Below, piece after piece: positions 1 to 64,000 of a DNA stretch of 64,000 bases. The notes beneath the pieces were generated by a model. The model ran no database searches. It worked only from the letters and a program-made list of their open reading frames with translations, and was not told where the DNA came from. A program made the translations under genes and the position numbers. Every line of letters begins with the position of its first letter. Position 1 is the stretch's first letter. The DNA is from Sphingomonas sp. LR60 (lineage in GTDB: Bacteria > Pseudomonadota > Alphaproteobacteria > Sphingomonadales > Sphingomonadaceae), in assembly GCF_036855935.1 (NCBI RefSeq), contig NZ_JASPFK010000001.1, positions 1,676,501 to 1,740,500 of the forward strand, written 5' to 3'.

Positions 1-74
1 CGTACGGGTCGAGCCAGCGTCCCACACGCCACCGCGCGCTTGTTCTACCGATCGTCAAACCCTAGGACGACGCC

Positions 75-1624
75 ATGGGCGAACCCTTCTACATCACCAC
101 CGCGATCAGCTATCCTAATGGCCGTCCGCATATCGGCCATGCCTATGAAGCGATCGCCGCCGACGCCATCGCACGGTTCCAGCGGCAGGCCGGGCGCGAC
201 GTCCGCTTTCAGACCGGCACCGACGAGCACGGGCTGAAGATGGTGCAGACCGCGCGCGACAAGGGCGTCGAGGTCCGCGCACTCGCCGATGAAATGTCCG
301 GCTATTTCAGGTCGATGTGCGACGCCTTGAGCATCAGCTATGATCGCTTCATCCGCACGACCGATGCCGATCATCATCTCGCCAGCCAGGCGCTGTGGCG
401 CGCGATGGCGGCCGCAGGCGACCTGTACCTCGACCGTTACGAGGGCTGGTACTCGGTTCGCGACGAAGCCTTCTACGACGAGAAGGAACTGGTCGACGGG
501 CAGGGGGCGAGAAGTTGTCGCCGCAGGGCACGCCGGTGACATGGACCGCGGAAGAGACATGGTTCTTCCGCCTGTCCAAATACCAGCAGCCGCTGCTCGA
601 CTTCTACGCCGCCAACCCCGACTTCATCCGGCCGGACTCCCGCCGAAACGAGATTCTGCGCTTCGTCGAGGGCGGGCTGTCCGACTTGTCGGTGTCGCGT
701 ACCAGCTTCGATTGGGGTGTGCCGGTCCCCGACAGCCCCGGACACGTCATGTACGTCTGGGTCGATGCACTGACCAATTACCTGACCGGCGCGGGTTATC
801 CCGATGGCGACATGCCGCATTGGCCGGCCGATCTGCATCTGATCGGCAAGGATATCGTCCGCTTCCACGCTGTTTACTGGCCGGCGTTCCTGATGTCCGC
901 CGGCGTTGCGTTACCGAAGACTGTCTTCGGCCACGGCTTCCTGCTCCACCGCGGCGAGAAGATGTCGAAGAGCCTCGGCAACGTCGTCGATCCGCTCGAT
1001 CTGGCGAACGCCTTCGGCGTCGACGGTCTACGCTATTTCCTTCTCCGTGAGGTCAGCTTCGGACAGGACGGCAGCTACGCCGCCGATGCGATCGTCACCC
1101 GCGTCAACGCCGAACTGGCGAATGCCTTCGGCAATCTCGCGCAGCGCACCCTGTCATTCATCGCCAAGAACCTTGGCGGTACGTTCCCAGAGGCCGGGCG
1201 CACCGACGTCGCAGACGGGCAGTTGATCGAGGAGGTCGTCGTCGCCTGTGCCGGCTTCAAGGCGGCGTTCGCCGATCTGATGCTCAGCCAGGGCATCGAG
1301 GCTTGGATGCGCGGCGTCTTTGCGTGCAACCAATATATCGACGCACAGGCGCCATGGGCGTTGCGCAAGACCGATCCGGAGCGGATGCACGCCGTGCTCG
1401 GCACGTTGGTCCGCGCGATCCGGATGCTCGCGATTACGATCCTGCCGGTGGTGCCGGCCGGGGCGGGGCGCGTGCTCGATCTGCTCGGCGCCGACGATCG
1501 AACGCACGCGGCGGTCGACGATGACGGCTGGTACGCTCGGCAGGTCGCTGCCGGCTTCGTACTCGCGACGCCGACGCCGGCTTTCCCGCGGCTTGAAATG
1601 CCTGTCGAGGCGGAGCCGGCCTGA
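75..1624 (+). CDS. metG: Methionyl-tRNA synthetase, split by a one-base frameshift
   Basis: Charges tRNA-Met with methionine in the cytoplasm; class I synthetase. The N-terminal half (from ATG 75) carries the HIGH signature at residues 19-22 in [13 protein letters not shown]. The second half, in another frame, carries the WVDALTNY block, KMSKS (around 961-975) and the anticodon-binding helices. The frame is lost at the G5 run 503-507: adding one G joins ELVDGQGG to [12 protein letters not shown], a conserved stretch, and gives 516 codons. This is the short form without a C-terminal tRNA-binding domain and without obvious zinc Cys pairs. Both halves are fully conserved, so I infer a sequencing deletion in the homopolymer rather than a pseudogene. 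The stop overlaps the tatD start by one base. Positions 1-74 upstream hold no recognisable gene. Confidence 0.93.
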
Positions 1625-2403
1625 TGCTCGCGGACAGCCATTGCCACCTCAACTACAAGGGGTTGGTCGAGGAACAGCAGGCGGTGCTCGAACGCGCCCG
1701 CGCGCGCGGCGTAACCGCGATGCTCAACATCGCCACCAGAGAGAGCGAGTGGGATGCGGTGCTGGCCACCGCCGAACGCGAGCCCGATGTCTGGGCGACG
1801 GTGGGCATCCACCCCCACGAGGCGGACGCCCACCCGCACGTCGACACCGCCAAGCTTGTGGCGCGCGGCCAGCACCCCCGCGTTGTCGGCGTCGGTGAGA
1901 GTGGGCTCGACTATCATTACGAGCATTCAGATCGCGCGCGGCAGCAGGCGAGCTTCCGCGCGCACATTGCCGCCGCGCGCGCTCTGCAGGTGCCGATCGT
2001 CGTCCACACCCGCGACGCCGAGGATGACACGCTCGCGATCCTGCGTGAGGGAATGGAGGAAGGAAGCTTCACCGGTGTGATCCACTGCTTCACCGCAAGC
2101 GGTATTTTCGCCGATGCGGCGCTACAACTCGGCCTGTTCATTTCTGTTTCCGGCATCGTGACGTTCCGCAACGCGACCGACTTGCAGCAAACCGCCGCAC
2201 GTTTGCCGCGTGAGCGGCTCCTGATCGAAACGGATGCGCCGTTTCTTGCGCCCGTTCCGAACCGCGGCAAGCCGGGGGAGCCGGCGTTCGTCGCCGACAC
2301 CGCGGCGTTTCTCGCCAACCTACGTGGCGAGGAAGTCGAGGATTTACGGTCGTATACGGCGCACAACTTTCACCATCTCTTCAGCAAGACGCTGTCACGG
2401 TGA
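1624..2403 (+). CDS. tatD: TatD-family metal-dependent hydrolase/DNase
   Basis: 259 residues. TatD proteins are TIM-barrel metal-dependent hydrolases with reported 3'-5' exonuclease/DNase activity. The metal-binding HxH is seen in DSHCHLNY at residues 5-12. Further family landmarks are VGIHPHEA, GESGLDYHYE, VHTRDAEDDT, GVIHCFTAS and LIETDAPFLAP. The start ATG overlaps the metG stop (TGATG), and the stop overlaps the GTG start of the next gene, so metG, tatD and the MBL gene are probably co-transcribed. The order metG-tatD-MBL is common in alphaproteobacteria. Confidence 0.95.
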   Translation: MLADSHCHLNYKGLVEEQQAVLERARARGVTAMLNIATRESEWDAVLATAEREPDVWATVGIHPHEADAHPHVDTAKLVARGQHPRVVGVGESGLDYHYEHSDRARQQASFRAHIAAARALQVPIVVHTRDAEDDTLAILREGMEEGSFTGVIHCFTASGIFADAALQLGLFISVSGIVTFRNATDLQQTAARLPRERLLIETDAPFLAPVPNRGKPGEPAFVADTAAFLANLRGEEVEDLRSYTAHNFHHLFSKTLSR

Positions 2404-3164
2404 AGGTCCGCATTCTCGGCTCGGGCACGTCCTCCGGTGTCCCCCGGATCGGCAACGACTGGGGCGATTGCGATCCAGAAGAACCTCGTAACCGTCGGAA
2501 AAGATCATCAATTCTCGTCGAGCACGACGGTAAGCGTATCCTGGTCGACACCAGCCCGGACATGCGTCAGCAATTGCTCGACGCCGACGTGAACACGTTC
2601 GATGCGGTGATCTGGACGCACGAGCACGCCGATCATGTCTTTGGAATCGATGATCTTCGTCAGGTCTACCATGCGCTCGGACGTCCGGTAGAGGGATACG
2701 CCCGGCCGCGCACTGCCGCAGCGCTTCGCCGCCAATTCGGCTATGTCTTCGAAGGCAATCGCGGATACCCGCCCACGGTAAATCTCAATGACTTGCCGGA
2801 TAAACTTCGCATCGGCGCGATCGATATCAGCATCGTCGACCAACCGCACGGCGGCATCACCTCAGCGGGATTGCGCTTCGAAGCCGGCGGCCATGTCATT
2901 GGCTATGCCACTGATATCAGCGCAATGACCGCCGACATGCAGCAGCATTACCAGCACCTCGACGTCTGGATCGTCGACGCCCTGCGACGCCGCCCACATC
3001 CCACGCATCCCGACCTAGCAACGGTGCTGGGCTGGACCGACGACCTAAAACCACGCCAAACCGCACTAGTCCACATGGATCAGTCGATGGACTACGCCAC
3101 GCTCTGCGCCGAACTACCGCCGGGCGTAGAACCGGGCTTCGATGGCTGGGAGTGGTCGGCGTGA
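2400..3164 (+). CDS. MBL-fold metallo-hydrolase (PhnP/RNase Z-like family)
   Basis: 254 residues from a GTG start that overlaps the tatD stop by four bases (GTGA). The metallo-beta-lactamase fold shows an N-terminal ILGSGTSSGVPRIG strand-loop, the metal-binding THEHADH motif at about residue 77, HGG at about 149, a DAL-type Asp and a late VHMDQ histidine. This resembles the PhnP-like cyclic-phosphodiesterase/RNase Z-like branch. The substrate is not known for the copy that follows tatD in alphaproteobacteria. No signal peptide is visible, so it is presumably cytoplasmic. Confidence 0.88.
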   Translation: MKVRILGSGTSSGVPRIGNDWGDCDPEEPRNRRKRSSILVEHDGKRILVDTSPDMRQQLLDADVNTFDAVIWTHEHADHVFGIDDLRQVYHALGRPVEGYARPRTAAALRRQFGYVFEGNRGYPPTVNLNDLPDKLRIGAIDISIVDQPHGGITSAGLRFEAGGHVIGYATDISAMTADMQQHYQHLDVWIVDALRRRPHPTHPDLATVLGWTDDLKPRQTALVHMDQSMDYATLCAELPPGVEPGFDGWEWSA

Positions 3165-3343
3165 GCGACAGAGCAATGCAGGCCGCAATCCTATTGATCG
3201 TCCTAGTTCTGCCGCTTGCAGCGCTGGTCGCACGGCGTGTGCCGTTAGGAACCACGCTGAAGTACGGCGCTATCTGGCTGGGGATCATAGCCTCCTCGCC
3301 ATACTTCTTCGCAGTTTTACATAATGTAGATTATCGAGATTGA
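3161..3343 (+). CDS. Small membrane protein of unknown function
   Basis: 60 residues from GTG 3161, which overlaps the preceding stop by four bases (GTGA). An upstream in-frame GTG at 3152 is possible but less economical. Two hydrophobic segments are visible: AILLIVLVLPLAALVA near the N-terminus and KYGAIWLGIIASSPYFFAVL near the C-terminus. It is probably an inner-membrane protein translated with the upstream operon. I do not recognise a named family. Confidence 0.6.
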   Translation: MSDRAMQAAILLIVLVLPLAALVARRVPLGTTLKYGAIWLGIIASSPYFFAVLHNVDYRD

Positions 3344-3370
3344 CTGTGAAGCTGGATGGACGGCTACGCG

Positions 3371-4528
3371 TTACCCTGGCGTCGCCTTGGTCGCCTTAGC
3401 CTCCGCCGTCAGCACCAGTTCCGCTGCCAGCAAGGCGCCCGCCTGATCCTGCGCCACAGATGTGCCTTCGACGATATCGTTGATGAATTGCGGGCCGAAT
3501 GGCAGCGGGACTTTTGAGCAGTCGATGTAGCGCGTGCCCTTGCGATCGGCGATGAACAGATGGTTGCCGCCGGGGTGCCCGGCGATGTCAACGTACTTAC
3601 GTAGCTCGATATATCCCTCGGTGCCGAGGATGAAGAGTCGGCCGTCACCCCAGGTCGGCAAACCGTCCGGGGTGAACCAATCGACCCGAATATACCCGGC
3701 TCCACCGCTGCCGTGGAGCATCATATCACCGAAATCCTCGAACTTCGGATGCTCCGGGTGCGCGAAATTGCCGGTTTGCGACGCGAGCACCTGCGCGCGC
3801 GTACTGCCCGTCAGATAGACGAACTGATCGGCCTGGTGGCTGCCGACATCGGTAAGGATGCCACCGTTGCGCGCCGGATCCCAGAACCACGCCGGACGGT
3901 TCGACGCGGACAGGCGATGCGGCGCGAGGTTGATGGTCTGGATCACGCGCCCGATCGCGCCGTCGTGCACCATCTGCCCAGCCATTACCGCGGCGGGCAC
4001 CTCCAGCCGTTCGGAATACATGATCCCGTACTTGCGCCCGGTCTCCTTGATCGCACGGCGCACGTCGGCGAGCTGCGCGAGCGTGGTCACCGCCGCCTTG
4101 TCGCTGAGATAGTCCTTGCCCGCGCGCATCACGCGGATGCCGAGCGGTGCACGCAAACTGGGGATCGCGGCGCTGCACACCAACTTGATCGCACGATCCT
4201 GAAGGATCTCGTCCTCGCTCCGCGCCAGCTTCGCGCCGGGATAGCGTTGGCGGAACGCCGCGATCTGCTGCGGATCGGTCGCATAGAAGCTGGTGAGCAC
4301 CCCGCCCCCGCGGATCATCGCATCGGTGATCCCGTAGATGTGGTTGTGATCCATCCGGATCACGGCGAACGGCACGCGGTACTTGGCCTCCGATGCAGGT
4401 TTGGCGACGGCGGTTTCGGTCGGCGCGTCGCCGCGGGTCGCGGATTGCGCCAGCGCATCGCCGGCCAACCCCATCAACCCTGCGCTCAACCCCAACCCCA
4501 GCACCGAACGGCGATCGGAATGCGTCAT
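3371..4528 (-). CDS. Exported Gfo/Idh/MocA-family oxidoreductase with degenerate Rossmann motif
   Basis: 385 residues from ATG 4528, chosen because GAGGGGG lies about eight bases upstream; a TTG 18 bases earlier is less likely. The N-terminus has a twin-arginine-type signal (SDRRSVLGLGLSAGLMGL, then ALAQ). The Gfo/Idh/MocA C-terminal domain is clear (NGGILTDVGSHQADQFVYL). The cofactor-binding loop is unusual: the expected GxGxxG is replaced by a stretch containing DHNHIYG, and the EKP motif reads DKA with the lysine retained. It probably acts in the periplasm on a sugar or its keto derivative and is the last gene of a five-gene minus-strand operon. The next gene upstream ends 15 bases inside this one's leader. 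Confidence 0.82.
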   Translation of the reverse strand: MTHSDRRSVLGLGLSAGLMGLAGDALAQSATRGDAPTETAVAKPASEAKYRVPFAVIRMDHNHIYGITDAMIRGGGVLTSFYATDPQQIAAFRQRYPGAKLARSEDEILQDRAIKLVCSAAIPSLRAPLGIRVMRAGKDYLSDKAAVTTLAQLADVRRAIKETGRKYGIMYSERLEVPAAVMAGQMVHDGAIGRVIQTINLAPHRLSASNRPAWFWDPARNGGILTDVGSHQADQFVYLTGSTRAQVLASQTGNFAHPEHPKFEDFGDMMLHGSGGAGYIRVDWFTPDGLPTWGDGRLFILGTEGYIELRKYVDIAGHPGGNHLFIADRKGTRYIDCSKVPLPFGPQFINDIVEGTSVAQDQAGALLAAELVLTAEAKATKATPG

Positions 4529-4542
4529 CGTCTTCGTCCCCC

Positions 4543-5802
4543 TCAAACCGTAACCAGCGACGTCGGCCAGGTCATCGCCTCCCCGCGGTCCATCGCCTGT
4601 TCGCCGAGCAGCGAGGCCACGCTGGCGTAATAGGCCTGCTGCAACAAACCCGGCAGCGGTTTGCCCGAACGGACCGCCTCGCCGAAGCCTTCGAACTGCA
4701 GCATCGTCTCGTCGTACTCGCCCCAGCCGAGCGACTCACCCGGAGTCGTCACCGGCAGTTCCGGAAACCACGTCGCGCCGCCGATCGGGATCGTGCGCTT
4801 GTGCCCCCGCTTCACGTCGGCCTGCATCCGCTGCAACGCCAGCGCACGCGCCGGCACCTCCTGATAGATGCGGCCGAGTTCGGGCTCGATCGTTCCCTTG
4901 CTGCCCTGGATCTGCTCCTCGCATCCGTAACGGGCGTTGTTGAGCAGCGAGGTGTAGATCACCTTCCTGCCGCCCGCATATTCGTAGATCAGCGCGACAT
5001 GGTCGTAGACCTCACGCCCGTCCTTCCAGAAGCAGATGCTGCCCGAGCCGATCACCCGGGTCGGCACGCCATCGAGAAACCAGTTGCCGACCTGAAGCTG
5101 GTGGGTCGCCAGCTCGGTCATCAACCCTGCCGAGCTTTCGCGGTACAACCGCCAGTTGATCCGGCGATCATCGCTGTCGGCAGGGACCGGGCGACGCCAC
5201 GCATTGTTGCGATGCCAGCTCGCACGGATCTGCGTGATCGAGCCGATCTCCCCGGCCTTCACGCGGCGCAACGCGTTGAGATAGGTCGGATGGAACATGC
5301 GCTGATGCCCGATCTGGAGGATCTTGCCCCGCGCACGCGCGCGCTCGACCATGCGTCCACAATCCGCGATCGTTCGCGCCATCGCCTTCTCGCACCAGAC
5401 GTGGAGCCCGGCGTCCATCGCGTCGAACGTATGCTGTGCGTGGCGATGGAGCGGCGTCGCGATCACCACCGCGTCCAGTCCGCGTGCGTCGAGCATCGCG
5501 CGATGATCGCTGAACTCGGGCGTGCCCGCCGCCCATTTACGCGCCTTGCCGAGGTTCGGTGCATAGGTGTCGCACATCGCGGCGACCACGCAGTTGCGCG
5601 TCTTTGCGATATTCTGGATCAGCGCGCGTCCGCGATCGCCGGTTCCGATCACGCCGAGCCGCACCTTGCCCGACCCGGCGGTTTCCGCACCGGCGGCGAT
5701 CGCCGCCCATGGCGTCGCGGTCGCCATCACGCTGCCGGCAGTGGCCATCAACACACGATCGAGGAACGTGCGACGCGTCACATCGAATATCTTGTCGGTC
5801 AT
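4543..5802 (-). CDS. Tat-exported Gfo/Idh/MocA-family oxidoreductase
   Basis: 419 residues. Twin-arginine signal TRRTFLDRVLMATAG at residues 9-23, then a mature domain with a canonical nucleotide loop (GVIGTGDRGRAL), a CDTY strand end, VVIATPLHRHAQH and an EKA version of the catalytic EKP motif. The C-terminal half has NWRLYRESSAGLMTELATHQ, typical of NAD(P)-dependent sugar dehydrogenases of this superfamily. The start overlaps the ApbE-like stop by one base (TGATG). Family knowledge: exported members such as glucose-fructose oxidoreductase of Zymomonas, also a sphingomonad, keep a tightly bound nucleotide. Periplasmic sugar oxidation or isomerisation is inferred. Confidence 0.88.
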   Translation of the reverse strand: MTDKIFDVTRRTFLDRVLMATAGSVMATATPWAAIAAGAETAGSGKVRLGVIGTGDRGRALIQNIAKTRNCVVAAMCDTYAPNLGKARKWAAGTPEFSDHRAMLDARGLDAVVIATPLHRHAQHTFDAMDAGLHVWCEKAMARTIADCGRMVERARARGKILQIGHQRMFHPTYLNALRRVKAGEIGSITQIRASWHRNNAWRRPVPADSDDRRINWRLYRESSAGLMTELATHQLQVGNWFLDGVPTRVIGSGSICFWKDGREVYDHVALIYEYAGGRKVIYTSLLNNARYGCEEQIQGSKGTIEPELGRIYQEVPARALALQRMQADVKRGHKRTIPIGGATWFPELPVTTPGESLGWGEYDETMLQFEGFGEAVRSGKPLPGLLQQAYYASVASLLGEQAMDRGEAMTWPTSLVTV

Positions 5803-6701
5803 CAAACGAACATCCTGGTCGGTGCGGCAGCAGTCTCGAGTTCGAAGAGCATCCGCCTGGTCCCATCATGCAGCCGTCGTGCCGCGGCGTCATCCGCCAC
5901 GATCAGCGCGGTACTCAACATCTCTGCCATCGCGCCGCTGCGGTCGACGACGATCGCCGTGCGTGGCGCAACGATCGCGGCGGCGTCACCCGGCCGCAGC
6001 ATCGCCGCGCGCTCGGGCGCATCGATCCCGCCGCCGATCGTCGCCGAGATCGACAGCGCCTCATCGATCAGCGCGACCTCGACCAGCATCTGCTCGGCGT
6101 CGCGAGGATCGGGAATGGCGAACGACCACGCGCCGCCCAGCGGGTGCTCGCCAATCACCGCGATCGAGCTTTCCCCCGCCGACAGCAACGCGCAATCGAC
6201 CTGCGTCTCGCGTAACGCCACCACCGCACGATCGAGCGCATACCCCTTACCGAATCCACCGAAGTCCATCGCGATCGGCGCGGCGCAGGCGATCGTCATC
6301 GCGCGTCGATCCAGCCGTACGTCCTTCCAGCCGACCGAGCCATGTCGCGCATCGACACTGGGATCGAACAGACCGGCCGTCACACTGCGCGCATCATCGA
6401 TACGGACCAACGCGTCGAGCAGGATCGGGTCGTCGATCGCTGCGCATCGTCCGCTGCGCAGCGCCTCGTTCAGCGCCGTCGCCGGCGATGGCCGATGAAT
6501 CGTCAGCGCGTCATCGACAAGCTCGATCGCGCGCTGCGCCATGGCCAGCGCCTCGGGCGCACCGCCACCGAAGCGGTGCAGCTCGATACGCGTTCCCATC
6601 GCGGCGAAGCACAGTTCGCCGGTCGCGGTCAGTGCGCGGGTCGAGACGGCCGGCTGGGTCAGGCCCTCACCTCCCAGCCCGGCTGATAGTCGACCGCCCA
6701 C
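5802..6701 (-). CDS. apbE: ApbE-family FAD:protein FMN transferase
   Basis: 299 residues from GTG 6701, overlapping the upstream gene by 43 bases. A later ATG at 6599 would remove the conserved segment before AMGT, so the early start is preferred. ApbE enzymes use FAD to attach FMN covalently to a Ser/Thr of an acceptor protein. Visible motifs are FAAMGTRIEL near residue 32, DFGGFGKGYALDR (Mg/FAD binding) and LLSAGESSIAV. I see no signal peptide or lipobox, unusual for a family often exported. None of the neighbours shows a DxxSGAT-type acceptor site, so its target is unknown. Its position between exported oxidoreductases suggests a role in electron transfer for the pathway. Confidence 0.82.
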   Translation of the reverse strand: MGGRLSAGLGGEGLTQPAVSTRALTATGELCFAAMGTRIELHRFGGGAPEALAMAQRAIELVDDALTIHRPSPATALNEALRSGRCAAIDDPILLDALVRIDDARSVTAGLFDPSVDARHGSVGWKDVRLDRRAMTIACAAPIAMDFGGFGKGYALDRAVVALRETQVDCALLSAGESSIAVIGEHPLGGAWSFAIPDPRDAEQMLVEVALIDEALSISATIGGGIDAPERAAMLRPGDAAAIVAPRTAIVVDRSGAMAEMLSTALIVADDAAARRLHDGTRRMLFELETAAAPTRMFV

Positions 6702-7972
6702 AATTTCATCGCCTCGGCGCTGGCGGGCTTGCCCGTCGCCGGGTCGATCGTCAGCACGCTGTTGGTGCGATAGGCGATGTTGCCGAGGTGGCAGAGCGTG
6801 GTGCTGATATGCCCCTCGGCGATCGGCGAAGCGAGCGCGCTTGCCTTGCCGCGGATCACGTCCACGAAGTTGCGCGCGTGATAGACGTCGAGCACGCCTT
6901 CCCCGACCGTCCCGGTCGTCTCCGACGTTGCAGCCGCCTTGACCTGCCGGGTCTGCTTGCCCGCCAAATCATATAGCTCGAAGCCGTTGCGATCGACGAT
7001 CGCCGATCCCTTGGTGCCGAGCAACAGCACCCCGCGACCGCGACCGTAGGTCTGCTGCCCGTTGCAGCTTTCGCCCTTCCAGCGGATCACGCGATTGTCG
7101 TCATAGGTGAGATCGAGCGCGAGCGAGTCGTACATTTCCCAGTCGTCGCCCGCGTGGAAGCGCTTCGCGCCACGGGCCGCCACCGTGTTCGGATAGGTCA
7201 GCCCCATCAGCCAGCGCGCGACGTCCAGTTCGTGCATCGCGTTGTTGCAGATTTCGCCGGTGCCGTACTTCCAGAACCAGTGCCAGTTATAATGGACGAG
7301 GTTCGAGCGATACTCACCGCGTGGACGTGGCCCCTGCCACAAATCCCAATTGAGATTGGCCGGAGGCGCGACAACATTGCCCTTGCCGATCGAGCCGCGA
7401 TTGTTGGCGTACCAGGTCTGCGCCTCATAGATGTCGCCCAACTCCCCGGCGCGGATCAACGCCCCCAGCTGCTGCGTCTCGGGGCTCGAGCGCTGCTGGT
7501 TGCCGACCTGCAGCACGCGCCCGGTGCGCTTCTGGGTCGCGATCAGCGCCTCGCCCTCGGCGGGCGCGATCCCGATCGGCTTTTCCATGTAACAATGCCG
7601 CCCGGAATCCATCGCGTCGATCGCGAGCTTGGCGTGCCAATGGTCCGGGGTGGCGACGGTGATGACATCGACCGCTTTGCGATCGAGCAACCGGCGGTAA
7701 TCGCCCTCGGTCTTGATCGCGCTGTTGCCCTTGGCGGCGAAGGCGGCGGCACGCTTGGCGAGCACGTCCGAGTCCACGTCGACAAGGTGGGTGATCGCGA
7801 CATTCGGCTGCTTGCTGAACGCGCTGAGATGCGCCTGTCCGCGGCCGTTGACCCCGACCACCGCGACGCGCAGCCGGTCGTTCGCGCCCTTGATCTGGGC
7901 ATAGCTTCGCGCGCTGATCGCGACTCCCAGTGCCGCGCCGGCCCCGGTCAACATCGTGCGACGATCGATCAT
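6659..7972 (-). CDS. Tat-exported Gfo/Idh/MocA-family oxidoreductase
   Basis: 437 residues from ATG 7972 (the frame is open further upstream). GAGGGGA lies about seven bases before the ATG. Twin-arginine signal DRRTMLTGAGAALGVAIS at residues 3-20, then AVVGVNGRGQAH as the nucleotide loop, TVATPDHWHAK and a canonical EKP in HCYMEKPIGIAP near residue 125. The C-terminal half has NWDLWQGP, HWFWKYGTGEICNNAMHELD and WKGESCNG, typical of the large periplasmic sugar dehydrogenase-like branch common in Bacteroidetes and sphingomonads. The start lies at the end of the DUF1080 gene, indicating translational coupling. Confidence 0.9.
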   Translation of the reverse strand: MIDRRTMLTGAGAALGVAISARSYAQIKGANDRLRVAVVGVNGRGQAHLSAFSKQPNVAITHLVDVDSDVLAKRAAAFAAKGNSAIKTEGDYRRLLDRKAVDVITVATPDHWHAKLAIDAMDSGRHCYMEKPIGIAPAEGEALIATQKRTGRVLQVGNQQRSSPETQQLGALIRAGELGDIYEAQTWYANNRGSIGKGNVVAPPANLNWDLWQGPRPRGEYRSNLVHYNWHWFWKYGTGEICNNAMHELDVARWLMGLTYPNTVAARGAKRFHAGDDWEMYDSLALDLTYDDNRVIRWKGESCNGQQTYGRGRGVLLLGTKGSAIVDRNGFELYDLAGKQTRQVKAAATSETTGTVGEGVLDVYHARNFVDVIRGKASALASPIAEGHISTTLCHLGNIAYRTNSVLTIDPATGKPASAEAMKLWAVDYQPGWEVRA

Positions 7973-9392
7973 CGGTGCATTCCCCTCGATATTCGCGGAT
8001 CTTGATCGATCGGAAGTCGACCCGATCGCCATGGTCCTGCAACAGGATCGGGCCTTGCGCCCGTTCGCCGAACGACGGCCATTTGGCATATTTGCTTTGC
8101 GCCACCAGCGCGCGGAACTCGGGCGAGCCACGCTCATATTCGACGACCTTGAAGCCGTTGAGCCAGTGTTCGACATGCCGACCGCGCGAGACGATCACCG
8201 CGCGGTTCCACTCGCCTGGCGGGTTGACGCGCTTGCCGAGGCTGCTCGGGTCGGAAAGGTTGCGCGCGGGAATCAGGTCATAGAGGGAGCCGATCGTGCG
8301 ATTGCCGTCGCGCCCGCGCTTGGCGTCAGGGTGGCGCGCGTCGTCGAGCAATTGATATTCCAGCCCGATCGCCGACCCCTCCCCCTTCGACAGGTCGGGA
8401 TCGACGAAATATTTGACACCGCTGTTGGCGCCTTCGGTCAGGCGGAAGTCAACCGACAGTTCGAAATTCTTATATTCGCGCGTCGTGACGATGTCGCCGC
8501 CGTTGGTCGACTCCGCACCATTGGCGCCCTCGACGGTCAGCAGGCCGTTACCGATCGCCCAGCCCTTGGTCGGGAAGCCGCTTGCCTTGGCAGCCTTCCA
8601 TCCGGTGCTGGTGCGCCCGTCCCACAACAGCTTCCAGCCCGCGCGGCGCTCGCCGTCCGACAAGCGGTTCGACAGCCAACCCTGCTGCTCCAGTCCGGTG
8701 GCCGGCATCGCGAAGCGCGCAGGGCGATCGGTGATCATCCGGACGTTGCGGAACCGGGCCTCTGGATGCCGCGCCGCATCGGCATCGGGAATGGCATGGA
8801 CCTGAAAGGCGATGAAGCCGCGCGCGTCCATATCGTCGACGACGTCCGCGGCCGGCACACCGTTGATCCAGGTGCGCAGCCGGTTGCCGATCGCCTCGAC
8901 GCGATAGTGGTTCCAGTCGCCGGAACGGAAGGTCTTCCGTGCCGCCTCGTTACGTCCGAGCGTATACAGCCACTGACGGCGCTGCTCGTCATACAGCCCG
9001 CCGCTCCAGGCGCGCTTCGACGGATCGATCTCGGCCTGATAGCCGAATACGACACCGTTGCGATAATCCGGGCGGCTCTGCCCGCGGATCATCACGCCCG
9101 AATTGAGCGCGGGATCGGTCTTCGCATCGAACTCGATGATGAAGTCGCCATATTGCGCGTCCGACACCAGCCAGCTGTTGGTCTTGCCCGGCTCGGCGCG
9201 CCCGACCAGCTCGCCGCCCGCGACATCGTAGGTGGCGGTGCCGCCGACCTTGTGCCAACCGGCCAGCCCGGCGCGCGGCGTCACGTCGCGCCACGGAGCA
9301 TTCTGTTGACGGGCTTGCGGCGGCCGCGCCGTGCCTGCGGTAGAGAGCGTCGTGGCCAGCAATGCCGCCGCTGCGAGTGTACGGACCTTCAT
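7969..9392 (-). CDS. Secreted double-DUF1080 protein (3-keto-disaccharide hydrolase-like), 3' end frameshifted
   Basis: About 474 residues from ATG 9392. A signal peptide is seen (AAAALLATTLSTAGTA). Two DUF1080/PF06439 jelly-roll domains follow: about residues 35-215 (GWHKVGGTATYDVAGGELVG ... FRNVRM) and 245-470 (LLWDGRTSTGWKAAKASGF ... LQDHGDRVDFRSIKIRE). Characterised DUF1080 proteins act on 3-keto-glycosides. In the sequence as given, the frame has no stop at its natural end and runs 180 codons out of frame through the next gene. One missing base near 7980-8005 would instead end it at the TGA overlapping the next start (ATGA). First gene of the minus-strand operon, facing the FadR-type regulator. 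Confidence 0.83.
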
Positions 9393-9511
9393 CGAGTATC
9401 CTGCCCTAATGCCGCGGCCGCGCCGATGGCGTGGACCGTCCTGTTTTTCGGATGCTTCCGCACCTCTTCACCTCACGAGCCTAAGTCGCGGCCCGACCAC
9501 TTGCAATAGAG

Positions 9512-9522
9512 ATGTCAGACAT
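9512..9522. promoter_or_regulatory. Candidate FadR/GntR-type operator
   Basis: The divergent intergenic region 9393-9603 holds a perfect 11-base palindrome, ATGTC-A-GACAT. The core GT-CAG-AC fits the GTMNKAC consensus described for FadR-subfamily GntR regulators, and such a regulator starts 82 bases downstream. I infer that it controls both the minus-strand oxidoreductase operon and the regulator itself. The rest of the intergenic region shows no other obvious structure. Confidence 0.5.
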
Positions 9523-9603
9523 TGGCGTCTGCTTCGCGTTCGGCTACGGTCGATCTCCGGCGCCGTCGCGGTCGATGCGCCCTGCTGACGAAACGGACGT
9601 TCG

Positions 9604-10350
9604 ATGCGCAAGACAGAAAGTGGCGGCAAGCTGTATCGCGGGATCGTCGATGCGATCATGACCGACATCGCCGCCGGCATCTATCCCGTGGGTGCGCGCC
9701 TTCCCGCCGAACGCGACCTGACCGAGCGGTTCAAGGTGAGTCGCCCTACCGTGCGCGAGGCGATGATCGCCTTGGAGATGCAGGGCATCGTCGAGGCTCG
9801 CAAGGGATCCGGGGTTTTCGTGCTCGCGACCGGCGCGGTCGATGCGAGTCGCGAGCTGGATATCGGCGCGTTCGAGATCACCGAAGCGCGACGGCTGCTG
9901 GAAGGTGAGGTCGCGGCGGTCGCCGCCACTGAGATCGATGCCGCGCAACTCGCCGAACTCCGCGCCTTGCTGGGGCAAATGGAGCAGAGTGACGTAACGG
10001 TTGCCGAAGATGCCGACCGCCGTTTCCACATCGCGATCGCCGAGGCGACCGGCAATGCGGTGATCATCGCCGCCGTCACCGACTTCTGGGACATGCGGTT
10101 CCGCTCCCCGCTCGCGCGCGAGGTGCTCGTCAAGGCAGGCAGCCTCGGCACGGAGAGCCGCATGGCGGAACATGGCCGCATCCTCGCGGCGCTTGAGGCG
10201 CGCTCGCCGGTCGACGCGCGCAACGCGATGCGCGACCATCTAAGCCGCGTGATCGACCATCTGCTCGACGTGACCGAGACCGAGGCGGTCGAGCGGGCGC
10301 GTGCCGAGGCGACACAGCGTCGTCATGCGCTCAGACGCCGCGCGGTTTAA
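9604..10350 (+). CDS. FadR-subfamily GntR transcriptional regulator (wHTH + FCD)
   Basis: 248 residues. The N-terminal winged helix spans about residues 8-75 and shows the GntR pattern (IAAGIYPVGARLPAERDLTERF, then VSRPTVREAMIALEMQGIVE and GSGVFV). The FCD effector domain follows (EITEARRLLEGEVAAVAA, DRRFHIAIAEATGN, HGRILAALEARSPVDARNAM), with the Asp/His residues that usually bind a metal and a carboxylate or sugar acid. Close family members control hexuronate and aldonate pathways. The neighbouring hexuronate-type MFS gene supports a sugar-acid or oxidised-sugar inducer, but the actual ligand is not shown by the sequence. Confidence 0.93.
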   Translation: MRKTESGGKLYRGIVDAIMTDIAAGIYPVGARLPAERDLTERFKVSRPTVREAMIALEMQGIVEARKGSGVFVLATGAVDASRELDIGAFEITEARRLLEGEVAAVAATEIDAAQLAELRALLGQMEQSDVTVAEDADRRFHIAIAEATGNAVIIAAVTDFWDMRFRSPLAREVLVKAGSLGTESRMAEHGRILAALEARSPVDARNAMRDHLSRVIDHLLDVTETEAVERARAEATQRRHALRRRAV

Positions 10351-10362
10351 AGCAAGCGAGTG

Positions 10363-10386
10363 CATTGTCAGCATGGACTGACAATG
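10363..10386. promoter_or_regulatory. Perfect inverted repeat upstream of the TonB receptor
   Basis: CATTGTCAG and CTGACAATG form a perfect 9-base inverted repeat with a 6-base spacer. A further CTGACAA copy follows at 10391-10397. It sits between the regulator stop and the receptor start and shares the half-site TGTCAG with the palindrome at 9512. It lacks a T-run, so an operator is more likely than a terminator. The FadR-type regulator is the natural candidate binder, although the half-site spacing differs from the 9512 site. Confidence 0.45.
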
Positions 10387-10482
10387 CTACCTGACAACTC
10401 GGTTAGGACACGCTTGGGCGACTGTCACAAGACAGCGCCCGGATTGCACAACGCAGCGTGCCGGCCGACAGGGAGAGGGTTT

Positions 10483-13400
10483 TTGACCAGTCAGCACCGC
10501 TTTAAGCGCCATCTGCACGTCTCGATCAGTCTGATGAGCATGGTCGCCGCCACGCCGCTCGCAGCGCAGACGACCGGCCAGACGCCCTCACCTGCCGCCG
10601 CCAGCGCCGATCAGGAACTGCCCGAGGGTCAGGTCGCCGATATCGTCGTCACCGGTTTTCGCGCCGCGCTGAACAACGCGCTCAACCAGAAGCGCAACGA
10701 GACGGCCGCGATCGACAGCATCGTCGCCGAAGATATCGGCAAATTCCCCGACTCCAACCTCGCCGAATCGATGCAGCGCATCCCCGGCGTCGCACTGTCG
10801 CGTGGTGACGGTGGCGAAGGGCGCAACATCTCGGTCCGCGGGCTCGGCGCGCAATTCACGCGCGTCCGCATCAACGGTATGGAAGGCGTGTCGCAGGTCA
10901 GCGGTAGTGATATCCGCGGCGGCGTCGCGACCGGGCGGTCATTCGACTTTGTGACCTTCCCGACCGAGATCTTCTCGGCGCTGTCGGTTCGCAAGACGAT
11001 GTCCGCCGACGTCGAGGAAGGCTCGCTGGGCGCAACCGTCGATCTGCGCGCGCCCCGCCCGTTCGACCAGAAGAAGGACTTCGTCTTCTCAGGCACCGCT
11101 CGCGGCATCTACAACGACATCAAGAAGGACGTCGACCCGCGGCTGTCGGCGCTGTTCTCGAAGAAGTTCGGCGACACGTTCGGGATCCTCGGCAGCATCG
11201 CCTATTCGAAGCGCCACATCGACGAATATGCCTATTCGGCAGCCGACGTGGTCCCGACCTATGTCTACGGCCTCGAGGCTCCATCGAGCGTTCCCCGGAC
11301 ATCGACCGACCCGCTGATCGGCAGCGGCCCGAACCGCTCACTGATCCTCCCGTTCTGCACCCCCGTCGGCTACACCTATCGCGGTGTGGCGGTGAACGGC
11401 CCCAGCAGCGGGTTCACGCAATCGAACGGCACGCCGATCGGCGCGGACGCCAACAATTGCAGCACCAACAATCCCCGCACCGGCACTGCTGCGGCTTATG
11501 ATTACATCATGAGCCGCCCCGGCGCGAATGGCCGTCCGGGTGGCGGCGTGTTCCTGCCCCGGCTGCCACGCCCGGTGAAGAGCAGCCAGGACCAGCAGCG
11601 GATCGCCGGATCGTTGACGCTGCAATGGAAGCCAAGCGATCTCACCGACATCTCGATCGATGGCCTGTATTCGCGCTTCAAGGTCAACCGCCTCGACACG
11701 ATGTTCGACGCCCGCTCGTTCGGTCGTGCGCTGTCGAACAACGGTCAGCCGCTCACCTCGGTGCGAGAGATCGAAGTCGACGACAACGGCTCGCTGATCC
11801 ACGGCCTGTTCGATGGCGTCGATCTCCGCTCGGAGATGCAGGACGAGAAATTCACCTCGGAATACAAGCAGGTAAACCTCAACATCGACCATCGCTTCTC
11901 CGACACGTTCCGCGTCTTCGGCCTTGCCGGCATCAACCGTTCGGAACTCGACGTGAACCGCCTTCAGGTCGCGATCGACTCGAACGACACACGCAATTGG
12001 TCGATCGACTTCCGCGACAATCCGGACATTCCGAAGGTCGGCTACGGCATCGACACCACCAATCCAGCGCTCTTCCAATATGGCCCGCCGCTCGCCACCG
12101 GCGACCAGCGCGGACAATTGTCCAATTTCATCCGGCGCAACACGATCACCAGCAAGACCTTCGAACTGAACACTGAATGGAAAGCGGCCCCCGGTTTCAC
12201 CGTGCAGGTCGGCGGCCAATATCGCACCAACGAATATGTCGCGCTGGAGCGGCAACTGACCAATACCACGCCATTGACACTGCCCACCGGTGTGTCGGTC
12301 AGCGACTTCACCTTCGTGACCAACGGTATCGGCAAAAACCTCGGCGGTCAGCTTCAGGATTTCGTCGCGGTCGATCCCGACAAATTCCGTCGCGCGGTCA
12401 ATTTCGACACCTATAGCTATTGCAACATTGAATGCGCGCGCGGGACCTACGGCGGGGTCAGCGAGAAATATTCGACCGGCTATTTGATGTTCAAATTCGA
12501 CACCAGCAACGCGCTGCCGTTCGCACTGCGCGGCGATGCCGGCGTCCGCTACGTCCATACCAAGCTCGACACCTACGGCCCGATCACCGCCGCGGCGCCG
12601 GCTGGGGCGCCGTTCGCGTCGCGCTTCGTCATCTCGGAAGTCGGTCGTTCCTATGACGACTGGTTGCCGTCGATGAACCTCGCGCTCGACGTTACGCCCG
12701 ATCTGATCGCGCGTTTGTCGACGTCGCGGGTCATGTCGCGCCCGTCCTATGGACAGTTGATCCCCGCGGGTAGCGCCAATCTGGTCATTCAGACCGCCTC
12801 GTTTAGCAACCCGTTCCTCGAGCCGATCCGCGCCAATACCTTCGACGCGTCGCTCGAATGGTATTTCGCCCCCGGCTCGCTGATCTCGCTCGCCTATTTC
12901 TACAAGAATATCGAGAGCTACATCCAGACGACCAGCACGAGCGTCGCCTTCCAGGACATCGGCCTGCCGCTGTCGCTGCTGTCGGGGACGCTGCTGAGCG
13001 GCAATGACCAGTTCACCGTTCAGCGGAGCAACAACACGCCCGGTGGCCCGTTACGCGGGTTCGAGGTCAACGTGCAGCTCCCGTTCCGCTTCCTGCCGGG
13101 TGCCCTCAGCAATTTCGGCGCGCTCGCCAACTTCACGCGCGTGCGATCGAACATCAACTACATCATCTCCCCGTCGCTCTCGCGCACCGCGCCGCTCGTC
13201 GGACTGTCGCCGGAGACCGCAAGCGGCACGCTTTATTATGAGGACAGCCGCTTCAGCATCCGCTCGACCGTCAACTATCGCGCATCGTTCCTGACAGCGG
13301 TGCCGAGCGGATCGGTCGACGCGGACTCTACGTCGAACGCCAGTTCGATCTTCGTCGACGCCTCGGCCTCGTACAACCTGACCGAGAACATCAAGCTGAT

Positions 13401-13524
13401 CGCCGAAGTGTCGAACATCACCAACGAAACCAACCGGCTGACCGTCGATACCGTCCGTCAGGACCCGCTCTACACGGCCTATTTCGGGCGCACCTACGCG
13501 CTTGCGATCAACTTCCAGCTCTGA
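10483..13524 (+). CDS. TonB-dependent receptor (Caulobacter/Xanthomonas carbohydrate type)
   Basis: 1013 residues from TTG 10483, chosen because GGGAGAGGG lies just upstream and the product then opens with a normal signal peptide (KRHLHVSISLMSMVAATPLAAQ). A TonB-box-like DIVVTG lies at about residues 53-58. The plug follows (EDIGKFPDSNLAESMQRIPGV, then GRNISVRGLG) and a long 22-strand-type barrel ends in LAINFQL. The plug pattern is that of the receptors that import plant-derived oligosaccharides in sphingomonads and caulobacters. It probably brings the substrate of the neighbouring enzymes across the outer membrane. No FecA-type signalling domain is present. Confidence 0.93.
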   Translation: MTSQHRFKRHLHVSISLMSMVAATPLAAQTTGQTPSPAAASADQELPEGQVADIVVTGFRAALNNALNQKRNETAAIDSIVAEDIGKFPDSNLAESMQRIPGVALSRGDGGEGRNISVRGLGAQFTRVRINGMEGVSQVSGSDIRGGVATGRSFDFVTFPTEIFSALSVRKTMSADVEEGSLGATVDLRAPRPFDQKKDFVFSGTARGIYNDIKKDVDPRLSALFSKKFGDTFGILGSIAYSKRHIDEYAYSAADVVPTYVYGLEAPSSVPRTSTDPLIGSGPNRSLILPFCTPVGYTYRGVAVNGPSSGFTQSNGTPIGADANNCSTNNPRTGTAAAYDYIMSRPGANGRPGGGVFLPRLPRPVKSSQDQQRIAGSLTLQWKPSDLTDISIDGLYSRFKVNRLDTMFDARSFGRALSNNGQPLTSVREIEVDDNGSLIHGLFDGVDLRSEMQDEKFTSEYKQVNLNIDHRFSDTFRVFGLAGINRSELDVNRLQVAIDSNDTRNWSIDFRDNPDIPKVGYGIDTTNPALFQYGPPLATGDQRGQLSNFIRRNTITSKTFELNTEWKAAPGFTVQVGGQYRTNEYVALERQLTNTTPLTLPTGVSVSDFTFVTNGIGKNLGGQLQDFVAVDPDKFRRAVNFDTYSYCNIECARGTYGGVSEKYSTGYLMFKFDTSNALPFALRGDAGVRYVHTKLDTYGPITAAAPAGAPFASRFVISEVGRSYDDWLPSMNLALDVTPDLIARLSTSRVMSRPSYGQLIPAGSANLVIQTASFSNPFLEPIRANTFDASLEWYFAPGSLISLAYFYKNIESYIQTTSTSVAFQDIGLPLSLLSGTLLSGNDQFTVQRSNNTPGGPLRGFEVNVQLPFRFLPGALSNFGALANFTRVRSNINYIISPSLSRTAPLVGLSPETASGTLYYEDSRFSIRSTVNYRASFLTAVPSGSVDADSTSNASSIFVDASASYNLTENIKLIAEVSNITNETNRLTVDTVRQDPLYTAYFGRTYALAINFQL

Positions 13525-13532
13525 CCTGACGG

Positions 13533-14819
13533 ATGCCGATGACCGATCAACAACCTGCGCCGCTCAGGGCCGGTGGCAACATTCGCTGGGTGATCTGCGC
13601 CTTGCTGTTCTTTGCCACCACGATCAATTATATCGATCGGCAGGTCATCGGCATCCTCAAGCCGACACTCCAGTCGGTGCTTGGCTGGTCCGAGATCGAT
13701 TACGGCACGATCGTCTTCTGGTTCCAGGCCGCCTATGCGATCGGGCTGCTGGCGTGCGGCCCGATCATCGACAAGGTCGGCTCCAAGCTCGGCTATGCTG
13801 CCGCCATCACCTTGTGGAGCGTCGCGGCGATGTTCCACGCGCTGGTGCGCAGCCCCGGCGGGTTCGCGATGGCGCGCTTCGCATTGGGGCTGGGCGAAGC
13901 GGCCAACTTCCCGGCCGCAATCAAGTCGGTCGCCGAATGGTTTCCGAAGAAGGAGCGCGCGCTGGCCGCGGGCATCCTCAACGCCGGCGCCAATGTCGGC
14001 GCGATCGCGACGCCGATCGTCGTGCCGATGATCGCGCTCAGCTACGGCTGGCAGGCGGCCTTCATCATCACCGGCGCGCTCGGCTTCATATGGCTGGCGG
14101 CGTGGCTGCTCTTCTATCGTGCGCCCGCGCATCATCCACGGGTCAGCGCGCAGGAACTGGCCTATATCGCAGCCGATCAGGACAATGACGCGGGCACTGC
14201 CCCGATCCCCTGGAGCCAGTTGTTCCGCCGCCGCGCGACCTGGGCGTTCGTTATCGCAAAATTCCTCACCGATCCGGTCTGGTACCTTTTCCTCTTCTGG
14301 TTGCCCGATTTCTTCGCGAAGCGGCACGGGCTGGATCTCAAGACGTTCGGCCCGCCGCTGATCGCCGTCTATCTGCTCGCGGACGTCGGAAGCATCGGCG
14401 GCGGCTGGCTGTCGTCGGCACTCATCAAGCGCGGCTTCAGCGTCAATGCCGGCCGCAAGCTCGCCTTGCTCGTGTCCGCCATCCTCGTGACGCCGATCGT
14501 CTTCGCCAGCAGCGTGTCCAGCCTCACCGCCGCAGTGGCGATCATCGGACTGGCGGCTGCCGCGCATCAGGGCTGGTCGTCGAACCTCTACACGATGGTG
14601 TCGGACACCTTCCCGCGCACCTCGATCGCTTCGGTGATGGGGATCGGCGGCGCTGCCGGCGCCATCGGCGGGATGATCATGGCCAAATATGTCGGGCAGG
14701 TGCTGGAAACGGTCGGCACCTATGTCCCAGTGTTCCTGTGGGCCGGCAGCGCCTATCTGATCGCGCTGCTCCTCGTCCACCTGCTCGTGCCGCGCCTCGA
14801 CAACAAGGCGAGCCGCTGA
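13533..14819 (+). CDS. MFS transporter, ACS family (hexuronate/galactonate-type)
   Basis: 428 residues, about 12 predicted membrane segments; ATG 13539 is an alternative start. The N-terminal FFATTINYIDRQVIGILKPTL followed by DYGTIVFWFQAAYAIGLL and FALGLGEAANFPAAIK is characteristic of the ACS family that includes ExuT and DgoT. It starts eight bases after the TonB-receptor stop, so both are likely co-transcribed. It probably imports an acidic or oxidised sugar from the periplasm, where the exported oxidoreductases act. The exact substrate is not visible. Confidence 0.88.
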   Translation: MPMTDQQPAPLRAGGNIRWVICALLFFATTINYIDRQVIGILKPTLQSVLGWSEIDYGTIVFWFQAAYAIGLLACGPIIDKVGSKLGYAAAITLWSVAAMFHALVRSPGGFAMARFALGLGEAANFPAAIKSVAEWFPKKERALAAGILNAGANVGAIATPIVVPMIALSYGWQAAFIITGALGFIWLAAWLLFYRAPAHHPRVSAQELAYIAADQDNDAGTAPIPWSQLFRRRATWAFVIAKFLTDPVWYLFLFWLPDFFAKRHGLDLKTFGPPLIAVYLLADVGSIGGGWLSSALIKRGFSVNAGRKLALLVSAILVTPIVFASSVSSLTAAVAIIGLAAAAHQGWSSNLYTMVSDTFPRTSIASVMGIGGAAGAIGGMIMAKYVGQVLETVGTYVPVFLWAGSAYLIALLLVHLLVPRLDNKASR

Positions 14820-14822
14820 TCT

Positions 14823-14855
14823 AGCGGGGCTCCGGACTGGGTCCGGAGCCCCGCT
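14823..14855. terminator. Strong hairpin between convergent genes
   Basis: A perfect 15-base inverted repeat (AGCGGGGCTCCGGAC and its complement) with a TGG loop, starting four bases after the MFS stop. It is followed by GTTATT, a weak U-tract. It lies between the convergent MFS gene and glpK and probably terminates one or both transcripts. Confidence 0.7.
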
Positions 14856-14893
14856 GTTATTGACCGCCGATAAATCAGGGATGGCGTTACGCC

Positions 14894-16390
<1,497 letters not shown>

Positions 16391-16407
16391 CCTCTTCTCC
16401 TTGTCGA

Positions 16408-17202
16408 TCAAGCGCGTGCGTGCGGCGGCAGATAAGGCCGCACCAGATATTGATAGATCGCCGCGCCGGTTACGCCGCCGACCAACGGTCCCGCGATTGG
16501 CACCCACCAGTAATTATCGGGCCCGGGCAGCGCGGAGTCGCCCCACCCCATCAGCCAACAGAACAGGCGTGGACCGAAGTCGCGCGCCGGGTTGATCGGC
16601 CAGCCCTCCAAATACCCCGCCGACGCCCCGATGCACGCCACCAGCAGGCCGATGATGAGCGCGCTGGCATTCGCCATCGGCGCCTGCGTGTTGAACTCGT
16701 CAGTGATCGCGAAGATGCCGAGCAGCAGGATCGCGGTCAGCACCACCTCGTCCCAAAAGGCATGGACCGGCGTGATATGCGCACCCGGCGCGGTGAAGAA
16801 CACGCCCGCCGCGCCTCCCCCGGCGCGGGTGAGGCCGTGCGCGCTGTTGAACGCCTCGATCACCGGCCCGAACAATTGATAGACCAGCGCCGCGCCGATC
16901 ATCGCGCCGACCACCTGCGCCGCGACATAGGGCAGCACCTTGCGCTTGGGAAAGTCCCGGAAGATCGCGAGCGCCAGCGTCACCGCCGGGTTGGCGTGCG
17001 TGCCCGAGACCGCCCCCGTCACATAGATCGCCAGCGTCACCGCCAGCCCCCAGGCGATGCAGACGCCCCAATAAGCGGTCGCATAGGGGCTGGGATCGTA
17101 GAGGATCAGCATCGCCGCCGCGGAGTCGCCCAGCGTGATGATGATCGCCACCGCCAGCGCCTCGGCGATCAGCTCGCCTCTGAAGCCATGCTGCCCCGTC
17201 AC
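16408..17202 (-). CDS. glpF: MIP-family glycerol facilitator/aquaporin
   Basis: 264 residues with six membrane segments and two half-helices carrying the NPA boxes: HANPAVT at about residue 70 and INPARD at about residue 202. The NPARD form of the second box and the wide periplasmic loops are typical of glycerol-conducting aquaglyceroporins rather than pure water channels. It lets glycerol enter by diffusion and is trapped by glpK, the next gene. The start faces glpD across about 140 bases (17203-17339), where a shared glycerol-responsive promoter region would lie. I see no clear operator there. Confidence 0.93.
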
Positions 17203-17339
17203 GCTTTGTCCTCCCCTCGCGCCTCATGCGGGCGCTCCCCGCTACCTTCCTGTGTTTAAGGCGAAGGTCAATGCAGGTTTGAAGCATCGAACCATCTTGC
17301 CGTATGTTATTGCTCATCAACCGCTACGAGGCACCGTTC

Positions 17340-18847
17340 GTGCAGCATTCGACCTCACCTGCCATCGCCGACGTCGACCTCCTGATCGTTGGCGGCGGGA
17401 TCAACGGGGCCGGCATCGCCCGCGATGCCGCCGGCCGGGGGCTGTCGGTGATGCTGGTCGAGCAGGACGATCTCGCCAGCCATACGTCGTCAGCCTCCAC
17501 CAAGCTGATCCATGGCGGGCTGCGCTATCTCGAATATCGCGAGTTCCGCCTGGTGCGTGAGGCGCTGATCGAGCGTGAACGGCTGTGGCGAATGGCGCCG
17601 CACATCATCTGGCCGCTCGAGTTCGTGCTGCCGCAGAGCAACTCGCCGCGGCCGGCGTGGCTCGTGCGGCTCGGCCTATTCCTCTACGATCACCTCGGCG
17701 GCCGCGAACGCCTGCCGGCGACGCGCACCGTCGCGCTCGATCGCGACGCGGTCGGCAACGGGCTGAAGCCGGGTAATCCCAAGGCATTCGTCTATTCGGA
17801 CTGCTGGGTGGAGGATAGCCGGCTCGTCGTCCTCAACGCGCGCGACGCCGCCGATCGCGGCGCGACCATCCTGACGCGCACCCGACTGGTCGACGCGCGC
17901 CGCGATGGCCAAGGCTGGACGGCCACGATCGCCGATGCCGCGGGACCGCGCGATGTGCGGGCGCGCGCGATCGTCAACGCCGCGGGACCGTGGGTGGCGG
18001 ACGTGCTCGGCAAGGTTCCCGACGCACGTCGGGACCGTGGCGTGCGGCTGGTGAAGGGCAGTCACATCGTCGTGCCACGGCTCTACGATGGCGCGCACGC
18101 CTTCCTGCTCCAGAACCCCGACCGTCGCGTGGTGTTCGCGATCCCGTACGAGCAGCATTACACGCTGGTCGGCACCACCGACGAAGCGTGGCAGGGGCAA
18201 CCCGGCCGCGCCACCATCGATCAGCAGGAAACGGATTATCTGCTCGGCACGATCGCACGCTATTTCGAGCGGCCTGTGGCGCAGGACGAGATCGTCTGGA
18301 GCTATTCCGGCATCCGCCCGCTGTACGACGATCACGCCACCAACGCCTCGGCCGTGACCCGCGACTATGTGCTCGATCTGGATAAAGGTGCAGGCGGCGC
18401 ACCGATGCTGAGCATCTTCGGTGGCAAGATCACCACCTACCGCAAGCTCGCCGAGCACGCGCTGCAGGAACTCGCCGGCTTCTTTCCTCGGCGGGGCCGG
18501 CATGGACCGCGGGCGCCGCGCTGCCGGGCGGTGACATGCCGGGTGCAGATTTCGAACACTACCTCGCGACACTGCAACGACGCTATCTTGCGCTTCCCGC
18601 CGAACTGCTCCGACGGCTGGCGCGCGCTTACGGCACCAAGGCGGAGCACCTGCTGGGCGATGCGCAAACCGTCGCGGACCTCGGCGAGAATATGGGCGGC
18701 GGCCTGTTCAGCCGCGAAGTCGATTATCTACGAACAGCGGAATGGGCCACCTGTGCCGAGGACATCCTCTACCGCCGCAGCAAGCTTGGCCTGCACGTCC
18801 CGCCGGGCACCGCCGAGCGCGTCGACGCCCAGCTAGGCCGCAGTTAG
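17340..18847 (+). CDS. glpD: Aerobic glycerol-3-phosphate dehydrogenase, frameshifted near the C-terminus
   Basis: Membrane-associated flavoprotein that oxidises glycerol-3-phosphate to dihydroxyacetone phosphate and passes electrons to quinone. GTG 17340 is preferred because GAGG lies eight bases upstream; ATG 17304 is possible. The FAD-binding DLLIVGGGINGAGIARDAA is intact. The frame breaks in the G4 run 18493-18496: with one base added, FFP continues into GPAWTAGAALPGGDMPGADFEHYL and on to the normal end CAEDILYRRSKLGLH. The repaired length is about 502 residues. As elsewhere in this window I infer a sequencing deletion. The 3' end overlaps the convergent PilZ gene by four bases. Confidence 0.92.
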
Positions 18848-19167
18848 TGAAACAGCCCGTGGCGGCTCACCAGGGCGTTGAAGGCATCTGCCGATAGCGG
18901 CGAGGCGAAGACGCACCCCGCGACGAGATCGTCCGCCCACACCACCATAGCGGCGATCATGCCGAGTCCGGGCAGGTTGAGCCAGATCGGCTGGTTGCGG
19001 TCCATGCTCGAAAAGGTGAGCAGCCGACAGCCATGTTCGGAAAGGTCGACGACCTTGCACAGCGTGCGGGCCATGCCGCTCTGCTCTGCAGGTGTTTCAA
19101 GCTCCAGTCGCGCACGCTTGCTGCGGCGGAAGGGGCGGACGGCGGGGGTATATTCGGCTGCGAACAT
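18844..19167 (-). CDS. PilZ-domain protein
   Basis: 107 residues, essentially a single PilZ domain. The N-terminal RRSKRARLELE supplies the RxxxR type of c-di-GMP contact, and LSEHGCRLLTF corresponds to the D/NxSxxG-type loop, here with E-H-G. It probably reads the second messenger and controls motility or surface polysaccharide through protein contact. Single-domain PilZ genes are numerous in sphingomonads. It converges with glpD and shares four bases at the stop codons. The partner is not evident. Confidence 0.75.
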   Translation of the reverse strand: MFAAEYTPAVRPFRRSKRARLELETPAEQSGMARTLCKVVDLSEHGCRLLTFSSMDRNQPIWLNLPGLGMIAAMVVWADDLVAGCVFASPLSADAFNALVSRHGLFH

Positions 19168-19217
19168 GGCGGCGAGCCTACGCCGCCATGCTTAACGCGC
19201 AGTTAAGGCTATCGCAA

Positions 19218-19448
19218 TTACTTGCGCAGCGTGAGCCCACCACCGAAGCGCTTGTTGAAGCGCGCGACCTGGCCGCCCGAATCAAGCAGCTGACCACGAC
19301 CACCGGTCCATGCCGGGTGCGCCAACGGGTCGATTTCCAGCGTCATCGTGTCGCCTTCCTTGCCCCAGGTGGAGCGGGTCTCGTACACAGTGCCGTCGGT
19401 CATCTGGACCTTGATCATGTGATAGTCGGGATGCGTGTCTTTCTTCAT
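19218..19448 (-). CDS. rpmE: 50S ribosomal protein L31, cysteine-free form
   Basis: 76 residues from ATG 19448 ([19 protein letters not shown]); an upstream in-frame start would add an uncharacteristic leader. L31 bridges the large and small ribosomal subunits. The family start KKDxHPxY and the central [18 protein letters not shown] are seen. The four zinc-binding cysteines of the C+ type are absent, so this is the C- variant usual in alphaproteobacteria. It lies 94 bases downstream of fabZ in the same direction. Confidence 0.95.
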
Positions 19449-19542
19449 GGTCGTGCTCCGAAATGGCTGGTTCCGACCAGCCTGAAAGGAAGGCGCGCGC
19501 CTAATCGAAACGCGCGCCGAAGTCAAAGCCTGTCGCTGTGGG

Positions 19543-20031
19543 CTACGCGCGCTTGGGCGGATCCGCGATCATCGCGGTGAAATTCGCTTCCGCCGCGACC
19601 TGGCCGTTGATCTTCGCGACACCGGCGAACTTGCACACCGACGAACGCTTCTGGACGAACTCGACTTCCAGCGACAGAAGCACGCCGGGCTCGACGGGCT
19701 TGCGGAACTTCGCACCCTCGATGGCCATGAAATAGACCAGCTTCCCCGATCCGGCGAGACCGAGGCTTTCGACCGCGAGCACGCCCGCGGCCTGCGCCAG
19801 CGCCTCGATGATCAACACGCCGGGCATGATCGGACGTCCGGGGAAATGCCCCTGGAAGAAGCCTTCGTTGATCGTCACGGCCTTGATCGCACGGATCGAG
19901 CGATCGCGAACGATCTCCTCGACCCGGTCGACCAACAGCATCGGGTAACGGTGCGGCAGCGCCGCCATCACGGCCACGATGTCGAGCGGACCGATCGGTC
20001 CGCCCGTCGTGTCGGTCGGCGCCTCGCTCAC
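19543..20031 (-). CDS. fabZ: 3-hydroxyacyl-ACP dehydratase
   Basis: 162 residues. Dehydrates 3-hydroxyacyl-ACP in the fatty-acid elongation cycle. The hot-dog fold shows [14 protein letters not shown], the catalytic histidine in [13 protein letters not shown] and the acidic residue in LIIEALAQ. The start overlaps the ompH stop by four bases (ATGA). In most Gram-negative genomes lpxD lies between ompH and fabZ and lpxA follows fabZ. Neither is here, consistent with sphingomonads replacing lipid A by glycosphingolipid. Confidence 0.96.
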
Positions 20032-20690
20032 CGGCCGGTGGGTGCGCGGGTGGTCGCCGCCGGAGCGGTCGCTGCCGGGGCGGCTGCTGCGCCGGCTGCG
20101 TCACCCTGCTGGCCCGGCTGCCAATTGGCGGGCGGGGTGATCCCGACGGTCGGGACCAGACGATCCAGCTCGGCGGTGATCGCCGAGGTGATGTCGGTGG
20201 TGGGCTGCGCGAACAGCGCCGCGTTCGGGCGCAATAGCAAGCTGACGTTCTTGGCACGCACCGCGCCGTTCACCGCGTCGGGCAGCTTGGCCGAGATCTG
20301 CTCGATCGCATAGGCCTGCGCACGGCTCGCCGGCGCCGTCAGCCGCTGCAGTTCGGCATTGGCGGTCTGCTCGCGGGTTTGGATCGCCTGGGCCTGCGTA
20401 CGCAGCGACGCCTCGGTCGCACCGGGGGCGGCGGCCGCCTTCTGGTACGCAGCGACGAGCGGCTGCAGCTCGGTCGTGATCGCCTGACGACGCGTGTTCG
20501 CCTGATCGAGCTGCGCCTTGTAGGTCGTCTGGATCTGCGTGCGCGCGGTCGCCCAAGCCTTCGAATTGGCCACGGCTGCCTCGGGATCACCGACGGCGAT
20601 GCCGGCAACCTGTGCGCTGGCGGTAGCGGCGGTGAACGCACCCGGCGTCACGAGCGCGGTGGCGAGCAGGAGGTGCTTGAAGTTGGTCAT
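20028..20690 (-). CDS. OmpH/Skp-family periplasmic chaperone
   Basis: 220 residues with a signal peptide ([15 protein letters not shown], cleaved before QVAG). The body is a long coiled coil ([20 protein letters not shown] to [18 protein letters not shown]), as in Skp, which grips unfolded outer-membrane proteins on their way to BamA. The tail after about residue 185 is Ala/Pro/Thr-rich low complexity. It sits directly downstream of bamA and overlaps it by one base, so the two are translated together. Confidence 0.9.
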
Positions 20691-23455
20691 CAGAACTGAG
20701 TCCCTACGTTGAAGGTGATAAGCTTGCGGTCGTCGCCTGCCTGCGAGACCAGCGCCTTGGCGAGGTCGATACGCAGCGGGCCGAACGGCGAATTCCAGTT
20801 TACGCCGATGCCGATCGACACGCGCGGCTGCGCCGAATTGCCGAGGAAGCGTTCGTCGAACGGCTGCGACGCGATTTGCGGCGAGTTGGGGACGATGCCG
20901 TTACATCCGCCGTTGCCGTTCGGAATGCCGGCGGCGCAGGTCGTCGGCACCAGCACACCCGCGGCGTTGACGTACGAGAAGAGCGGGTTGCCGGCGCCGT
21001 CCTTGACTGGCAACGGCAGCACGATCGTGTTGCCACTGGCGTCGGTCGTGGTCGGGAAGACCGCCGTCGGCAGCGGACGCGTGATATTGAACAGGCTGCC
21101 GAACTGCGCATAGATCGACGGCCGCAGCCCCATCTCGCGCGCGCCGGAGCCGAGCGGAATCTCGAGCTCGAAGCGGCCGAGGTAATAAGCCGTGCCGCCC
21201 AGCGCGTCGTCGACCAACTGGTCGCGATCGGTGATCAGCACCTGCTTGCCCGCGGCGTCGGTGGTATAATAACGACGCTGCACGCGCGGCCCGACGCCAC
21301 GAATGTCGAAGCCACGGAACTGCGGCTCGCCGAGATAGAAGCGGTCGTTGATACGGATCCGGTCGATCCCCTCCCCGCGCGACTTCTCGAGCGACTTGAT
21401 ATAGCCGCCCTCGCCGACGAACGAGCCGATGAATCCTCCCCCGATGTTCACGAACTTCGAGAAGTCCAGCTTCGAACGGATATATTTCACATCGCCGCCG
21501 AGACCGGCGAAGTCTTGGCTGAACACGAAGCGCTGACCCGCGGTCGGGCGCAAGCGGCTGTTGAGGCTGTCGAAGATCAGCGAATAGCCGACCGACGACG
21601 TCAGGCGGTTGCCCAGTGAGTCGCAGAGATAGCGCCCGGCCTTCAGCGGATCGCACTTGCCGTTGGTATAGAAGCTGTTCTGGTCCAAACCGACTTCATC
21701 ATAATTGAAGCCATAACGACCGGCAAGCTGCCAATATTCGGTCAGCGGTACGCCGGTTCGGACCTGGAACCCGGTCGAAACCTGGCTGTACGTGGTGTTG
21801 CGATTGGTGCCGATGAAGTTGAACGCATTGTAATCGCGGCGGAAAACATCGACGCCCAGCGCGATGTTCTTGTCGAACACGTACGGCTCGGTGAAGCCGA
21901 GCTGGATCGACTTCGAATAGGTCGAATAGTTCACGCCCGCGCTGAGCGTCTGCCCCTTGCCGCGGAAGTTGTTCTGCGTGATGTTCGCCTGGATGATGAA
22001 CCGCTCGAGGCTCGAGAAGCCGGCCGAGAGCTGCAACTGCCCGGTCGAGCGTTCCTCGACATTCGCATCGAGCACGACGCGGTCGGGCGCGGAGCCCGGC
22101 GTCTGCTTGATCTCGAACTTGTCCTGGAAGAAGCCCAGCGAGTTGATGCGGTCCTGCGAACGCTTCACCTGGAAGCTGTTGAAGGCATCGCCCTCGCCCA
22201 GGCGCACTTCGCGACGGATGACCTTGTCCTGCGTCTGCGTGTTGCCGGTGATGTCGACGCGCTCGACGTAGGTGCGCTGGGCCTGACCGATGTGGAAGTT
22301 GATCGACATGGTCAGCGTTTCGCGATCACGCTGGAACTCGGGCTGCGTGTTGCTGAACGCATAGCCGAACAGCCCGGCCGTCTCGCTCAGATTGTCGACC
22401 GTGTCCTCGACCGCCTTGGCGTTATACCAGTCGCCCTTCTTGATCGGCAGCCCCGCGGCGAGCTTCTTGCCGTCGAAGTCGCGGATGTCGCTGTCGACCG
22501 TCACGTCGCCGAACTTATAGCGCGGCCCTTCTTCCACCACATAGGTTATGATGAAGTCCTTGCGGTCCGGAGTCAGCTCGGCCACCGCCGAGGTCACGCG
22601 GAAATCGGCATAGCCTTCGGTCAGATAGAATTGCCGCAGCTTCTGCTGGTCGTAGGCAAGCCGATCCTGATCGTAGGACGTGCCCGACGACAGCAGGCGA
22701 TAGAAGCGCGCTTCCTTGGTCGCCATCTGCGCGCGCAGCTTGCCCGCGTCGAACACCTTGTTGCCGATGATGTTGATCTGGCGAACCTTCGACTTTGGAC
22801 CCTCAGTGACCTCGAAGATCACGTCGACGCGGTTCTGGTCGAGGCTGACCATCTTCGGCTGCACGGTCGCCGCGAAGCGGCCCTGGCGGCGATACAGCTC
22901 GATGATGCGCGCGACGTCGGCACGTACCGCCGATCGGGTGAAGATCTGACGCGGCTTGAGGCGGACCTCCTTACCGATCTTGTCTTCCTTCAGGCGCTTA
23001 TTGCCCTCGAAGATCACGCGGTTGATGATCGGGTTCTCGCGCACGCGAATCACGATATTGCCGGTCGCCGCACCGTCGATCTGCACGTCGGCGAACAGGT
23101 CGCTGGCGTACAGGTCCTTGATCGCCTGATCGAGCGTCTCGTTGGTGTAGCTGTCGCCCTGCCGCAGCTTGGTATAGCTCAGCGCGGTCTCCGGCTCGAT
23201 GCGCTGCGTACCCTCGACCCGCAAGGTCGTGATCGTGCGCGCGGCCGGCTGTGCGATCGCGGGCGCCTGCGCGGCCTGCGTCGTAGCGGCCGCTGGCGTC
23301 GTGGCCGCTGCGCGTGCCGGCACCTTGGCGGCGGGGCGGGTCTGGGCTGGGCGCGTCTGGGCGGTCGCGGCCAGCGGCACACCGGCCAGCATGGTGCAGC
23401 CCAGCAAGGTCGCCGAGGCACGCGCCCGCGAAGTCGAAGTGTTCAACACCGTCAC
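20690..23455 (-). CDS. bamA: Outer-membrane protein assembly factor BamA
   Basis: 921 residues. Central subunit of the machine that folds and inserts outer-membrane beta-barrels. After a signal peptide (LGCTMLAGVPLAATAQ) comes an unusual Ala/Pro/Thr-rich linker of about 40 residues. Five POTRA repeats follow from about residue 75 (RTITTLRVEGTQRIEPETALSY) to about 480, then the 16-strand barrel with the conserved RGF-type segment (EPQFRGFDIRGVGPR) and a C-terminal phenylalanine in NVGTQF. Neighbours rseP, ompH and fabZ are the usual ones. Confidence 0.97.
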   Translation of the reverse strand: MTVLNTSTSRARASATLLGCTMLAGVPLAATAQTRPAQTRPAAKVPARAAATTPAAATTQAAQAPAIAQPAARTITTLRVEGTQRIEPETALSYTKLRQGDSYTNETLDQAIKDLYASDLFADVQIDGAATGNIVIRVRENPIINRVIFEGNKRLKEDKIGKEVRLKPRQIFTRSAVRADVARIIELYRRQGRFAATVQPKMVSLDQNRVDVIFEVTEGPKSKVRQINIIGNKVFDAGKLRAQMATKEARFYRLLSSGTSYDQDRLAYDQQKLRQFYLTEGYADFRVTSAVAELTPDRKDFIITYVVEEGPRYKFGDVTVDSDIRDFDGKKLAAGLPIKKGDWYNAKAVEDTVDNLSETAGLFGYAFSNTQPEFQRDRETLTMSINFHIGQAQRTYVERVDITGNTQTQDKVIRREVRLGEGDAFNSFQVKRSQDRINSLGFFQDKFEIKQTPGSAPDRVVLDANVEERSTGQLQLSAGFSSLERFIIQANITQNNFRGKGQTLSAGVNYSTYSKSIQLGFTEPYVFDKNIALGVDVFRRDYNAFNFIGTNRNTTYSQVSTGFQVRTGVPLTEYWQLAGRYGFNYDEVGLDQNSFYTNGKCDPLKAGRYLCDSLGNRLTSSVGYSLIFDSLNSRLRPTAGQRFVFSQDFAGLGGDVKYIRSKLDFSKFVNIGGGFIGSFVGEGGYIKSLEKSRGEGIDRIRINDRFYLGEPQFRGFDIRGVGPRVQRRYYTTDAAGKQVLITDRDQLVDDALGGTAYYLGRFELEIPLGSGAREMGLRPSIYAQFGSLFNITRPLPTAVFPTTTDASGNTIVLPLPVKDGAGNPLFSYVNAAGVLVPTTCAAGIPNGNGGCNGIVPNSPQIASQPFDERFLGNSAQPRVSIGIGVNWNSPFGPLRIDLAKALVSQAGDDRKLITFNVGTQF

Positions 23456-23531
23456 TGCAATCCTACCCGAGAGTAAACGCCGTCCATCCCAGCGCGGTCG
23501 ACGGCGCGTGCGCCGCCCTGCCTTACCTTGC

Positions 23532-24674
23532 TCACCCGATCAACCCGGCCAGATGTCGCCACAGGCCGTAGTTGCCGAGATCGTTGAAGGTCGCCAGCAG
23601 CATCAGCGCCAGCACCGCCACCAGCCCGCCGCGATACGCCCACTCCACCGCCTCGGGCGCCACAGGGCGCCGCCGTACCGCTTCGATCGCATAGAAGAGC
23701 AGATGCCCGCCATCGAGCATCGGCACTGGCAGCAGGTTGATGAACCCGAGATTGATCGACACCAAAGCGATCAGGAAAACGAACGCGTCCGGTCCCAGCG
23801 TCATCTGCTCGCCGGACACCTTTGCGATCGACAGCGGGCCGCCGAGTTCCTTGACCGACCGACGACCCGAAATGATCTGCCCGATCGTCTCGACCATCAT
23901 CTCGACGATCTGTCCGGTACGCCGCACCGCGATCACCGGTGCTTCGAGCACGCCGACGGGTTCGATCACCGGAGCTGCCGGCGAGATACCGAGCAATCCG
24001 ACCTTGTAGCTGTTGCCGAAGCGGTCGCGCTGTTCCTGCGTCCCGATCACCGCCTCGACGCTCGCGGGGGTCGTGCCGCGCAAATAGTCGACACGCACCC
24101 GCTCCCCCGCGCGGATCTTCACAAAGCGGACCATGTCCTCGAACGTCTCGACCGGTCGTCCGCCCAGCGCCGTCACCCGGTCGCCCGGCTGCAAGCCTGC
24201 CGCTGCCGCTGCGGTGCCGGGGATCGCCTGCCCGACCAAGCTGGGCGTCCGCGCGTCGCCGTAAGCGAGCGCGAAGCCGGCGAGGATCAGGATCGCGAGC
24301 ACGAAGTTCACGAATGGTCCGGCGGCAACGATGATCGCGCGCTGCCAGACCGGCTTCGCCTGGAATGTCTGCGCCCGCTCCGCTGGAGAAAGGGCCAGCC
24401 ACTCGCCGGTCGGCTGACTGGCCGGGTTCATGTCGCCCGCAAACTTGACGTAGCCCCCCAGCGGCAGCCACGCCAGCTTCCAGCGCGTCCCACGCTTGTC
24501 GGTCCACCCCACGACCTCGCGTCCGAAGCCGATCGAGAAGGCGTCTGCCTTCACGCCGAACCAGCGTCCGGCGAGATAATGCCCCATCTCATGGATGAAG
24601 ACGAGCGGACCGATCACCAGAGCGAAGGCGAAGACGGTCAGCAAAAGTCCGGGTGTCTGGATCAAGCCACGCAA
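23532..24674 (-). CDS. rseP: RseP site-2 zinc metalloprotease
   Basis: 380 residues. Inner-membrane protease that cleaves anti-sigma factors and leftover signal peptides inside the membrane. The zinc motif HEMGH is at about residues 28-32 in the first membrane segment. One PDZ domain follows (LQPGDRVTALGGRPVETFEDM), and the third metal ligand lies in LLPVPMLDGGHLLFYAIE near residue 320. The start overlaps dxr by 13 bases. A 76-base gap separates it from bamA. Confidence 0.96.
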   Translation of the reverse strand: MRGLIQTPGLLLTVFAFALVIGPLVFIHEMGHYLAGRWFGVKADAFSIGFGREVVGWTDKRGTRWKLAWLPLGGYVKFAGDMNPASQPTGEWLALSPAERAQTFQAKPVWQRAIIVAAGPFVNFVLAILILAGFALAYGDARTPSLVGQAIPGTAAAAAGLQPGDRVTALGGRPVETFEDMVRFVKIRAGERVRVDYLRGTTPASVEAVIGTQEQRDRFGNSYKVGLLGISPAAPVIEPVGVLEAPVIAVRRTGQIVEMMVETIGQIISGRRSVKELGGPLSIAKVSGEQMTLGPDAFVFLIALVSINLGFINLLPVPMLDGGHLLFYAIEAVRRRPVAPEAVEWAYRGGLVAVLALMLLATFNDLGNYGLWRHLAGLIG

Positions 24675-25819
24675 TCCTTCACGCGCTCGCCCGCCAACTG
24701 TCGCGCTTCCGCGTCGACGTGGAGCACCGCGTCGAGCGTTTCCGGCGCGGCCGGGTCGTAGCGCTGCAACGTATCGTCGACGATTGCGGCGATTTCAAGA
24801 AAGCCGATCGCGCCTTTCAGGAAAGCGGCAACCGCCACTTCATTGGCGGCGTTCAGGATCGCTGGTCGTGCGCCCCCGGCATTGACCGCCGCCCGCGCCA
24901 GCGCCAGCGAGCGAAAGCGCATTTCGTCAGGGGCTTCGAAGTCGAGCCTGCCAATCTTCACGAGGTCGAGCGGCGCCATGGGCGTCGCCATTCGTTCCGG
25001 CCAGGCAAGGCAATGTGCGATCGGCACACGCATATCGCTGGGTCCCAATTGTGCGAGCATCGAGCCGTCGACATAATCGACCAGGCTGTGAATCACCGAT
25101 TGCCGATGGATGACGATCTCGATCCGGTCGGCGTCGATCGGGAACAGCGCCGCCGCCTCGATCAACTCCAGCCCCTTGTTCATCATCGTCGCGCTGTCGA
25201 CCGAGATCTTCGCGCCCATCGACCAGTTCGGATGCGCCACCGCCTGCGCAGGCGTCACGGACGCCATGTCCTCCAGCGACCAGTCACGGAACGGCCCGCC
25301 GCTTGCGGTCAGGATGATCCGCCGCACGCGATCGACCTGCGCGAGGTCGAGGCACTGAAAGATCGCATTATGCTCGCTGTCCGCCGGCAGCAGCGTCGCA
25401 CCGTGCCGCGCCGCCGCTGCGGTGATGATCGCCCCCGCCGACACCAGCGGCTCCTTGTTGGCGAGCACCACCGTCCCGCCCTGCTCGATCGCCGCCAGCG
25501 TCGGGCGCAAGCCGGCGCAACCGACGATCGCCCCCATCGTCAAGTCCGCGCCGTTCGCCGCCGCCTCGCACACCGCCTGCGCGCCACCAGCGCTGGCGAC
25601 GCCCGTGCCCGCGAGCGCGGTACGCAGCGCATCCAGGCATGATTCGTCCGCCACCACCGCCAGTTCGGCGTTGGTGCGGATCGCTGCCGCCGCCAGTCCG
25701 GCGACGTCGCAATTGGCAGTCAGCGCGCGTACGCGAAACGCCTCCGGCGCGCGCTCGACGAGGTCGAGCGTCGACGTGCCGACCGATCCGGTCGCGCCGA
25801 GAATGTTGACCGTCTTCAT
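24662..25819 (-). CDS. dxr: 1-deoxy-D-xylulose 5-phosphate reductoisomerase
   Basis: 385 residues from ATG 25819 (MKTVNILGATGSVGTSTLDL). The frame is open far upstream but that part is out of frame with cdsA and not coding. Converts DXP to MEP with NADPH in isoprenoid synthesis. Seen are the NADPH loop GATGSVG, the metal/substrate block PADSEHNAIFQCL and TASGGPFRDW. The start overlaps cdsA by four bases. The isoprenoid made here feeds UppS, three genes upstream. Confidence 0.97.
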   Translation of the reverse strand: MKTVNILGATGSVGTSTLDLVERAPEAFRVRALTANCDVAGLAAAAIRTNAELAVVADESCLDALRTALAGTGVASAGGAQAVCEAAANGADLTMGAIVGCAGLRPTLAAIEQGGTVVLANKEPLVSAGAIITAAAARHGATLLPADSEHNAIFQCLDLAQVDRVRRIILTASGGPFRDWSLEDMASVTPAQAVAHPNWSMGAKISVDSATMMNKGLELIEAAALFPIDADRIEIVIHRQSVIHSLVDYVDGSMLAQLGPSDMRVPIAHCLAWPERMATPMAPLDLVKIGRLDFEAPDEMRFRSLALARAAVNAGGARPAILNAANEVAVAAFLKGAIGFLEIAAIVDDTLQRYDPAAPETLDAVLHVDAEARQLAGERVKDCVA

Positions 25820-26649
25820 GCCGATCCGCCCGTCAGAACCAGCACCAGCGCCGCAGCCACCGGTGCGACCGGCACCAGTCCGTCCAACCGGTCGAGCACA
25901 CCACCATGTCCGGGCAGGATATTGCCCGAATCCTTCACCCCGGCGCGCCGCTTGAGCCAGCTCTCGTAGAGGTCGCCGATCTGCGCCAGCACCGCCAGCG
26001 GCGGCGAGCAAAGCGCCAGCCCGAGCGGCAATCCCGCCGTGGCATGAAGCGACAGCCCCAGCGCGCCGGCGGCGATCGTCCCGCCGATCAGCCCGGCCCA
26101 GGTCTTGTTCGGCGACAGCTTCGGCGCCAGCTTCGGCCCGCCGATCGACCGACCTGCGAAGAATGCTCCGATGTCGCACGCCCATACCAGCGCCATTGCC
26201 CAAAAGGCGTAGAGCAGCCCGTGTTCGTCGTGGCGGCGCAGCACCACCAGCGCCAGCACCGGCACGCCGCAATACACCACACCTGCCGCCAGTCGCGGCA
26301 TCTTGGTAACGATGACCACGAAGAACGCCGCGCCACCGATCAACCCGAGGGTGAAGAAGTCGTGCGGCTCGATGATCAGCCATGCCGGCGCCATCGTCGC
26401 CAGCGGCACGCTCAACGCCATCTGCGCCAGCCGTTTGGTCCTCGCGTCGACATGATGCAGGTCCGACCATTCGGCCATCATGAACAGCGCGATGACGACC
26501 GCCAGCAGCCAGAAGGCGATATCACCCACCACGAGCGCGACCGAGGCGACCGCGATCATCCCGACGCTGGCAATCATGCGCAATCGCAGGTTCGACGGCG
26601 TCCGCAGCTTGGCGTCGGGTGTCGGCGGGAGCGGAGCGTCGTCGCTCAT
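25816..26649 (-). CDS. cdsA: Phosphatidate cytidylyltransferase (CDP-diglyceride synthase)
   Basis: 277 residues from ATG 26649; an open frame continues upstream into uppS but the family starts here. An inner-membrane enzyme making CDP-diacylglycerol from phosphatidate and CTP. About seven hydrophobic segments are seen. The signature region contains SPNKTWAGLIGG and KRRAGVKDSGNILPGHGGVLDRLD, the CTP/Mg-binding end of the family. It supplies the substrate for pssA at 31.2-32.0 kb. It lies 10 bases downstream of uppS. Confidence 0.96.
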   Translation of the reverse strand: MSDDAPLPPTPDAKLRTPSNLRLRMIASVGMIAVASVALVVGDIAFWLLAVVIALFMMAEWSDLHHVDARTKRLAQMALSVPLATMAPAWLIIEPHDFFTLGLIGGAAFFVVIVTKMPRLAAGVVYCGVPVLALVVLRRHDEHGLLYAFWAMALVWACDIGAFFAGRSIGGPKLAPKLSPNKTWAGLIGGTIAAGALGLSLHATAGLPLGLALCSPPLAVLAQIGDLYESWLKRRAGVKDSGNILPGHGGVLDRLDGLVPVAPVAAALVLVLTGGSA

Positions 26650-26659
26650 GCGGGGCTGA

Positions 26660-27391
26660 TCACAGCCCGCCGTAGCGACGCTGGCGACGGCCGAACGCAT
26701 CGACCGCCGCGGCCAGCGCGTCGGCATCGAAGTCCGGCCACAGCGTCTCGACGAACAGCAATTCGGCGTACGCCGCCTGCCACAACAGGAAATTCGACAA
26801 GCGCTGCTCACCCGAGGTGCGGATCAGCAAGTCGAGCGGCGGCAGATCGTGGGTTTCCAGTTGCGCCTCGATCGCCTCGGCGTCGATCGACGCCGGATCG
26901 AGCGTACCGTCCGCGGCCCGCGCCGCCAGCGATTGCGCCGCTGCGACCAGTTCGGCTTGCGCGCCATAGTTCAACGCGATCGCCAGGATCGGCCCGCGAT
27001 TGTCCGCGGTGCGGGCCAGCGCATCGTCGATCAACGCGACGACATCTTCGGGGAAGCGCCGATAGTCGCCCAGCACCCGCAAGCGCACGTCCTCACGCAC
27101 CAGCTCGGCCAGATCGTTGCGGATGAACAGCTTGAGCAGCTTCATCAACCCGCCGATCTCGTCCGCCGGCCGCCGCCAATTCTCCGAAGAGAAGGCATAG
27201 AGCGTCAGCGCCTCGATCCCCATCGACCGCGCCGCGCGCGTTACCGCGCGCACCGCCTCGACCCCCGCGCGATGCCCCATCGCGCGCGGCAGCCGCCGGG
27301 CGGCTGCCCAGCGCCCGTTGCCATCCATGATGATCGCCACATGACGCGGCAGGACGGCGGGGGCGGCCTGCGGGATCGCCGCGGTCGCCAT
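26660..27391 (-). CDS. uppS: Undecaprenyl diphosphate synthase
   Basis: 243 residues. Cis-prenyltransferase that makes the C55 carrier lipid for peptidoglycan and polysaccharide synthesis. The catalytic Asp lies in IIMDGNGRWA near residue 23. Other motifs are GHRAGVEAVR, LTLYAFSSENW and LIRTSGEQRLSNFLLWQ. The N-terminus has a short Ala/Pro-rich leader (ATAAIPQAAPAVLP). It is 28 bases downstream of frr in the same operon. Confidence 0.97.
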   Translation of the reverse strand: MATAAIPQAAPAVLPRHVAIIMDGNGRWAAARRLPRAMGHRAGVEAVRAVTRAARSMGIEALTLYAFSSENWRRPADEIGGLMKLLKLFIRNDLAELVREDVRLRVLGDYRRFPEDVVALIDDALARTADNRGPILAIALNYGAQAELVAAAQSLAARAADGTLDPASIDAEAIEAQLETHDLPPLDLLIRTSGEQRLSNFLLWQAAYAELLFVETLWPDFDADALAAAVDAFGRRQRRYGGL

Positions 27392-27419
27392 CAGAACCGT
27401 CCCCGAAGCGCTCGCAGCA

Positions 27420-27977
27420 TCACTTGTTGAGAATTTCCTTCTCTTTCGCCGCCGATACGGCGTCGATCTCGGTGATCGTCGCGTCGGTCAGCTTCTGCAC
27501 TTCGGTTTCCAACCGCTTGCGATCGTCTTCCGAAATGACGTTCTTCTTCTCGTCGGTTTTCAGCGCATCCATGCCGTCGCGACGCACGTTGCGCACCGCG
27601 ATCTTGGCCTTCTCCGAATATTGCCCCGCGAGCTTCGCCAATTCCTTGCGGCGCTCCTCGGTCAGATCGGGGATCGGCAGGCGCAACGTCTGGCCGTCGT
27701 TGATCGGGTTGAGGCCGAGCCCCGCGGAGCGGATCGCCTTTTCCACCGGGCCGACGTTGGTCTTGTCCCAGACCTGCACCGACAGCATCCGCGGCTCGGG
27801 CACCGACACGGTCGCCACCTGGTTGAGCGGCATGTGCGCGCCGTAGACCTCGACGGTCACCGGATCGAGCAGCGACGTCGAGGCGCGGCCGGTCCGCAAC
27901 CCGCTAAGATCGCCCCTCAACGCTTCGATCGCGCCGTTCATGCGACGCTCGAGATCGGCCTTGTCATACGCGGACAT
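27420..27977 (-). CDS. frr: Ribosome recycling factor
   Basis: 185 residues from ATG 27977 ([20 protein letters not shown]). The frame extends upstream into pyrH but is not coding there. Splits post-termination ribosomes together with EF-G and IF3. The family pattern is clear: [56 protein letters not shown] and a C-terminal helical bundle. The start overlaps the pyrH end by 14 bases, indicating coupling. Confidence 0.97.
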
Positions 27978-28706
27978 CGATAGTCTCCATCTTCTTCTGC
28001 ACGACCGTCGACACGCCCTTGCCATCCAGCACGGCGGCGAAATTGCCGTGCTCACGGATGTTGAACACGACGATCGGAATATCCGAATCACGGCACAGCG
28101 CCACGGCGCTGGCATCCATCACCTTCAGATTCTTTGCCAGCACCATGTCGTAGCTGACCGTATCATAACGCTTCGCATCGGCGACCTTCTTCGGGTCGGC
28201 ATCATAGACGCCGTCGACCGAGGTGCCCTTGAACAAGGCGTCGCAATTCATCTCGGCCGCGCGCAACGCCGCGCCGCTGTCGGTGGTGAAGAACGGCGAC
28301 CCCACGCCCGCCGCGAAGATCACGACGCGGCCTTTCTCCAGATGTCGCTCGGCCCGGCGGCGGATGAACGGCTCGCACACCGAATGCATCGGGATCGCGG
28401 ACTGGACGCGCGTATCGACGCCGATCGTCTCCAGCGCGTTCTGCACCGCCAGCGCGTTCATGACCGTCGCCAGCATTCCCATATAGTCGGCGGTCGCACG
28501 CTCCATGCCGTTCGCCGCGCCGGAAATGCCGCGGAAGATGTTGCCGCCGCCCACGACGACGCACAGCTCGTAACCCTGCGCCCGCACGTCGGCGATCTCC
28601 TCAGCGACGCGCGCCGTCACCGCCGTATCGATCGCGAGCCCCCCTGCCCCATCAGGACCTCGCCCGACAGCTTCAGCAGGATGCGTTTGTAGCGGGGCTC
28701 GGTCAC
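27964..28706 (-). CDS. pyrH: UMP kinase, split by a one-base frameshift near the N-terminus
   Basis: Phosphorylates UMP to UDP; amino-acid-kinase fold. GTG 28706 starts [20 protein letters not shown] in one frame. The rest ([30 protein letters not shown] to the end) is in another. The break is in the C6 run 28639-28644 (G6 on the coding strand): one more G gives [15 protein letters not shown] and a 247-residue enzyme of normal length. PyrH is essential, so I infer a homopolymer sequencing deletion. It precedes frr, as in most bacteria. Confidence 0.93.
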
Positions 28707-28819
28707 ATGAATTCCGTTGTAATGGGAGGGCGAAGCGGCGCGGACCCTAAGCGGCGGGTGCGCGACTGGCAATGGGTTGACACGATCCGGACGCTCGCCG
28801 CGCGTGGCACACATGCGAA

Positions 28820-28849
28820 CCGCCGCCCCGGTCTGGACCGGAGCGGCGG
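28820..28849 (-). terminator. Hairpin between tsf and pyrH
   Basis: An imperfect inverted repeat: CCGCCGC and CCGGT on the left, ACCGG and GCGGCGG on the right, with one internal mismatch and a four-base loop. It lies in the 192-base tsf-pyrH gap. No U-tract follows on the minus strand, so it may weaken rather than stop transcription, or stabilise the tsf 3' end. Confidence 0.4.
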
Positions 28850-28898
28850 CACGGTATCCGACCGGCACCACGGGAAAGCCCGCGATGCGGCAGATGGA

Positions 28899-29831
28899 TC
28901 AGCCCTGCGGCACGCCCGAAGCGGCGGCGACTTCGGCGGCGAAGTCGGACACTTCCTTCTCGATGCCTTCGCCGAGCTGGAAGCGGACATAGTCCTTCAG
29001 CACGATCTCGGCACCGGCGTCCTTGCCGGCCTTCGCAACGACGTCGCTGATCTTGGTCTTGCCGTCCATGACGAACAGCTGGCTGACCAAAGCGTGCTCC
29101 TTGCGGTACTTGGCGATCGAACCTTCGACCATCTTGGCGATGATGTCGGCAGGCTTGCCCGACTCGGACGCCTTCTCGGTCGCGATCGCGCGCTCGCGCT
29201 CGATCTCGCCCTCGTCGAGGTCGTTCTCGTTCAGCGCCTTCGGGAAGGCGGCGGCGATGTGCATCGCGAGCTGCTTGCCCAGGCCCTGCAACACGTCGTC
29301 CGACGCGGTGCTCTCCAGCGCGACCAGCACGCCGATCTTGCCCAGACCCGGCGCCTGCTGGTTGTGGACATAGGCCACGACCGCGCCCTGCCCGACGCTC
29401 AACTGGCGCGCGCGGCGGATCGACTGGTTCTCACCGATCGTCGCGATGTTGTTGGTCAGCGCTTCGGCGACGGTGGTGCCCGACGGCATCGCCTCGGCCT
29501 TGATCGCCTCGACGTCGCCGCCGGTCGCCAGCGCGATCTGCGTCACGTCGCGGACGAAGTTCTGGAACTGCTCGTTCTTGGCGACGAAGTCGGTTTCCGA
29601 GTTGACCTCGACCGCCGCGCCCTTGGTGCCGGCGACGGCGACGCCGACCAGACCCTCGGCCGCGGTGCGGCTCGACTTCTTCTGCGCCGCGGCCAGGCCC
29701 TTGGTGCGCAGCCAGTCTAGCGCGGCGTCGGTGTCGCCACCGGCCTCGTTCAGCGCCTTCTTGCAATCCATCATGCCCGCGCCGCTCTTCTCGCGCAGGT
29801 CCTTGACCATCGCTGCCGTAATATCGGCCAT
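28899..29831 (-). CDS. tsf: Elongation factor Ts
   Basis: 310 residues. Nucleotide-exchange factor that regenerates EF-Tu-GTP. The N-terminal UBA-like domain has [19 protein letters not shown]. The core shows the EF-Tu contact [15 protein letters not shown] near residue 80, followed by two dimerisation-type subdomains. It follows rpsB in the same direction, as in nearly all bacteria. Confidence 0.97.
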
Positions 29832-29904
29832 TTGACTGTCCTCAGCTTTGATTGCGTCGACGCGCGACGATCGGGTCGATCGCCGCGCGTCGAACGGGAA
29901 ACAG

Positions 29905-29931
29905 GGAGGCTCCCGCCATTACGGAGCCTCC
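29905..29931 (-). terminator. Attenuator-like hairpin between rpsB and tsf
   Basis: GGAGGCTCC and GGAGCCTCC form a perfect 9-base stem with a 9-base loop in the 118-base rpsB-tsf gap. On the minus strand it is followed by CTGTTTCCC, a poor U-tract, so partial termination or RNA processing is more likely than a full stop. Confidence 0.4.
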
Positions 29932-29949
29932 GTGACATTCGCGCGTCGC

Positions 29950-30741
29950 TTACGCGGCGGCGGGTTCGCCTTCGGCAGGGGCCGGCTCGGCGGCCAGCGC
30001 CTCTTCGGCCGGCGGCTCACTCATCGCGCCCAGGTCGACGCCGCGGCTCGCCTGCTGCTGCTGGTTGCCACGGGTCGAAGCGATGGCGATCGCCTCGCAA
30101 TACAGGCGGATCGCACGCGCGGCGTCGTCATTCGCGGGCACCGGGAAGGCGATGCCGTCCGGCGACACGTTCGAATCGAGGATCGCAACGACCGGGATGC
30201 CCAGCGTGTTGGCTTCCTTGATCGCCAGCTCTTCCTTGTTGGCGTCGATCACGAACATCACGTCCGGGATGCCGCCCATGTCGCGGATGCCGCCCAGCGA
30301 CAGTTCGAGCTTGTCGCGCTCGCGCGTCAGCTGAAGGACTTCCTTCTTGGTGAGGCCCGCGGTGTTGCCCGACAGCTGCTCCTCGAGGTTCTTCAGACGC
30401 TTGATCGAGTTCGAGATCGTCTTCCAGTTGGTGAGCATCCCGCCCAGCCAGCGGTGGTTGACGAAATGCTGGCCAGCGCGACGCGCCGCCTCGGCGACCG
30501 GCTCCTGCGCCTGGCGCTTGGTGCCGACGAACAGCACCTTGCCGCCGGCCGCGACCGACTGGCTGACGAAGTCGAGCGCGCGCGCGAACAGCGGCACGGT
30601 CTGCGACAGGTCGATGATGTGGACGCCGTTACGCTCGCCGAAGATGTAGGGCTTCATCTTCGGGTTCCAGCGGTGGGTCTGGTGGCCGAAGTGCGCGCCG
30701 GTTTCGATGAGCTGCTGCATGGAGACGACAGGAGCCGCCAT
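29950..30741 (-). CDS. rpsB: 30S ribosomal protein S2
   Basis: 263 residues from ATG 30741 ([20 protein letters not shown]). An upstream open stretch is not coding. S2 completes the small subunit and contacts S1. Family blocks are [36 protein letters not shown] and the [19 protein letters not shown] region. The C-terminal 30 residues are Ala/Pro/Glu-rich, as is usual in alphaproteobacterial S2. The leader 30742-31033 (292 bases) holds no gene that I can recognise. Confidence 0.97.
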
Positions 30742-31033
30742 GGTGTGTTTTCCTTCCGGTTGAGCCTCTGGGGAGCGAGTGACGCGACCTTGAAGGCCAG
30801 CGCACCGGTTGATGGTGCTCCCCATGCGGGGTTGAGGCGCGAGCCTTAGCCGAAGCCGCCGCACGTCGCAACCTGCGTTCAGATGTTGACACCCGCGAAC
30901 ATAGATGGAACAAGCCGCTGGAACAGAGCGCGAACCATGTTGCTAAACGTCCGCTCTGAGGTTGATTCAGGAACCATGCCGCTGTGCAGGAATTTACAGT
31001 GGGACGGTTCGCACGATGTGCGAGGAGGCGATC

Positions 31034-31276
31034 ATGACGACCTTTATGGCAGTAATGGTGTTCGGCGGCGCGGCGGCGCTGGCAATCTATGTGCTCGCCG
31101 CCACGGTGCTGCCGCAAGCGGCGCGGATCGCCGGGATCTTGCGCGGTGGGTCGTCCATCGCTCGGTTCGAACCGCTGTCGGCGCTGGTACGCGCCGAACG
31201 GCGGATCGCGGTCAGGCGCTGGGCGGCAGGTCCGGTGCTGGCCCCAATGACGTTGCGGTCGCGCGAAGCTGCTTGA
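31034..31276 (+). CDS. Small single-pass membrane protein, unknown function
   Basis: 80 residues from ATG 31034, preceded by GAGGAGG at suitable spacing; upstream in-frame starts lack this. One N-terminal membrane segment (FMAVMVFGGAAALAIYVLAATVL) is followed by an arginine-rich cytoplasmic tail. Its 3' end overlaps the end of convergent pssA by 65 bases, so the last 21 codons are antisense to pssA codons. I do not recognise the family. Confidence 0.55.
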   Translation: MTTFMAVMVFGGAAALAIYVLAATVLPQAARIAGILRGGSSIARFEPLSALVRAERRIAVRRWAAGPVLAPMTLRSREAA

Positions 31277-32024
31277 CCCGCGCATAGCTGGCGACGCTGA
31301 ACGGCAATGCCAGCAGATAAGCGATCCCGGCCGCAGCGGCGGTCTGCCAGGGCGCGCTGACTGCTGCCGCACCGACCGCGACCACCACCACGATCGCCTC
31401 GAACCGGATGTTCGGTCGCAGCTTGAGCGATCCGGTCGAGAAGGTGGCAAGGCTCGACACCATCAACAACGCGACGCCCACCGTCCACGGTGCGACCAGG
31501 CGCGGATCGCGCAACAGCGGCGCTTCGGTCACGAACCAGAGAAAGAGCGGCAACAGCGCAAGCGCCGCGCCGGCGGGCGCAGGCACGCCGGTCAGGAAAC
31601 CTGCCGATTTATGCGGTTGGTCGTCGGCATCGATATTGGCGTTGAAGCGCGCCAGTCGCAGCGCACAGAATACCGCCAGCACCAGCGCCGCCATCCAGCC
31701 GAACCGCGGCAGCGCGTGCAGCGACCAGAGATAGAGGATCAAGGCCGGTGAGACACCGAACGAGATCGCGTCGGAGAGCGAGTCGAGTTCCGCACCGAAC
31801 CGGCTCTCGCCGTGCAACATACGTGCGACGCGGCCATCGAGCCCGTCGAGCACGCCGGCGACCAGCACCATCACCACCGCCAGCTCCCATTGCCCGGAGA
31901 TCGCGAAACGGATCCCGGACAGGCCCGAGCAAAGCGCCAGAGCGGTTACGGCATTCGGCGCGACCGCGCGCAGCGGCAGCCCGCCCGGCGGGCGACGAAG
32001 CGGACGACGGATCGGTGGTCTCAT
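31212..32024 (-). CDS. pssA: CDP-diacylglycerol-serine O-phosphatidyltransferase
   Basis: 270 residues. Makes phosphatidylserine from CDP-diacylglycerol and serine in the inner membrane. The CDP-alcohol phosphotransferase motif is clear in LDGLDGRVARMLHGESRFG followed by AELDSLSD, about residues 59-83. About eight membrane segments follow. It lies 10 bases downstream of psd, so synthesis and decarboxylation of phosphatidylserine to phosphatidylethanolamine are encoded together. Confidence 0.95.
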   Translation of the reverse strand: MRPPIRRPLRRPPGGLPLRAVAPNAVTALALCSGLSGIRFAISGQWELAVVMVLVAGVLDGLDGRVARMLHGESRFGAELDSLSDAISFGVSPALILYLWSLHALPRFGWMAALVLAVFCALRLARFNANIDADDQPHKSAGFLTGVPAPAGAALALLPLFLWFVTEAPLLRDPRLVAPWTVGVALLMVSSLATFSTGSLKLRPNIRFEAIVVVVAVGAAAVSAPWQTAAAAGIAYLLALPFSVASYARVKQLRATATSLGPAPDLPPSA

Positions 32025-32034
32025 GTCCGCGCGC

Positions 32035-32757
32035 CTATTGTGATTTGCCGGTGATGCGCAGCACGCCGACGCGCCCGAGCACCGTCTCGCCCGCGACCGC
32101 GCGCTGCCCCAGCGCGACCTGCGGTTCGTAGCCTTCGGGCAGATAGACGTCGACCCGGCTGCCGAAACGGATCAGCCCGATCCGCTGCCCGGCCGCCACG
32201 ATGTCGCCGATCTTGGCAAACCCGACGATCCGCCGCGCGACCAGCCCGGCGATCTGCGTGAAACCGACGCGCCGTCCGTCGAATCCTTCGACGACGAAAT
32301 GCTGACGCTCGTTTTCCTCGGATGCCTTGTCGAGGTCGGCGTTGAGGAACTTGCCCGAAATATAGACCACCTGCCGGACCGTCCCAGCGATCGGCGAGCG
32401 ATTGATGTGAACGTCGAATACCGACATGAACACCGACACGCGCACCATCGTCCCCTCGCCGAGATCGCCGATCAACTCGCGCGGCACCGGCACGCGCTCG
32501 ATCATCGTGATCAGGCCATCGGCGGGCGACACGATCAGATCGTCCCCGATCGGGGTGGTCCGCACCGGATCGCGGAAAAATGCGGCAACCCACAGGGTCA
32601 GGCCAAGGAACGGCCAGAAGAAGATCTTCGAGACGATCGTCATCAACAATGTGATGCCGAATGCGATAGCGGTGAACTTCTGCCCTTCGGGATGGACGGC
32701 AGGAAAGCGCCACTTGACGGTGGTCGTGACGACCGGTGGCTTGTCGAGCGAAGTCAT
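32035..32757 (-). CDS. psd: Phosphatidylserine decarboxylase proenzyme (short, Psd type II)
   Basis: 240 residues. Converts phosphatidylserine to phosphatidylethanolamine. The precursor self-cleaves at a Gly-Ser pair, seen as [12 protein letters not shown] near residue 210, to create the pyruvoyl group. The N-terminal membrane anchor ([21 protein letters not shown]) and [24 protein letters not shown] blocks fit the short form found in alphaproteobacteria. First gene of the psd-pssA pair, divergent from icd across 105 bases. Confidence 0.95.
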
Positions 32758-32862
32758 CGCTTCGTCCTACCGGGGAAGCGCGTGGTGACAACGCCGTAGG
32801 TTGATCCCCGCCCCCTTCCCCCTATCGCCGCACCAAACCACCCACTCGAAGGACAAGCGAGC

Positions 32863-34083
32863 ATGGCGAAGATCAAGGTAAAGACGCCCGTCGTGGAGAT
32901 CGACGGCGACGAGATGACGCGGATCATCTGGGAATGGATCCGCGAGCGCCTGATCAAGCCGTACCTCGACATCGACCTCGATTACTACGACCTTGGCGTC
33001 GAGGAGCGTGACCGCACCGACGATCAGGTGACGATCGACAGCGCCAAGGCGATCCAGAAGTACGGCGTCGGCGTGAAGTGCGCGACGATCACCCCCGACG
33101 AGGCGCGCGTCGAGGAATTCGGCCTCAAGAAGATGTGGCGTTCGCCCAACGGCACGATCCGCAACATCCTGGGCGGCGTGGTCTTCCGCGAGCCGATCGT
33201 GATGAAGAACGTCCCCCGTTTGATCCCGGGCTGGACGCACCCGATCGTCGTCGGCCGTCACGCTTTCGGCGACCAGTACAAGGCCACCGACTTCAAGGTG
33301 CCCGGCAAGGGCAAGCTGACCATGAAGTGGGAAGGCGAGAACGGCGAGACGATCGAGCACGAGGTCTTCGACTTCCCCGCAGCCGGCGTCGCGATGGGCA
33401 TGTACAATCTCGACGAGTCGATCCGCGATTTCGCGCGCGCCTCGCTCAACTACGGGCTCGGCCGCAACTGGCCGGTGTATCTGTCGACCAAGAACACGAT
33501 CCTCAAGGCGTATGACGGTCGCTTCAAGGACATCTTCGCCGAAGTGTTCGAGAGCGAGTTCGTCGACCAGTTCAAGGCGGCGGGCATCGTCTACGAGCAT
33601 CGCCTGATCGACGACATGGTCGCCTCGGCACTGAAGTGGAACGGCGAGTTCGTTTGGGCCTGCAAGAACTATGACGGCGACGTCCAGTCGGATCAGGTCG
33701 CGCAGGGCTTCGGCTCGCTGGGTCTGATGACCTCGGTGCTGATGACCCCGGACGGCAAGACGATCGAGGCCGAGGCGGCGCACGGCACCGTCACGCGCCA
33801 CTATCGCCAGCATCAGCAGGGCAAGGCGACGTCGACCAACCCGATCGCGTCGATCTTCGCCTGGACCGGCGGCCTGAAGTATCGCGGCAAGTTCGACGAC
33901 ACGCCCGACGTGACGCGCTTCGCCGAGACGCTCGAGCAGGTCTGCGTCGAAACCGTCGAGAGCGGCGACATGACCAAGGATCTCGCGATCCTGATCGGTC
34001 CGGACCAGCGCTGGATGACCACCGAGCAGTTCTTCGAAGCGGTTCGCGTCAACCTCGAGAAGAAGATGGCCAACTGGGCCTGA
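32863..34083 (+). CDS. icd: NADP-dependent isocitrate dehydrogenase (eukaryote-like dimeric type)
   Basis: 406 residues. TCA-cycle enzyme, oxidises isocitrate to 2-oxoglutarate with NADP. The sequence [32 protein letters not shown], the metal-binding DDMVA and [10 protein letters not shown], and the NADP loop [12 protein letters not shown] are those of the type II, mitochondrial-like family, rather than the E. coli type I enzyme. A clear stem-loop follows seven bases after the stop. Confidence 0.97.
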
Positions 34084-34089
34084 TTTGAC

Positions 34090-34124
34090 GAACGGGCGGC
34101 GGACGATCGCTCCGCCGCCTGTTC
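34090..34124 (+). terminator. icd terminator
   Basis: GAAC-GGGCGGCGGA paired with TCCGCCGCC-TGTTC around a seven-base loop, starting seven bases after the icd stop. It is followed by TTCGG, a weak U-tract. A rho-independent terminator is likely. Confidence 0.7.
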
Positions 34125-34150
34125 TTCGGTGCGCCTGCCTTCTCCCGTCG

Positions 34151-34227
34151 TCCCGGACTTGATCCGGGATCCGGCTTCTTACTTCTATCGGCAGGAAGCG
34201 TCGTCCCGGACCAAGTTCGGGACGACG
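34151..34227. repeat. Pair of extragenic palindromes (REP-like)
   Basis: Two related palindromes: TCCCGGA-CTTGA-TCCGGGA at 34151-34169 and CGTCGTCCCG paired with CGGGACGACG at 34199-34227. They share the GTCGTCCCGGA core in the same orientation, as expected of an extragenic repeat family. They lie between the icd terminator and the DUF5818 gene. They carry no coding potential that I can support. Confidence 0.6.
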
Positions 34228-34326
34228 AACAGGGGTGTTCGGTGAAAAACACCGACGATCCTTCATCAAAACCTCGGGTGCCGGTCCGCCCTAGGCTGCG
34301 CTGACGCCCTCGGCGGCGACGCGCCC

Positions 34327-34494
34327 CTACCCACAAACCACACCCCGCACGCGCACGCGCTTCTGCACGTGGTCGACGGGCACGCGCGGCAGCTCCAGCA
34401 CATAGCGCCCGCCCCGGTCGCATTGCAGCACGAACGCGCCATGCTCGCGCACCAACAATCCGGTTTCGTCGATGGGGGTGCCGATGCTGCTCAT
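34327..34494 (-). CDS. Small DUF5818-like protein
   Basis: 55 residues from ATG 34494, shorter than most gene callers accept. It reads MSSIGTPIDETGLLVREHGA, then FVLQCDRGGRYVLELPRV and ends HVQKRVRVRGVVCG. The DETGLLV opening, the central G-G-x-x-x-L-E/D strand and the RVRVxGV ending match the DUF5818 family that is common in Sphingomonadales; this is recalled, not searched. Function unknown. It lies between the icd repeats and tRNA-Ile on the same strand as the tRNA. Confidence 0.6.
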   Translation of the reverse strand: MSSIGTPIDETGLLVREHGAFVLQCDRGGRYVLELPRVPVDHVQKRVRVRGVVCG

Positions 34495-34547
34495 GGGCCG
34501 CACATGGCGATGTCGTCAGCGGCGCGCAATGCGCCGCCGAAACACGG

Positions 34548-34623
34548 TGGTGGGCCCGGCAGGACTCGAACCCGCAACCTAGCCGTTATGAGCGGCCAGC
34601 TCTAACCATTGAGCTACAGGCCC
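34548..34623 (-). tRNA. tRNA-Ile (anticodon CAT, lysidine-modified type)
   Basis: 76 bases including an encoded CCA. The acceptor GGGCCTG pairs with CGGGCCC (one G-T), D-arm GCTC/GAGC, anticodon stem GGCCG/CGGCT with loop CTCATAA, T-arm GCGGG-TTCGAGT-CCTGC. Anticodon CAT would read Met, but the TCATAA loop and overall identity resemble the minor tRNA-Ile whose C34 is changed to lysidine by TilS and reads AUA. Elongator tRNA-Met is the alternative. Confidence 0.9.
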
Positions 34624-34671
34624 CGACACCGCGCCGCCCCGTAGCGCCGCTGCGCGCCCGCTGGCAAGCGT

Positions 34672-36261
34672 CTACGTCGCCCCACCGGTCGCGTGCCCTG
34701 CCGCATCCGTCTCGACCGCGGGCAGCAACAGCGTGAACAGCCCCGGTGCGATCACGAAGCGGCCGCCCAATTGGGTGGCGAGATTGCGCACGAGCCGAAG
34801 CGCGAATCCCACGCCCAGCAGCGGCGCGCCCTCGTCGCGCAAGGCATCCTCGTCGTCGAGCGCCAGCAGGCTCGCCTCGTCGCGCTCGGCGAAGGCGACC
34901 GGTGGCACCAGCGCGAGGGCGAGCGTGCCCACACCCCCGACCAGCGCGGTCGTCAGTTGCTCGCCCGGGGCTGCGGCCGACAGTGCGGCGGACAACAGCC
35001 GTGCGATCAACCGCTCGGCATCGTAGGGATCGATCGCCCAATTCGCATCGCGCACCGTCGGCAGCGTCAGTTCTGCGCGCCGCAACGCGGCGAGCGGCGC
35101 GAGGTCTTCGGCGATCCGCTGCAACAAGGGTGACGCGGGGGTGACGCCATCGCGCCGCTCCAGCGCATGGCCATCGATCCGCGCGGCGAGGTCGAGGTCC
35201 TCGATCGCGCCGATCAGGTCGGTGACGCGGCGCCGGATCTCGTTAGCACGATCGCGATACGGCGAGGCGACCGGCCCGAGCAATTGCTGCTCGATCAATT
35301 CCGAGAAGCCCGCGATCGCGCTCGCCGGAGTGCGCAGTTCGTGCACCAGTCGCCGCAATCCCTCGGCTCCGGCCGCGCGCTCGCGCTCCACGCCGCGCTC
35401 GGCGCGCTCGTCCGCCCGCGGGCGGCGCGCCTGGCCGCGCATCCCGGTGAAAGCGCCCGTCGCCTGATCGAACATCGGGACGCCTGCGATCCGCCATTCA
35501 CCCGCGATCGCCGATCCACCCGGCACGCGCAGCCGCGCTCCCGAGAATGGCGCGCGCTTGCGGAACGCACCCGACGCCACGCCGTCCACCGCCGCACCAG
35601 CCCATACGCCGGCACGATGATCGAGCGTCAGCCCGATCACCGCGCCACGCGGCGCGGCGTCCAGCCAGCGGATCACCCCGGCCGCATCGGTCTCGAAGCG
35701 AAAATCGCTCAGCGGTCGGATCGGATCAGCACCGTCACGCTGGTGCGCGGCGATCCGCTCGACCAGATCGGCGATCTCGAAACGCACGCCGCCCGATGCA
35801 CCGCTTTGGTCGCTCGCCTGCGCCTCGCGCGGAGCATAGCCGAGCCGGAAATCGGTCGCGCCGAAGCTTTCGAGCGCGCGTTCGACCGACGGGGGCAAGT
35901 CATGCCGCTGCCGCAGGACGCTCCGCCCGACCGGGGTCAGCCGCGGGAGCAGCGTCTCCCACTCCGACGCATCGAGTCGCACACCACGCAACGTCGCCAT
36001 CGCCACGTCGCGCGTATCGATCGCGAACATCGTGACGAGCGGCAGCGGCGCATCGAACAGCGCCAGCCCGCGCGCGCAGGCGATCCGCACGTCCTCCGGC
36101 ACCCGCTCGCGCAGATTCTCCAGCCGCGTCAGCAGCAGATCGTCCGCCGGAGCCCGCCGACGCGCGATCAGATCGACGAGTTGGCGATAGGTCGCGCGCG
36201 CACCCAGTGCCGAGCGCGCCTCGGCTGCCAACACGGTTTTCAGGCTGTCGTTGAAGCGCAC
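34672..36261 (-). CDS. Sensor histidine kinase-like protein with degenerate ATPase domain
   Basis: 529 residues from GTG 36261. No membrane segments. The N-terminal 150 residues form a helical region (RQLVDLIARRRAPADDLLLTRL, VPEDVRIACARGLALFDAPL). A PAS-like segment follows around 185-290 (FRFETDAAGVIRWLDAAPRG). The H-box is intact (RRLVHELRTPASAIAGF, about residue 308). The catalytic domain is eroded: the N-box asparagine is missing (LLSAALSAAAPGEQL) and no DxGxG is visible, although a G2-like GVGFALRLVRN remains. It may accept or pass phosphate rather than use ATP. No response regulator is adjacent. The 196 bases upstream separate it from a divergent Lrp gene. Confidence 0.75.
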   Translation of the reverse strand: MRFNDSLKTVLAAEARSALGARATYRQLVDLIARRRAPADDLLLTRLENLRERVPEDVRIACARGLALFDAPLPLVTMFAIDTRDVAMATLRGVRLDASEWETLLPRLTPVGRSVLRQRHDLPPSVERALESFGATDFRLGYAPREAQASDQSGASGGVRFEIADLVERIAAHQRDGADPIRPLSDFRFETDAAGVIRWLDAAPRGAVIGLTLDHRAGVWAGAAVDGVASGAFRKRAPFSGARLRVPGGSAIAGEWRIAGVPMFDQATGAFTGMRGQARRPRADERAERGVERERAAGAEGLRRLVHELRTPASAIAGFSELIEQQLLGPVASPYRDRANEIRRRVTDLIGAIEDLDLAARIDGHALERRDGVTPASPLLQRIAEDLAPLAALRRAELTLPTVRDANWAIDPYDAERLIARLLSAALSAAAPGEQLTTALVGGVGTLALALVPPVAFAERDEASLLALDDEDALRDEGAPLLGVGFALRLVRNLATQLGGRFVIAPGLFTLLLPAVETDAAGHATGGAT

Positions 36262-36380
36262 GGAAACGATCGACCTCTTGGCTTTTGCGTATTTATCCCA
36301 CCGCGTTCGTAGAGATGCGACCGCTTCGGAGCCATCGTCGAGTTTTGCGCGTCATCCCGTATTGAAGCAGCTTTCTACAA

Positions 36381-36396
36381 TTGCGTTTGAGCGCAA
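36381..36396. promoter_or_regulatory. Possible operator ahead of the Lrp-family gene
   Basis: TTGCG and CGCAA form a short inverted repeat separated by six bases, within an AT-richer patch of the 36262-36457 divergent region. Lrp-family proteins often repress themselves from such sites. The stem is only five bases, so the call is weak. Confidence 0.25.
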
Positions 36397-36457
36397 CAAT
36401 CCTATAGCCGTCCACAAGGCTGGCTATCGCGAAAATACGCGACAAGTTGAGTGAGAT

Positions 36458-36922
36458 ATGATGACCCTGGACCGGATCGACCGTGAAATCCTCGCGCTCC
36501 TGCAGGAGGATGGCCGGATGACCAACGTCGAACTGGCCGAGCGGGTCGGCCTGACCGCACCGCCCTGCCTACGCCGCGTGCGCGCGCTTGAGCAGGCGGG
36601 CGTGATTCGTGGCTATCACGCCGAGTGCGATGCGACCAAATTAGGCTTCCCGATCACGGTGTTCGCGATGGTAAGCCTGCGCAGTCAGGCCGAACAGGAC
36701 CTCGCGACCTTCGAGGCGCATGTCGCCGCAATCCCGGAGGTGCGCGAATGCCACATGCTCAACGGCGAGATCGACTTCATCCTGAAGATCGTCGCGCAGG
36801 ACCTTGAGAGTTTCCAGCGCATCCTCACCACCAAGCTGACCTCGGCGCCGAACGTCACCAGCGTCAAGTCGTCGCTGACGATCCGCACCTTCAAGGCACA
36901 GGCCGGCGTCCCGATCAGCTGA
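36458..36922 (+). CDS. Lrp/AsnC-family transcriptional regulator
   Basis: 154 residues. The N-terminal helix-turn-helix is seen in LDRIDREILALLQEDGRMTN then VELAERVGLTAPPCLRRVRAL. The C-terminal RAM domain (VSLRSQAEQDLATFEAHVAAI, VRECHMLNGEIDFILKIVAQD) binds an amino acid and forms octamers. A neighbouring target gene is not obvious: the divergent gene is the sensor-like protein. A strong terminator follows. Confidence 0.94.
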   Translation: MMTLDRIDREILALLQEDGRMTNVELAERVGLTAPPCLRRVRALEQAGVIRGYHAECDATKLGFPITVFAMVSLRSQAEQDLATFEAHVAAIPEVRECHMLNGEIDFILKIVAQDLESFQRILTTKLTSAPNVTSVKSSLTIRTFKAQAGVPIS

Positions 36923-36944
36923 TCGCGCCATCCCAGCCACACGA

Positions 36945-36974
36945 AAAAGGGGCGACCCGCAGGCCGCCCCTTTT
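36945..36974. terminator. Bidirectional terminator
   Basis: AAAAGGGGCG pairs with CGCCCCTTTT (10 bases), flanked by A-runs and T-runs on the two sides, 23 bases after the Lrp stop and 26 bases before the end of the convergent TPR gene. The symmetric A/T flanks mean it can stop transcripts from both directions. Confidence 0.85.
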
Positions 36975-36999
36975 CTGTTTCGATCCGATCCGGTGCGGC

Positions 37000-38268
37000 T
37001 TATGCGACCGGCGGGTGATCAAGGAAATCGATCCACCACGCGGCGATATCCGCGCGCGGCGAACCGGTCACTGCCTGGAACGCGGTCTTCGCGCCGGCCT
37101 TGTCGCCCGAATTGGTGAGCGCGATCCCGAGCCGCGTGTTGACGACGTTCGCGTCGACACCACCCTTTTGCAGCGCAGCGCGGTACAGCGCGATCGCCTT
37201 CGGATATTCGCCGGTGCCCAGATAGGCGTCGGCGGTGCTGGCGGCGAGCTTGCCGTCCGCCGCCTTCATCGCGCGCGCCTCGACCGCCGCCATCGAACCC
37301 TCGTTCGAGATCGACTTGTTCGCCGCGGCCAGCAGGCTGCCGGCATCGGGGCTGCTCGCCGGGATCTTCCCCGCGGCCTTGCCCTCGGTCAGCACCGCCT
37401 TCGATTCCCACGGCAGGCCCTGATCGAAGGTCCACTGCGCGTAGATCTCATAGTCGTACTGATCGGCCAGCGCCTTGCCCGAGCGGAGCAGGCGATACAG
37501 ATCGACCTTCTGCGACTTGTCGAGCGTCGCGATCGACTGCGGCTGGATGCCCCAGACCACCAGCATGTCGCGCCAGTTCTTCGCGGTCGGATAGGCGGTC
37601 AGATAGCGACGCATCCATGCGCGCGTCTCGGCGGCATTCTTCGCCTGGTTGTTGCGCGCGATCGCGTAGCGGAAGATGTCTTCCGACGGCTTCTGACCCG
37701 CGGCCATCTGCTCGTCGACCATCTTGGCCAGCGCCGCCGAACCACCGGCGATATCGCCCGAGTCCATCTTCAGCTTGACGAGCTGCAACGGCAGGTTCGG
37801 GTCGTTGTAGCCGAGCTGCTGCGCCTGCTCGAAGAAGCGCATCGCGCCCGCGGCATCCTTGGCGTTCGCCTGGATCACGCCGCGCTGATAGGCATATTTC
37901 GCCTTGTCGGCCGGCGCGGTGCGCGGGCTGGCGATCAGCGCGTCGAGCGGCGCGACGAGGTTGGCGTTGTTCGGACCACCCGGCTGGATGACCTCCAGAT
38001 TGAGACGTAGCGCGGCGGCGATATACTTCTCGTCGTCGGTTTTGGCGGCAGCCTCGACGGCGGCGACCAGCGGCGCTGCGGTCGCGGCATCCTTGGCGGC
38101 GAGCGCAGTCTGCGCCTGCGCGGCCGGGCCACGGACCTCGTTGCTGAGCTTGAGCTGATCGCCCTTCTGCTCTTCCTTCTTCTTCTGTGCCATCGCCGGC
38201 TGCGACAATGCGACCGTCGCACCACCAGCCAGAAGCACAGCCATCACGGCGTTCGAAAGGGTCTTCAT
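37000..38268 (-). CDS. Exported tetratricopeptide-repeat protein
   Basis: 422 residues from ATG 38268 (MKTLSNAVMAVLLAGGATVALS, cleaved after AMA). The open frame continues upstream without coding value. After a Lys-rich start (QKKKEEQKGDQ) the protein is a helical repeat array with TPR-like units (KYAYQRGVIQANAKDAAGAM, then FFEQAQQLGYNDP; TADAYLGTGEYPKAIALYRAA). It is probably periplasmic and forms protein contacts, but the partner is unknown. Similar proteins are common in sphingomonads. Confidence 0.82.
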   Translation of the reverse strand: MKTLSNAVMAVLLAGGATVALSQPAMAQKKKEEQKGDQLKLSNEVRGPAAQAQTALAAKDAATAAPLVAAVEAAAKTDDEKYIAAALRLNLEVIQPGGPNNANLVAPLDALIASPRTAPADKAKYAYQRGVIQANAKDAAGAMRFFEQAQQLGYNDPNLPLQLVKLKMDSGDIAGGSAALAKMVDEQMAAGQKPSEDIFRYAIARNNQAKNAAETRAWMRRYLTAYPTAKNWRDMLVVWGIQPQSIATLDKSQKVDLYRLLRSGKALADQYDYEIYAQWTFDQGLPWESKAVLTEGKAAGKIPASSPDAGSLLAAANKSISNEGSMAAVEARAMKAADGKLAASTADAYLGTGEYPKAIALYRAALQKGGVDANVVNTRLGIALTNSGDKAGAKTAFQAVTGSPRADIAAWWIDFLDHPPVA

Positions 38269-38416
38269 CGACACGTCTCTCCAGAATTCGCGGGCGTAAC
38301 GCTCGGTCGCTGCTCTAGTGCCCAGCGCGCGCGTGTACAAGGAATGTACCGTTGCAATGCGTTGCCGCCGCTGAACCGCGATTGAACGCGGCAGGCCGCG
38401 GGAGTACGGCGCGGCG

Positions 38417-39163
38417 ATGATCGCCGTTCTCTCGCCGGCCAAGACGCTGGACCTCGAAACCCCGCCTCCCTTCCCCGCCACGCCCGCGCGCTTCGCGACC
38501 GAGGCGGCGACGCTTGCCAAGGCCGCCTCGCATCTGACGCAGAAGCGCCTTTCCGAACTGATGAAGATCTCGCCCGCGCTCGCCAAGCTCAATGCCGATC
38601 GCTTCCGCGACTTCGACGCCGCCGCGGAACGCCCCGCGCTCTACACCTTCGCCGGCGACGTCTACACCGGGCTGGAGGCGACGACGCTCGACGAGCCGTC
38701 GGTGCGCTTCGCGCAGGATCATCTGCGATTGCTGTCCGGGCTCTACGGGCTGCTGCGTCCGCTCGATAGTATGCGCCCATACCGGCTGGAGATGGGCACC
38801 CGCTGGGCACCCCGCCGCGACAAGCTCACCGACTGGTGGGGGCCGCGCATCGCCGACGCGCTCGCCACCGACGTCGAGGCGGAGGGTTCGGGCATTGTCC
38901 TCAACCTCGCCAGCAACGAATATTGGGAAGCGGTCGCGGGCAGGCTCCCCGCCGGCATCCGCGTCGTCGCGGTCGATTTCCGCGAGGCCGACGATCGCTT
39001 CGTCAGCTTCCACGCCAAGAAGGCGCGTGGGATGATGGCGCGCTATCTGGTCGAGCATCACGTCCCCGATCTCGACGGCATGAAGGCGTTCGACACCGCC
39101 GGCTATCGCTTTGACGCCGATGCCAGCGACGATGCGCGCTGGACCTTCCGGCGGGTGGCCTGA
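38417..39163 (+). CDS. yaaA: YaaA-family peroxide stress protein (DUF328)
   Basis: 248 residues. The family limits iron-driven damage under peroxide stress in E. coli and binds DNA. The hallmark opening MIAVLSPAKTLDLE is present, with KISPALAKLNADRF, PALYTFAGDVYTGLEA, LSGLYGLLRPLDSMRPYRLEMG and the C-terminal VSFHAKKARGMMARYLVEH. The stop overlaps the start of the following SDR gene by one base (TGATG). Confidence 0.94.
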   Translation: MIAVLSPAKTLDLETPPPFPATPARFATEAATLAKAASHLTQKRLSELMKISPALAKLNADRFRDFDAAAERPALYTFAGDVYTGLEATTLDEPSVRFAQDHLRLLSGLYGLLRPLDSMRPYRLEMGTRWAPRRDKLTDWWGPRIADALATDVEAEGSGIVLNLASNEYWEAVAGRLPAGIRVVAVDFREADDRFVSFHAKKARGMMARYLVEHHVPDLDGMKAFDTAGYRFDADASDDARWTFRRVA

Positions 39164-39819
39164 TGCGCGCGATCGTCATCGGCGCCAGCGGCGGGATCGG
39201 CGCAGCGCTCGCCGACGCGCTGGCGGAGGAAGAGAATGACGTCGTCCGCCTCACCCGCGCCGACCTGGACCTGACCGACGAGCCGACGATCGCCGCCGCA
39301 GCCGCCCGTGTCGGCAAGGCCGATCTGGTGATCGTCGCCACCGGGCTGCTCCACGACCCCGATCACGGCCCGGAGAAGGCCCTCCGTGATCTCGATCCGG
39401 TTTGGCTGGCCAAGCAATATGCGGTGAATGCGATCGGCCCCGCGCTGGTCGCCAAGCACTTTCTCCCGATCCTCCCCCGCACCGGTCGCTCGGTGTTTGC
39501 GGCGCTGTCGGCGCGCGTCGGCAGCATTTCCGACAACCGGCTCGGCGGCTGGTACGGGTATCGCGCCAGCAAGGCGGCGCTCAACCAGCTGATCCGCACA
39601 CTGGCGATCGAGGACAAGCGCCGCAACGATCGCGGCATCGTCGTCGGGCTCCACCCCGGCACGGTCGATACGCGCTTGTCGAAACCGTTCCAGCAAAGCG
39701 GGCGCGACCTGTTCCAGCCCGATCGCGCCGCGGTACAGTTGCTCGACGTGCTCGACGCCCTGAAGCCGACCGACAGCGGCAAGCTGTTCGCATGGGACGG
39801 CGCAGAGATCGCGCCGTGA
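39163..39819 (+). CDS. Short-chain dehydrogenase/reductase (CsgA-like)
   Basis: 218 residues. The Rossmann loop GASGGIGAALADAL opens the protein. ATGLLHD replaces the NAG motif, and the catalytic tyrosine and lysine are in GYRASKAALNQLIRTLAIED. The short length and HPGTVDTRLSKPFQ place it near C-factor/CsgA-like SDRs. Substrate unknown. Translationally coupled to yaaA. The 146 bases to gyrA probably contain the gyrA promoter. Confidence 0.88.
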   Translation: MRAIVIGASGGIGAALADALAEEENDVVRLTRADLDLTDEPTIAAAAARVGKADLVIVATGLLHDPDHGPEKALRDLDPVWLAKQYAVNAIGPALVAKHFLPILPRTGRSVFAALSARVGSISDNRLGGWYGYRASKAALNQLIRTLAIEDKRRNDRGIVVGLHPGTVDTRLSKPFQQSGRDLFQPDRAAVQLLDVLDALKPTDSGKLFAWDGAEIAP

Positions 39820-39965
39820 GCCGCAATGACGTGCGGTGATACCTGGCGTCCTCCCGCCGAAGCGAGCCTGACGCTCGCCCATCCCGGTCGCCGCGGGCGT
39901 GACTTTGCGCGACGCGCGGCCTAGACACGCGCCTGAAACGAATCCGTAAAAGAAAGTACATCCAG

Positions 39966-42734
<2,769 letters not shown>

Positions 42735-42738
<4 letters not shown>

Positions 42739-43088
42739 CCGCCACGCCGCTGACCGCCTATAAGGTCCTGACCGCCGAGCAGATGGCGATGCTGGAGCAG
42801 GACGGGCGGTTCGGCGGCGCGCCGGTCGACGTGGCGGACGGCTACATCCATTTGTCGACTGCTGCGCAGCTTGCCGAGACGATCGACAAGCATTTCGCCG
42901 GCCAGGCCGACCTGCACGTCGCCGCCGTCGACCTCGCCGCACACGGCGATGCGATAAGGTGGGAGGAGTCGCGCGGCGGCCAGCTCTTCCCGCATCTCTA
43001 CGGCGAAATGCTGCTGGAAACGGTCATTGCCTACGGTCCGCTCGACCGTCGCGCCGATGGCACGGTAAAGCTCCCCACTACCGGCTGA
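42735..43088 (+). CDS. DUF952 family protein
   Basis: 117 residues. The start overlaps the gyrA stop by four bases (ATGA). Seen are YKVLTAEQMAMLEQDGRF, DGYIHLSTAAQLAETIDKHF and HLYGEMLLETVIAYGPLDR, the family pattern. DUF952 proteins are related to glutathione S-transferase-like or ADP-ribosyl-type small folds in various annotations, but no activity is established. Conserved next to gyrA in several sphingomonads. Confidence 0.85.
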
Positions 43089-43094
43089 TCGCGC

Positions 43095-43529
43095 TCACGC
43101 CACGAACAGGTCGACGACCTCTCGCCCTTCCCCCACCGCCTGCAGCAACAACGTGCGGTGGCAGCGGCACGGATCGCGCTCGTAACACAGCAACGCGCTC
43201 GGCAGCTCCTCCACCAGCGCCAGCATCTGCGCCGCCTGCCCCTGCGCCTCGGGCAGCTCCAGCTGATCCTCATACACCGCTGTCAGCGTCGCGACGTCGC
43301 CCTTCTTCGCCGCGTCGCGCCCGCGCTTCGGCGTCCCCAGCGCCTTGAGATGCACATAATCGATCCCCGCCTCGGCGAGCGACGCCGCCAGCGACGACTT
43401 GGAAAACCCCGGCCGTCGCGACAGTGGCAACGCCCGCACGTCGATCACCCGCCGCACGCCCGCCCCCTGCAACGTCGCGATGAACCCGGCCATCGTCACG
43501 CCTTCATAACCGATGGTATAGATCGTCAT
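43095..43529 (-). CDS. DUF488 family protein
   Basis: 144 residues from ATG 43529 ([20 protein letters not shown]). The DUF488 pattern includes [38 protein letters not shown] and [18 protein letters not shown], with cysteine and histidine residues at the conserved C-terminal site. Function is unproven. It converges with the DUF952 gene and is divergent from trmFO across 59 bases. Confidence 0.87.
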
Positions 43530-43588
43530 GCACCCGGAGGTGGTCGCGCGCCGCTGACAAGACAAGCCGCACCCGCTATCCGCGCGGC

Positions 43589-44899
43589 ATGACGTATGAC
43601 ATTCATATAGTGGGCGGCGGGCTCGCCGGGTCGGAAGCCGCGTGGCAATTGGCCGAGGCCGGGTTCAAGGTCCGCCTGTCGGAGATGCGCGGCAGCGGCG
43701 ACACGACCCCCGCCCACCATACCGACGATCTCGCCGAACTGGTCTGCTCGAACAGCTTCCGCAGCGACGATGCCGACAGCAATGCGGTCGGTCTGCTCCA
43801 CCAGGAACTCCGCGCGCTCGGCTCGCTGATCCTGCGTGAAGGTGACCGTCACCGCGTCCCGGCCGGCTCGGCACTGGCGGTCGACCGCGACGGTTTCTCC
43901 GCCGCCGTCACCGCCGCGGTGGCTGCGCACCCGAACATCACGGTCGTGCGCGAACGGATCGACATCCTCCCCGACACCCCCGCGATCATTGCCACCGGGC
44001 CGCTCACCGCGCCCGGCCTGTCGGAACGGATCGCCGCCGAGACCGGCCGCGACTCGCTCGCCTTCTTCGACGCGATCGCCCCGATCGTTCATCGCGACTC
44101 GATCGACATAAAGACCGCGTGGTTCCAGTCGCGCTGGAACAAGGGCGAAGGCACCGACTATATCAACTGCCCACTCGACAAGGACCAGTATCACGCCTTC
44201 GTCGCCGCGCTGATCGATGGCGAGAAGACTGAATATCGCGAATGGGAAAACGTCCCCTATTTCGAAGGCTGTATGCCGATCGAGGTGATGGCGGAGCGCG
44301 GGCCGGAAACGTTGCGCTTCGGGCCGATGAAAGGGGTCGGTCTCGACGACCCGCGCACCGGCCGCTGGCCGTACGCCTGCGTCCAGCTTCGCCAGGACAA
44401 TGCGCTCGGCACGCTCTGGAACATCGTCGGCTTCCAAACCAAGCTCAAGCATGCCGAGCAGGTCCGACTGTTCCGCACCATCCCCGGGCTCGAGAACGCC
44501 GAGTTCGCGCGGCTCGGTGGGCTTCACCGCAATACCTTCCTGCGCTCGCCCGAATTGCTCGACGGGACGTTGCGGCTCCGTTCGCGCCCGAACATCCGCT
44601 TCGCCGGGCAGATCACCGGCTGCGAGGGCTATATCGAGAGCGCCTCGATCGGCTTGCTCGCCGGCCGTTTCGCGATTGCCGAACTGCGTGGCGAGACGCT
44701 GGCGCCGCCGCCGGTCGAAACCGCGCTCGGCGCCTTGTTGTCGCACATCACCGGAGGCGCGGAGGCGGACAGCTATCAGCCGATGAACGTCAACTTCGGG
44801 CTCTTCCCGCCGATTCCCGGCCGCACGAAGAAGGCCGATCGCAAGAAGATGTACACCGACCGCGCGCGTTCGGCACTGGCGGAGTGGCTGGCGGCCTGA
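43589..44899 (+). CDS. trmFO: Folate-dependent tRNA (uracil-54-C5)-methyltransferase
   Basis: 436 residues. Makes ribothymidine 54 in the T-loop of tRNAs using methylenetetrahydrofolate and FAD. Visible are the FAD loop [72 protein letters not shown] substrate block ([17 protein letters not shown]) and the C-terminal [21 protein letters not shown] 25-base inverted repeat lies immediately downstream. Confidence 0.97.
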
Positions 44900-44911
44900 C
44901 CTCTCCCGTCA

Positions 44912-44978
44912 TTGCGAGCGTAGCGAAGCAATCCAGAGCCGGACCAGGACGCCCTGGATTGCTTCGCTACGCTCGCAA
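44912..44978. repeat. 25-base perfect inverted repeat (REP-type palindrome)
   Basis: TTGCGAGCGTAGCGAAGCAA plus TCCAG at 44912-44936 is repeated in reverse complement at 44954-44978 around a 17-base spacer. The core (ATTGCGAGCGTAGCGAAGCAAT) is a widespread bacterial extragenic palindrome type. It lies between convergent trmFO and the Lrp gene and probably also ends both transcripts. Confidence 0.75.
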
Positions 44979-44995
44979 GGACCGATCGACGCGAC

Positions 44996-45466
44996 CTACA
45001 CCGGGATCGCCGTCGTATATTTCGTCATCGACAGCGCGAAGTGCGACGATGCCCCGGCCACCGACGGGTGCCCGAGCATCACCTGCATGAGGAAATGATT
45101 ATAGTCGCTGACATCCGCCACGACGATCCGCAGCAGATAGTCCCATTCCCCCGACATCGAGAAGCTCTCGACGATCTCCGGCCGCCCATCGACGAACTGC
45201 TCGAACGCCTGCCGCGCCTCGATCGCATGGCTCCGCATCCGCACGTTGCACAGCACATTAACCCCGCGCCCCACCGCTGCGGGATCGACCAACCGCACGG
45301 TTCGCGTCAGGATCCCCGCCGCTTCCAACGCCTTGACCCGCCGCCAGCACGATGCCGACGACGCCCCGACGCTTTGCGCCAGATCGGCGTTGCTCAGCGT
45401 GCCGTCCGCCTGCAAGGCCGAAACGATGCGGCGGTCAATGGCGTCAAGTTGATCGGCCTGGTTCAT
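44996..45466 (-). CDS. Lrp/AsnC-family regulator, probable controller of phhA-hppD-hmgA
   Basis: 156 residues. Helix-turn-helix in LDAIDRRIVSALQADGTLSN and ADLAQSVGASSASCWRRVKA. The RAM domain follows (VRMRSHAIEARQAFEQFV, VESFSMSGEWDYLLRIVVAD). It is transcribed away from the phenylalanine hydroxylase gene across 96 bases. Lrp-type proteins beside phhA/hppD often activate them in response to phenylalanine or tyrosine, which I infer here from position only. Confidence 0.93.
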   Translation of the reverse strand: MNQADQLDAIDRRIVSALQADGTLSNADLAQSVGASSASCWRRVKALEAAGILTRTVRLVDPAAVGRGVNVLCNVRMRSHAIEARQAFEQFVDGRPEIVESFSMSGEWDYLLRIVVADVSDYNHFLMQVMLGHPSVAGASSHFALSMTKYTTAIPV

Positions 45467-45532
45467 GGCGAGGGGCTATAACGCTGCAAGCGTTTCATCG
45501 AAAGCTCCAGATAGTGCATTTCTGATAAGCAT

Positions 45533-45554
45533 TGATCGCGCCCCTGTGCGATCA
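45533..45554. promoter_or_regulatory. Candidate operator in the Lrp/phhA divergent region
   Basis: TGATCGC and GCGATCA form a perfect 7-base inverted repeat with an 8-base spacer, 8 bases before the phhA start codon. In a 96-base divergent region this is a plausible Lrp-family binding site or leader hairpin, though it would sit unusually close to the start codon. Confidence 0.35.
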
Positions 45555-45562
45555 TCGCGAAC

Positions 45563-46414
45563 ATGGCAGATGCAGCGATTACCCGACCCAAAGGAGCAGC
45601 AGCCGATTGGACGATCCCACAGGGCTGGGACGCGTACACGGCCGAGGAACACGCCACCTGGGATACGCTGTTCGCGCGCCAGATCGAGATGCTCCCCGGC
45701 CGGGTAACGCCGGAGTTCATGGCCGGCCTCGACGTCCTTCGCCTCTCCCGGCCGGGCATCCCCGACTTCGAAGAACTTTCCGAACGGCTGATGAAAGCGA
45801 CCGGCTGGCAGGTCGTCGCGGTGCCCGGCCTCGTTCCCGACGACGTCTTTTTCGATCACCTCGCCAACCGACGTTTCGTCTCGGGCAACTTCATCCGCCG
45901 CCCCGATCAGCTCGACTATCTTCAGGAGCCCGACGTCTTCCACGACGTCTTCGGACACGTCCCCCTGCTCGCGAATCCGGTCTTCGCCGATTACATGCAG
46001 GCATACGGACAGGGCGGGCAGCGCGCCGCGGCGATGGGCGCGATCGATCGCCTGTCGCGGCTCTACTGGTACACCGTCGAATTTGGGCTGGTCCGCTCGG
46101 GTGAGGGCCTGGCACTCTACGGCGCCGGCATCGTTTCCTCGCGATCCGAATCGATCTTCGCGCTCGACGACGCCTCCCCCAACAGGATCGGCTTCGACCT
46201 CAAGCGCGTCATGCGCACGCGCTATCGGATCGACGACTTTCAGCAGAGCTACTTCGTCATCGACAGTTTCGAGGACCTGCTCGACCAGACGCTCAACACC
46301 GATTTCGCCCCGCTTTACGCCGAGCTGGAAGGCCAGCCGGATCACGACCCGGAGACGATCCTGCCCGACGACCGCGTCTACACGCGCGGCACGCAAGCGC
46401 ACGCGCGCGGCTAA
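45563..46414 (+). CDS. phhA: Phenylalanine 4-hydroxylase
   Basis: 283 residues. Pterin- and iron-dependent monooxygenase making tyrosine from phenylalanine. The two iron histidines are in EPDVFHDVFGHVPLL at about residues 134-138 and the glutamate in WYTVEFGL about 40 residues later. It is the single-domain bacterial form without a regulatory ACT domain. It starts a unidirectional run with hppD (24 bases) and hmgA (114 bases). No pterin-carbinolamine dehydratase gene (phhB) is in the window. Confidence 0.96.
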   Translation: MADAAITRPKGAAADWTIPQGWDAYTAEEHATWDTLFARQIEMLPGRVTPEFMAGLDVLRLSRPGIPDFEELSERLMKATGWQVVAVPGLVPDDVFFDHLANRRFVSGNFIRRPDQLDYLQEPDVFHDVFGHVPLLANPVFADYMQAYGQGGQRAAAMGAIDRLSRLYWYTVEFGLVRSGEGLALYGAGIVSSRSESIFALDDASPNRIGFDLKRVMRTRYRIDDFQQSYFVIDSFEDLLDQTLNTDFAPLYAELEGQPDHDPETILPDDRVYTRGTQAHARG

Positions 46415-46438
46415 CCTCTTCACCTGAAAGGCCCGACC

Positions 46439-47497
46439 ATGACCGATCCCGCCAACCCGCTCGGCCTCGCCGGCTTCGAGTTCTGCGAATTCACCTCGCC
46501 CGATCCCGACACGCTTGCCGGCCAGTTCGAACAGATGGGCTTCGTCGCCGCGCATCGGCATCCGACCAAGCAGGTGACGCGCTACGTGCAGGGTCGCATC
46601 AACCTGCTGCTCAACCGCGAGCCGACCGGTCAGGCCGCGGATTTCCGCGCGCTTCACGGCCCGTCGGCGAGTGGGATGGCGTTCCGCGTCGCCGATCCGA
46701 AGTCGGCGTACGACCATGCGCTCGCCGAGGGCGCGACCGCGGTCGACGCGGCAGCGGGGACGCTCGGCGATGGCAGTTTCCCGATCGAGGGGATCGGCGG
46801 CAGCTACCTCTATCTCGTGAAGGCGGGCGAGGACCTGTACGCCGATTGGGAGGAAGTCCCCGGCTGGCGCGAGGCCGCCGAGCAGAATAATGTCGGGCTC
46901 GATATCCTCGACCACCTCACCCACAACGTCCGTCGCGGCGAGATGCGGACGTGGTCGAGTTTCTACGGCCGCCTGTTCGGGTTCGAGGAGCAGAAGTTCT
47001 TCGACATCAAGGGCAAGGCAACCGGGCTGTTCAGCCAGGCGATGATCGCCCCCGATCTCGCGATCCGCATTCCGCTCAACGAGAGCAAGGACGAGACGTC
47101 GCAGATCGAGGAATTCATCCGTGAGTACAACGGCGAGGGCATCCAGCATCTCGCACTGACGACCGACGATATCTACGAAACGGTCGAGAAGCTGCGCGCG
47201 CGCGGCGTGCGGTTGCAGGATACGATCGAGACCTATTACGAACTGGTCGACAAGCGAGTCCCCGACCACGGCGAGGACCTCGCTCGATTGAAGCGCAACC
47301 GCATCCTGATCGACGGCAATGTCGGCGACGAGGGCATCCTGCTTCAGATCTTCACCGAGAATATGGTCGGCCCGATCTTCTTCGAGATCATTCAGCGCAA
47401 GGGCAATCAGGGCTTCGGCAACGGTAATTTCCAGGCGTTGTTCGAGAGCATTGAGCTGGACCAGATCCGGCGCGGCGTGGTGAAGGTGGACGCGTAG
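46439..47497 (+). CDS. hppD: 4-hydroxyphenylpyruvate dioxygenase
   Basis: 352 residues, two vicinal-oxygen-chelate domains. Converts 4-hydroxyphenylpyruvate to homogentisate. Metal ligands are the histidine in DHLTHNVRRGEM, the histidine in IQHLALTTDDIYET and the glutamate in ILLQIFTENMVGPIF. The C-terminal QGFGNGNFQALFESIELDQ is the usual substrate-closing helix. It works between a tyrosine aminotransferase (not in the window) and hmgA, the next gene. Confidence 0.96.
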   Translation: MTDPANPLGLAGFEFCEFTSPDPDTLAGQFEQMGFVAAHRHPTKQVTRYVQGRINLLLNREPTGQAADFRALHGPSASGMAFRVADPKSAYDHALAEGATAVDAAAGTLGDGSFPIEGIGGSYLYLVKAGEDLYADWEEVPGWREAAEQNNVGLDILDHLTHNVRRGEMRTWSSFYGRLFGFEEQKFFDIKGKATGLFSQAMIAPDLAIRIPLNESKDETSQIEEFIREYNGEGIQHLALTTDDIYETVEKLRARGVRLQDTIETYYELVDKRVPDHGEDLARLKRNRILIDGNVGDEGILLQIFTENMVGPIFFEIIQRKGNQGFGNGNFQALFESIELDQIRRGVVKVDA

Positions 47498-47611
47498 CGT
47501 CCACCAAACGCGCGCACGACGGTGCGCGCCCGCGCCCAGCCGGCACGGGAAGCCGGGCCTTCGGGCACGGCTTTGCCGGGTCCGATGGCCCGGCGTTGAC
47601 AGGAGAGAGCC

Positions 47612-48907
47612 ATGCCCGACACGTCCCGCTACCATCCCGGCTTCGGTAACCACGTGTCGACCGAGGCTGTGCCCGGTGCGCTCCCGATCGGTCGCAACTC
47701 CCCGCAGCGCGTTCCATTCGGCCTCTACACCGAGCAGCTCTCCGGCACGGCCTTCACTGCCCCGCGGCACGAGAATCGTCGTAGCTGGCTCTACCGCCTC
47801 CGCCCGACCGCGCAGCACCCGGCCTTCACCCGCTACGACGGCGCGCCGCATCTGCGCGCCGCCCCTTTCGACACCCCTCCGTCTCCCAACCGGATGCGCT
47901 GGGATCCGCTACCCTGGCCCGCCACGCCGACCGACTGGCTCGATGGCCTCATCACTTATGGCGGTAACGGCAGCGTCGCCGAGCAGACCGGCGTCGCGAT
48001 GCACCTTTATGCCGCGACTGCCGACATGGACCGCGCCTTCTTCTCCGCCGATGGCGAGTGGTTGATCGTACCGCAGGACGGTCGTCTCGCGATCGACACT
48101 GAACTTGGCCGGATCGACGTCGCCCCGCTGCAGATCGTCGTCATCCCACGCGGCGTCCGCTTCCGCATTGCGCTCCCGGACGGCCGCGCGCGCGGCTATG
48201 TCCTTGAGAACCACGGCGCGCCGTTCCGCTTGCCCGACCTCGGCCCGATTGGCGCCAACGGTCTCGCCAATCCCCGCGATTTCGAGACACCCGTCGCTTG
48301 GTTTGAGGATCGCGACGAACCCTGCATCGTCATCCAGAAATTCCAGGGCGCGCTCTGGCAGACCACGCTCGACCATTCGCCGTTCGACGTGGTGGCATGG
48401 CACGGCAACCTCGCCCCGTATCGATATGATCTGACACGCTTCAATACCATCAACACCGTCTCGTTCGACCACCCCGATCCGTCGATCTTCACCGTCCTCA
48501 CCTCACCGAGCGACACCCCCGGCACCGCCAATTGCGACTTCGTGATCTTCCCCCCGCGCTGGATGGTCGCAGAGGGCACGTTCCGCCCGCCGTGGTTCCA
48601 TCGCAACGTCATGAGCGAGTTCATGGGGCTGATCGCCGGCGCCTACGACGCCAAGGAAGGTGGTGGCTTCGTCCCCGGCGGCGCGAGCCTCCACAACCAG
48701 ATGAACGGCCATGGCCCCGATCAGGCTAGCTACGAGAAAGCGGTCGCAAGCGACTTGAAACCCGTCAAAATCGACGGGACGATGGCCTTCATGTTCGAGA
48801 CGCGCCATGTCGTGCGCACCACCGAATGGACGCAAGCCTCGCCGACGATGCAGCTCGATTACGATGACGTCTGGCGCGGCTTTCCCAAGGCGACACTGCC
48901 ACGGTGA
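47612..48907 (+). CDS. hmgA: Homogentisate 1,2-dioxygenase
   Basis: 431 residues. Opens the homogentisate ring to give maleylacetoacetate. Iron ligands are in [14 protein letters not shown] (His and Glu) and in the later [16 protein letters not shown] block. The N-terminal [19 protein letters not shown] and [20 protein letters not shown] are typical. Translation starts after GACAGGAGAGAGCC. The next pathway enzymes, maleylacetoacetate isomerase and fumarylacetoacetase, are not encoded here. Confidence 0.97.
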
Positions 48908-48952
48908 CCCACCGGGCTGGAAAATGCCGTCGACCCTGCTAGCGTGCGCCTC

Positions 48953-49270
48953 ATGCAGTTTCTCAAGATCCTGTTCTGGTCGCTGCTGGCGTTCGTCGCC
49001 GCGGTATTCACGTTCGGCAATTGGACCAATGTCACCGTCCAGCTGTTCGGCGGGCTGGTTGCGGAGGTGAACCTGCCGCTGCTGCTGCTCGTCACTTTCC
49101 TGCTCGGCTTCGTGCCGACGCTGATCTACCAGCATTGGGTACGCTTCCGCCTGCGCCAGCGCCTGACCGCGGCGGAACGCGCGACCGAAAGTGCCCTCGC
49201 CGCGGTCCGCGGCATCGAGACGCCGCCCGTCGTCACACCGCCTGCGCCCCCTGCGAACGGAGCCGAGTAA
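48953..49270 (+). CDS. lapA: LapA-domain (DUF1049) inner-membrane protein
   Basis: 105 residues from ATG 48953; a GTG nine bases earlier is possible. Two membrane segments ([19 protein letters not shown] and [19 protein letters not shown]) are followed by a basic amphipathic helix and a Pro-rich tail. LapA in enterobacteria is part of a complex that controls LPS synthesis through LapB; in a sphingomonad without conventional LPS its role is unclear. The stop overlaps the pyrF start by one base (TAATG). Confidence 0.82.
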
Positions 49271-49944
49271 TGGCCAGCCGCATCTTCGTCGCGCTCGACA
49301 CTCCCGATCTCGATCGCGCCCGCACCCTGGCGCAGAAGGTTCGCCACCATGTCGGCGGGATCAAGCTCGGTCTGGAGTTCTTCTGCGCGCACGGCCCCGC
49401 AGGCATCCGCGCGATGGAAGAGATCGGGCTCCCCGTCTTCCTCGACCTGAAGCTCCACGACATTCCCAATACCGTCGCCAAGGCGGTGCAATCGCTTGCC
49501 GGGCTCGCCCCCGCCGTCCTCACGGTGCACGCAAGCGGCGGCCGCGCGATGCTGGAGGACGCCAAGGCCGCCGCGCATCCCTCGACCAAGGTGGTCGCGG
49601 TGACGATGCTCACCAGCCTCGACGAGGACGACCTCGCCGCGACCGGGATCGCAGGCAGCGCGCACGATCATGTCCTGCGTCTCGCCGATCTGGCGCGCGA
49701 GGCCGGGCTCGACGGCATCGTCTGCTCGGGTGCCGAGGTGAAGGCCGCACATGCCGCATGGCCGAAAGGCTATTTCGTCGTCCCCGGCGTCCGCCCCGCC
49801 GACGGCGACATCGGCGACCAGAAGCGCGTCGTCACCCCGCGGATGGCGGTCGACCATGGCGCATCGATGCTGGTGATCGGCCGCCCGATCACGCAGGCCG
49901 AGGACCCGGACGCCGCCGCCCGCGCGATCGCCGCGACGCTTTAA
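49270..49944 (+). CDS. pyrF: Orotidine 5'-phosphate decarboxylase
   Basis: 224 residues. Last step of UMP synthesis. The catalytic Asp-Lys-Asp array is in [17 protein letters not shown] at about residues 57-73. [14 protein letters not shown] opens the barrel, and [21 protein letters not shown] with [11 protein letters not shown] forms the phosphate site. It lies 43 bases upstream of trpF, as in many alphaproteobacteria. Confidence 0.97.
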
Positions 49945-49986
49945 CGCGTTGTTGGCAGCGTGCGGGCAAGCGCCTAAAGCCGCGCG

Positions 49987-50621
49987 ATGCCCGTCACCGT
50001 CAAGATCTGCGGCCTGTCCACGCCCGAGACGCTCGACGCCGCGCTGAAGGGTGGCGCAAGCCATGTCGGCTTCGTCGTCTTCCCGCCCTCGCCGCGCCAC
50101 CTGCCGCTCGACCGCCTTGCCGGACTCGCCGCGCAAGTCCCGGCGCACGTCCGCAAGGTCGGCGTGTTCGTCGATCCCGACGACGAGCTGCTCGCCGCGA
50201 CGGTAGCGGCCGGGCGGCTCGATGCGATCCAGCTCCACAAGACCGCGCCCGACCGCGTCGCCGCGCTCCGCCGCCTGTCGGGGTGCGAGACATGGGCGGC
50301 GATCGCGGTGAAGACCCGCGCCGACCTCACCGCCGCGCCCGCCTTCACCGGCGCTGCCGACCGCCTGCTCTACGATGCCAAGACCCCGGACGGTGCGACG
50401 CTCCCCGGCGGCATGGGCCTCCGCTTCGACTGGCAGCTGCTCGACGGTTTCCGCCACCCGCTCCCCTGGGCGCTATCGGGCGGGCTCGACCCCGCCAACG
50501 TCGCCGAGGCGATCGCGCGGACCCGCGCGCCGCTGGTCGACGTTTCGTCGGGTGTCGAGTCCGCGCCCGGCGTCAAGGACGTGGACAAGATCGCCGCCTT
50601 CCTGCAACGGGTTTCCGCATC

Positions 50622-50625
<4 letters not shown>
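49987..50625 (+). CDS. trpF: Phosphoribosylanthranilate isomerase
   Basis: 212 residues. Third step of the tryptophan branch. The catalytic cysteine is in [16 protein letters not shown] at residue 7. The barrel continues with [31 protein letters not shown] and the phosphate-binding [16 protein letters not shown] with [15 protein letters not shown]. The stop overlaps the trpB start by four bases (ATGA). trpE, trpG, trpD and trpC are not in the window. Confidence 0.97.
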
Positions 50626-51848
<1,223 letters not shown>

Positions 51849-51852
<4 letters not shown>

Positions 51853-52649
51853 CCCGCCTTGCCGATGCCTTCATCGCCGACCGACCCGCGCTGATCTGCT
51901 TCGTCACCGCCGGCGATCCATCGGTCGCCGCAACGCCGGCGATCCTCGACGCGCTGGTCGAAGGCGGCGCGGACGTGATCGAACTGGGCATGCCGTTCAC
52001 CGATCCGATGGCGGACGGCCCCGCGATCCAGGCCGCCAACATCCGCGCGCTCGCCGGCGGGGTAACCACCGCCGACATCCTGCGGATCGCGAAGGAATTC
52101 CGCGATCGTCATCCACTTACGCCATTGGTGCTGATGGGGTACGCCAACCCGATGCTGCGCCGTGGGGCCGAGTGGTTCGCCACCGCGCTGCATGACGCTG
52201 GCGTCGATGGCGTGATCTGCGTCGATATCCCGCCCGAGGAAGACGATGCGCTCGGGCCGTCGTTGCGGGCGATGGGGATCGATCTCATCCGCCTCGCCAC
52301 GCCGACCACCCGCGACACGCGGATCGGCGAGGTGCTCGATGGCGCGAGCGGCTTCATTTATTACGTCTCGGTCGCTGGCATCACCGGCAAGCAACAGGCG
52401 CAACAGGCATCGATCGAGGAAGCGGTCGCACGGCTGAAGCACGCCACCGACCTGCCGATCGCGGTCGGTTTCGGGGTTCGCACACCCGAGCAGGCCCGCG
52501 CGATCGGCCGCGTCGCGGACGGCGTCGTCGTCGGCTCGGCGATCGTCGAGATCGTCGCCGAACATGGTGCCGCTGCACCCGCGCCCGTTGCCGCCTATAT
52601 CAAGACGCTGTCGGCCGCGCTCGCCGACGCACGAAAGGTTTCCGCATGA
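51849..52649 (+). CDS. trpA: Tryptophan synthase alpha subunit
   Basis: 266 residues from TTG 51849, which overlaps the corrected trpB stop by four bases (TTGA). Cleaves indole-3-glycerol phosphate and channels indole to TrpB. The catalytic glutamate and aspartate are in [20 protein letters not shown] at about residues 50-62. [14 protein letters not shown] and the phosphate-binding [14 protein letters not shown] and [11 protein letters not shown] are present. The stop overlaps the accD start by four bases. Confidence 0.95.
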
Positions 52650-53511
52650 GCTGGCTCAGCAACGTCCGCAACGCGTTGTCCGGAATCGTCCCGGGCGGTG
52701 CGAAGGCGCAGACCTCGATCACCTCTGGCACAAGTGCAAGGGCTGCGGGACGATGGTCTTCACCAAGGAGCTGGAGGAAAACCTCCACGTCTGCCCGACC
52801 TGCGACCATCACGAGCGGATCGGCCCGAGCGAGCGGTTCGAGCATCTGCTCGACCCGGCCAGCATCGACGTGCTCCCCGCCCCGCGCTCGCCGGAAGACC
52901 CGCTCAAGTTCCGCGATTCGAAGCGTTACGCCGATCGCCTCAAGGCCGCACGCGCCGGCACCGGCGAGCAGGACGCGTTCGTCAATGCACGCGGCACGAT
53001 CGACGGTCACCGAGTCGTGATCGGCGTGCAGGACTTCGCCTTCATGGGCGGCTCGATGGGCCAGGCGGTCGGTGAGGCGTTCATCCAGGGCGTCGAGACA
53101 GCGGTCAAGGATCGCGCGCCCTTTATCGTCTTCACCGCTTCCGGTGGCGCGCGCATGCAGGAGGGCATCCTCAGCCTGATGCAGATGCCGCGCAGCACTG
53201 TCGCGATCCAGATGCTCCACGATGCCGGACTGCCCTATATCGTCGTCCTCACTGATCCGACCTCGGGCGGCGTGATGGCGGCGTATGCGATGCTCGGTGA
53301 CGTCCATATCGCCGAGCCTAAGGCGACGCTCGCCTTCACCGGCCGCCGCGTGATCGAAAGCACGATCCGCGAGAAGCTGCCCGACGATTTCCAGACCAGC
53401 GAATATTATCTGGAGCACGGCATGATCGACATGGTCGTCCACCGTCGTGACCTGCGCGCCAAACTGGCGACCGTGATCGGCTATCTCTGCGGCGAACGTA
53501 AGGCCGCCTAA
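52646..53511 (+). CDS. accD: Acetyl-CoA carboxylase carboxyltransferase beta subunit, frameshifted near the N-terminus
   Basis: Forms the AccA/AccD carboxyltransferase that makes malonyl-CoA. The start ATG 52646 gives [20 protein letters not shown]. The rest, from [15 protein letters not shown], is in another frame, so one base is missing at CTCGATC 52714-52720. The four-cysteine zinc finger (CKGC and CPTC) and the crotonase-like [25 protein letters not shown] and GRRVIESTI blocks are intact. Repaired length 288 residues. Followed by folC, as in many bacteria. Confidence 0.94.
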
Positions 53512-53514
53512 CTC

Positions 53515-53550
53515 CCCTCCCCGTCAGGGAAGGGGCTGGGGGCGGGGAAC
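53515..53550. repeat. GC-rich extragenic palindrome after accD
   Basis: CCCCTCCCCGTCAGGGAAGG and the following GGGCTGGGGGCGGGG form an imperfect hairpin of C-runs and G-runs straight after the accD stop. Similar CCCCTCC...GGAGGGG intergenic elements are common in proteobacterial genomes. It may act as a terminator, but no U-tract follows. Confidence 0.35.
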
Positions 53551-53623
53551 TCGAACGAGCCTGGTTTCGGACGTGCCCCATCCCGACCCCGAGCTTAGGG
53601 CGACCCGCGGTAGATAAAGCCGG

Positions 53624-54979
53624 ATGGATCAAGCCGTGACCACACCCCCGAGGACAGCCGACCACGCCGCCTCCAGCGATGCCGCCGTCCAGGCGCAGCT
53701 CGACCGGCTCTGGTCACTGTCACCGGGCGCGGACGTGCTGGGGCTCGACCGGATCACGCGCCTGCTCGCGCGGCTCGGCGATCCGCACCATAAGCTGCCC
53801 CCCGTCTTTCACGTCGCCGGCACCAACGGCAAGGGCTCGACCTGCGCGTTCCTGCGCGCTGCGCTGGAGGCGGCGGGTTACCGCGTCCATGTCTACACCA
53901 GCCCGCATCTGGTCCGCTTCAACGAGCGCATCCGGATCGCCGGTCGATTGATCGACGACGCCGCGCTGGCGGCGTTGCTGGCGGAAGTGCTCGATCAGGC
54001 CGACGGCATCGGTGCCAGCTTCTTCGAGATCACGACCGCCGCCGCCTTCCTCGCCTTTGCGCGCACGCCCGCCGACGCCTGCGTGATCGAGGTCGGGCTC
54101 GGCGGGCGGCTCGACGCGACCAACGTGTTGCCTGCGCCGGTTGCGTGCGGGATCGCGGCGCTCGGGATCGACCATCAGGCGTTCCTCGGCGACTCCCTCG
54201 AACAGATCGCCGCAGAGAAGGCCGGGATCGCCAAGGCCGGCGTGCCGCTGGTGACGATGGCCTATCCGCCCCCGATCGCCGCCCCCGTCGCATCTGCGGC
54301 GCAGGCGTGCGGCGCGCCGTGGTTTCCTCAGGGAACGACGTGGCGCTACACCGCCGATGACCAGCTTCATTATGAGGACGCGGCTGGCACCCTTACCCTG
54401 CCGCTGCCAGTGATGCCCGGCGCGCATCAGGACGCCAATCTCGCATTGGCGGTGGCGATGATCCGGCATCAATCCAGCCTGTCGGTGCCGATCGCCGCAT
54501 TCGAGGCCGCTGCCACGCAGACCCGCTGGCCCGCGCGGCTGCAACGCCTGTCACGCGGGCCGCTGGTCGCTCCCTTGACCGGTACGCCGGTGTGGCTCGA
54601 CGGCGGGCACAATGCCTCTGCTGGAGAAGCCATCGCCGCGGCACTTCCTCTCCTGATCGGCGGCCCCGAAGCCCGTTCGCTGATCGTGATCCTCGGGATG
54701 CTCGCCAACAAGGATGCCGCCGGTTTCCTCGCGCCGTTCGCCGAGATGATCGTCACGCTCATCGCCGTGCCGGTGCCCGGTCACGCCTGCCACGTGCCGG
54801 CCGACCTGCTGGCGGTCGCCGCTGCACTGAACGTACCCAATTGTTTGACCGCGCCAGACATTCCCGCCGCGGCCGCGCTAGTCGCCGGCGCGCAGCGGCC
54901 TGCGCAGCCGGTGCTGATCGCCGGATCGCTCTATCTCGCCGGTGAAGTGTTGAGCGCGAACGACGAAGCGCCGGACTAA
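53624..54979 (+). CDS. folC: Bifunctional dihydrofolate/folylpolyglutamate synthase
   Basis: 451 residues. Adds glutamate to dihydropteroate and to tetrahydrofolates. The P-loop is in VAGTNGKGSTCAFLRAAL, followed by HVYTSPHLVRFNERIRI, FFEITTAAAFLAFA, DACVIEVGLGGRLDATNV and the C-terminal ligase domain with WLDGGHNASAGEAIAAAL. Alternative starts a few codons downstream are possible. It ends the lapA-pyrF-trpFBA-accD-folC run. Confidence 0.96.
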   Translation: MDQAVTTPPRTADHAASSDAAVQAQLDRLWSLSPGADVLGLDRITRLLARLGDPHHKLPPVFHVAGTNGKGSTCAFLRAALEAAGYRVHVYTSPHLVRFNERIRIAGRLIDDAALAALLAEVLDQADGIGASFFEITTAAAFLAFARTPADACVIEVGLGGRLDATNVLPAPVACGIAALGIDHQAFLGDSLEQIAAEKAGIAKAGVPLVTMAYPPPIAAPVASAAQACGAPWFPQGTTWRYTADDQLHYEDAAGTLTLPLPVMPGAHQDANLALAVAMIRHQSSLSVPIAAFEAAATQTRWPARLQRLSRGPLVAPLTGTPVWLDGGHNASAGEAIAAALPLLIGGPEARSLIVILGMLANKDAAGFLAPFAEMIVTLIAVPVPGHACHVPADLLAVAAALNVPNCLTAPDIPAAAALVAGAQRPAQPVLIAGSLYLAGEVLSANDEAPD

Positions 54980-55049
54980 CCTTAAATCTGCGATTGACTT
55001 GCAATAGCGGACAGGCGACCTTGCGCGGGCAAGAGGAGTCGACTGTTCC

Positions 55050-55487
55050 ATGACCCAGCTTCCCGCCCCCGTCCTGACCATCAATGCCTTGCCGCATGCA
55101 TTGCCCGACTGTCCCAACGCACGCGTTATCCTGTTCGCGATGCGCCGTATGGGTGCGCACGGCCTCTCGGACGCTCGCGCCGCGCACGGCTTCTTCACCG
55201 GCTTCGGCGAGGCGTTCCGACGTCCTTTGCTGTTGATGCGCACGCTGATGACCGATCTTGCCGCCAATGCGACGGTGCCGATCGCGATTGCGCCGTGCTG
55301 CTGCGCGCGAATGACCGCGTCGGAGCAAGTGCTGCTCGCGATCGTCGCGCGTGTAGAGAGCCGCACCGACAGCGCGCATCTGTTGATGCAGGACCTGATC
55401 GGGCAGCGGCATGTCGACGGCGTATTGGCCAGCGCCGCCGCCCTCGCCGCCGCCTTCGCCGACGAGGGTCGCCCGATCTGCCTTTAG
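55050..55487 (+). CDS. Conserved sphingomonad hypothetical protein (DUF6628-like)
   Basis: 145 residues from ATG 55050. GGGCAAGAGGAG lies upstream. Mostly helical with a cysteine triplet in IAPCCCARMTASEQVLLAIV and an arginine-rich opening segment (RVILFAMRRMGAHGLSDARA). I recall this pattern as DUF6628 in Sphingomonadales, without known function; this was not searched. It lies 70 bases after folC and nearly abuts the convergent AmpG-like gene. Confidence 0.65.
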   Translation: MTQLPAPVLTINALPHALPDCPNARVILFAMRRMGAHGLSDARAAHGFFTGFGEAFRRPLLLMRTLMTDLAANATVPIAIAPCCCARMTASEQVLLAIVARVESRTDSAHLLMQDLIGQRHVDGVLASAAALAAAFADEGRPICL

Positions 55488-55491
55488 GCGG

Positions 55492-56841
55492 CTAGGCGGC
55501 AGCGCCGTCGCGCGCGTCGCCCGGTCCCTCCGTACCGGCGCTTCCGACCGACCGGTCGACCAGCCCCGATCGGCTCATCCACCAGAACAGCGCCACGCCC
55601 GGCAGCGCCAACACGACCGTCAACAGGTAGAAATTGACGTATCCGACCCGCTCGACCAGCGCCCCGGCGCTCGCCCCGGTGATGATCCGCCCGACCACGC
55701 TCGCCGCCGCAGAGATCAGCGCATATTGCGCGGCGGTGAAGCGCAGGTCGCACAGCGCCGAGAAATAGGCGACCACCGTCACCCCGCCGATCCCCGACGC
55801 GATGTTCTCGAACGTCATCGCGCCGGCGAGTCCGAGGTTGCTGTGCCCCGCCGCGGCCAGCGCGGCGAAGCTGGCGTTGGACACCGCCATCAGCACCAGG
55901 CTGATCAGCACCGAGCGCTTCAGCCCCAACCGCGCGTACATGACACCACCGAGGAAAATACCGATCAAATACGCCCAGAAACCGACACCGACGTCGTACA
56001 AGGCGATTTCGTCGTTGGTAAATCCGGTGTCGTTGAGCAACAGCCGCAACACCAACTGCCCCAGCGTGTCACCGATCTTGTGGATCAGGATGAATAGCAG
56101 CACCACGAACGCGCCCGGACGCGCAAAGAACTGCACGAACGGCCGCCAGATCGCCGCCAACGTGGTTCCGACGCCGCGCCGTGGCTCGACTTCGCGATGC
56201 CGCCGCGGCTCCCCGATGACCAAACCCGCTACCATCGCCGGCAATGCGAGCATTGCGGTCGAGAGGTAAGCGGCGGTCCAGCCGTGCCGGGCGGCGACGA
56301 ACAACGCCAGCGATGCGGCGCCGGCCGACCCGATCCGCCAGCCGTACTGGCTCATCCCCGATCCGACACCCAATTGACGCGGCTCGAGAATTTCGATGCG
56401 AAACGCGTCGATCACCACGTCGAACGTCGATCCCGCGACCCCGACCAGGATCGCAGCGGTAACGGTCGCGCCAATACTCGCCTTCGGATCGACCAGCGCC
56501 AGATTGGCCACGGCAGCGATGACCAGCACGCCCGCCACGAGCAGCCACGACACCCTCTGCCCCAAAGCGCCGAGCACCGGCAACCGCACGCCATCGACGA
56601 CCCAGGCCCACAAGAATTTGATATTGTAGACAAGAAACGCGAGGCTGAACGCGGTCACCGTCTTCTTGTCGATCCCGCTCTGCGCCAGCCGCGTCGTCAG
56701 CGTCGCGGCAATCATCGCATAAGGAAAGCCAGAAGAAACCCCCAGCGCAAAGGCCGCGAGCGGTCCGCGCTCCAGATAGGGGCGAACACCGTCCACCCAA
56801 GTCCGTCCATCCGCCCGCGCCGCCATCCACTTCGCCTTCAT
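55492..56841 (-). CDS. AmpG-like MFS permease
   Basis: 449 residues with about 12-14 membrane segments. FALGVSSGFPYAMIAATLTT, NIKFLWAWVVDGVRLPVL (the AmpG-type xKFLWAPxxD variant) and GSTFDVVIDAFRIEIL match the AmpG/acetyl-CoA transporter-like family. AmpG imports anhydromuropeptides from the periplasm for cell-wall recycling; whether this copy does so is an inference. It starts 33 bases downstream of a response-regulator gene. Confidence 0.85.
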   Translation of the reverse strand: MKAKWMAARADGRTWVDGVRPYLERGPLAAFALGVSSGFPYAMIAATLTTRLAQSGIDKKTVTAFSLAFLVYNIKFLWAWVVDGVRLPVLGALGQRVSWLLVAGVLVIAAVANLALVDPKASIGATVTAAILVGVAGSTFDVVIDAFRIEILEPRQLGVGSGMSQYGWRIGSAGAASLALFVAARHGWTAAYLSTAMLALPAMVAGLVIGEPRRHREVEPRRGVGTTLAAIWRPFVQFFARPGAFVVLLFILIHKIGDTLGQLVLRLLLNDTGFTNDEIALYDVGVGFWAYLIGIFLGGVMYARLGLKRSVLISLVLMAVSNASFAALAAAGHSNLGLAGAMTFENIASGIGGVTVVAYFSALCDLRFTAAQYALISAAASVVGRIITGASAGALVERVGYVNFYLLTVVLALPGVALFWWMSRSGLVDRSVGSAGTEGPGDARDGAAA

Positions 56842-56874
56842 TAGTCAGGCGATCGACTTAGCGCGAAAATGCGA

Positions 56875-57324
56875 TCAGGTAAGCCCGGTCATCGGTGATC
56901 CACCGCCGAACATCCGCAATCCGCCCGGCAACCGTGGCGGCGATCGACCCTCCGCGGCCGATTCGATCGCGTCGATCGATCCGACAAGATCCCGTTGCGT
57001 ATAGGGTTTTGCCAGACAGCCGACCGCGACCGTCTCGGCGTCCACCGGGCATGCGCCCGTCACGAACAGCACCCGAATCCCGCGCGCCGATGCCGAGCGT
57101 GCGACATCGATTCCGCTGCCATCGGCAAGGTTGATGTCGACGAGCACCAGATCGATCGGCGCGCCGGCTTCGATCACCCGCACCGCGTCGGCGACCCGGT
57201 CGACGGTCGCGATGATGGTAAAGCCTTGATCCGTCAGCATCCGCTCGGTGTCGAATGCCACCAAAGGCTCGTCTTCGACGACGAGCAACTTCTCGATCGA
57301 CCGCTGTCGCCGCCCGAACAACAT
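56875..57324 (-). CDS. Single-domain response regulator
   Basis: 149 residues. A complete receiver domain: acidic pair in LLVVEDEPLVAF, phospho-acceptor aspartate in IDLVLVDINLADGSG, threonine in VLFVTG and lysine in GCLAKPY. There is no output domain; the tail (SPPRLPGGLRMFGGGSPMTG) looks disordered. No kinase lies next to it. It resembles the stand-alone receivers in sphingomonad general-stress and motility pathways, without specific assignment. Confidence 0.9.
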   Translation of the reverse strand: MLFGRRQRSIEKLLVVEDEPLVAFDTERMLTDQGFTIIATVDRVADAVRVIEAGAPIDLVLVDINLADGSGIDVARSASARGIRVLFVTGACPVDAETVAVGCLAKPYTQRDLVGSIDAIESAAEGRSPPRLPGGLRMFGGGSPMTGLT

Positions 57325-57442
57325 CGTCTGTTTCGCCCCCGGTATCGTTCCTATCGCTCAACCCCGCTGAACGCATTTATTTCCCGCTGCCGTCCAGATC
57401 AGAAACCTTGTTGCGGGCGAGCACAGCCCGTAAGCGACCGAC

Positions 57443-58534
57443 ATGGCCGACGAACGTTCCCCACACCGCATCGCCAAGCTGCTCGCGCGCGCAGGCGTGG
57501 CCTCCCGGCGCGAGGTCGAGCGGATGATCGCCGAGGGGCGTGTCGCGAAGGACGGCGTCGTACTCGACACGCCCGCCACGGTCCTGCCGTCGCTCGACGG
57601 CGTCACGGTCGATGGAGAGCCCGTCGCGGCGGCGGAGCCTACGCGCTTGTTTCTCTTCCACAAACCGACCGGCGTGCTGACCGCGGAGCGCGATCCGGCC
57701 GGGCGCGCGACGATCTACGATCGCTTGCCCAAGGATTTGCCGCGGCTGGTTCCGATCGGGCGGCTGGATCTCAACACCGAGGGGCTGTTGCTCCTGACCA
57801 CCGATGGCGAATTCAAGCGACAGCTCGAACTGCCTGCGACCGGCGTCGAGCGCAGCTATCGCGCGCGTGCTTACGGCCAGGTCAGCCAGGCGCAGCTCGA
57901 AGACCTGATCCACGGCATCGAGATCGACGGCATTCGTTACGGCCCGATCGACGCCAATCTCGAGCGTCGCACCGGTGCGAACGTCTGGATCGAAATGACG
58001 CTGAGCGAGGGCAAGAACCGCGAGGTGCGGCGCGTGCTCGAACATCTCGGGCTGCGCGTCAGCCGTCTGATACGCACGCGCTACGGGCCGTTCGTGCTCG
58101 GCGACCTGCCGGTCGGTGACATTGGCGAGGTTCGTGTCGCGGACCTGATCGCCTTTCGTCAGACCTTGAAGGCAGCTGCGAAACAGCGGCCACCGGTCCC
58201 CGACGTCGCCGTACCCGGCAGCCGTCGCGCGCCTGCGCCGCGTCCGCCGATCGGCGGACGCCCGCTCGGCGGCCCACGTCCCTCGACGGGGGTGGGGCGA
58301 CCGGTTGCGTCTCATCGTACCGCAAGCGCTCCGCAACCCGTGCGGACGCCAGATCGCTCGCCCGCCAAAGCTGCCGCCACTACGCTGCGTCCGCCGCGCG
58401 CGACGCCCAAACCAGTCGCGCCCAAGACCGAAGAGCAGCCGCTCACGCCGCAACGTCCGGCACGGATCAAGCGTCAGCCCGGATGGGCCAAGCCGAAACC
58501 CAAGCCCGGCGCACGGCCGCGGGGTCGCAAATGA
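57443..58534 (+). CDS. rluB: 23S rRNA pseudouridine synthase (RluB/RsuA family) with basic C-terminal tail
   Basis: 363 residues. The S4 RNA-binding domain is at the start (RIAKLLARAGVASRREVERM). The catalytic aspartate is in IGRLDLNTEGLLLLTTDGEF near residue 110. KNREVRRVLEHLGLRVSRLI completes the catalytic domain by about residue 245. The last 115 residues are Pro/Arg/Lys-rich low complexity (RPPIGGRPLGGPRPSTGVG), probably a disordered RNA-binding extension. The family makes pseudouridine in 23S rRNA; the exact site cannot be read. The stop overlaps rsmD by four bases. Confidence 0.92.
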   Translation: MADERSPHRIAKLLARAGVASRREVERMIAEGRVAKDGVVLDTPATVLPSLDGVTVDGEPVAAAEPTRLFLFHKPTGVLTAERDPAGRATIYDRLPKDLPRLVPIGRLDLNTEGLLLLTTDGEFKRQLELPATGVERSYRARAYGQVSQAQLEDLIHGIEIDGIRYGPIDANLERRTGANVWIEMTLSEGKNREVRRVLEHLGLRVSRLIRTRYGPFVLGDLPVGDIGEVRVADLIAFRQTLKAAAKQRPPVPDVAVPGSRRAPAPRPPIGGRPLGGPRPSTGVGRPVASHRTASAPQPVRTPDRSPAKAAATTLRPPRATPKPVAPKTEEQPLTPQRPARIKRQPGWAKPKPKPGARPRGRK

Positions 58535-59070
58535 GGATCATCGCCGGCCAATGGCGCGGACGCCCGCTCGCTGCACCGAAAGGTGACGCCACCCGTCCGA
58601 CCGCAGACCGCACGCGCGAAGCCCTGTTCTCGATGCTCGCCAGCCGCGTCGGCAGCTTCGAGGGACTGGCCTGTGCCGATCTCTTCGCCGGATCGGGAGC
58701 GCTCGGGCTGGAAGCCTTGTCGCGCGGCGCGGCAAGCTGCATGTTCGTCGAGCAGGATAAGCCCGCGCTCGACGTCCTGCGCGCCAATGTCGCGAAGCTG
58801 GGTGCGACGGGCGCCGACATCCGCCCTGCCTCGGTCATGGCGCTCGGCCCGGCGCGCGCGCCGCTCGATATCGTGATGATGGACCCGCCTTATGCGACCG
58901 GCGCGGGCGCGGTGGCTGCCGACAAGCTGGCGCGACTTGGTTGGATCGGTCCTGCCACCTGGGTCTCGATCGAGACCGCAAAGGGCGAAGGCGACGTTCC
59001 CGCAGGCTTCGTCGTCGACGCAGACCGGACCCACGGCCGCGCGCGGTTGATGCTGTTGCGGCTCGGCTGA
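58531..59070 (+). CDS. rsmD: 16S rRNA (guanine-966-N2)-methyltransferase
   Basis: 179 residues from ATG 58531, overlapping the rluB stop (ATGA). The SAM loop is in ADLFAGSGALGLEALSRGA and the catalytic DPPY in DIVMMDPPYATG. The opening MRIIAGQWRGRPLAAPKG and RPTADRTREALFSML are strongly typical. Partner of rluB in rRNA modification, which the overlap suggests is co-expressed. Confidence 0.95.
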   Translation: MRIIAGQWRGRPLAAPKGDATRPTADRTREALFSMLASRVGSFEGLACADLFAGSGALGLEALSRGAASCMFVEQDKPALDVLRANVAKLGATGADIRPASVMALGPARAPLDIVMMDPPYATGAGAVAADKLARLGWIGPATWVSIETAKGEGDVPAGFVVDADRTHGRARLMLLRLG

Positions 59071-59073
59071 GCG

Positions 59074-60363
59074 TCAGGCGGCGGCGGTGCGCGGCCGCAT
59101 CGCCAGCAGCGCGATCAGGCTAACCAGTGACATTCCCGCGAGATAGCCGCCGACCAGCGACAGGCCGCCATTCCGCGCGAGTGTCTCCGCCGCGACCGGG
59201 GTCAGCCCGCCGCCGATGATCCCGGCCATGTTGAAGGCAAGGCTCACGCCCGTATAGCGCACGCGCGCCGGGAACAGCCCGGGGAGCCACGCGCCCAATG
59301 GGCCGTACACGAACCCCATCGCGAACAATGCGACGGAAAGGCTGGCAAAGATCAGCGGCGGCGACCCCGATCCCAGCCCTGGCGCCAGCACGAACCCGGC
59401 GATGATCGCGAAGACGCACCCCCAGGTCAGCACATGCCGCGCGTCGCGACGATCGGCCCAGATGCCCGACAGAACGATCCCAACGGCCATGAACAGGATC
59501 GCGCCAAGCTGCATCGACAGGATCGTAGGCCGCGCGATTCCCAGCCGCGTCGTCGCATAGCCGAGCGCGAACGCCGTCGCGATATAATAGACCGCGAAGC
59601 ACGCGATCGCCCCGGCGGTGCCGCCCAATGCCGCGCGCCAGTGATCGCGCAGCAACTCACCCATCGGCACCGCTGGCGGCGGACCTTCCTCCAGCACGCG
59701 CGCGAACGCGGGCGTCTCGGCGATCTTCAGCCGCACCCACAGGCCGAGCCCGACCAGCACGATCGACAGCACGAAGGGGATGCGCCATCCCCAAGCGACG
59801 AAATCCTCTGCGCTCATCACCAATCCGAGCAGCAGGAACAGGCCGTTAGCGGCGACGAACCCGACCGGTGCGCCGAGTTGCGGCACCATGCCATAGCGTC
59901 CCCGCCAGCCGGGCGGCGCGTTCTCGACCGCGAGCAACGCCGCCCCGCCCCATTCCCCGCCAAGTCCGAACCCCTGTCCAAACCGCAGCAGGCACAGCAG
60001 CACCGGCGCGAGGTAACCGGCCTGCGCGTAGGTTGGCAGGAACGCGATCGCCAGCGTCGATCCACCCATCAGCATCAGGCTGACCACCAAGGTTGACTTG
60101 CGCCCGATCCGGTCACCGTAGTGGCCGAACGCCCAGGCACCGACCGGTCGTGCGAAGAAGGCTACGGCAAGGCTCGCATAAGCGGCGAGCAACTGCGCGG
60201 ACGGATCGCCCGCCGGGAAGAACAGCGGTCCGAACACCAGCGACGCGGCCGTCGCGTAGATATAGAAATCGTAGAACTCCACCGACGTGCCGACGAGGCT
60301 GGCGAGCAGAATACGGCGGTGCGAGGCAGCCGGCTGATCAGCGGGAAGAGCGGAAGAATACAT
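59074..60363 (-). CDS. MHS-family MFS metabolite:proton symporter
   Basis: 429 residues, about 12 membrane segments. LLASLVGTSVEFYDFYIYATAA in the first segment, GHYGDRIGRKSTLVVSLMLMG in the loop between segments 2 and 3, and RFGQGFGLGGEWGGAALLAVE are the hallmarks of the MHS family (KgtP, ShiA, ProP). Substrates in the family are dicarboxylates, shikimate, proline/betaine; this one cannot be specified. It converges with rsmD, three bases between stops. Confidence 0.9.
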   Translation of the reverse strand: MYSSALPADQPAASHRRILLASLVGTSVEFYDFYIYATAASLVFGPLFFPAGDPSAQLLAAYASLAVAFFARPVGAWAFGHYGDRIGRKSTLVVSLMLMGGSTLAIAFLPTYAQAGYLAPVLLCLLRFGQGFGLGGEWGGAALLAVENAPPGWRGRYGMVPQLGAPVGFVAANGLFLLLGLVMSAEDFVAWGWRIPFVLSIVLVGLGLWVRLKIAETPAFARVLEEGPPPAVPMGELLRDHWRAALGGTAGAIACFAVYYIATAFALGYATTRLGIARPTILSMQLGAILFMAVGIVLSGIWADRRDARHVLTWGCVFAIIAGFVLAPGLGSGSPPLIFASLSVALFAMGFVYGPLGAWLPGLFPARVRYTGVSLAFNMAGIIGGGLTPVAAETLARNGGLSLVGGYLAGMSLVSLIALLAMRPRTAAA

Positions 60364-60489
60364 GCCCCCTTTCCTCGCAGCCGGCTTCCCGCGTCAACGC
60401 ACAAAATTATGTCATTGTAGTCACGAAATCGGGTTCCATAGACACATGGCAGCAATGTTGACGCGTTAAAGGATGCTGGTGCGATGTCG

Positions 60490-60582
60490 CTTCCGAGCGC
60501 GCAGCGCATATCGCCGGGCAAGCCCCCTCGCCCGGCCATTCCCTGAACTACGGGGCGGTCCTTTCGGGCCGCCCCGATTTTT
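60490..60582 (+). ncRNA. Candidate small RNA with C-rich loop
   Basis: In the 224-base gap 60364-60587 a TTGACG (60458-60463) is followed by a two-hairpin segment. The first is GCCGGGC/GCCCGGC at 60513-60536, presenting the loop AAGCCCCCTC. After the single-stranded CATTCCCTGAACTA comes a strong rho-independent terminator (60551-60582). No plus-strand gene explains that terminator. C-rich loops that can pair with Shine-Dalgarno sequences are typical of alphaproteobacterial trans-acting sRNAs. The 5' end and the weak -10 are guesses. Confidence 0.45.
60551..60582 (+). terminator. Rho-independent terminator
   Basis: CGGGGCGGTCC pairs with GGGCCGCCCCG (10 pairs including one G-U) around a short CTTTC-type loop and is followed by ATTTTT. 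The orientation of the T-run serves a plus-strand transcript. It could stop minus-strand reading less well because no T-run lies on the other side. Confidence 0.85.
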
Positions 60583-60587
60583 CTGCC

Positions 60588-61082
60588 TTACTCCGCGAGG
60601 GCGGCGTGAAGCTGCGCCTTGTTCATTTTTGATCGCCCCGCGATGCCTCGCTTGCGAGCTTCCGCATGAAGCGCTTCACGTGTGCGATGGTCGCGTGCAC
60701 TTGCGGTTTTGGCGGCGACATCGTCGGGTTGCGGGGAAAACTGCTGCCCCTTGCGCGTGTCGGCGCGCTTCTTGGCCGACGTTCGCGCATATTCCTTATC
60801 TGACAGCGCTTTGCGCGCTTCTTTGGGCAGGTAGCGCTCACCCGTCTCTTCGCTCGGCTTTCCGGACTTCGTGCCCCAATCCTCTTCGGTCCATTGATGA
60901 AGCGAATTGTCGGCGTCCTTGCCGCCTTTATATCCGCCGCCACGCTTCTTGTATTCGGCGACTGCCAGTTGCGCCTTGCGCGCCGACCATTGGCCCTTCC
61001 TGCCGCCTTTCGCGCCCGCGATGACGTCGTCCCTCACCTTTTCCCAGAGCGCAGGATCGGACTTTTCGGCGGTTTCGGACAT
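60588..61082 (-). CDS. DUF5872 protein with C-terminal Rho-N-like domain
   Basis: 164 residues, very rich in Lys, Arg, Ala and Gly. The N-terminal part (AGAKGGRKGQWSARKAQLAV, EYKKRGGGYKGGKDADNSLH, EDWGTKSGKPSEETGERYLP) matches the DUF5872 pattern as I recall it. The last 40 residues (RTREALHAEARKRGIAGRSK) form a Rho-N/SAP-like helix-extended-helix that often binds nucleic acid. A small abundant DNA- or RNA-binding protein is likely; role unknown. Confidence 0.75.
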   Translation of the reverse strand: MSETAEKSDPALWEKVRDDVIAGAKGGRKGQWSARKAQLAVAEYKKRGGGYKGGKDADNSLHQWTEEDWGTKSGKPSEETGERYLPKEARKALSDKEYARTSAKKRADTRKGQQFSPQPDDVAAKTASARDHRTREALHAEARKRGIAGRSKMNKAQLHAALAE

Positions 61083-61131
61083 GAGTGCACCTCCGGCACC
61101 TCAACCTCCGTCTCCTAGGAAAGTCGCACGC

Positions 61132-63441
61132 TCAACCGGCGGTGACGAAGCTGTCCATCACGCGCTTGCGCCCGGCCTGCTCGAAATCGATCTCGAGCTT
61201 GTTGCCCTCGATTTCCGCGATCGCGCCATAGCCGAACTTCTGGTGGAAGACGCGCTGTCCCACCGACAGGTCGCCACGTCCCTTGTTCCCCAGGCTCACC
61301 GCCGACGAGCGGCTTTCGACGACGCGTGCCGGTTCGCGCGTGAAGGTACGGTTCGACCATTCGCCGCCCGGCTTCGCGCCGAGCGTTCCCGCAGCGCGCT
61401 GCCACCCGGGTCCGCGCCCGGTGCCGCGCGCGACATCCGCGAACGGATCGGCGCGCTCGGACCAATTCGCGCGCCACAGGCTCTCGCCGCCGGACATGCT
61501 CGTCTCGCTCTCGACATGCTGCGGCGGCAACTCGCCGACGAAGCGCGACGGGATCGAACTGGTCCACTGGCCATAGATGCGGCGGTTGGCCGCATGGAGG
61601 ATCGTCGCCAGCCGACGCGCGCGCGTGATCGCGACATAGGCCAGCCGGCGTTCCTCCTCCAACGAGCGCGTCCCGCCCTCATCGAGCGACCGCTGCGAAG
61701 GGAAAAGCCCTTCTTCCCAGCCGGCAAGGAACACGGTGTCGAACTCCAGCCCCTTGGCGGCATGGATCGTCATGATCGTGACCTTGGGATCGTCGCGCGT
61801 CGCCTCATTGTCCATGACCAGGCTGACATGTTCGAGGAACGCGCCGAGGTTTTCATATTCCTCCATCGCGCGAACGAGTTCGGTGAGGTTCTCCAGCCGC
61901 CCCGCTGCCTCGGTCGACTTCTCCGCCTGGTACATTGCGGTATAGCCGCTTTCGTCGAGGATCTGCCGCGCCAGCTCGGGATGCGGCAGATCGCGCGCCA
62001 TGTCGCGCCATCGCGCCACGTCGCCGACAAATCGGCCAAGTGCCTTGCGCGCCTGCGGAGTAAGCTCGTCGGTGTCGAGGATCCGGGCCGCCGCGATCGA
62101 CAGCGGCACACCTTCGGCCCGCGCGAGCTGGTGCAGCTTGGCGATCGCCTTGTCACCCAGTCCGCGCTTCGGCGTGTTGACGATCCGTTCGAATGCCAGA
62201 TCGTCGGCGGGTTGATTGACGACCCGCAGATACGCCAAGGCGTCGCGAATTTCGGCGCGCTCGTAGAAGCGGAAGCCGCCGACGATCCGGTACGGCAACC
62301 CGATCGCAATGAAGCGATCCTCAAACTCGCGGGTCTGGTGCTGTGCGCGAACGAGGATCGCAACCTCGTCGAGGCTTTTGCCGCCGCGCTGCACCGACTC
62401 GATCTCGTCACCGACGCGGCGTGCTTCCTCGGGCCCGTCCCAGACGCCGAGCACCCGCACTTTCTCACCCGCGTCGAGTTCGGTCCACAGCTCCTTGCCG
62501 AGTCGCCCGCCGTTATTCGCGATCACTCCCGAGGCCGCGCCGAGGATGTGCGGCGTCGAACGGTAATTCTGCTCGAGCCGGATCACCTTGGCACCCGGAA
62601 AGTCCTTCTCGAACTTCAGGATGTTCTCGACCTGCGCGCCGCGCCACGAATAGATCGACTGATCGTCGTCGCCGACGCAACAGATGTTGCGCCGCTCCTG
62701 CGCGAGCAACCGCAGCCAGAGGTATTGGACCGAATTGGTGTCCTGATACTCGTCGACCATGATGTAGCGGAAGCGTTGCTGATAGTGTTCCAGTACGCCG
62801 CGATCACGCTTGAGGATGGTGAGCACGTGGAGCAGCAGGTCGCCGAAGTCGCAGGCGTTCACCGCCTTCAGGCGCTCTTGGTATTGCTGATACAACTCGC
62901 CGCCGCGCCCATTGGCATAGCGCTCGCTTTCACCGGCATCGATCTCGGCGGGCACAAGCCCCTTGTTCTTCCACTCGTCGATCAAACCGGCCAGCGACCG
63001 GGCGGGAAAGCGCTTTTCGTCGATGTCCGCCGCGAGGACGAGTTGCTTGAGCAACCGTAATTGATCGTCGGTGTCGAGGATCGTGAAGTTGCTCTGCAAT
63101 CCCACCAGTTCGGCATGGCGACGCAGCATCTTCGCACCGATCGCGTGGAAAGTGCCGAGCCATGGCATCCCCTCCACCGCGTCACCGACCAGCCGACCGA
63201 CCCGCTCGCGCATCTCGCGAGCCGCCTTGTTGGTGAAGGTCACCGACAGGATCTCCGACGGGTACGCGCGCCGCGTCCATAGCAGATGCGCCAATCGCGC
63301 CGTCAGTGCCGCGGTCTTCCCGGTGCCTGCGCCAGCCAGCACCAGCACCGGACCATCGGTCGTCAGCACCGCATCGAGTTGCGGGGAATTGAGGCCGGCC
63401 AGATACGGCGGGTCCTGCGTAGCGGCGGAGAGTTCGGTCAC
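61132..63441 (-). CDS. uvrD: UvrD/PcrA-type superfamily 1A DNA helicase
   Basis: 769 residues. 3'-5' helicase for nucleotide excision and mismatch repair. LNSPQLDAVLTTDGPVLVLA is the Q motif and AGAGTGKTAALTARL is Walker A. DEYQDTNSVQYLWLRLL is Walker B, with motif III in GDDDQSIYSWRGA and motif VI in LAYVAITRARRLATIL. The C-terminal Tudor-like RNA-polymerase-binding patch (QRVFHQKFGYGAIAEIEGNK) is PcrA-like. It converges with no neighbour; 206 bases separate it from urcA. Confidence 0.96.
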   Translation of the reverse strand: MTELSAATQDPPYLAGLNSPQLDAVLTTDGPVLVLAGAGTGKTAALTARLAHLLWTRRAYPSEILSVTFTNKAAREMRERVGRLVGDAVEGMPWLGTFHAIGAKMLRRHAELVGLQSNFTILDTDDQLRLLKQLVLAADIDEKRFPARSLAGLIDEWKNKGLVPAEIDAGESERYANGRGGELYQQYQERLKAVNACDFGDLLLHVLTILKRDRGVLEHYQQRFRYIMVDEYQDTNSVQYLWLRLLAQERRNICCVGDDDQSIYSWRGAQVENILKFEKDFPGAKVIRLEQNYRSTPHILGAASGVIANNGGRLGKELWTELDAGEKVRVLGVWDGPEEARRVGDEIESVQRGGKSLDEVAILVRAQHQTREFEDRFIAIGLPYRIVGGFRFYERAEIRDALAYLRVVNQPADDLAFERIVNTPKRGLGDKAIAKLHQLARAEGVPLSIAAARILDTDELTPQARKALGRFVGDVARWRDMARDLPHPELARQILDESGYTAMYQAEKSTEAAGRLENLTELVRAMEEYENLGAFLEHVSLVMDNEATRDDPKVTIMTIHAAKGLEFDTVFLAGWEEGLFPSQRSLDEGGTRSLEEERRLAYVAITRARRLATILHAANRRIYGQWTSSIPSRFVGELPPQHVESETSMSGGESLWRANWSERADPFADVARGTGRGPGWQRAAGTLGAKPGGEWSNRTFTREPARVVESRSSAVSLGNKGRGDLSVGQRVFHQKFGYGAIAEIEGNKLEIDFEQAGRKRVMDSFVTAG

Positions 63442-63647
63442 CCCGAACAGTTAGGGAACGCAAACGCCCCGGGCAAGCGAAACGGCGAATACTTACAGTC
63501 ACGCAAGCGTCGTGCGGCAGACGCATCTGCGTAAAGCGGCGCGCGTAGGCGCACCACGTCGGCACCCACGCCGCGACGGCAAGTCGCCCGCTTCGATGCA
63601 GAGGCGACGCATGTCGCGGCAGCCGATCCACGCCAGGAGTAACGTCG

Positions 63648-63971
63648 ATGAACCGTTTTCATTTCGCCGCGCTTGCGGCTGCACTTACGCTCGCCATGTT
63701 GCCTTCGATCTCCACGGCCGACCCAGGTCGAGTGCCGCTGACCGCTCGGGTCACCGTGCGCGACCTCGACCTTGCCACTCTCGTCGGCCAAAAGCAGTTC
63801 CGCCAGCGAGTCGCTCACGCGGCTGTGGTCACTTGCGGCACCGCCTTCGACATTCACGACCGGCTCGACGTTCTGCGCTGCCATCGTGAGATGCGCAACG
63901 ACGCGCAGGTGCGTCTTGCCGCGCTTACCCGCGCCCGCGCCATCGAACTGGCGTCGAACACGCGCCGCTGA
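63648..63971 (+). CDS. urcA: UrcA-family exported protein
   Basis: 107 residues from ATG 63648, with upstream AGGAG (CCAGGAGTAACGTCG). Signal peptide FAALAAALTLAMLPSISTA, then the UrcA pattern: RVTVRDLDLATLVGQKQFRQRV followed by two cysteines about 19 residues apart (VVTCGTAFDIHDRLDVLRCH), probably a disulfide, and a basic helix. Numerous in sphingomonads; function unknown. A weak stem ATCCGA/TCGGAT with TTCTT follows at 63969-63993. Confidence 0.85.
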   Translation: MNRFHFAALAAALTLAMLPSISTADPGRVPLTARVTVRDLDLATLVGQKQFRQRVAHAAVVTCGTAFDIHDRLDVLRCHREMRNDAQVRLAALTRARAIELASNTRR

Positions 63972-64000
63972 TCCGATGCGAGGGTCGGATTTCTTCATGG

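Follow-up and report, generated by a model that had tools for sequence, protein, structure and literature searches.

Six conserved genes of Sphingomonas sp. LR60, metG, glpD, pyrH, gyrA, trpB and accD, each lie in two reading frames that the addition or removal of one base would join. Are they broken in the living cell, are they decoded by some form of frameshifting, or is the deposited sequence wrong? All six fall within one stretch of 64,000 nucleotides (the window, G000:C1:1676501-1740500), which is part of an assembly of 3.94 Mb in two contigs with a completeness of 98.57%. Among named relatives, Sphingomonas phyllosphaerae FA2 (98%) and S. endophytica (97%) stand nearest to it by trpB. 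Synteny with an earlier set of relatives matched only 4 to 10 window genes per relative, and S. phyllosphaerae FA2 (G021) and Sphingomonas sp. 8AM (G025) were therefore chosen as references. We searched for broken genes by tblastn with the unbroken proteins of these relatives, placing each break by the best two-frame split, and named the pieces by Pfam and NCBIfam matches. The pieces are as follows (+, forward strand; -, reverse strand).

75..539, +, upstream part of metG (Pfam/NCBIfam methionyl-tRNA synthetase; tblastn gives 97% to relatives over their residues 1-144)
503..1624, +, downstream part of metG, in the other frame; a G run near 504 holds the break, a net -1 (Pfam/NCBIfam, tblastn)
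17304..18836, +, glpD open frame, true until about 18487 and false after; break net -1 (NCBIfam glycerol-3-phosphate dehydrogenase matches only its residues 22-399)
18476..18841, +, glpD downstream piece, in the other frame (tblastn, 67-70% identity)
28638..28772, -, upstream part of pyrH; a G run near 28641 holds the break, a net -1 (tblastn, 87% to the G021 protein over its residues 1-45)
27967..28650, -, pyrH downstream piece (tblastn, 99% identity; NCBIfam UMP kinase)
39966..41465, +, gyrA upstream piece, in the true frame until 41399 (Pfam DNA_topoisoIV, tblastn)
41401..42738, +, gyrA downstream piece, the C-terminal beta-propeller; break 41399-41401, net +1, on the word GATCTCG (tblastn, Pfam)
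50622..51770, +, trpB in its true frame (tblastn, NCBIfam)
51766..51849, +, final 28 residues of trpB, in the other frame; break 51766-51770, net +1, on GATCTCG (tblastn)
50622..52649, +, false trpB-trpA fusion, an open frame of 675 residues that arises from the +1 in trpB
52646..52714, +, upstream part of accD, with a net -1 break close to 52716 (tblastn against G025)
52690..53511, +, accD downstream piece, inside the open frame 52564-53511 (tblastn, 95%; NCBIfam accD)

A first-pass annotation had placed a one-base frame change in each of these genes, and all six were found near the places it gave, five of them against G021 and that of accD only against G025. It had proposed a comparison with related Sphingomonas, and the close relatives indeed have unbroken copies of all six genes. 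Its description of the pieces as perfectly conserved halves was right as to two halves in different frames, which in each gene jointly span nearly all of the relative's protein, but was overstated as to conservation, as piece identities range from 67 to 100% and the second piece of glpD is at the lower end. The 675-residue frame scores above the curated cut-off for TIGR00263 (trpB) and above that for TIGR00262 (trpA), and is a false fusion that a gene caller would accept.

In most bacteria metG, gyrA, pyrH and accD are essential genes, and trpB and glpD are needed only conditionally. Profile and protein searches of the LR60 assembly found no second copy of gyrA, metG, pyrH or accD. PF00521 matched gyrA and one parC-like gene, and the protein searches for metG, pyrH and accD matched nothing beyond the gene in question and its distant paralogues. 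The gene before metG (about -1094 to -121 from the window) is also frame-broken, by a -1 change beside GGGG near position -464.

Frame breaks are in excess well beyond these six genes. Across the 400 kb around the window (sample A), the comparison with G021 gave 27 frame-broken genes among 240 orthologues, and that with G025 gave 15 among 147. The same scan between the two relatives, run in both directions as a control, gave 4/157 (G021 against G025) and 2/157 (the reverse), and the difference between 27/240 and 4/157 has a Fisher p of 1.1e-3. The comparison with G021 yielded 30 events, of which 22 were clean shifts (13 of -1, 8 of +1 and one of -2) and the other eight were larger differences or alignment noise. 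In sample B, one of two further 400-kb samples of the genome (B and C), a forecast of at least 8% broken genes was narrowly missed (4/51 by tblastn, in stretches that overlap poorly); sample C and the frame model described next joined the analysis after this forecast.

As a reference-free test, we used a codon-usage frame model to count open-ended, same-strand frame switches per 400 kb. The three LR60 samples gave 27, 16 and 42, and relatives gave 3, 8 and 3. G021 and B021, from which the codon table was derived, are themselves controls; G025, which lay outside the training, gave 3. The sign of minus-strand switches was calibrated on known events, and the penalties were altered once, the first settings having routed every switch via the non-coding state and so returned zero switches. 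Within the window the model placed seven open-ended switches. Three are the breaks in metG, glpD and gyrA, and those in pyrH, trpB and accD were missed. The other four (at 4573, 5836, 7990 and 20090) coincide with none of the tblastn breaks, and overlapping genes may account for them.

Two other approaches were set aside. A three-way list of one-base gaps from nucleotide alignments was too noisy, with 68 in LR60 against 48 and 60 in relatives, many of them intergenic. The reverse tblastn scan, with LR60 open frames as queries against G021, gave frame changes in 15/234 (sample A) and 6/56 (sample B), counts that are expected where the queries themselves contain false frames and that are not informative.

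Overall, LR60 carries a genome-wide surplus of single-base frame breaks over its close relatives, as an uncorrected long-read assembly would. Scaled to 3.94 Mb, with the relatives' rate subtracted, it amounts by rough inference to a total on the order of 230 breaks.

What distinguishes these breaks? The errors are of two kinds, losses by G/C runs and gains on the word GATCTCG, a division that the first-pass annotation overlooked. For ten of the 13 clean -1 events against G021, the printed stretch contains a G/C run four or more letters long (for glpD the run is only in the flank). In samples B and C the frame model placed 43 -1 switches, of which 28 have such a run, compared to about 20% of random 44-mers; for sample B alone, where losses by G/C runs had been forecast, 11/13 model switches and both clean tblastn events lie by G/C runs. 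Longer runs are depleted in the assembly itself, as had also been forecast for sample B, with 27, 29 and 20 G/C runs of at least six per 400 kb in LR60 compared to 67, 67 and 60 in relatives. GATCTCG was found at none of the 13 clean tblastn losses against G021, at none of the 13 -1 switches of the model in sample B, and near 1/43 in samples B and C together. The one-base losses, mostly beside G/C runs, are consistent with homopolymer shortening, as expected of a long-read assembly left uncorrected. The breaks in glpD and accD match neither class of error clearly.

The one-base gains behave differently from the losses in this respect. Seven of the eight clean +1 events against G021 fall on GATCTCG or its complement. 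The word was first noticed in sample A, and samples B and C (800 kb) served as test DNA unused for discovery. There, GATCTCG lies no more than 22 nucleotides from 11 of the model's 15 +1 switches; among random 44-mers, 2-3% contain it. By sample, all three +1 switches in B are on the word, and 4/12 in C, like 5/11 in A, are without it. Most gains in sample B had been forecast to lie on GATCTCG; tblastn gave no clean +1 event there, and its single event, with piece identities of 55/48%, was off the word.

A scan of all 7-mers for +1 jumps ranked GATCTCG first in samples B and C (9/236 sites, nominal p 9.6e-10, to be taken as a guide only since overlapping 7-mers are not independent). In sample A alone it came second, behind a 7-mer that overlaps it. 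Over all three LR60 samples such jumps occurred at 13/348 GATCTCG sites, compared to 0/423 in relatives, and at none of the similar words GATCGCG (0/1030), GACCTCG (0/272) and GATGTCG (0/281) in LR60. Thus, the first-pass view that no site is common to all six breaks holds for the six taken together, but gyrA and trpB do share a site, and it is the word with which one-base gains are associated throughout the sampled parts of the genome.

Where LR60 has GATCTCG in the assembly, relatives often read GATTCG, which is a GANTC site. At GATTCG sites of G021 that could be aligned, LR60 has one extra base in 7/79, compared to 0/249 for other GATTC/GACTC contexts, under a counting rule that was fixed after examples had been seen. 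Against G025 the extra base was found at 4/46 GATTCG, 1/55 GACTCG and 0/106 others. Between G021 and G025 no extra base was seen at GATTCG in either direction (0/55 and 0/48). GATTCG is not consistently depleted in LR60, with 85, 73 and 116 per 400 kb compared to 101, 138 and 104 in relatives.

The errors are thus enriched on a word that a methylase targets, as would be expected of methylation-linked basecalling error, and a candidate methylase is encoded. CcrM methylates GANTC, according to the part of the source available to us (PMC12456177). LR60 encodes a close CcrM homologue of 377 residues (L193:1159-2292, minus strand) that matches 6pbd_A, Modification methylase CcrMI (E 7e-158). It matches Pfam N6_N4_Mtase and RAMA above cut-off, but with 615 bits it stays below the 830 that NCBIfam's curated threshold requires for the Caulobacter equivalog. 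Our methylase search, which covered family PF01555, found two further members (L194:1417-3024 and L195:1327-2790), one fused to a domain resembling Mrr endonuclease and one with a weak ParB-like N-terminus.

We propose that two processes act side by side. G/C homopolymers would be shortened in the consensus, giving the one-base losses. At GATTCG, a GANTC site, the adenines would be methylated by CcrM, the modified strand would shift the nanopore signal, and the basecaller would add one surplus letter at a minority of these sites, turning GATTCG into GATCTCG. Because CcrM methylates GANTC, a homologue is encoded and the extra bases lie at GATTCG, the one-base gains are, judging from sequence, most likely miscalls at methylated GATTCG. 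Methylation-linked miscalls and homopolymer shortening together fit best.

The gains could have another source within the same framework of assembly error, namely a basecaller weakness at plain GATTCG or the action of another methylase. This is suggested by the restriction of the gain to the GATTCG subset, when it might have extended across all GANTC contexts, and, for another methylase, by the two further PF01555 members. The restriction to a single context lowers the methylation reading without excluding it, as basecaller failures can depend on context. The word also lies within the target of an encoded methylase, and GANTC-linked assembly errors from nanopore data have been published for agrobacteria (PMC12710330, as far as the available text goes). 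We therefore regard such a different source as unlikely, with a real but minor chance of being correct, and retain miscalling at methylated GATTCG for the gains.

Could the genes be genuinely broken, by pseudogenisation or in a mutator lineage? The changes are present in the deposited sequence. However, gyrA, pyrH, accD and metG, for which no second copy was found, are among the broken genes, the pieces retain high identity to relatives, and the gains are concentrated on a single word, a pattern not predicted by general decay. With about 11% of orthologous genes broken, including genes without a second copy, real breakage in a free-living cell is not credible, and we consider this explanation extremely improbable. 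A third explanation, that the six genes undergo programmed ribosomal frameshifting or slippage during transcription, has in its favour the 7-mer shared by the breaks of gyrA and trpB. We give it a negligible chance of being right, and the first-pass annotation had likewise judged programmed frameshifting unlikely. In relatives each of these genes lies in a single frame (gyrA is without an internal stop in five named relatives), so that no frame change is conserved in these orthologues; GATCTCG breaks unrelated genes too; and in pattern scans of 396 genomes of the order, the gyrA break stretch occurred in its intact form in 12 and with the extra base in one, LR60 itself.

Assembly error is favoured because breaks are several times commoner than in relatives, lie in genes without a second copy and are accompanied by shortened G/C runs, and on these same grounds the first-pass reading of an unpolished long-read assembly is supported. 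We conclude that the six breaks are almost certainly consensus errors in a long-read assembly uncorrected by accurate reads, and that the living cell has the unbroken genes.

The LR60 breaks represent a published type of artefact and carry a specific signature. In the portions of the papers available, the agrobacterial case (PMC12710330) is alike in that an alphaproteobacterium shows GANTC errors alongside small indels and errors in homopolymers. It differs in that its motifs are tied to SNP errors, in contrast to the one-base gain of LR60, which is limited to the GATTCG subset. Two possible GANTC-linked cases are described for Brucella in the accessible part of PMC12392509. The Modpolish paper (PMC10687267), in the sections seen, likewise reports modification-mediated errors centred on short methylase motifs that vary between strains, although its motifs are GCAGC and GCTGG and its method sets alignment gaps aside. 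The one-base losses by G/C runs are like the homopolymer indels described for long reads in the accessible text of PMC9262707, from which we saw no difference. The partial texts on modification-linked nanopore errors that we found make no mention of a one-base gain at GATTCG, and we make no claim that it is unpublished.

The underlying biology is then ordinary, and the consequences are practical. The LR60 genome represents its species in the reference set, so false pseudogenes and fusions, such as the 675-residue 'TrpB-TrpA', would enter comparative work. We suggest flagging this genome: a break of +1 on GATCTCG, or of -1 by a G/C run, should not lead to a pseudogene call. More tentatively, and with a little more doubt than confidence, the deposited consensus may be an accidental record of methylation, the gains in assemblies of GANTC-methylating bacteria marking CcrM sites of the GATTCG type. 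If so, assemblies alone could reveal GANTC-methylating species and their false broken genes.

Two minor observations concern other genomes. In a two-contig genome of the order, a parC-like gene is split by a +1 change that is not on GATCTCG (G017:C1:2068197-2069406, L257). An entry titled Microvirga sp. SRT01 (L069) has a trpB that is 85% identical to that of LR60, and its label may be wrong.
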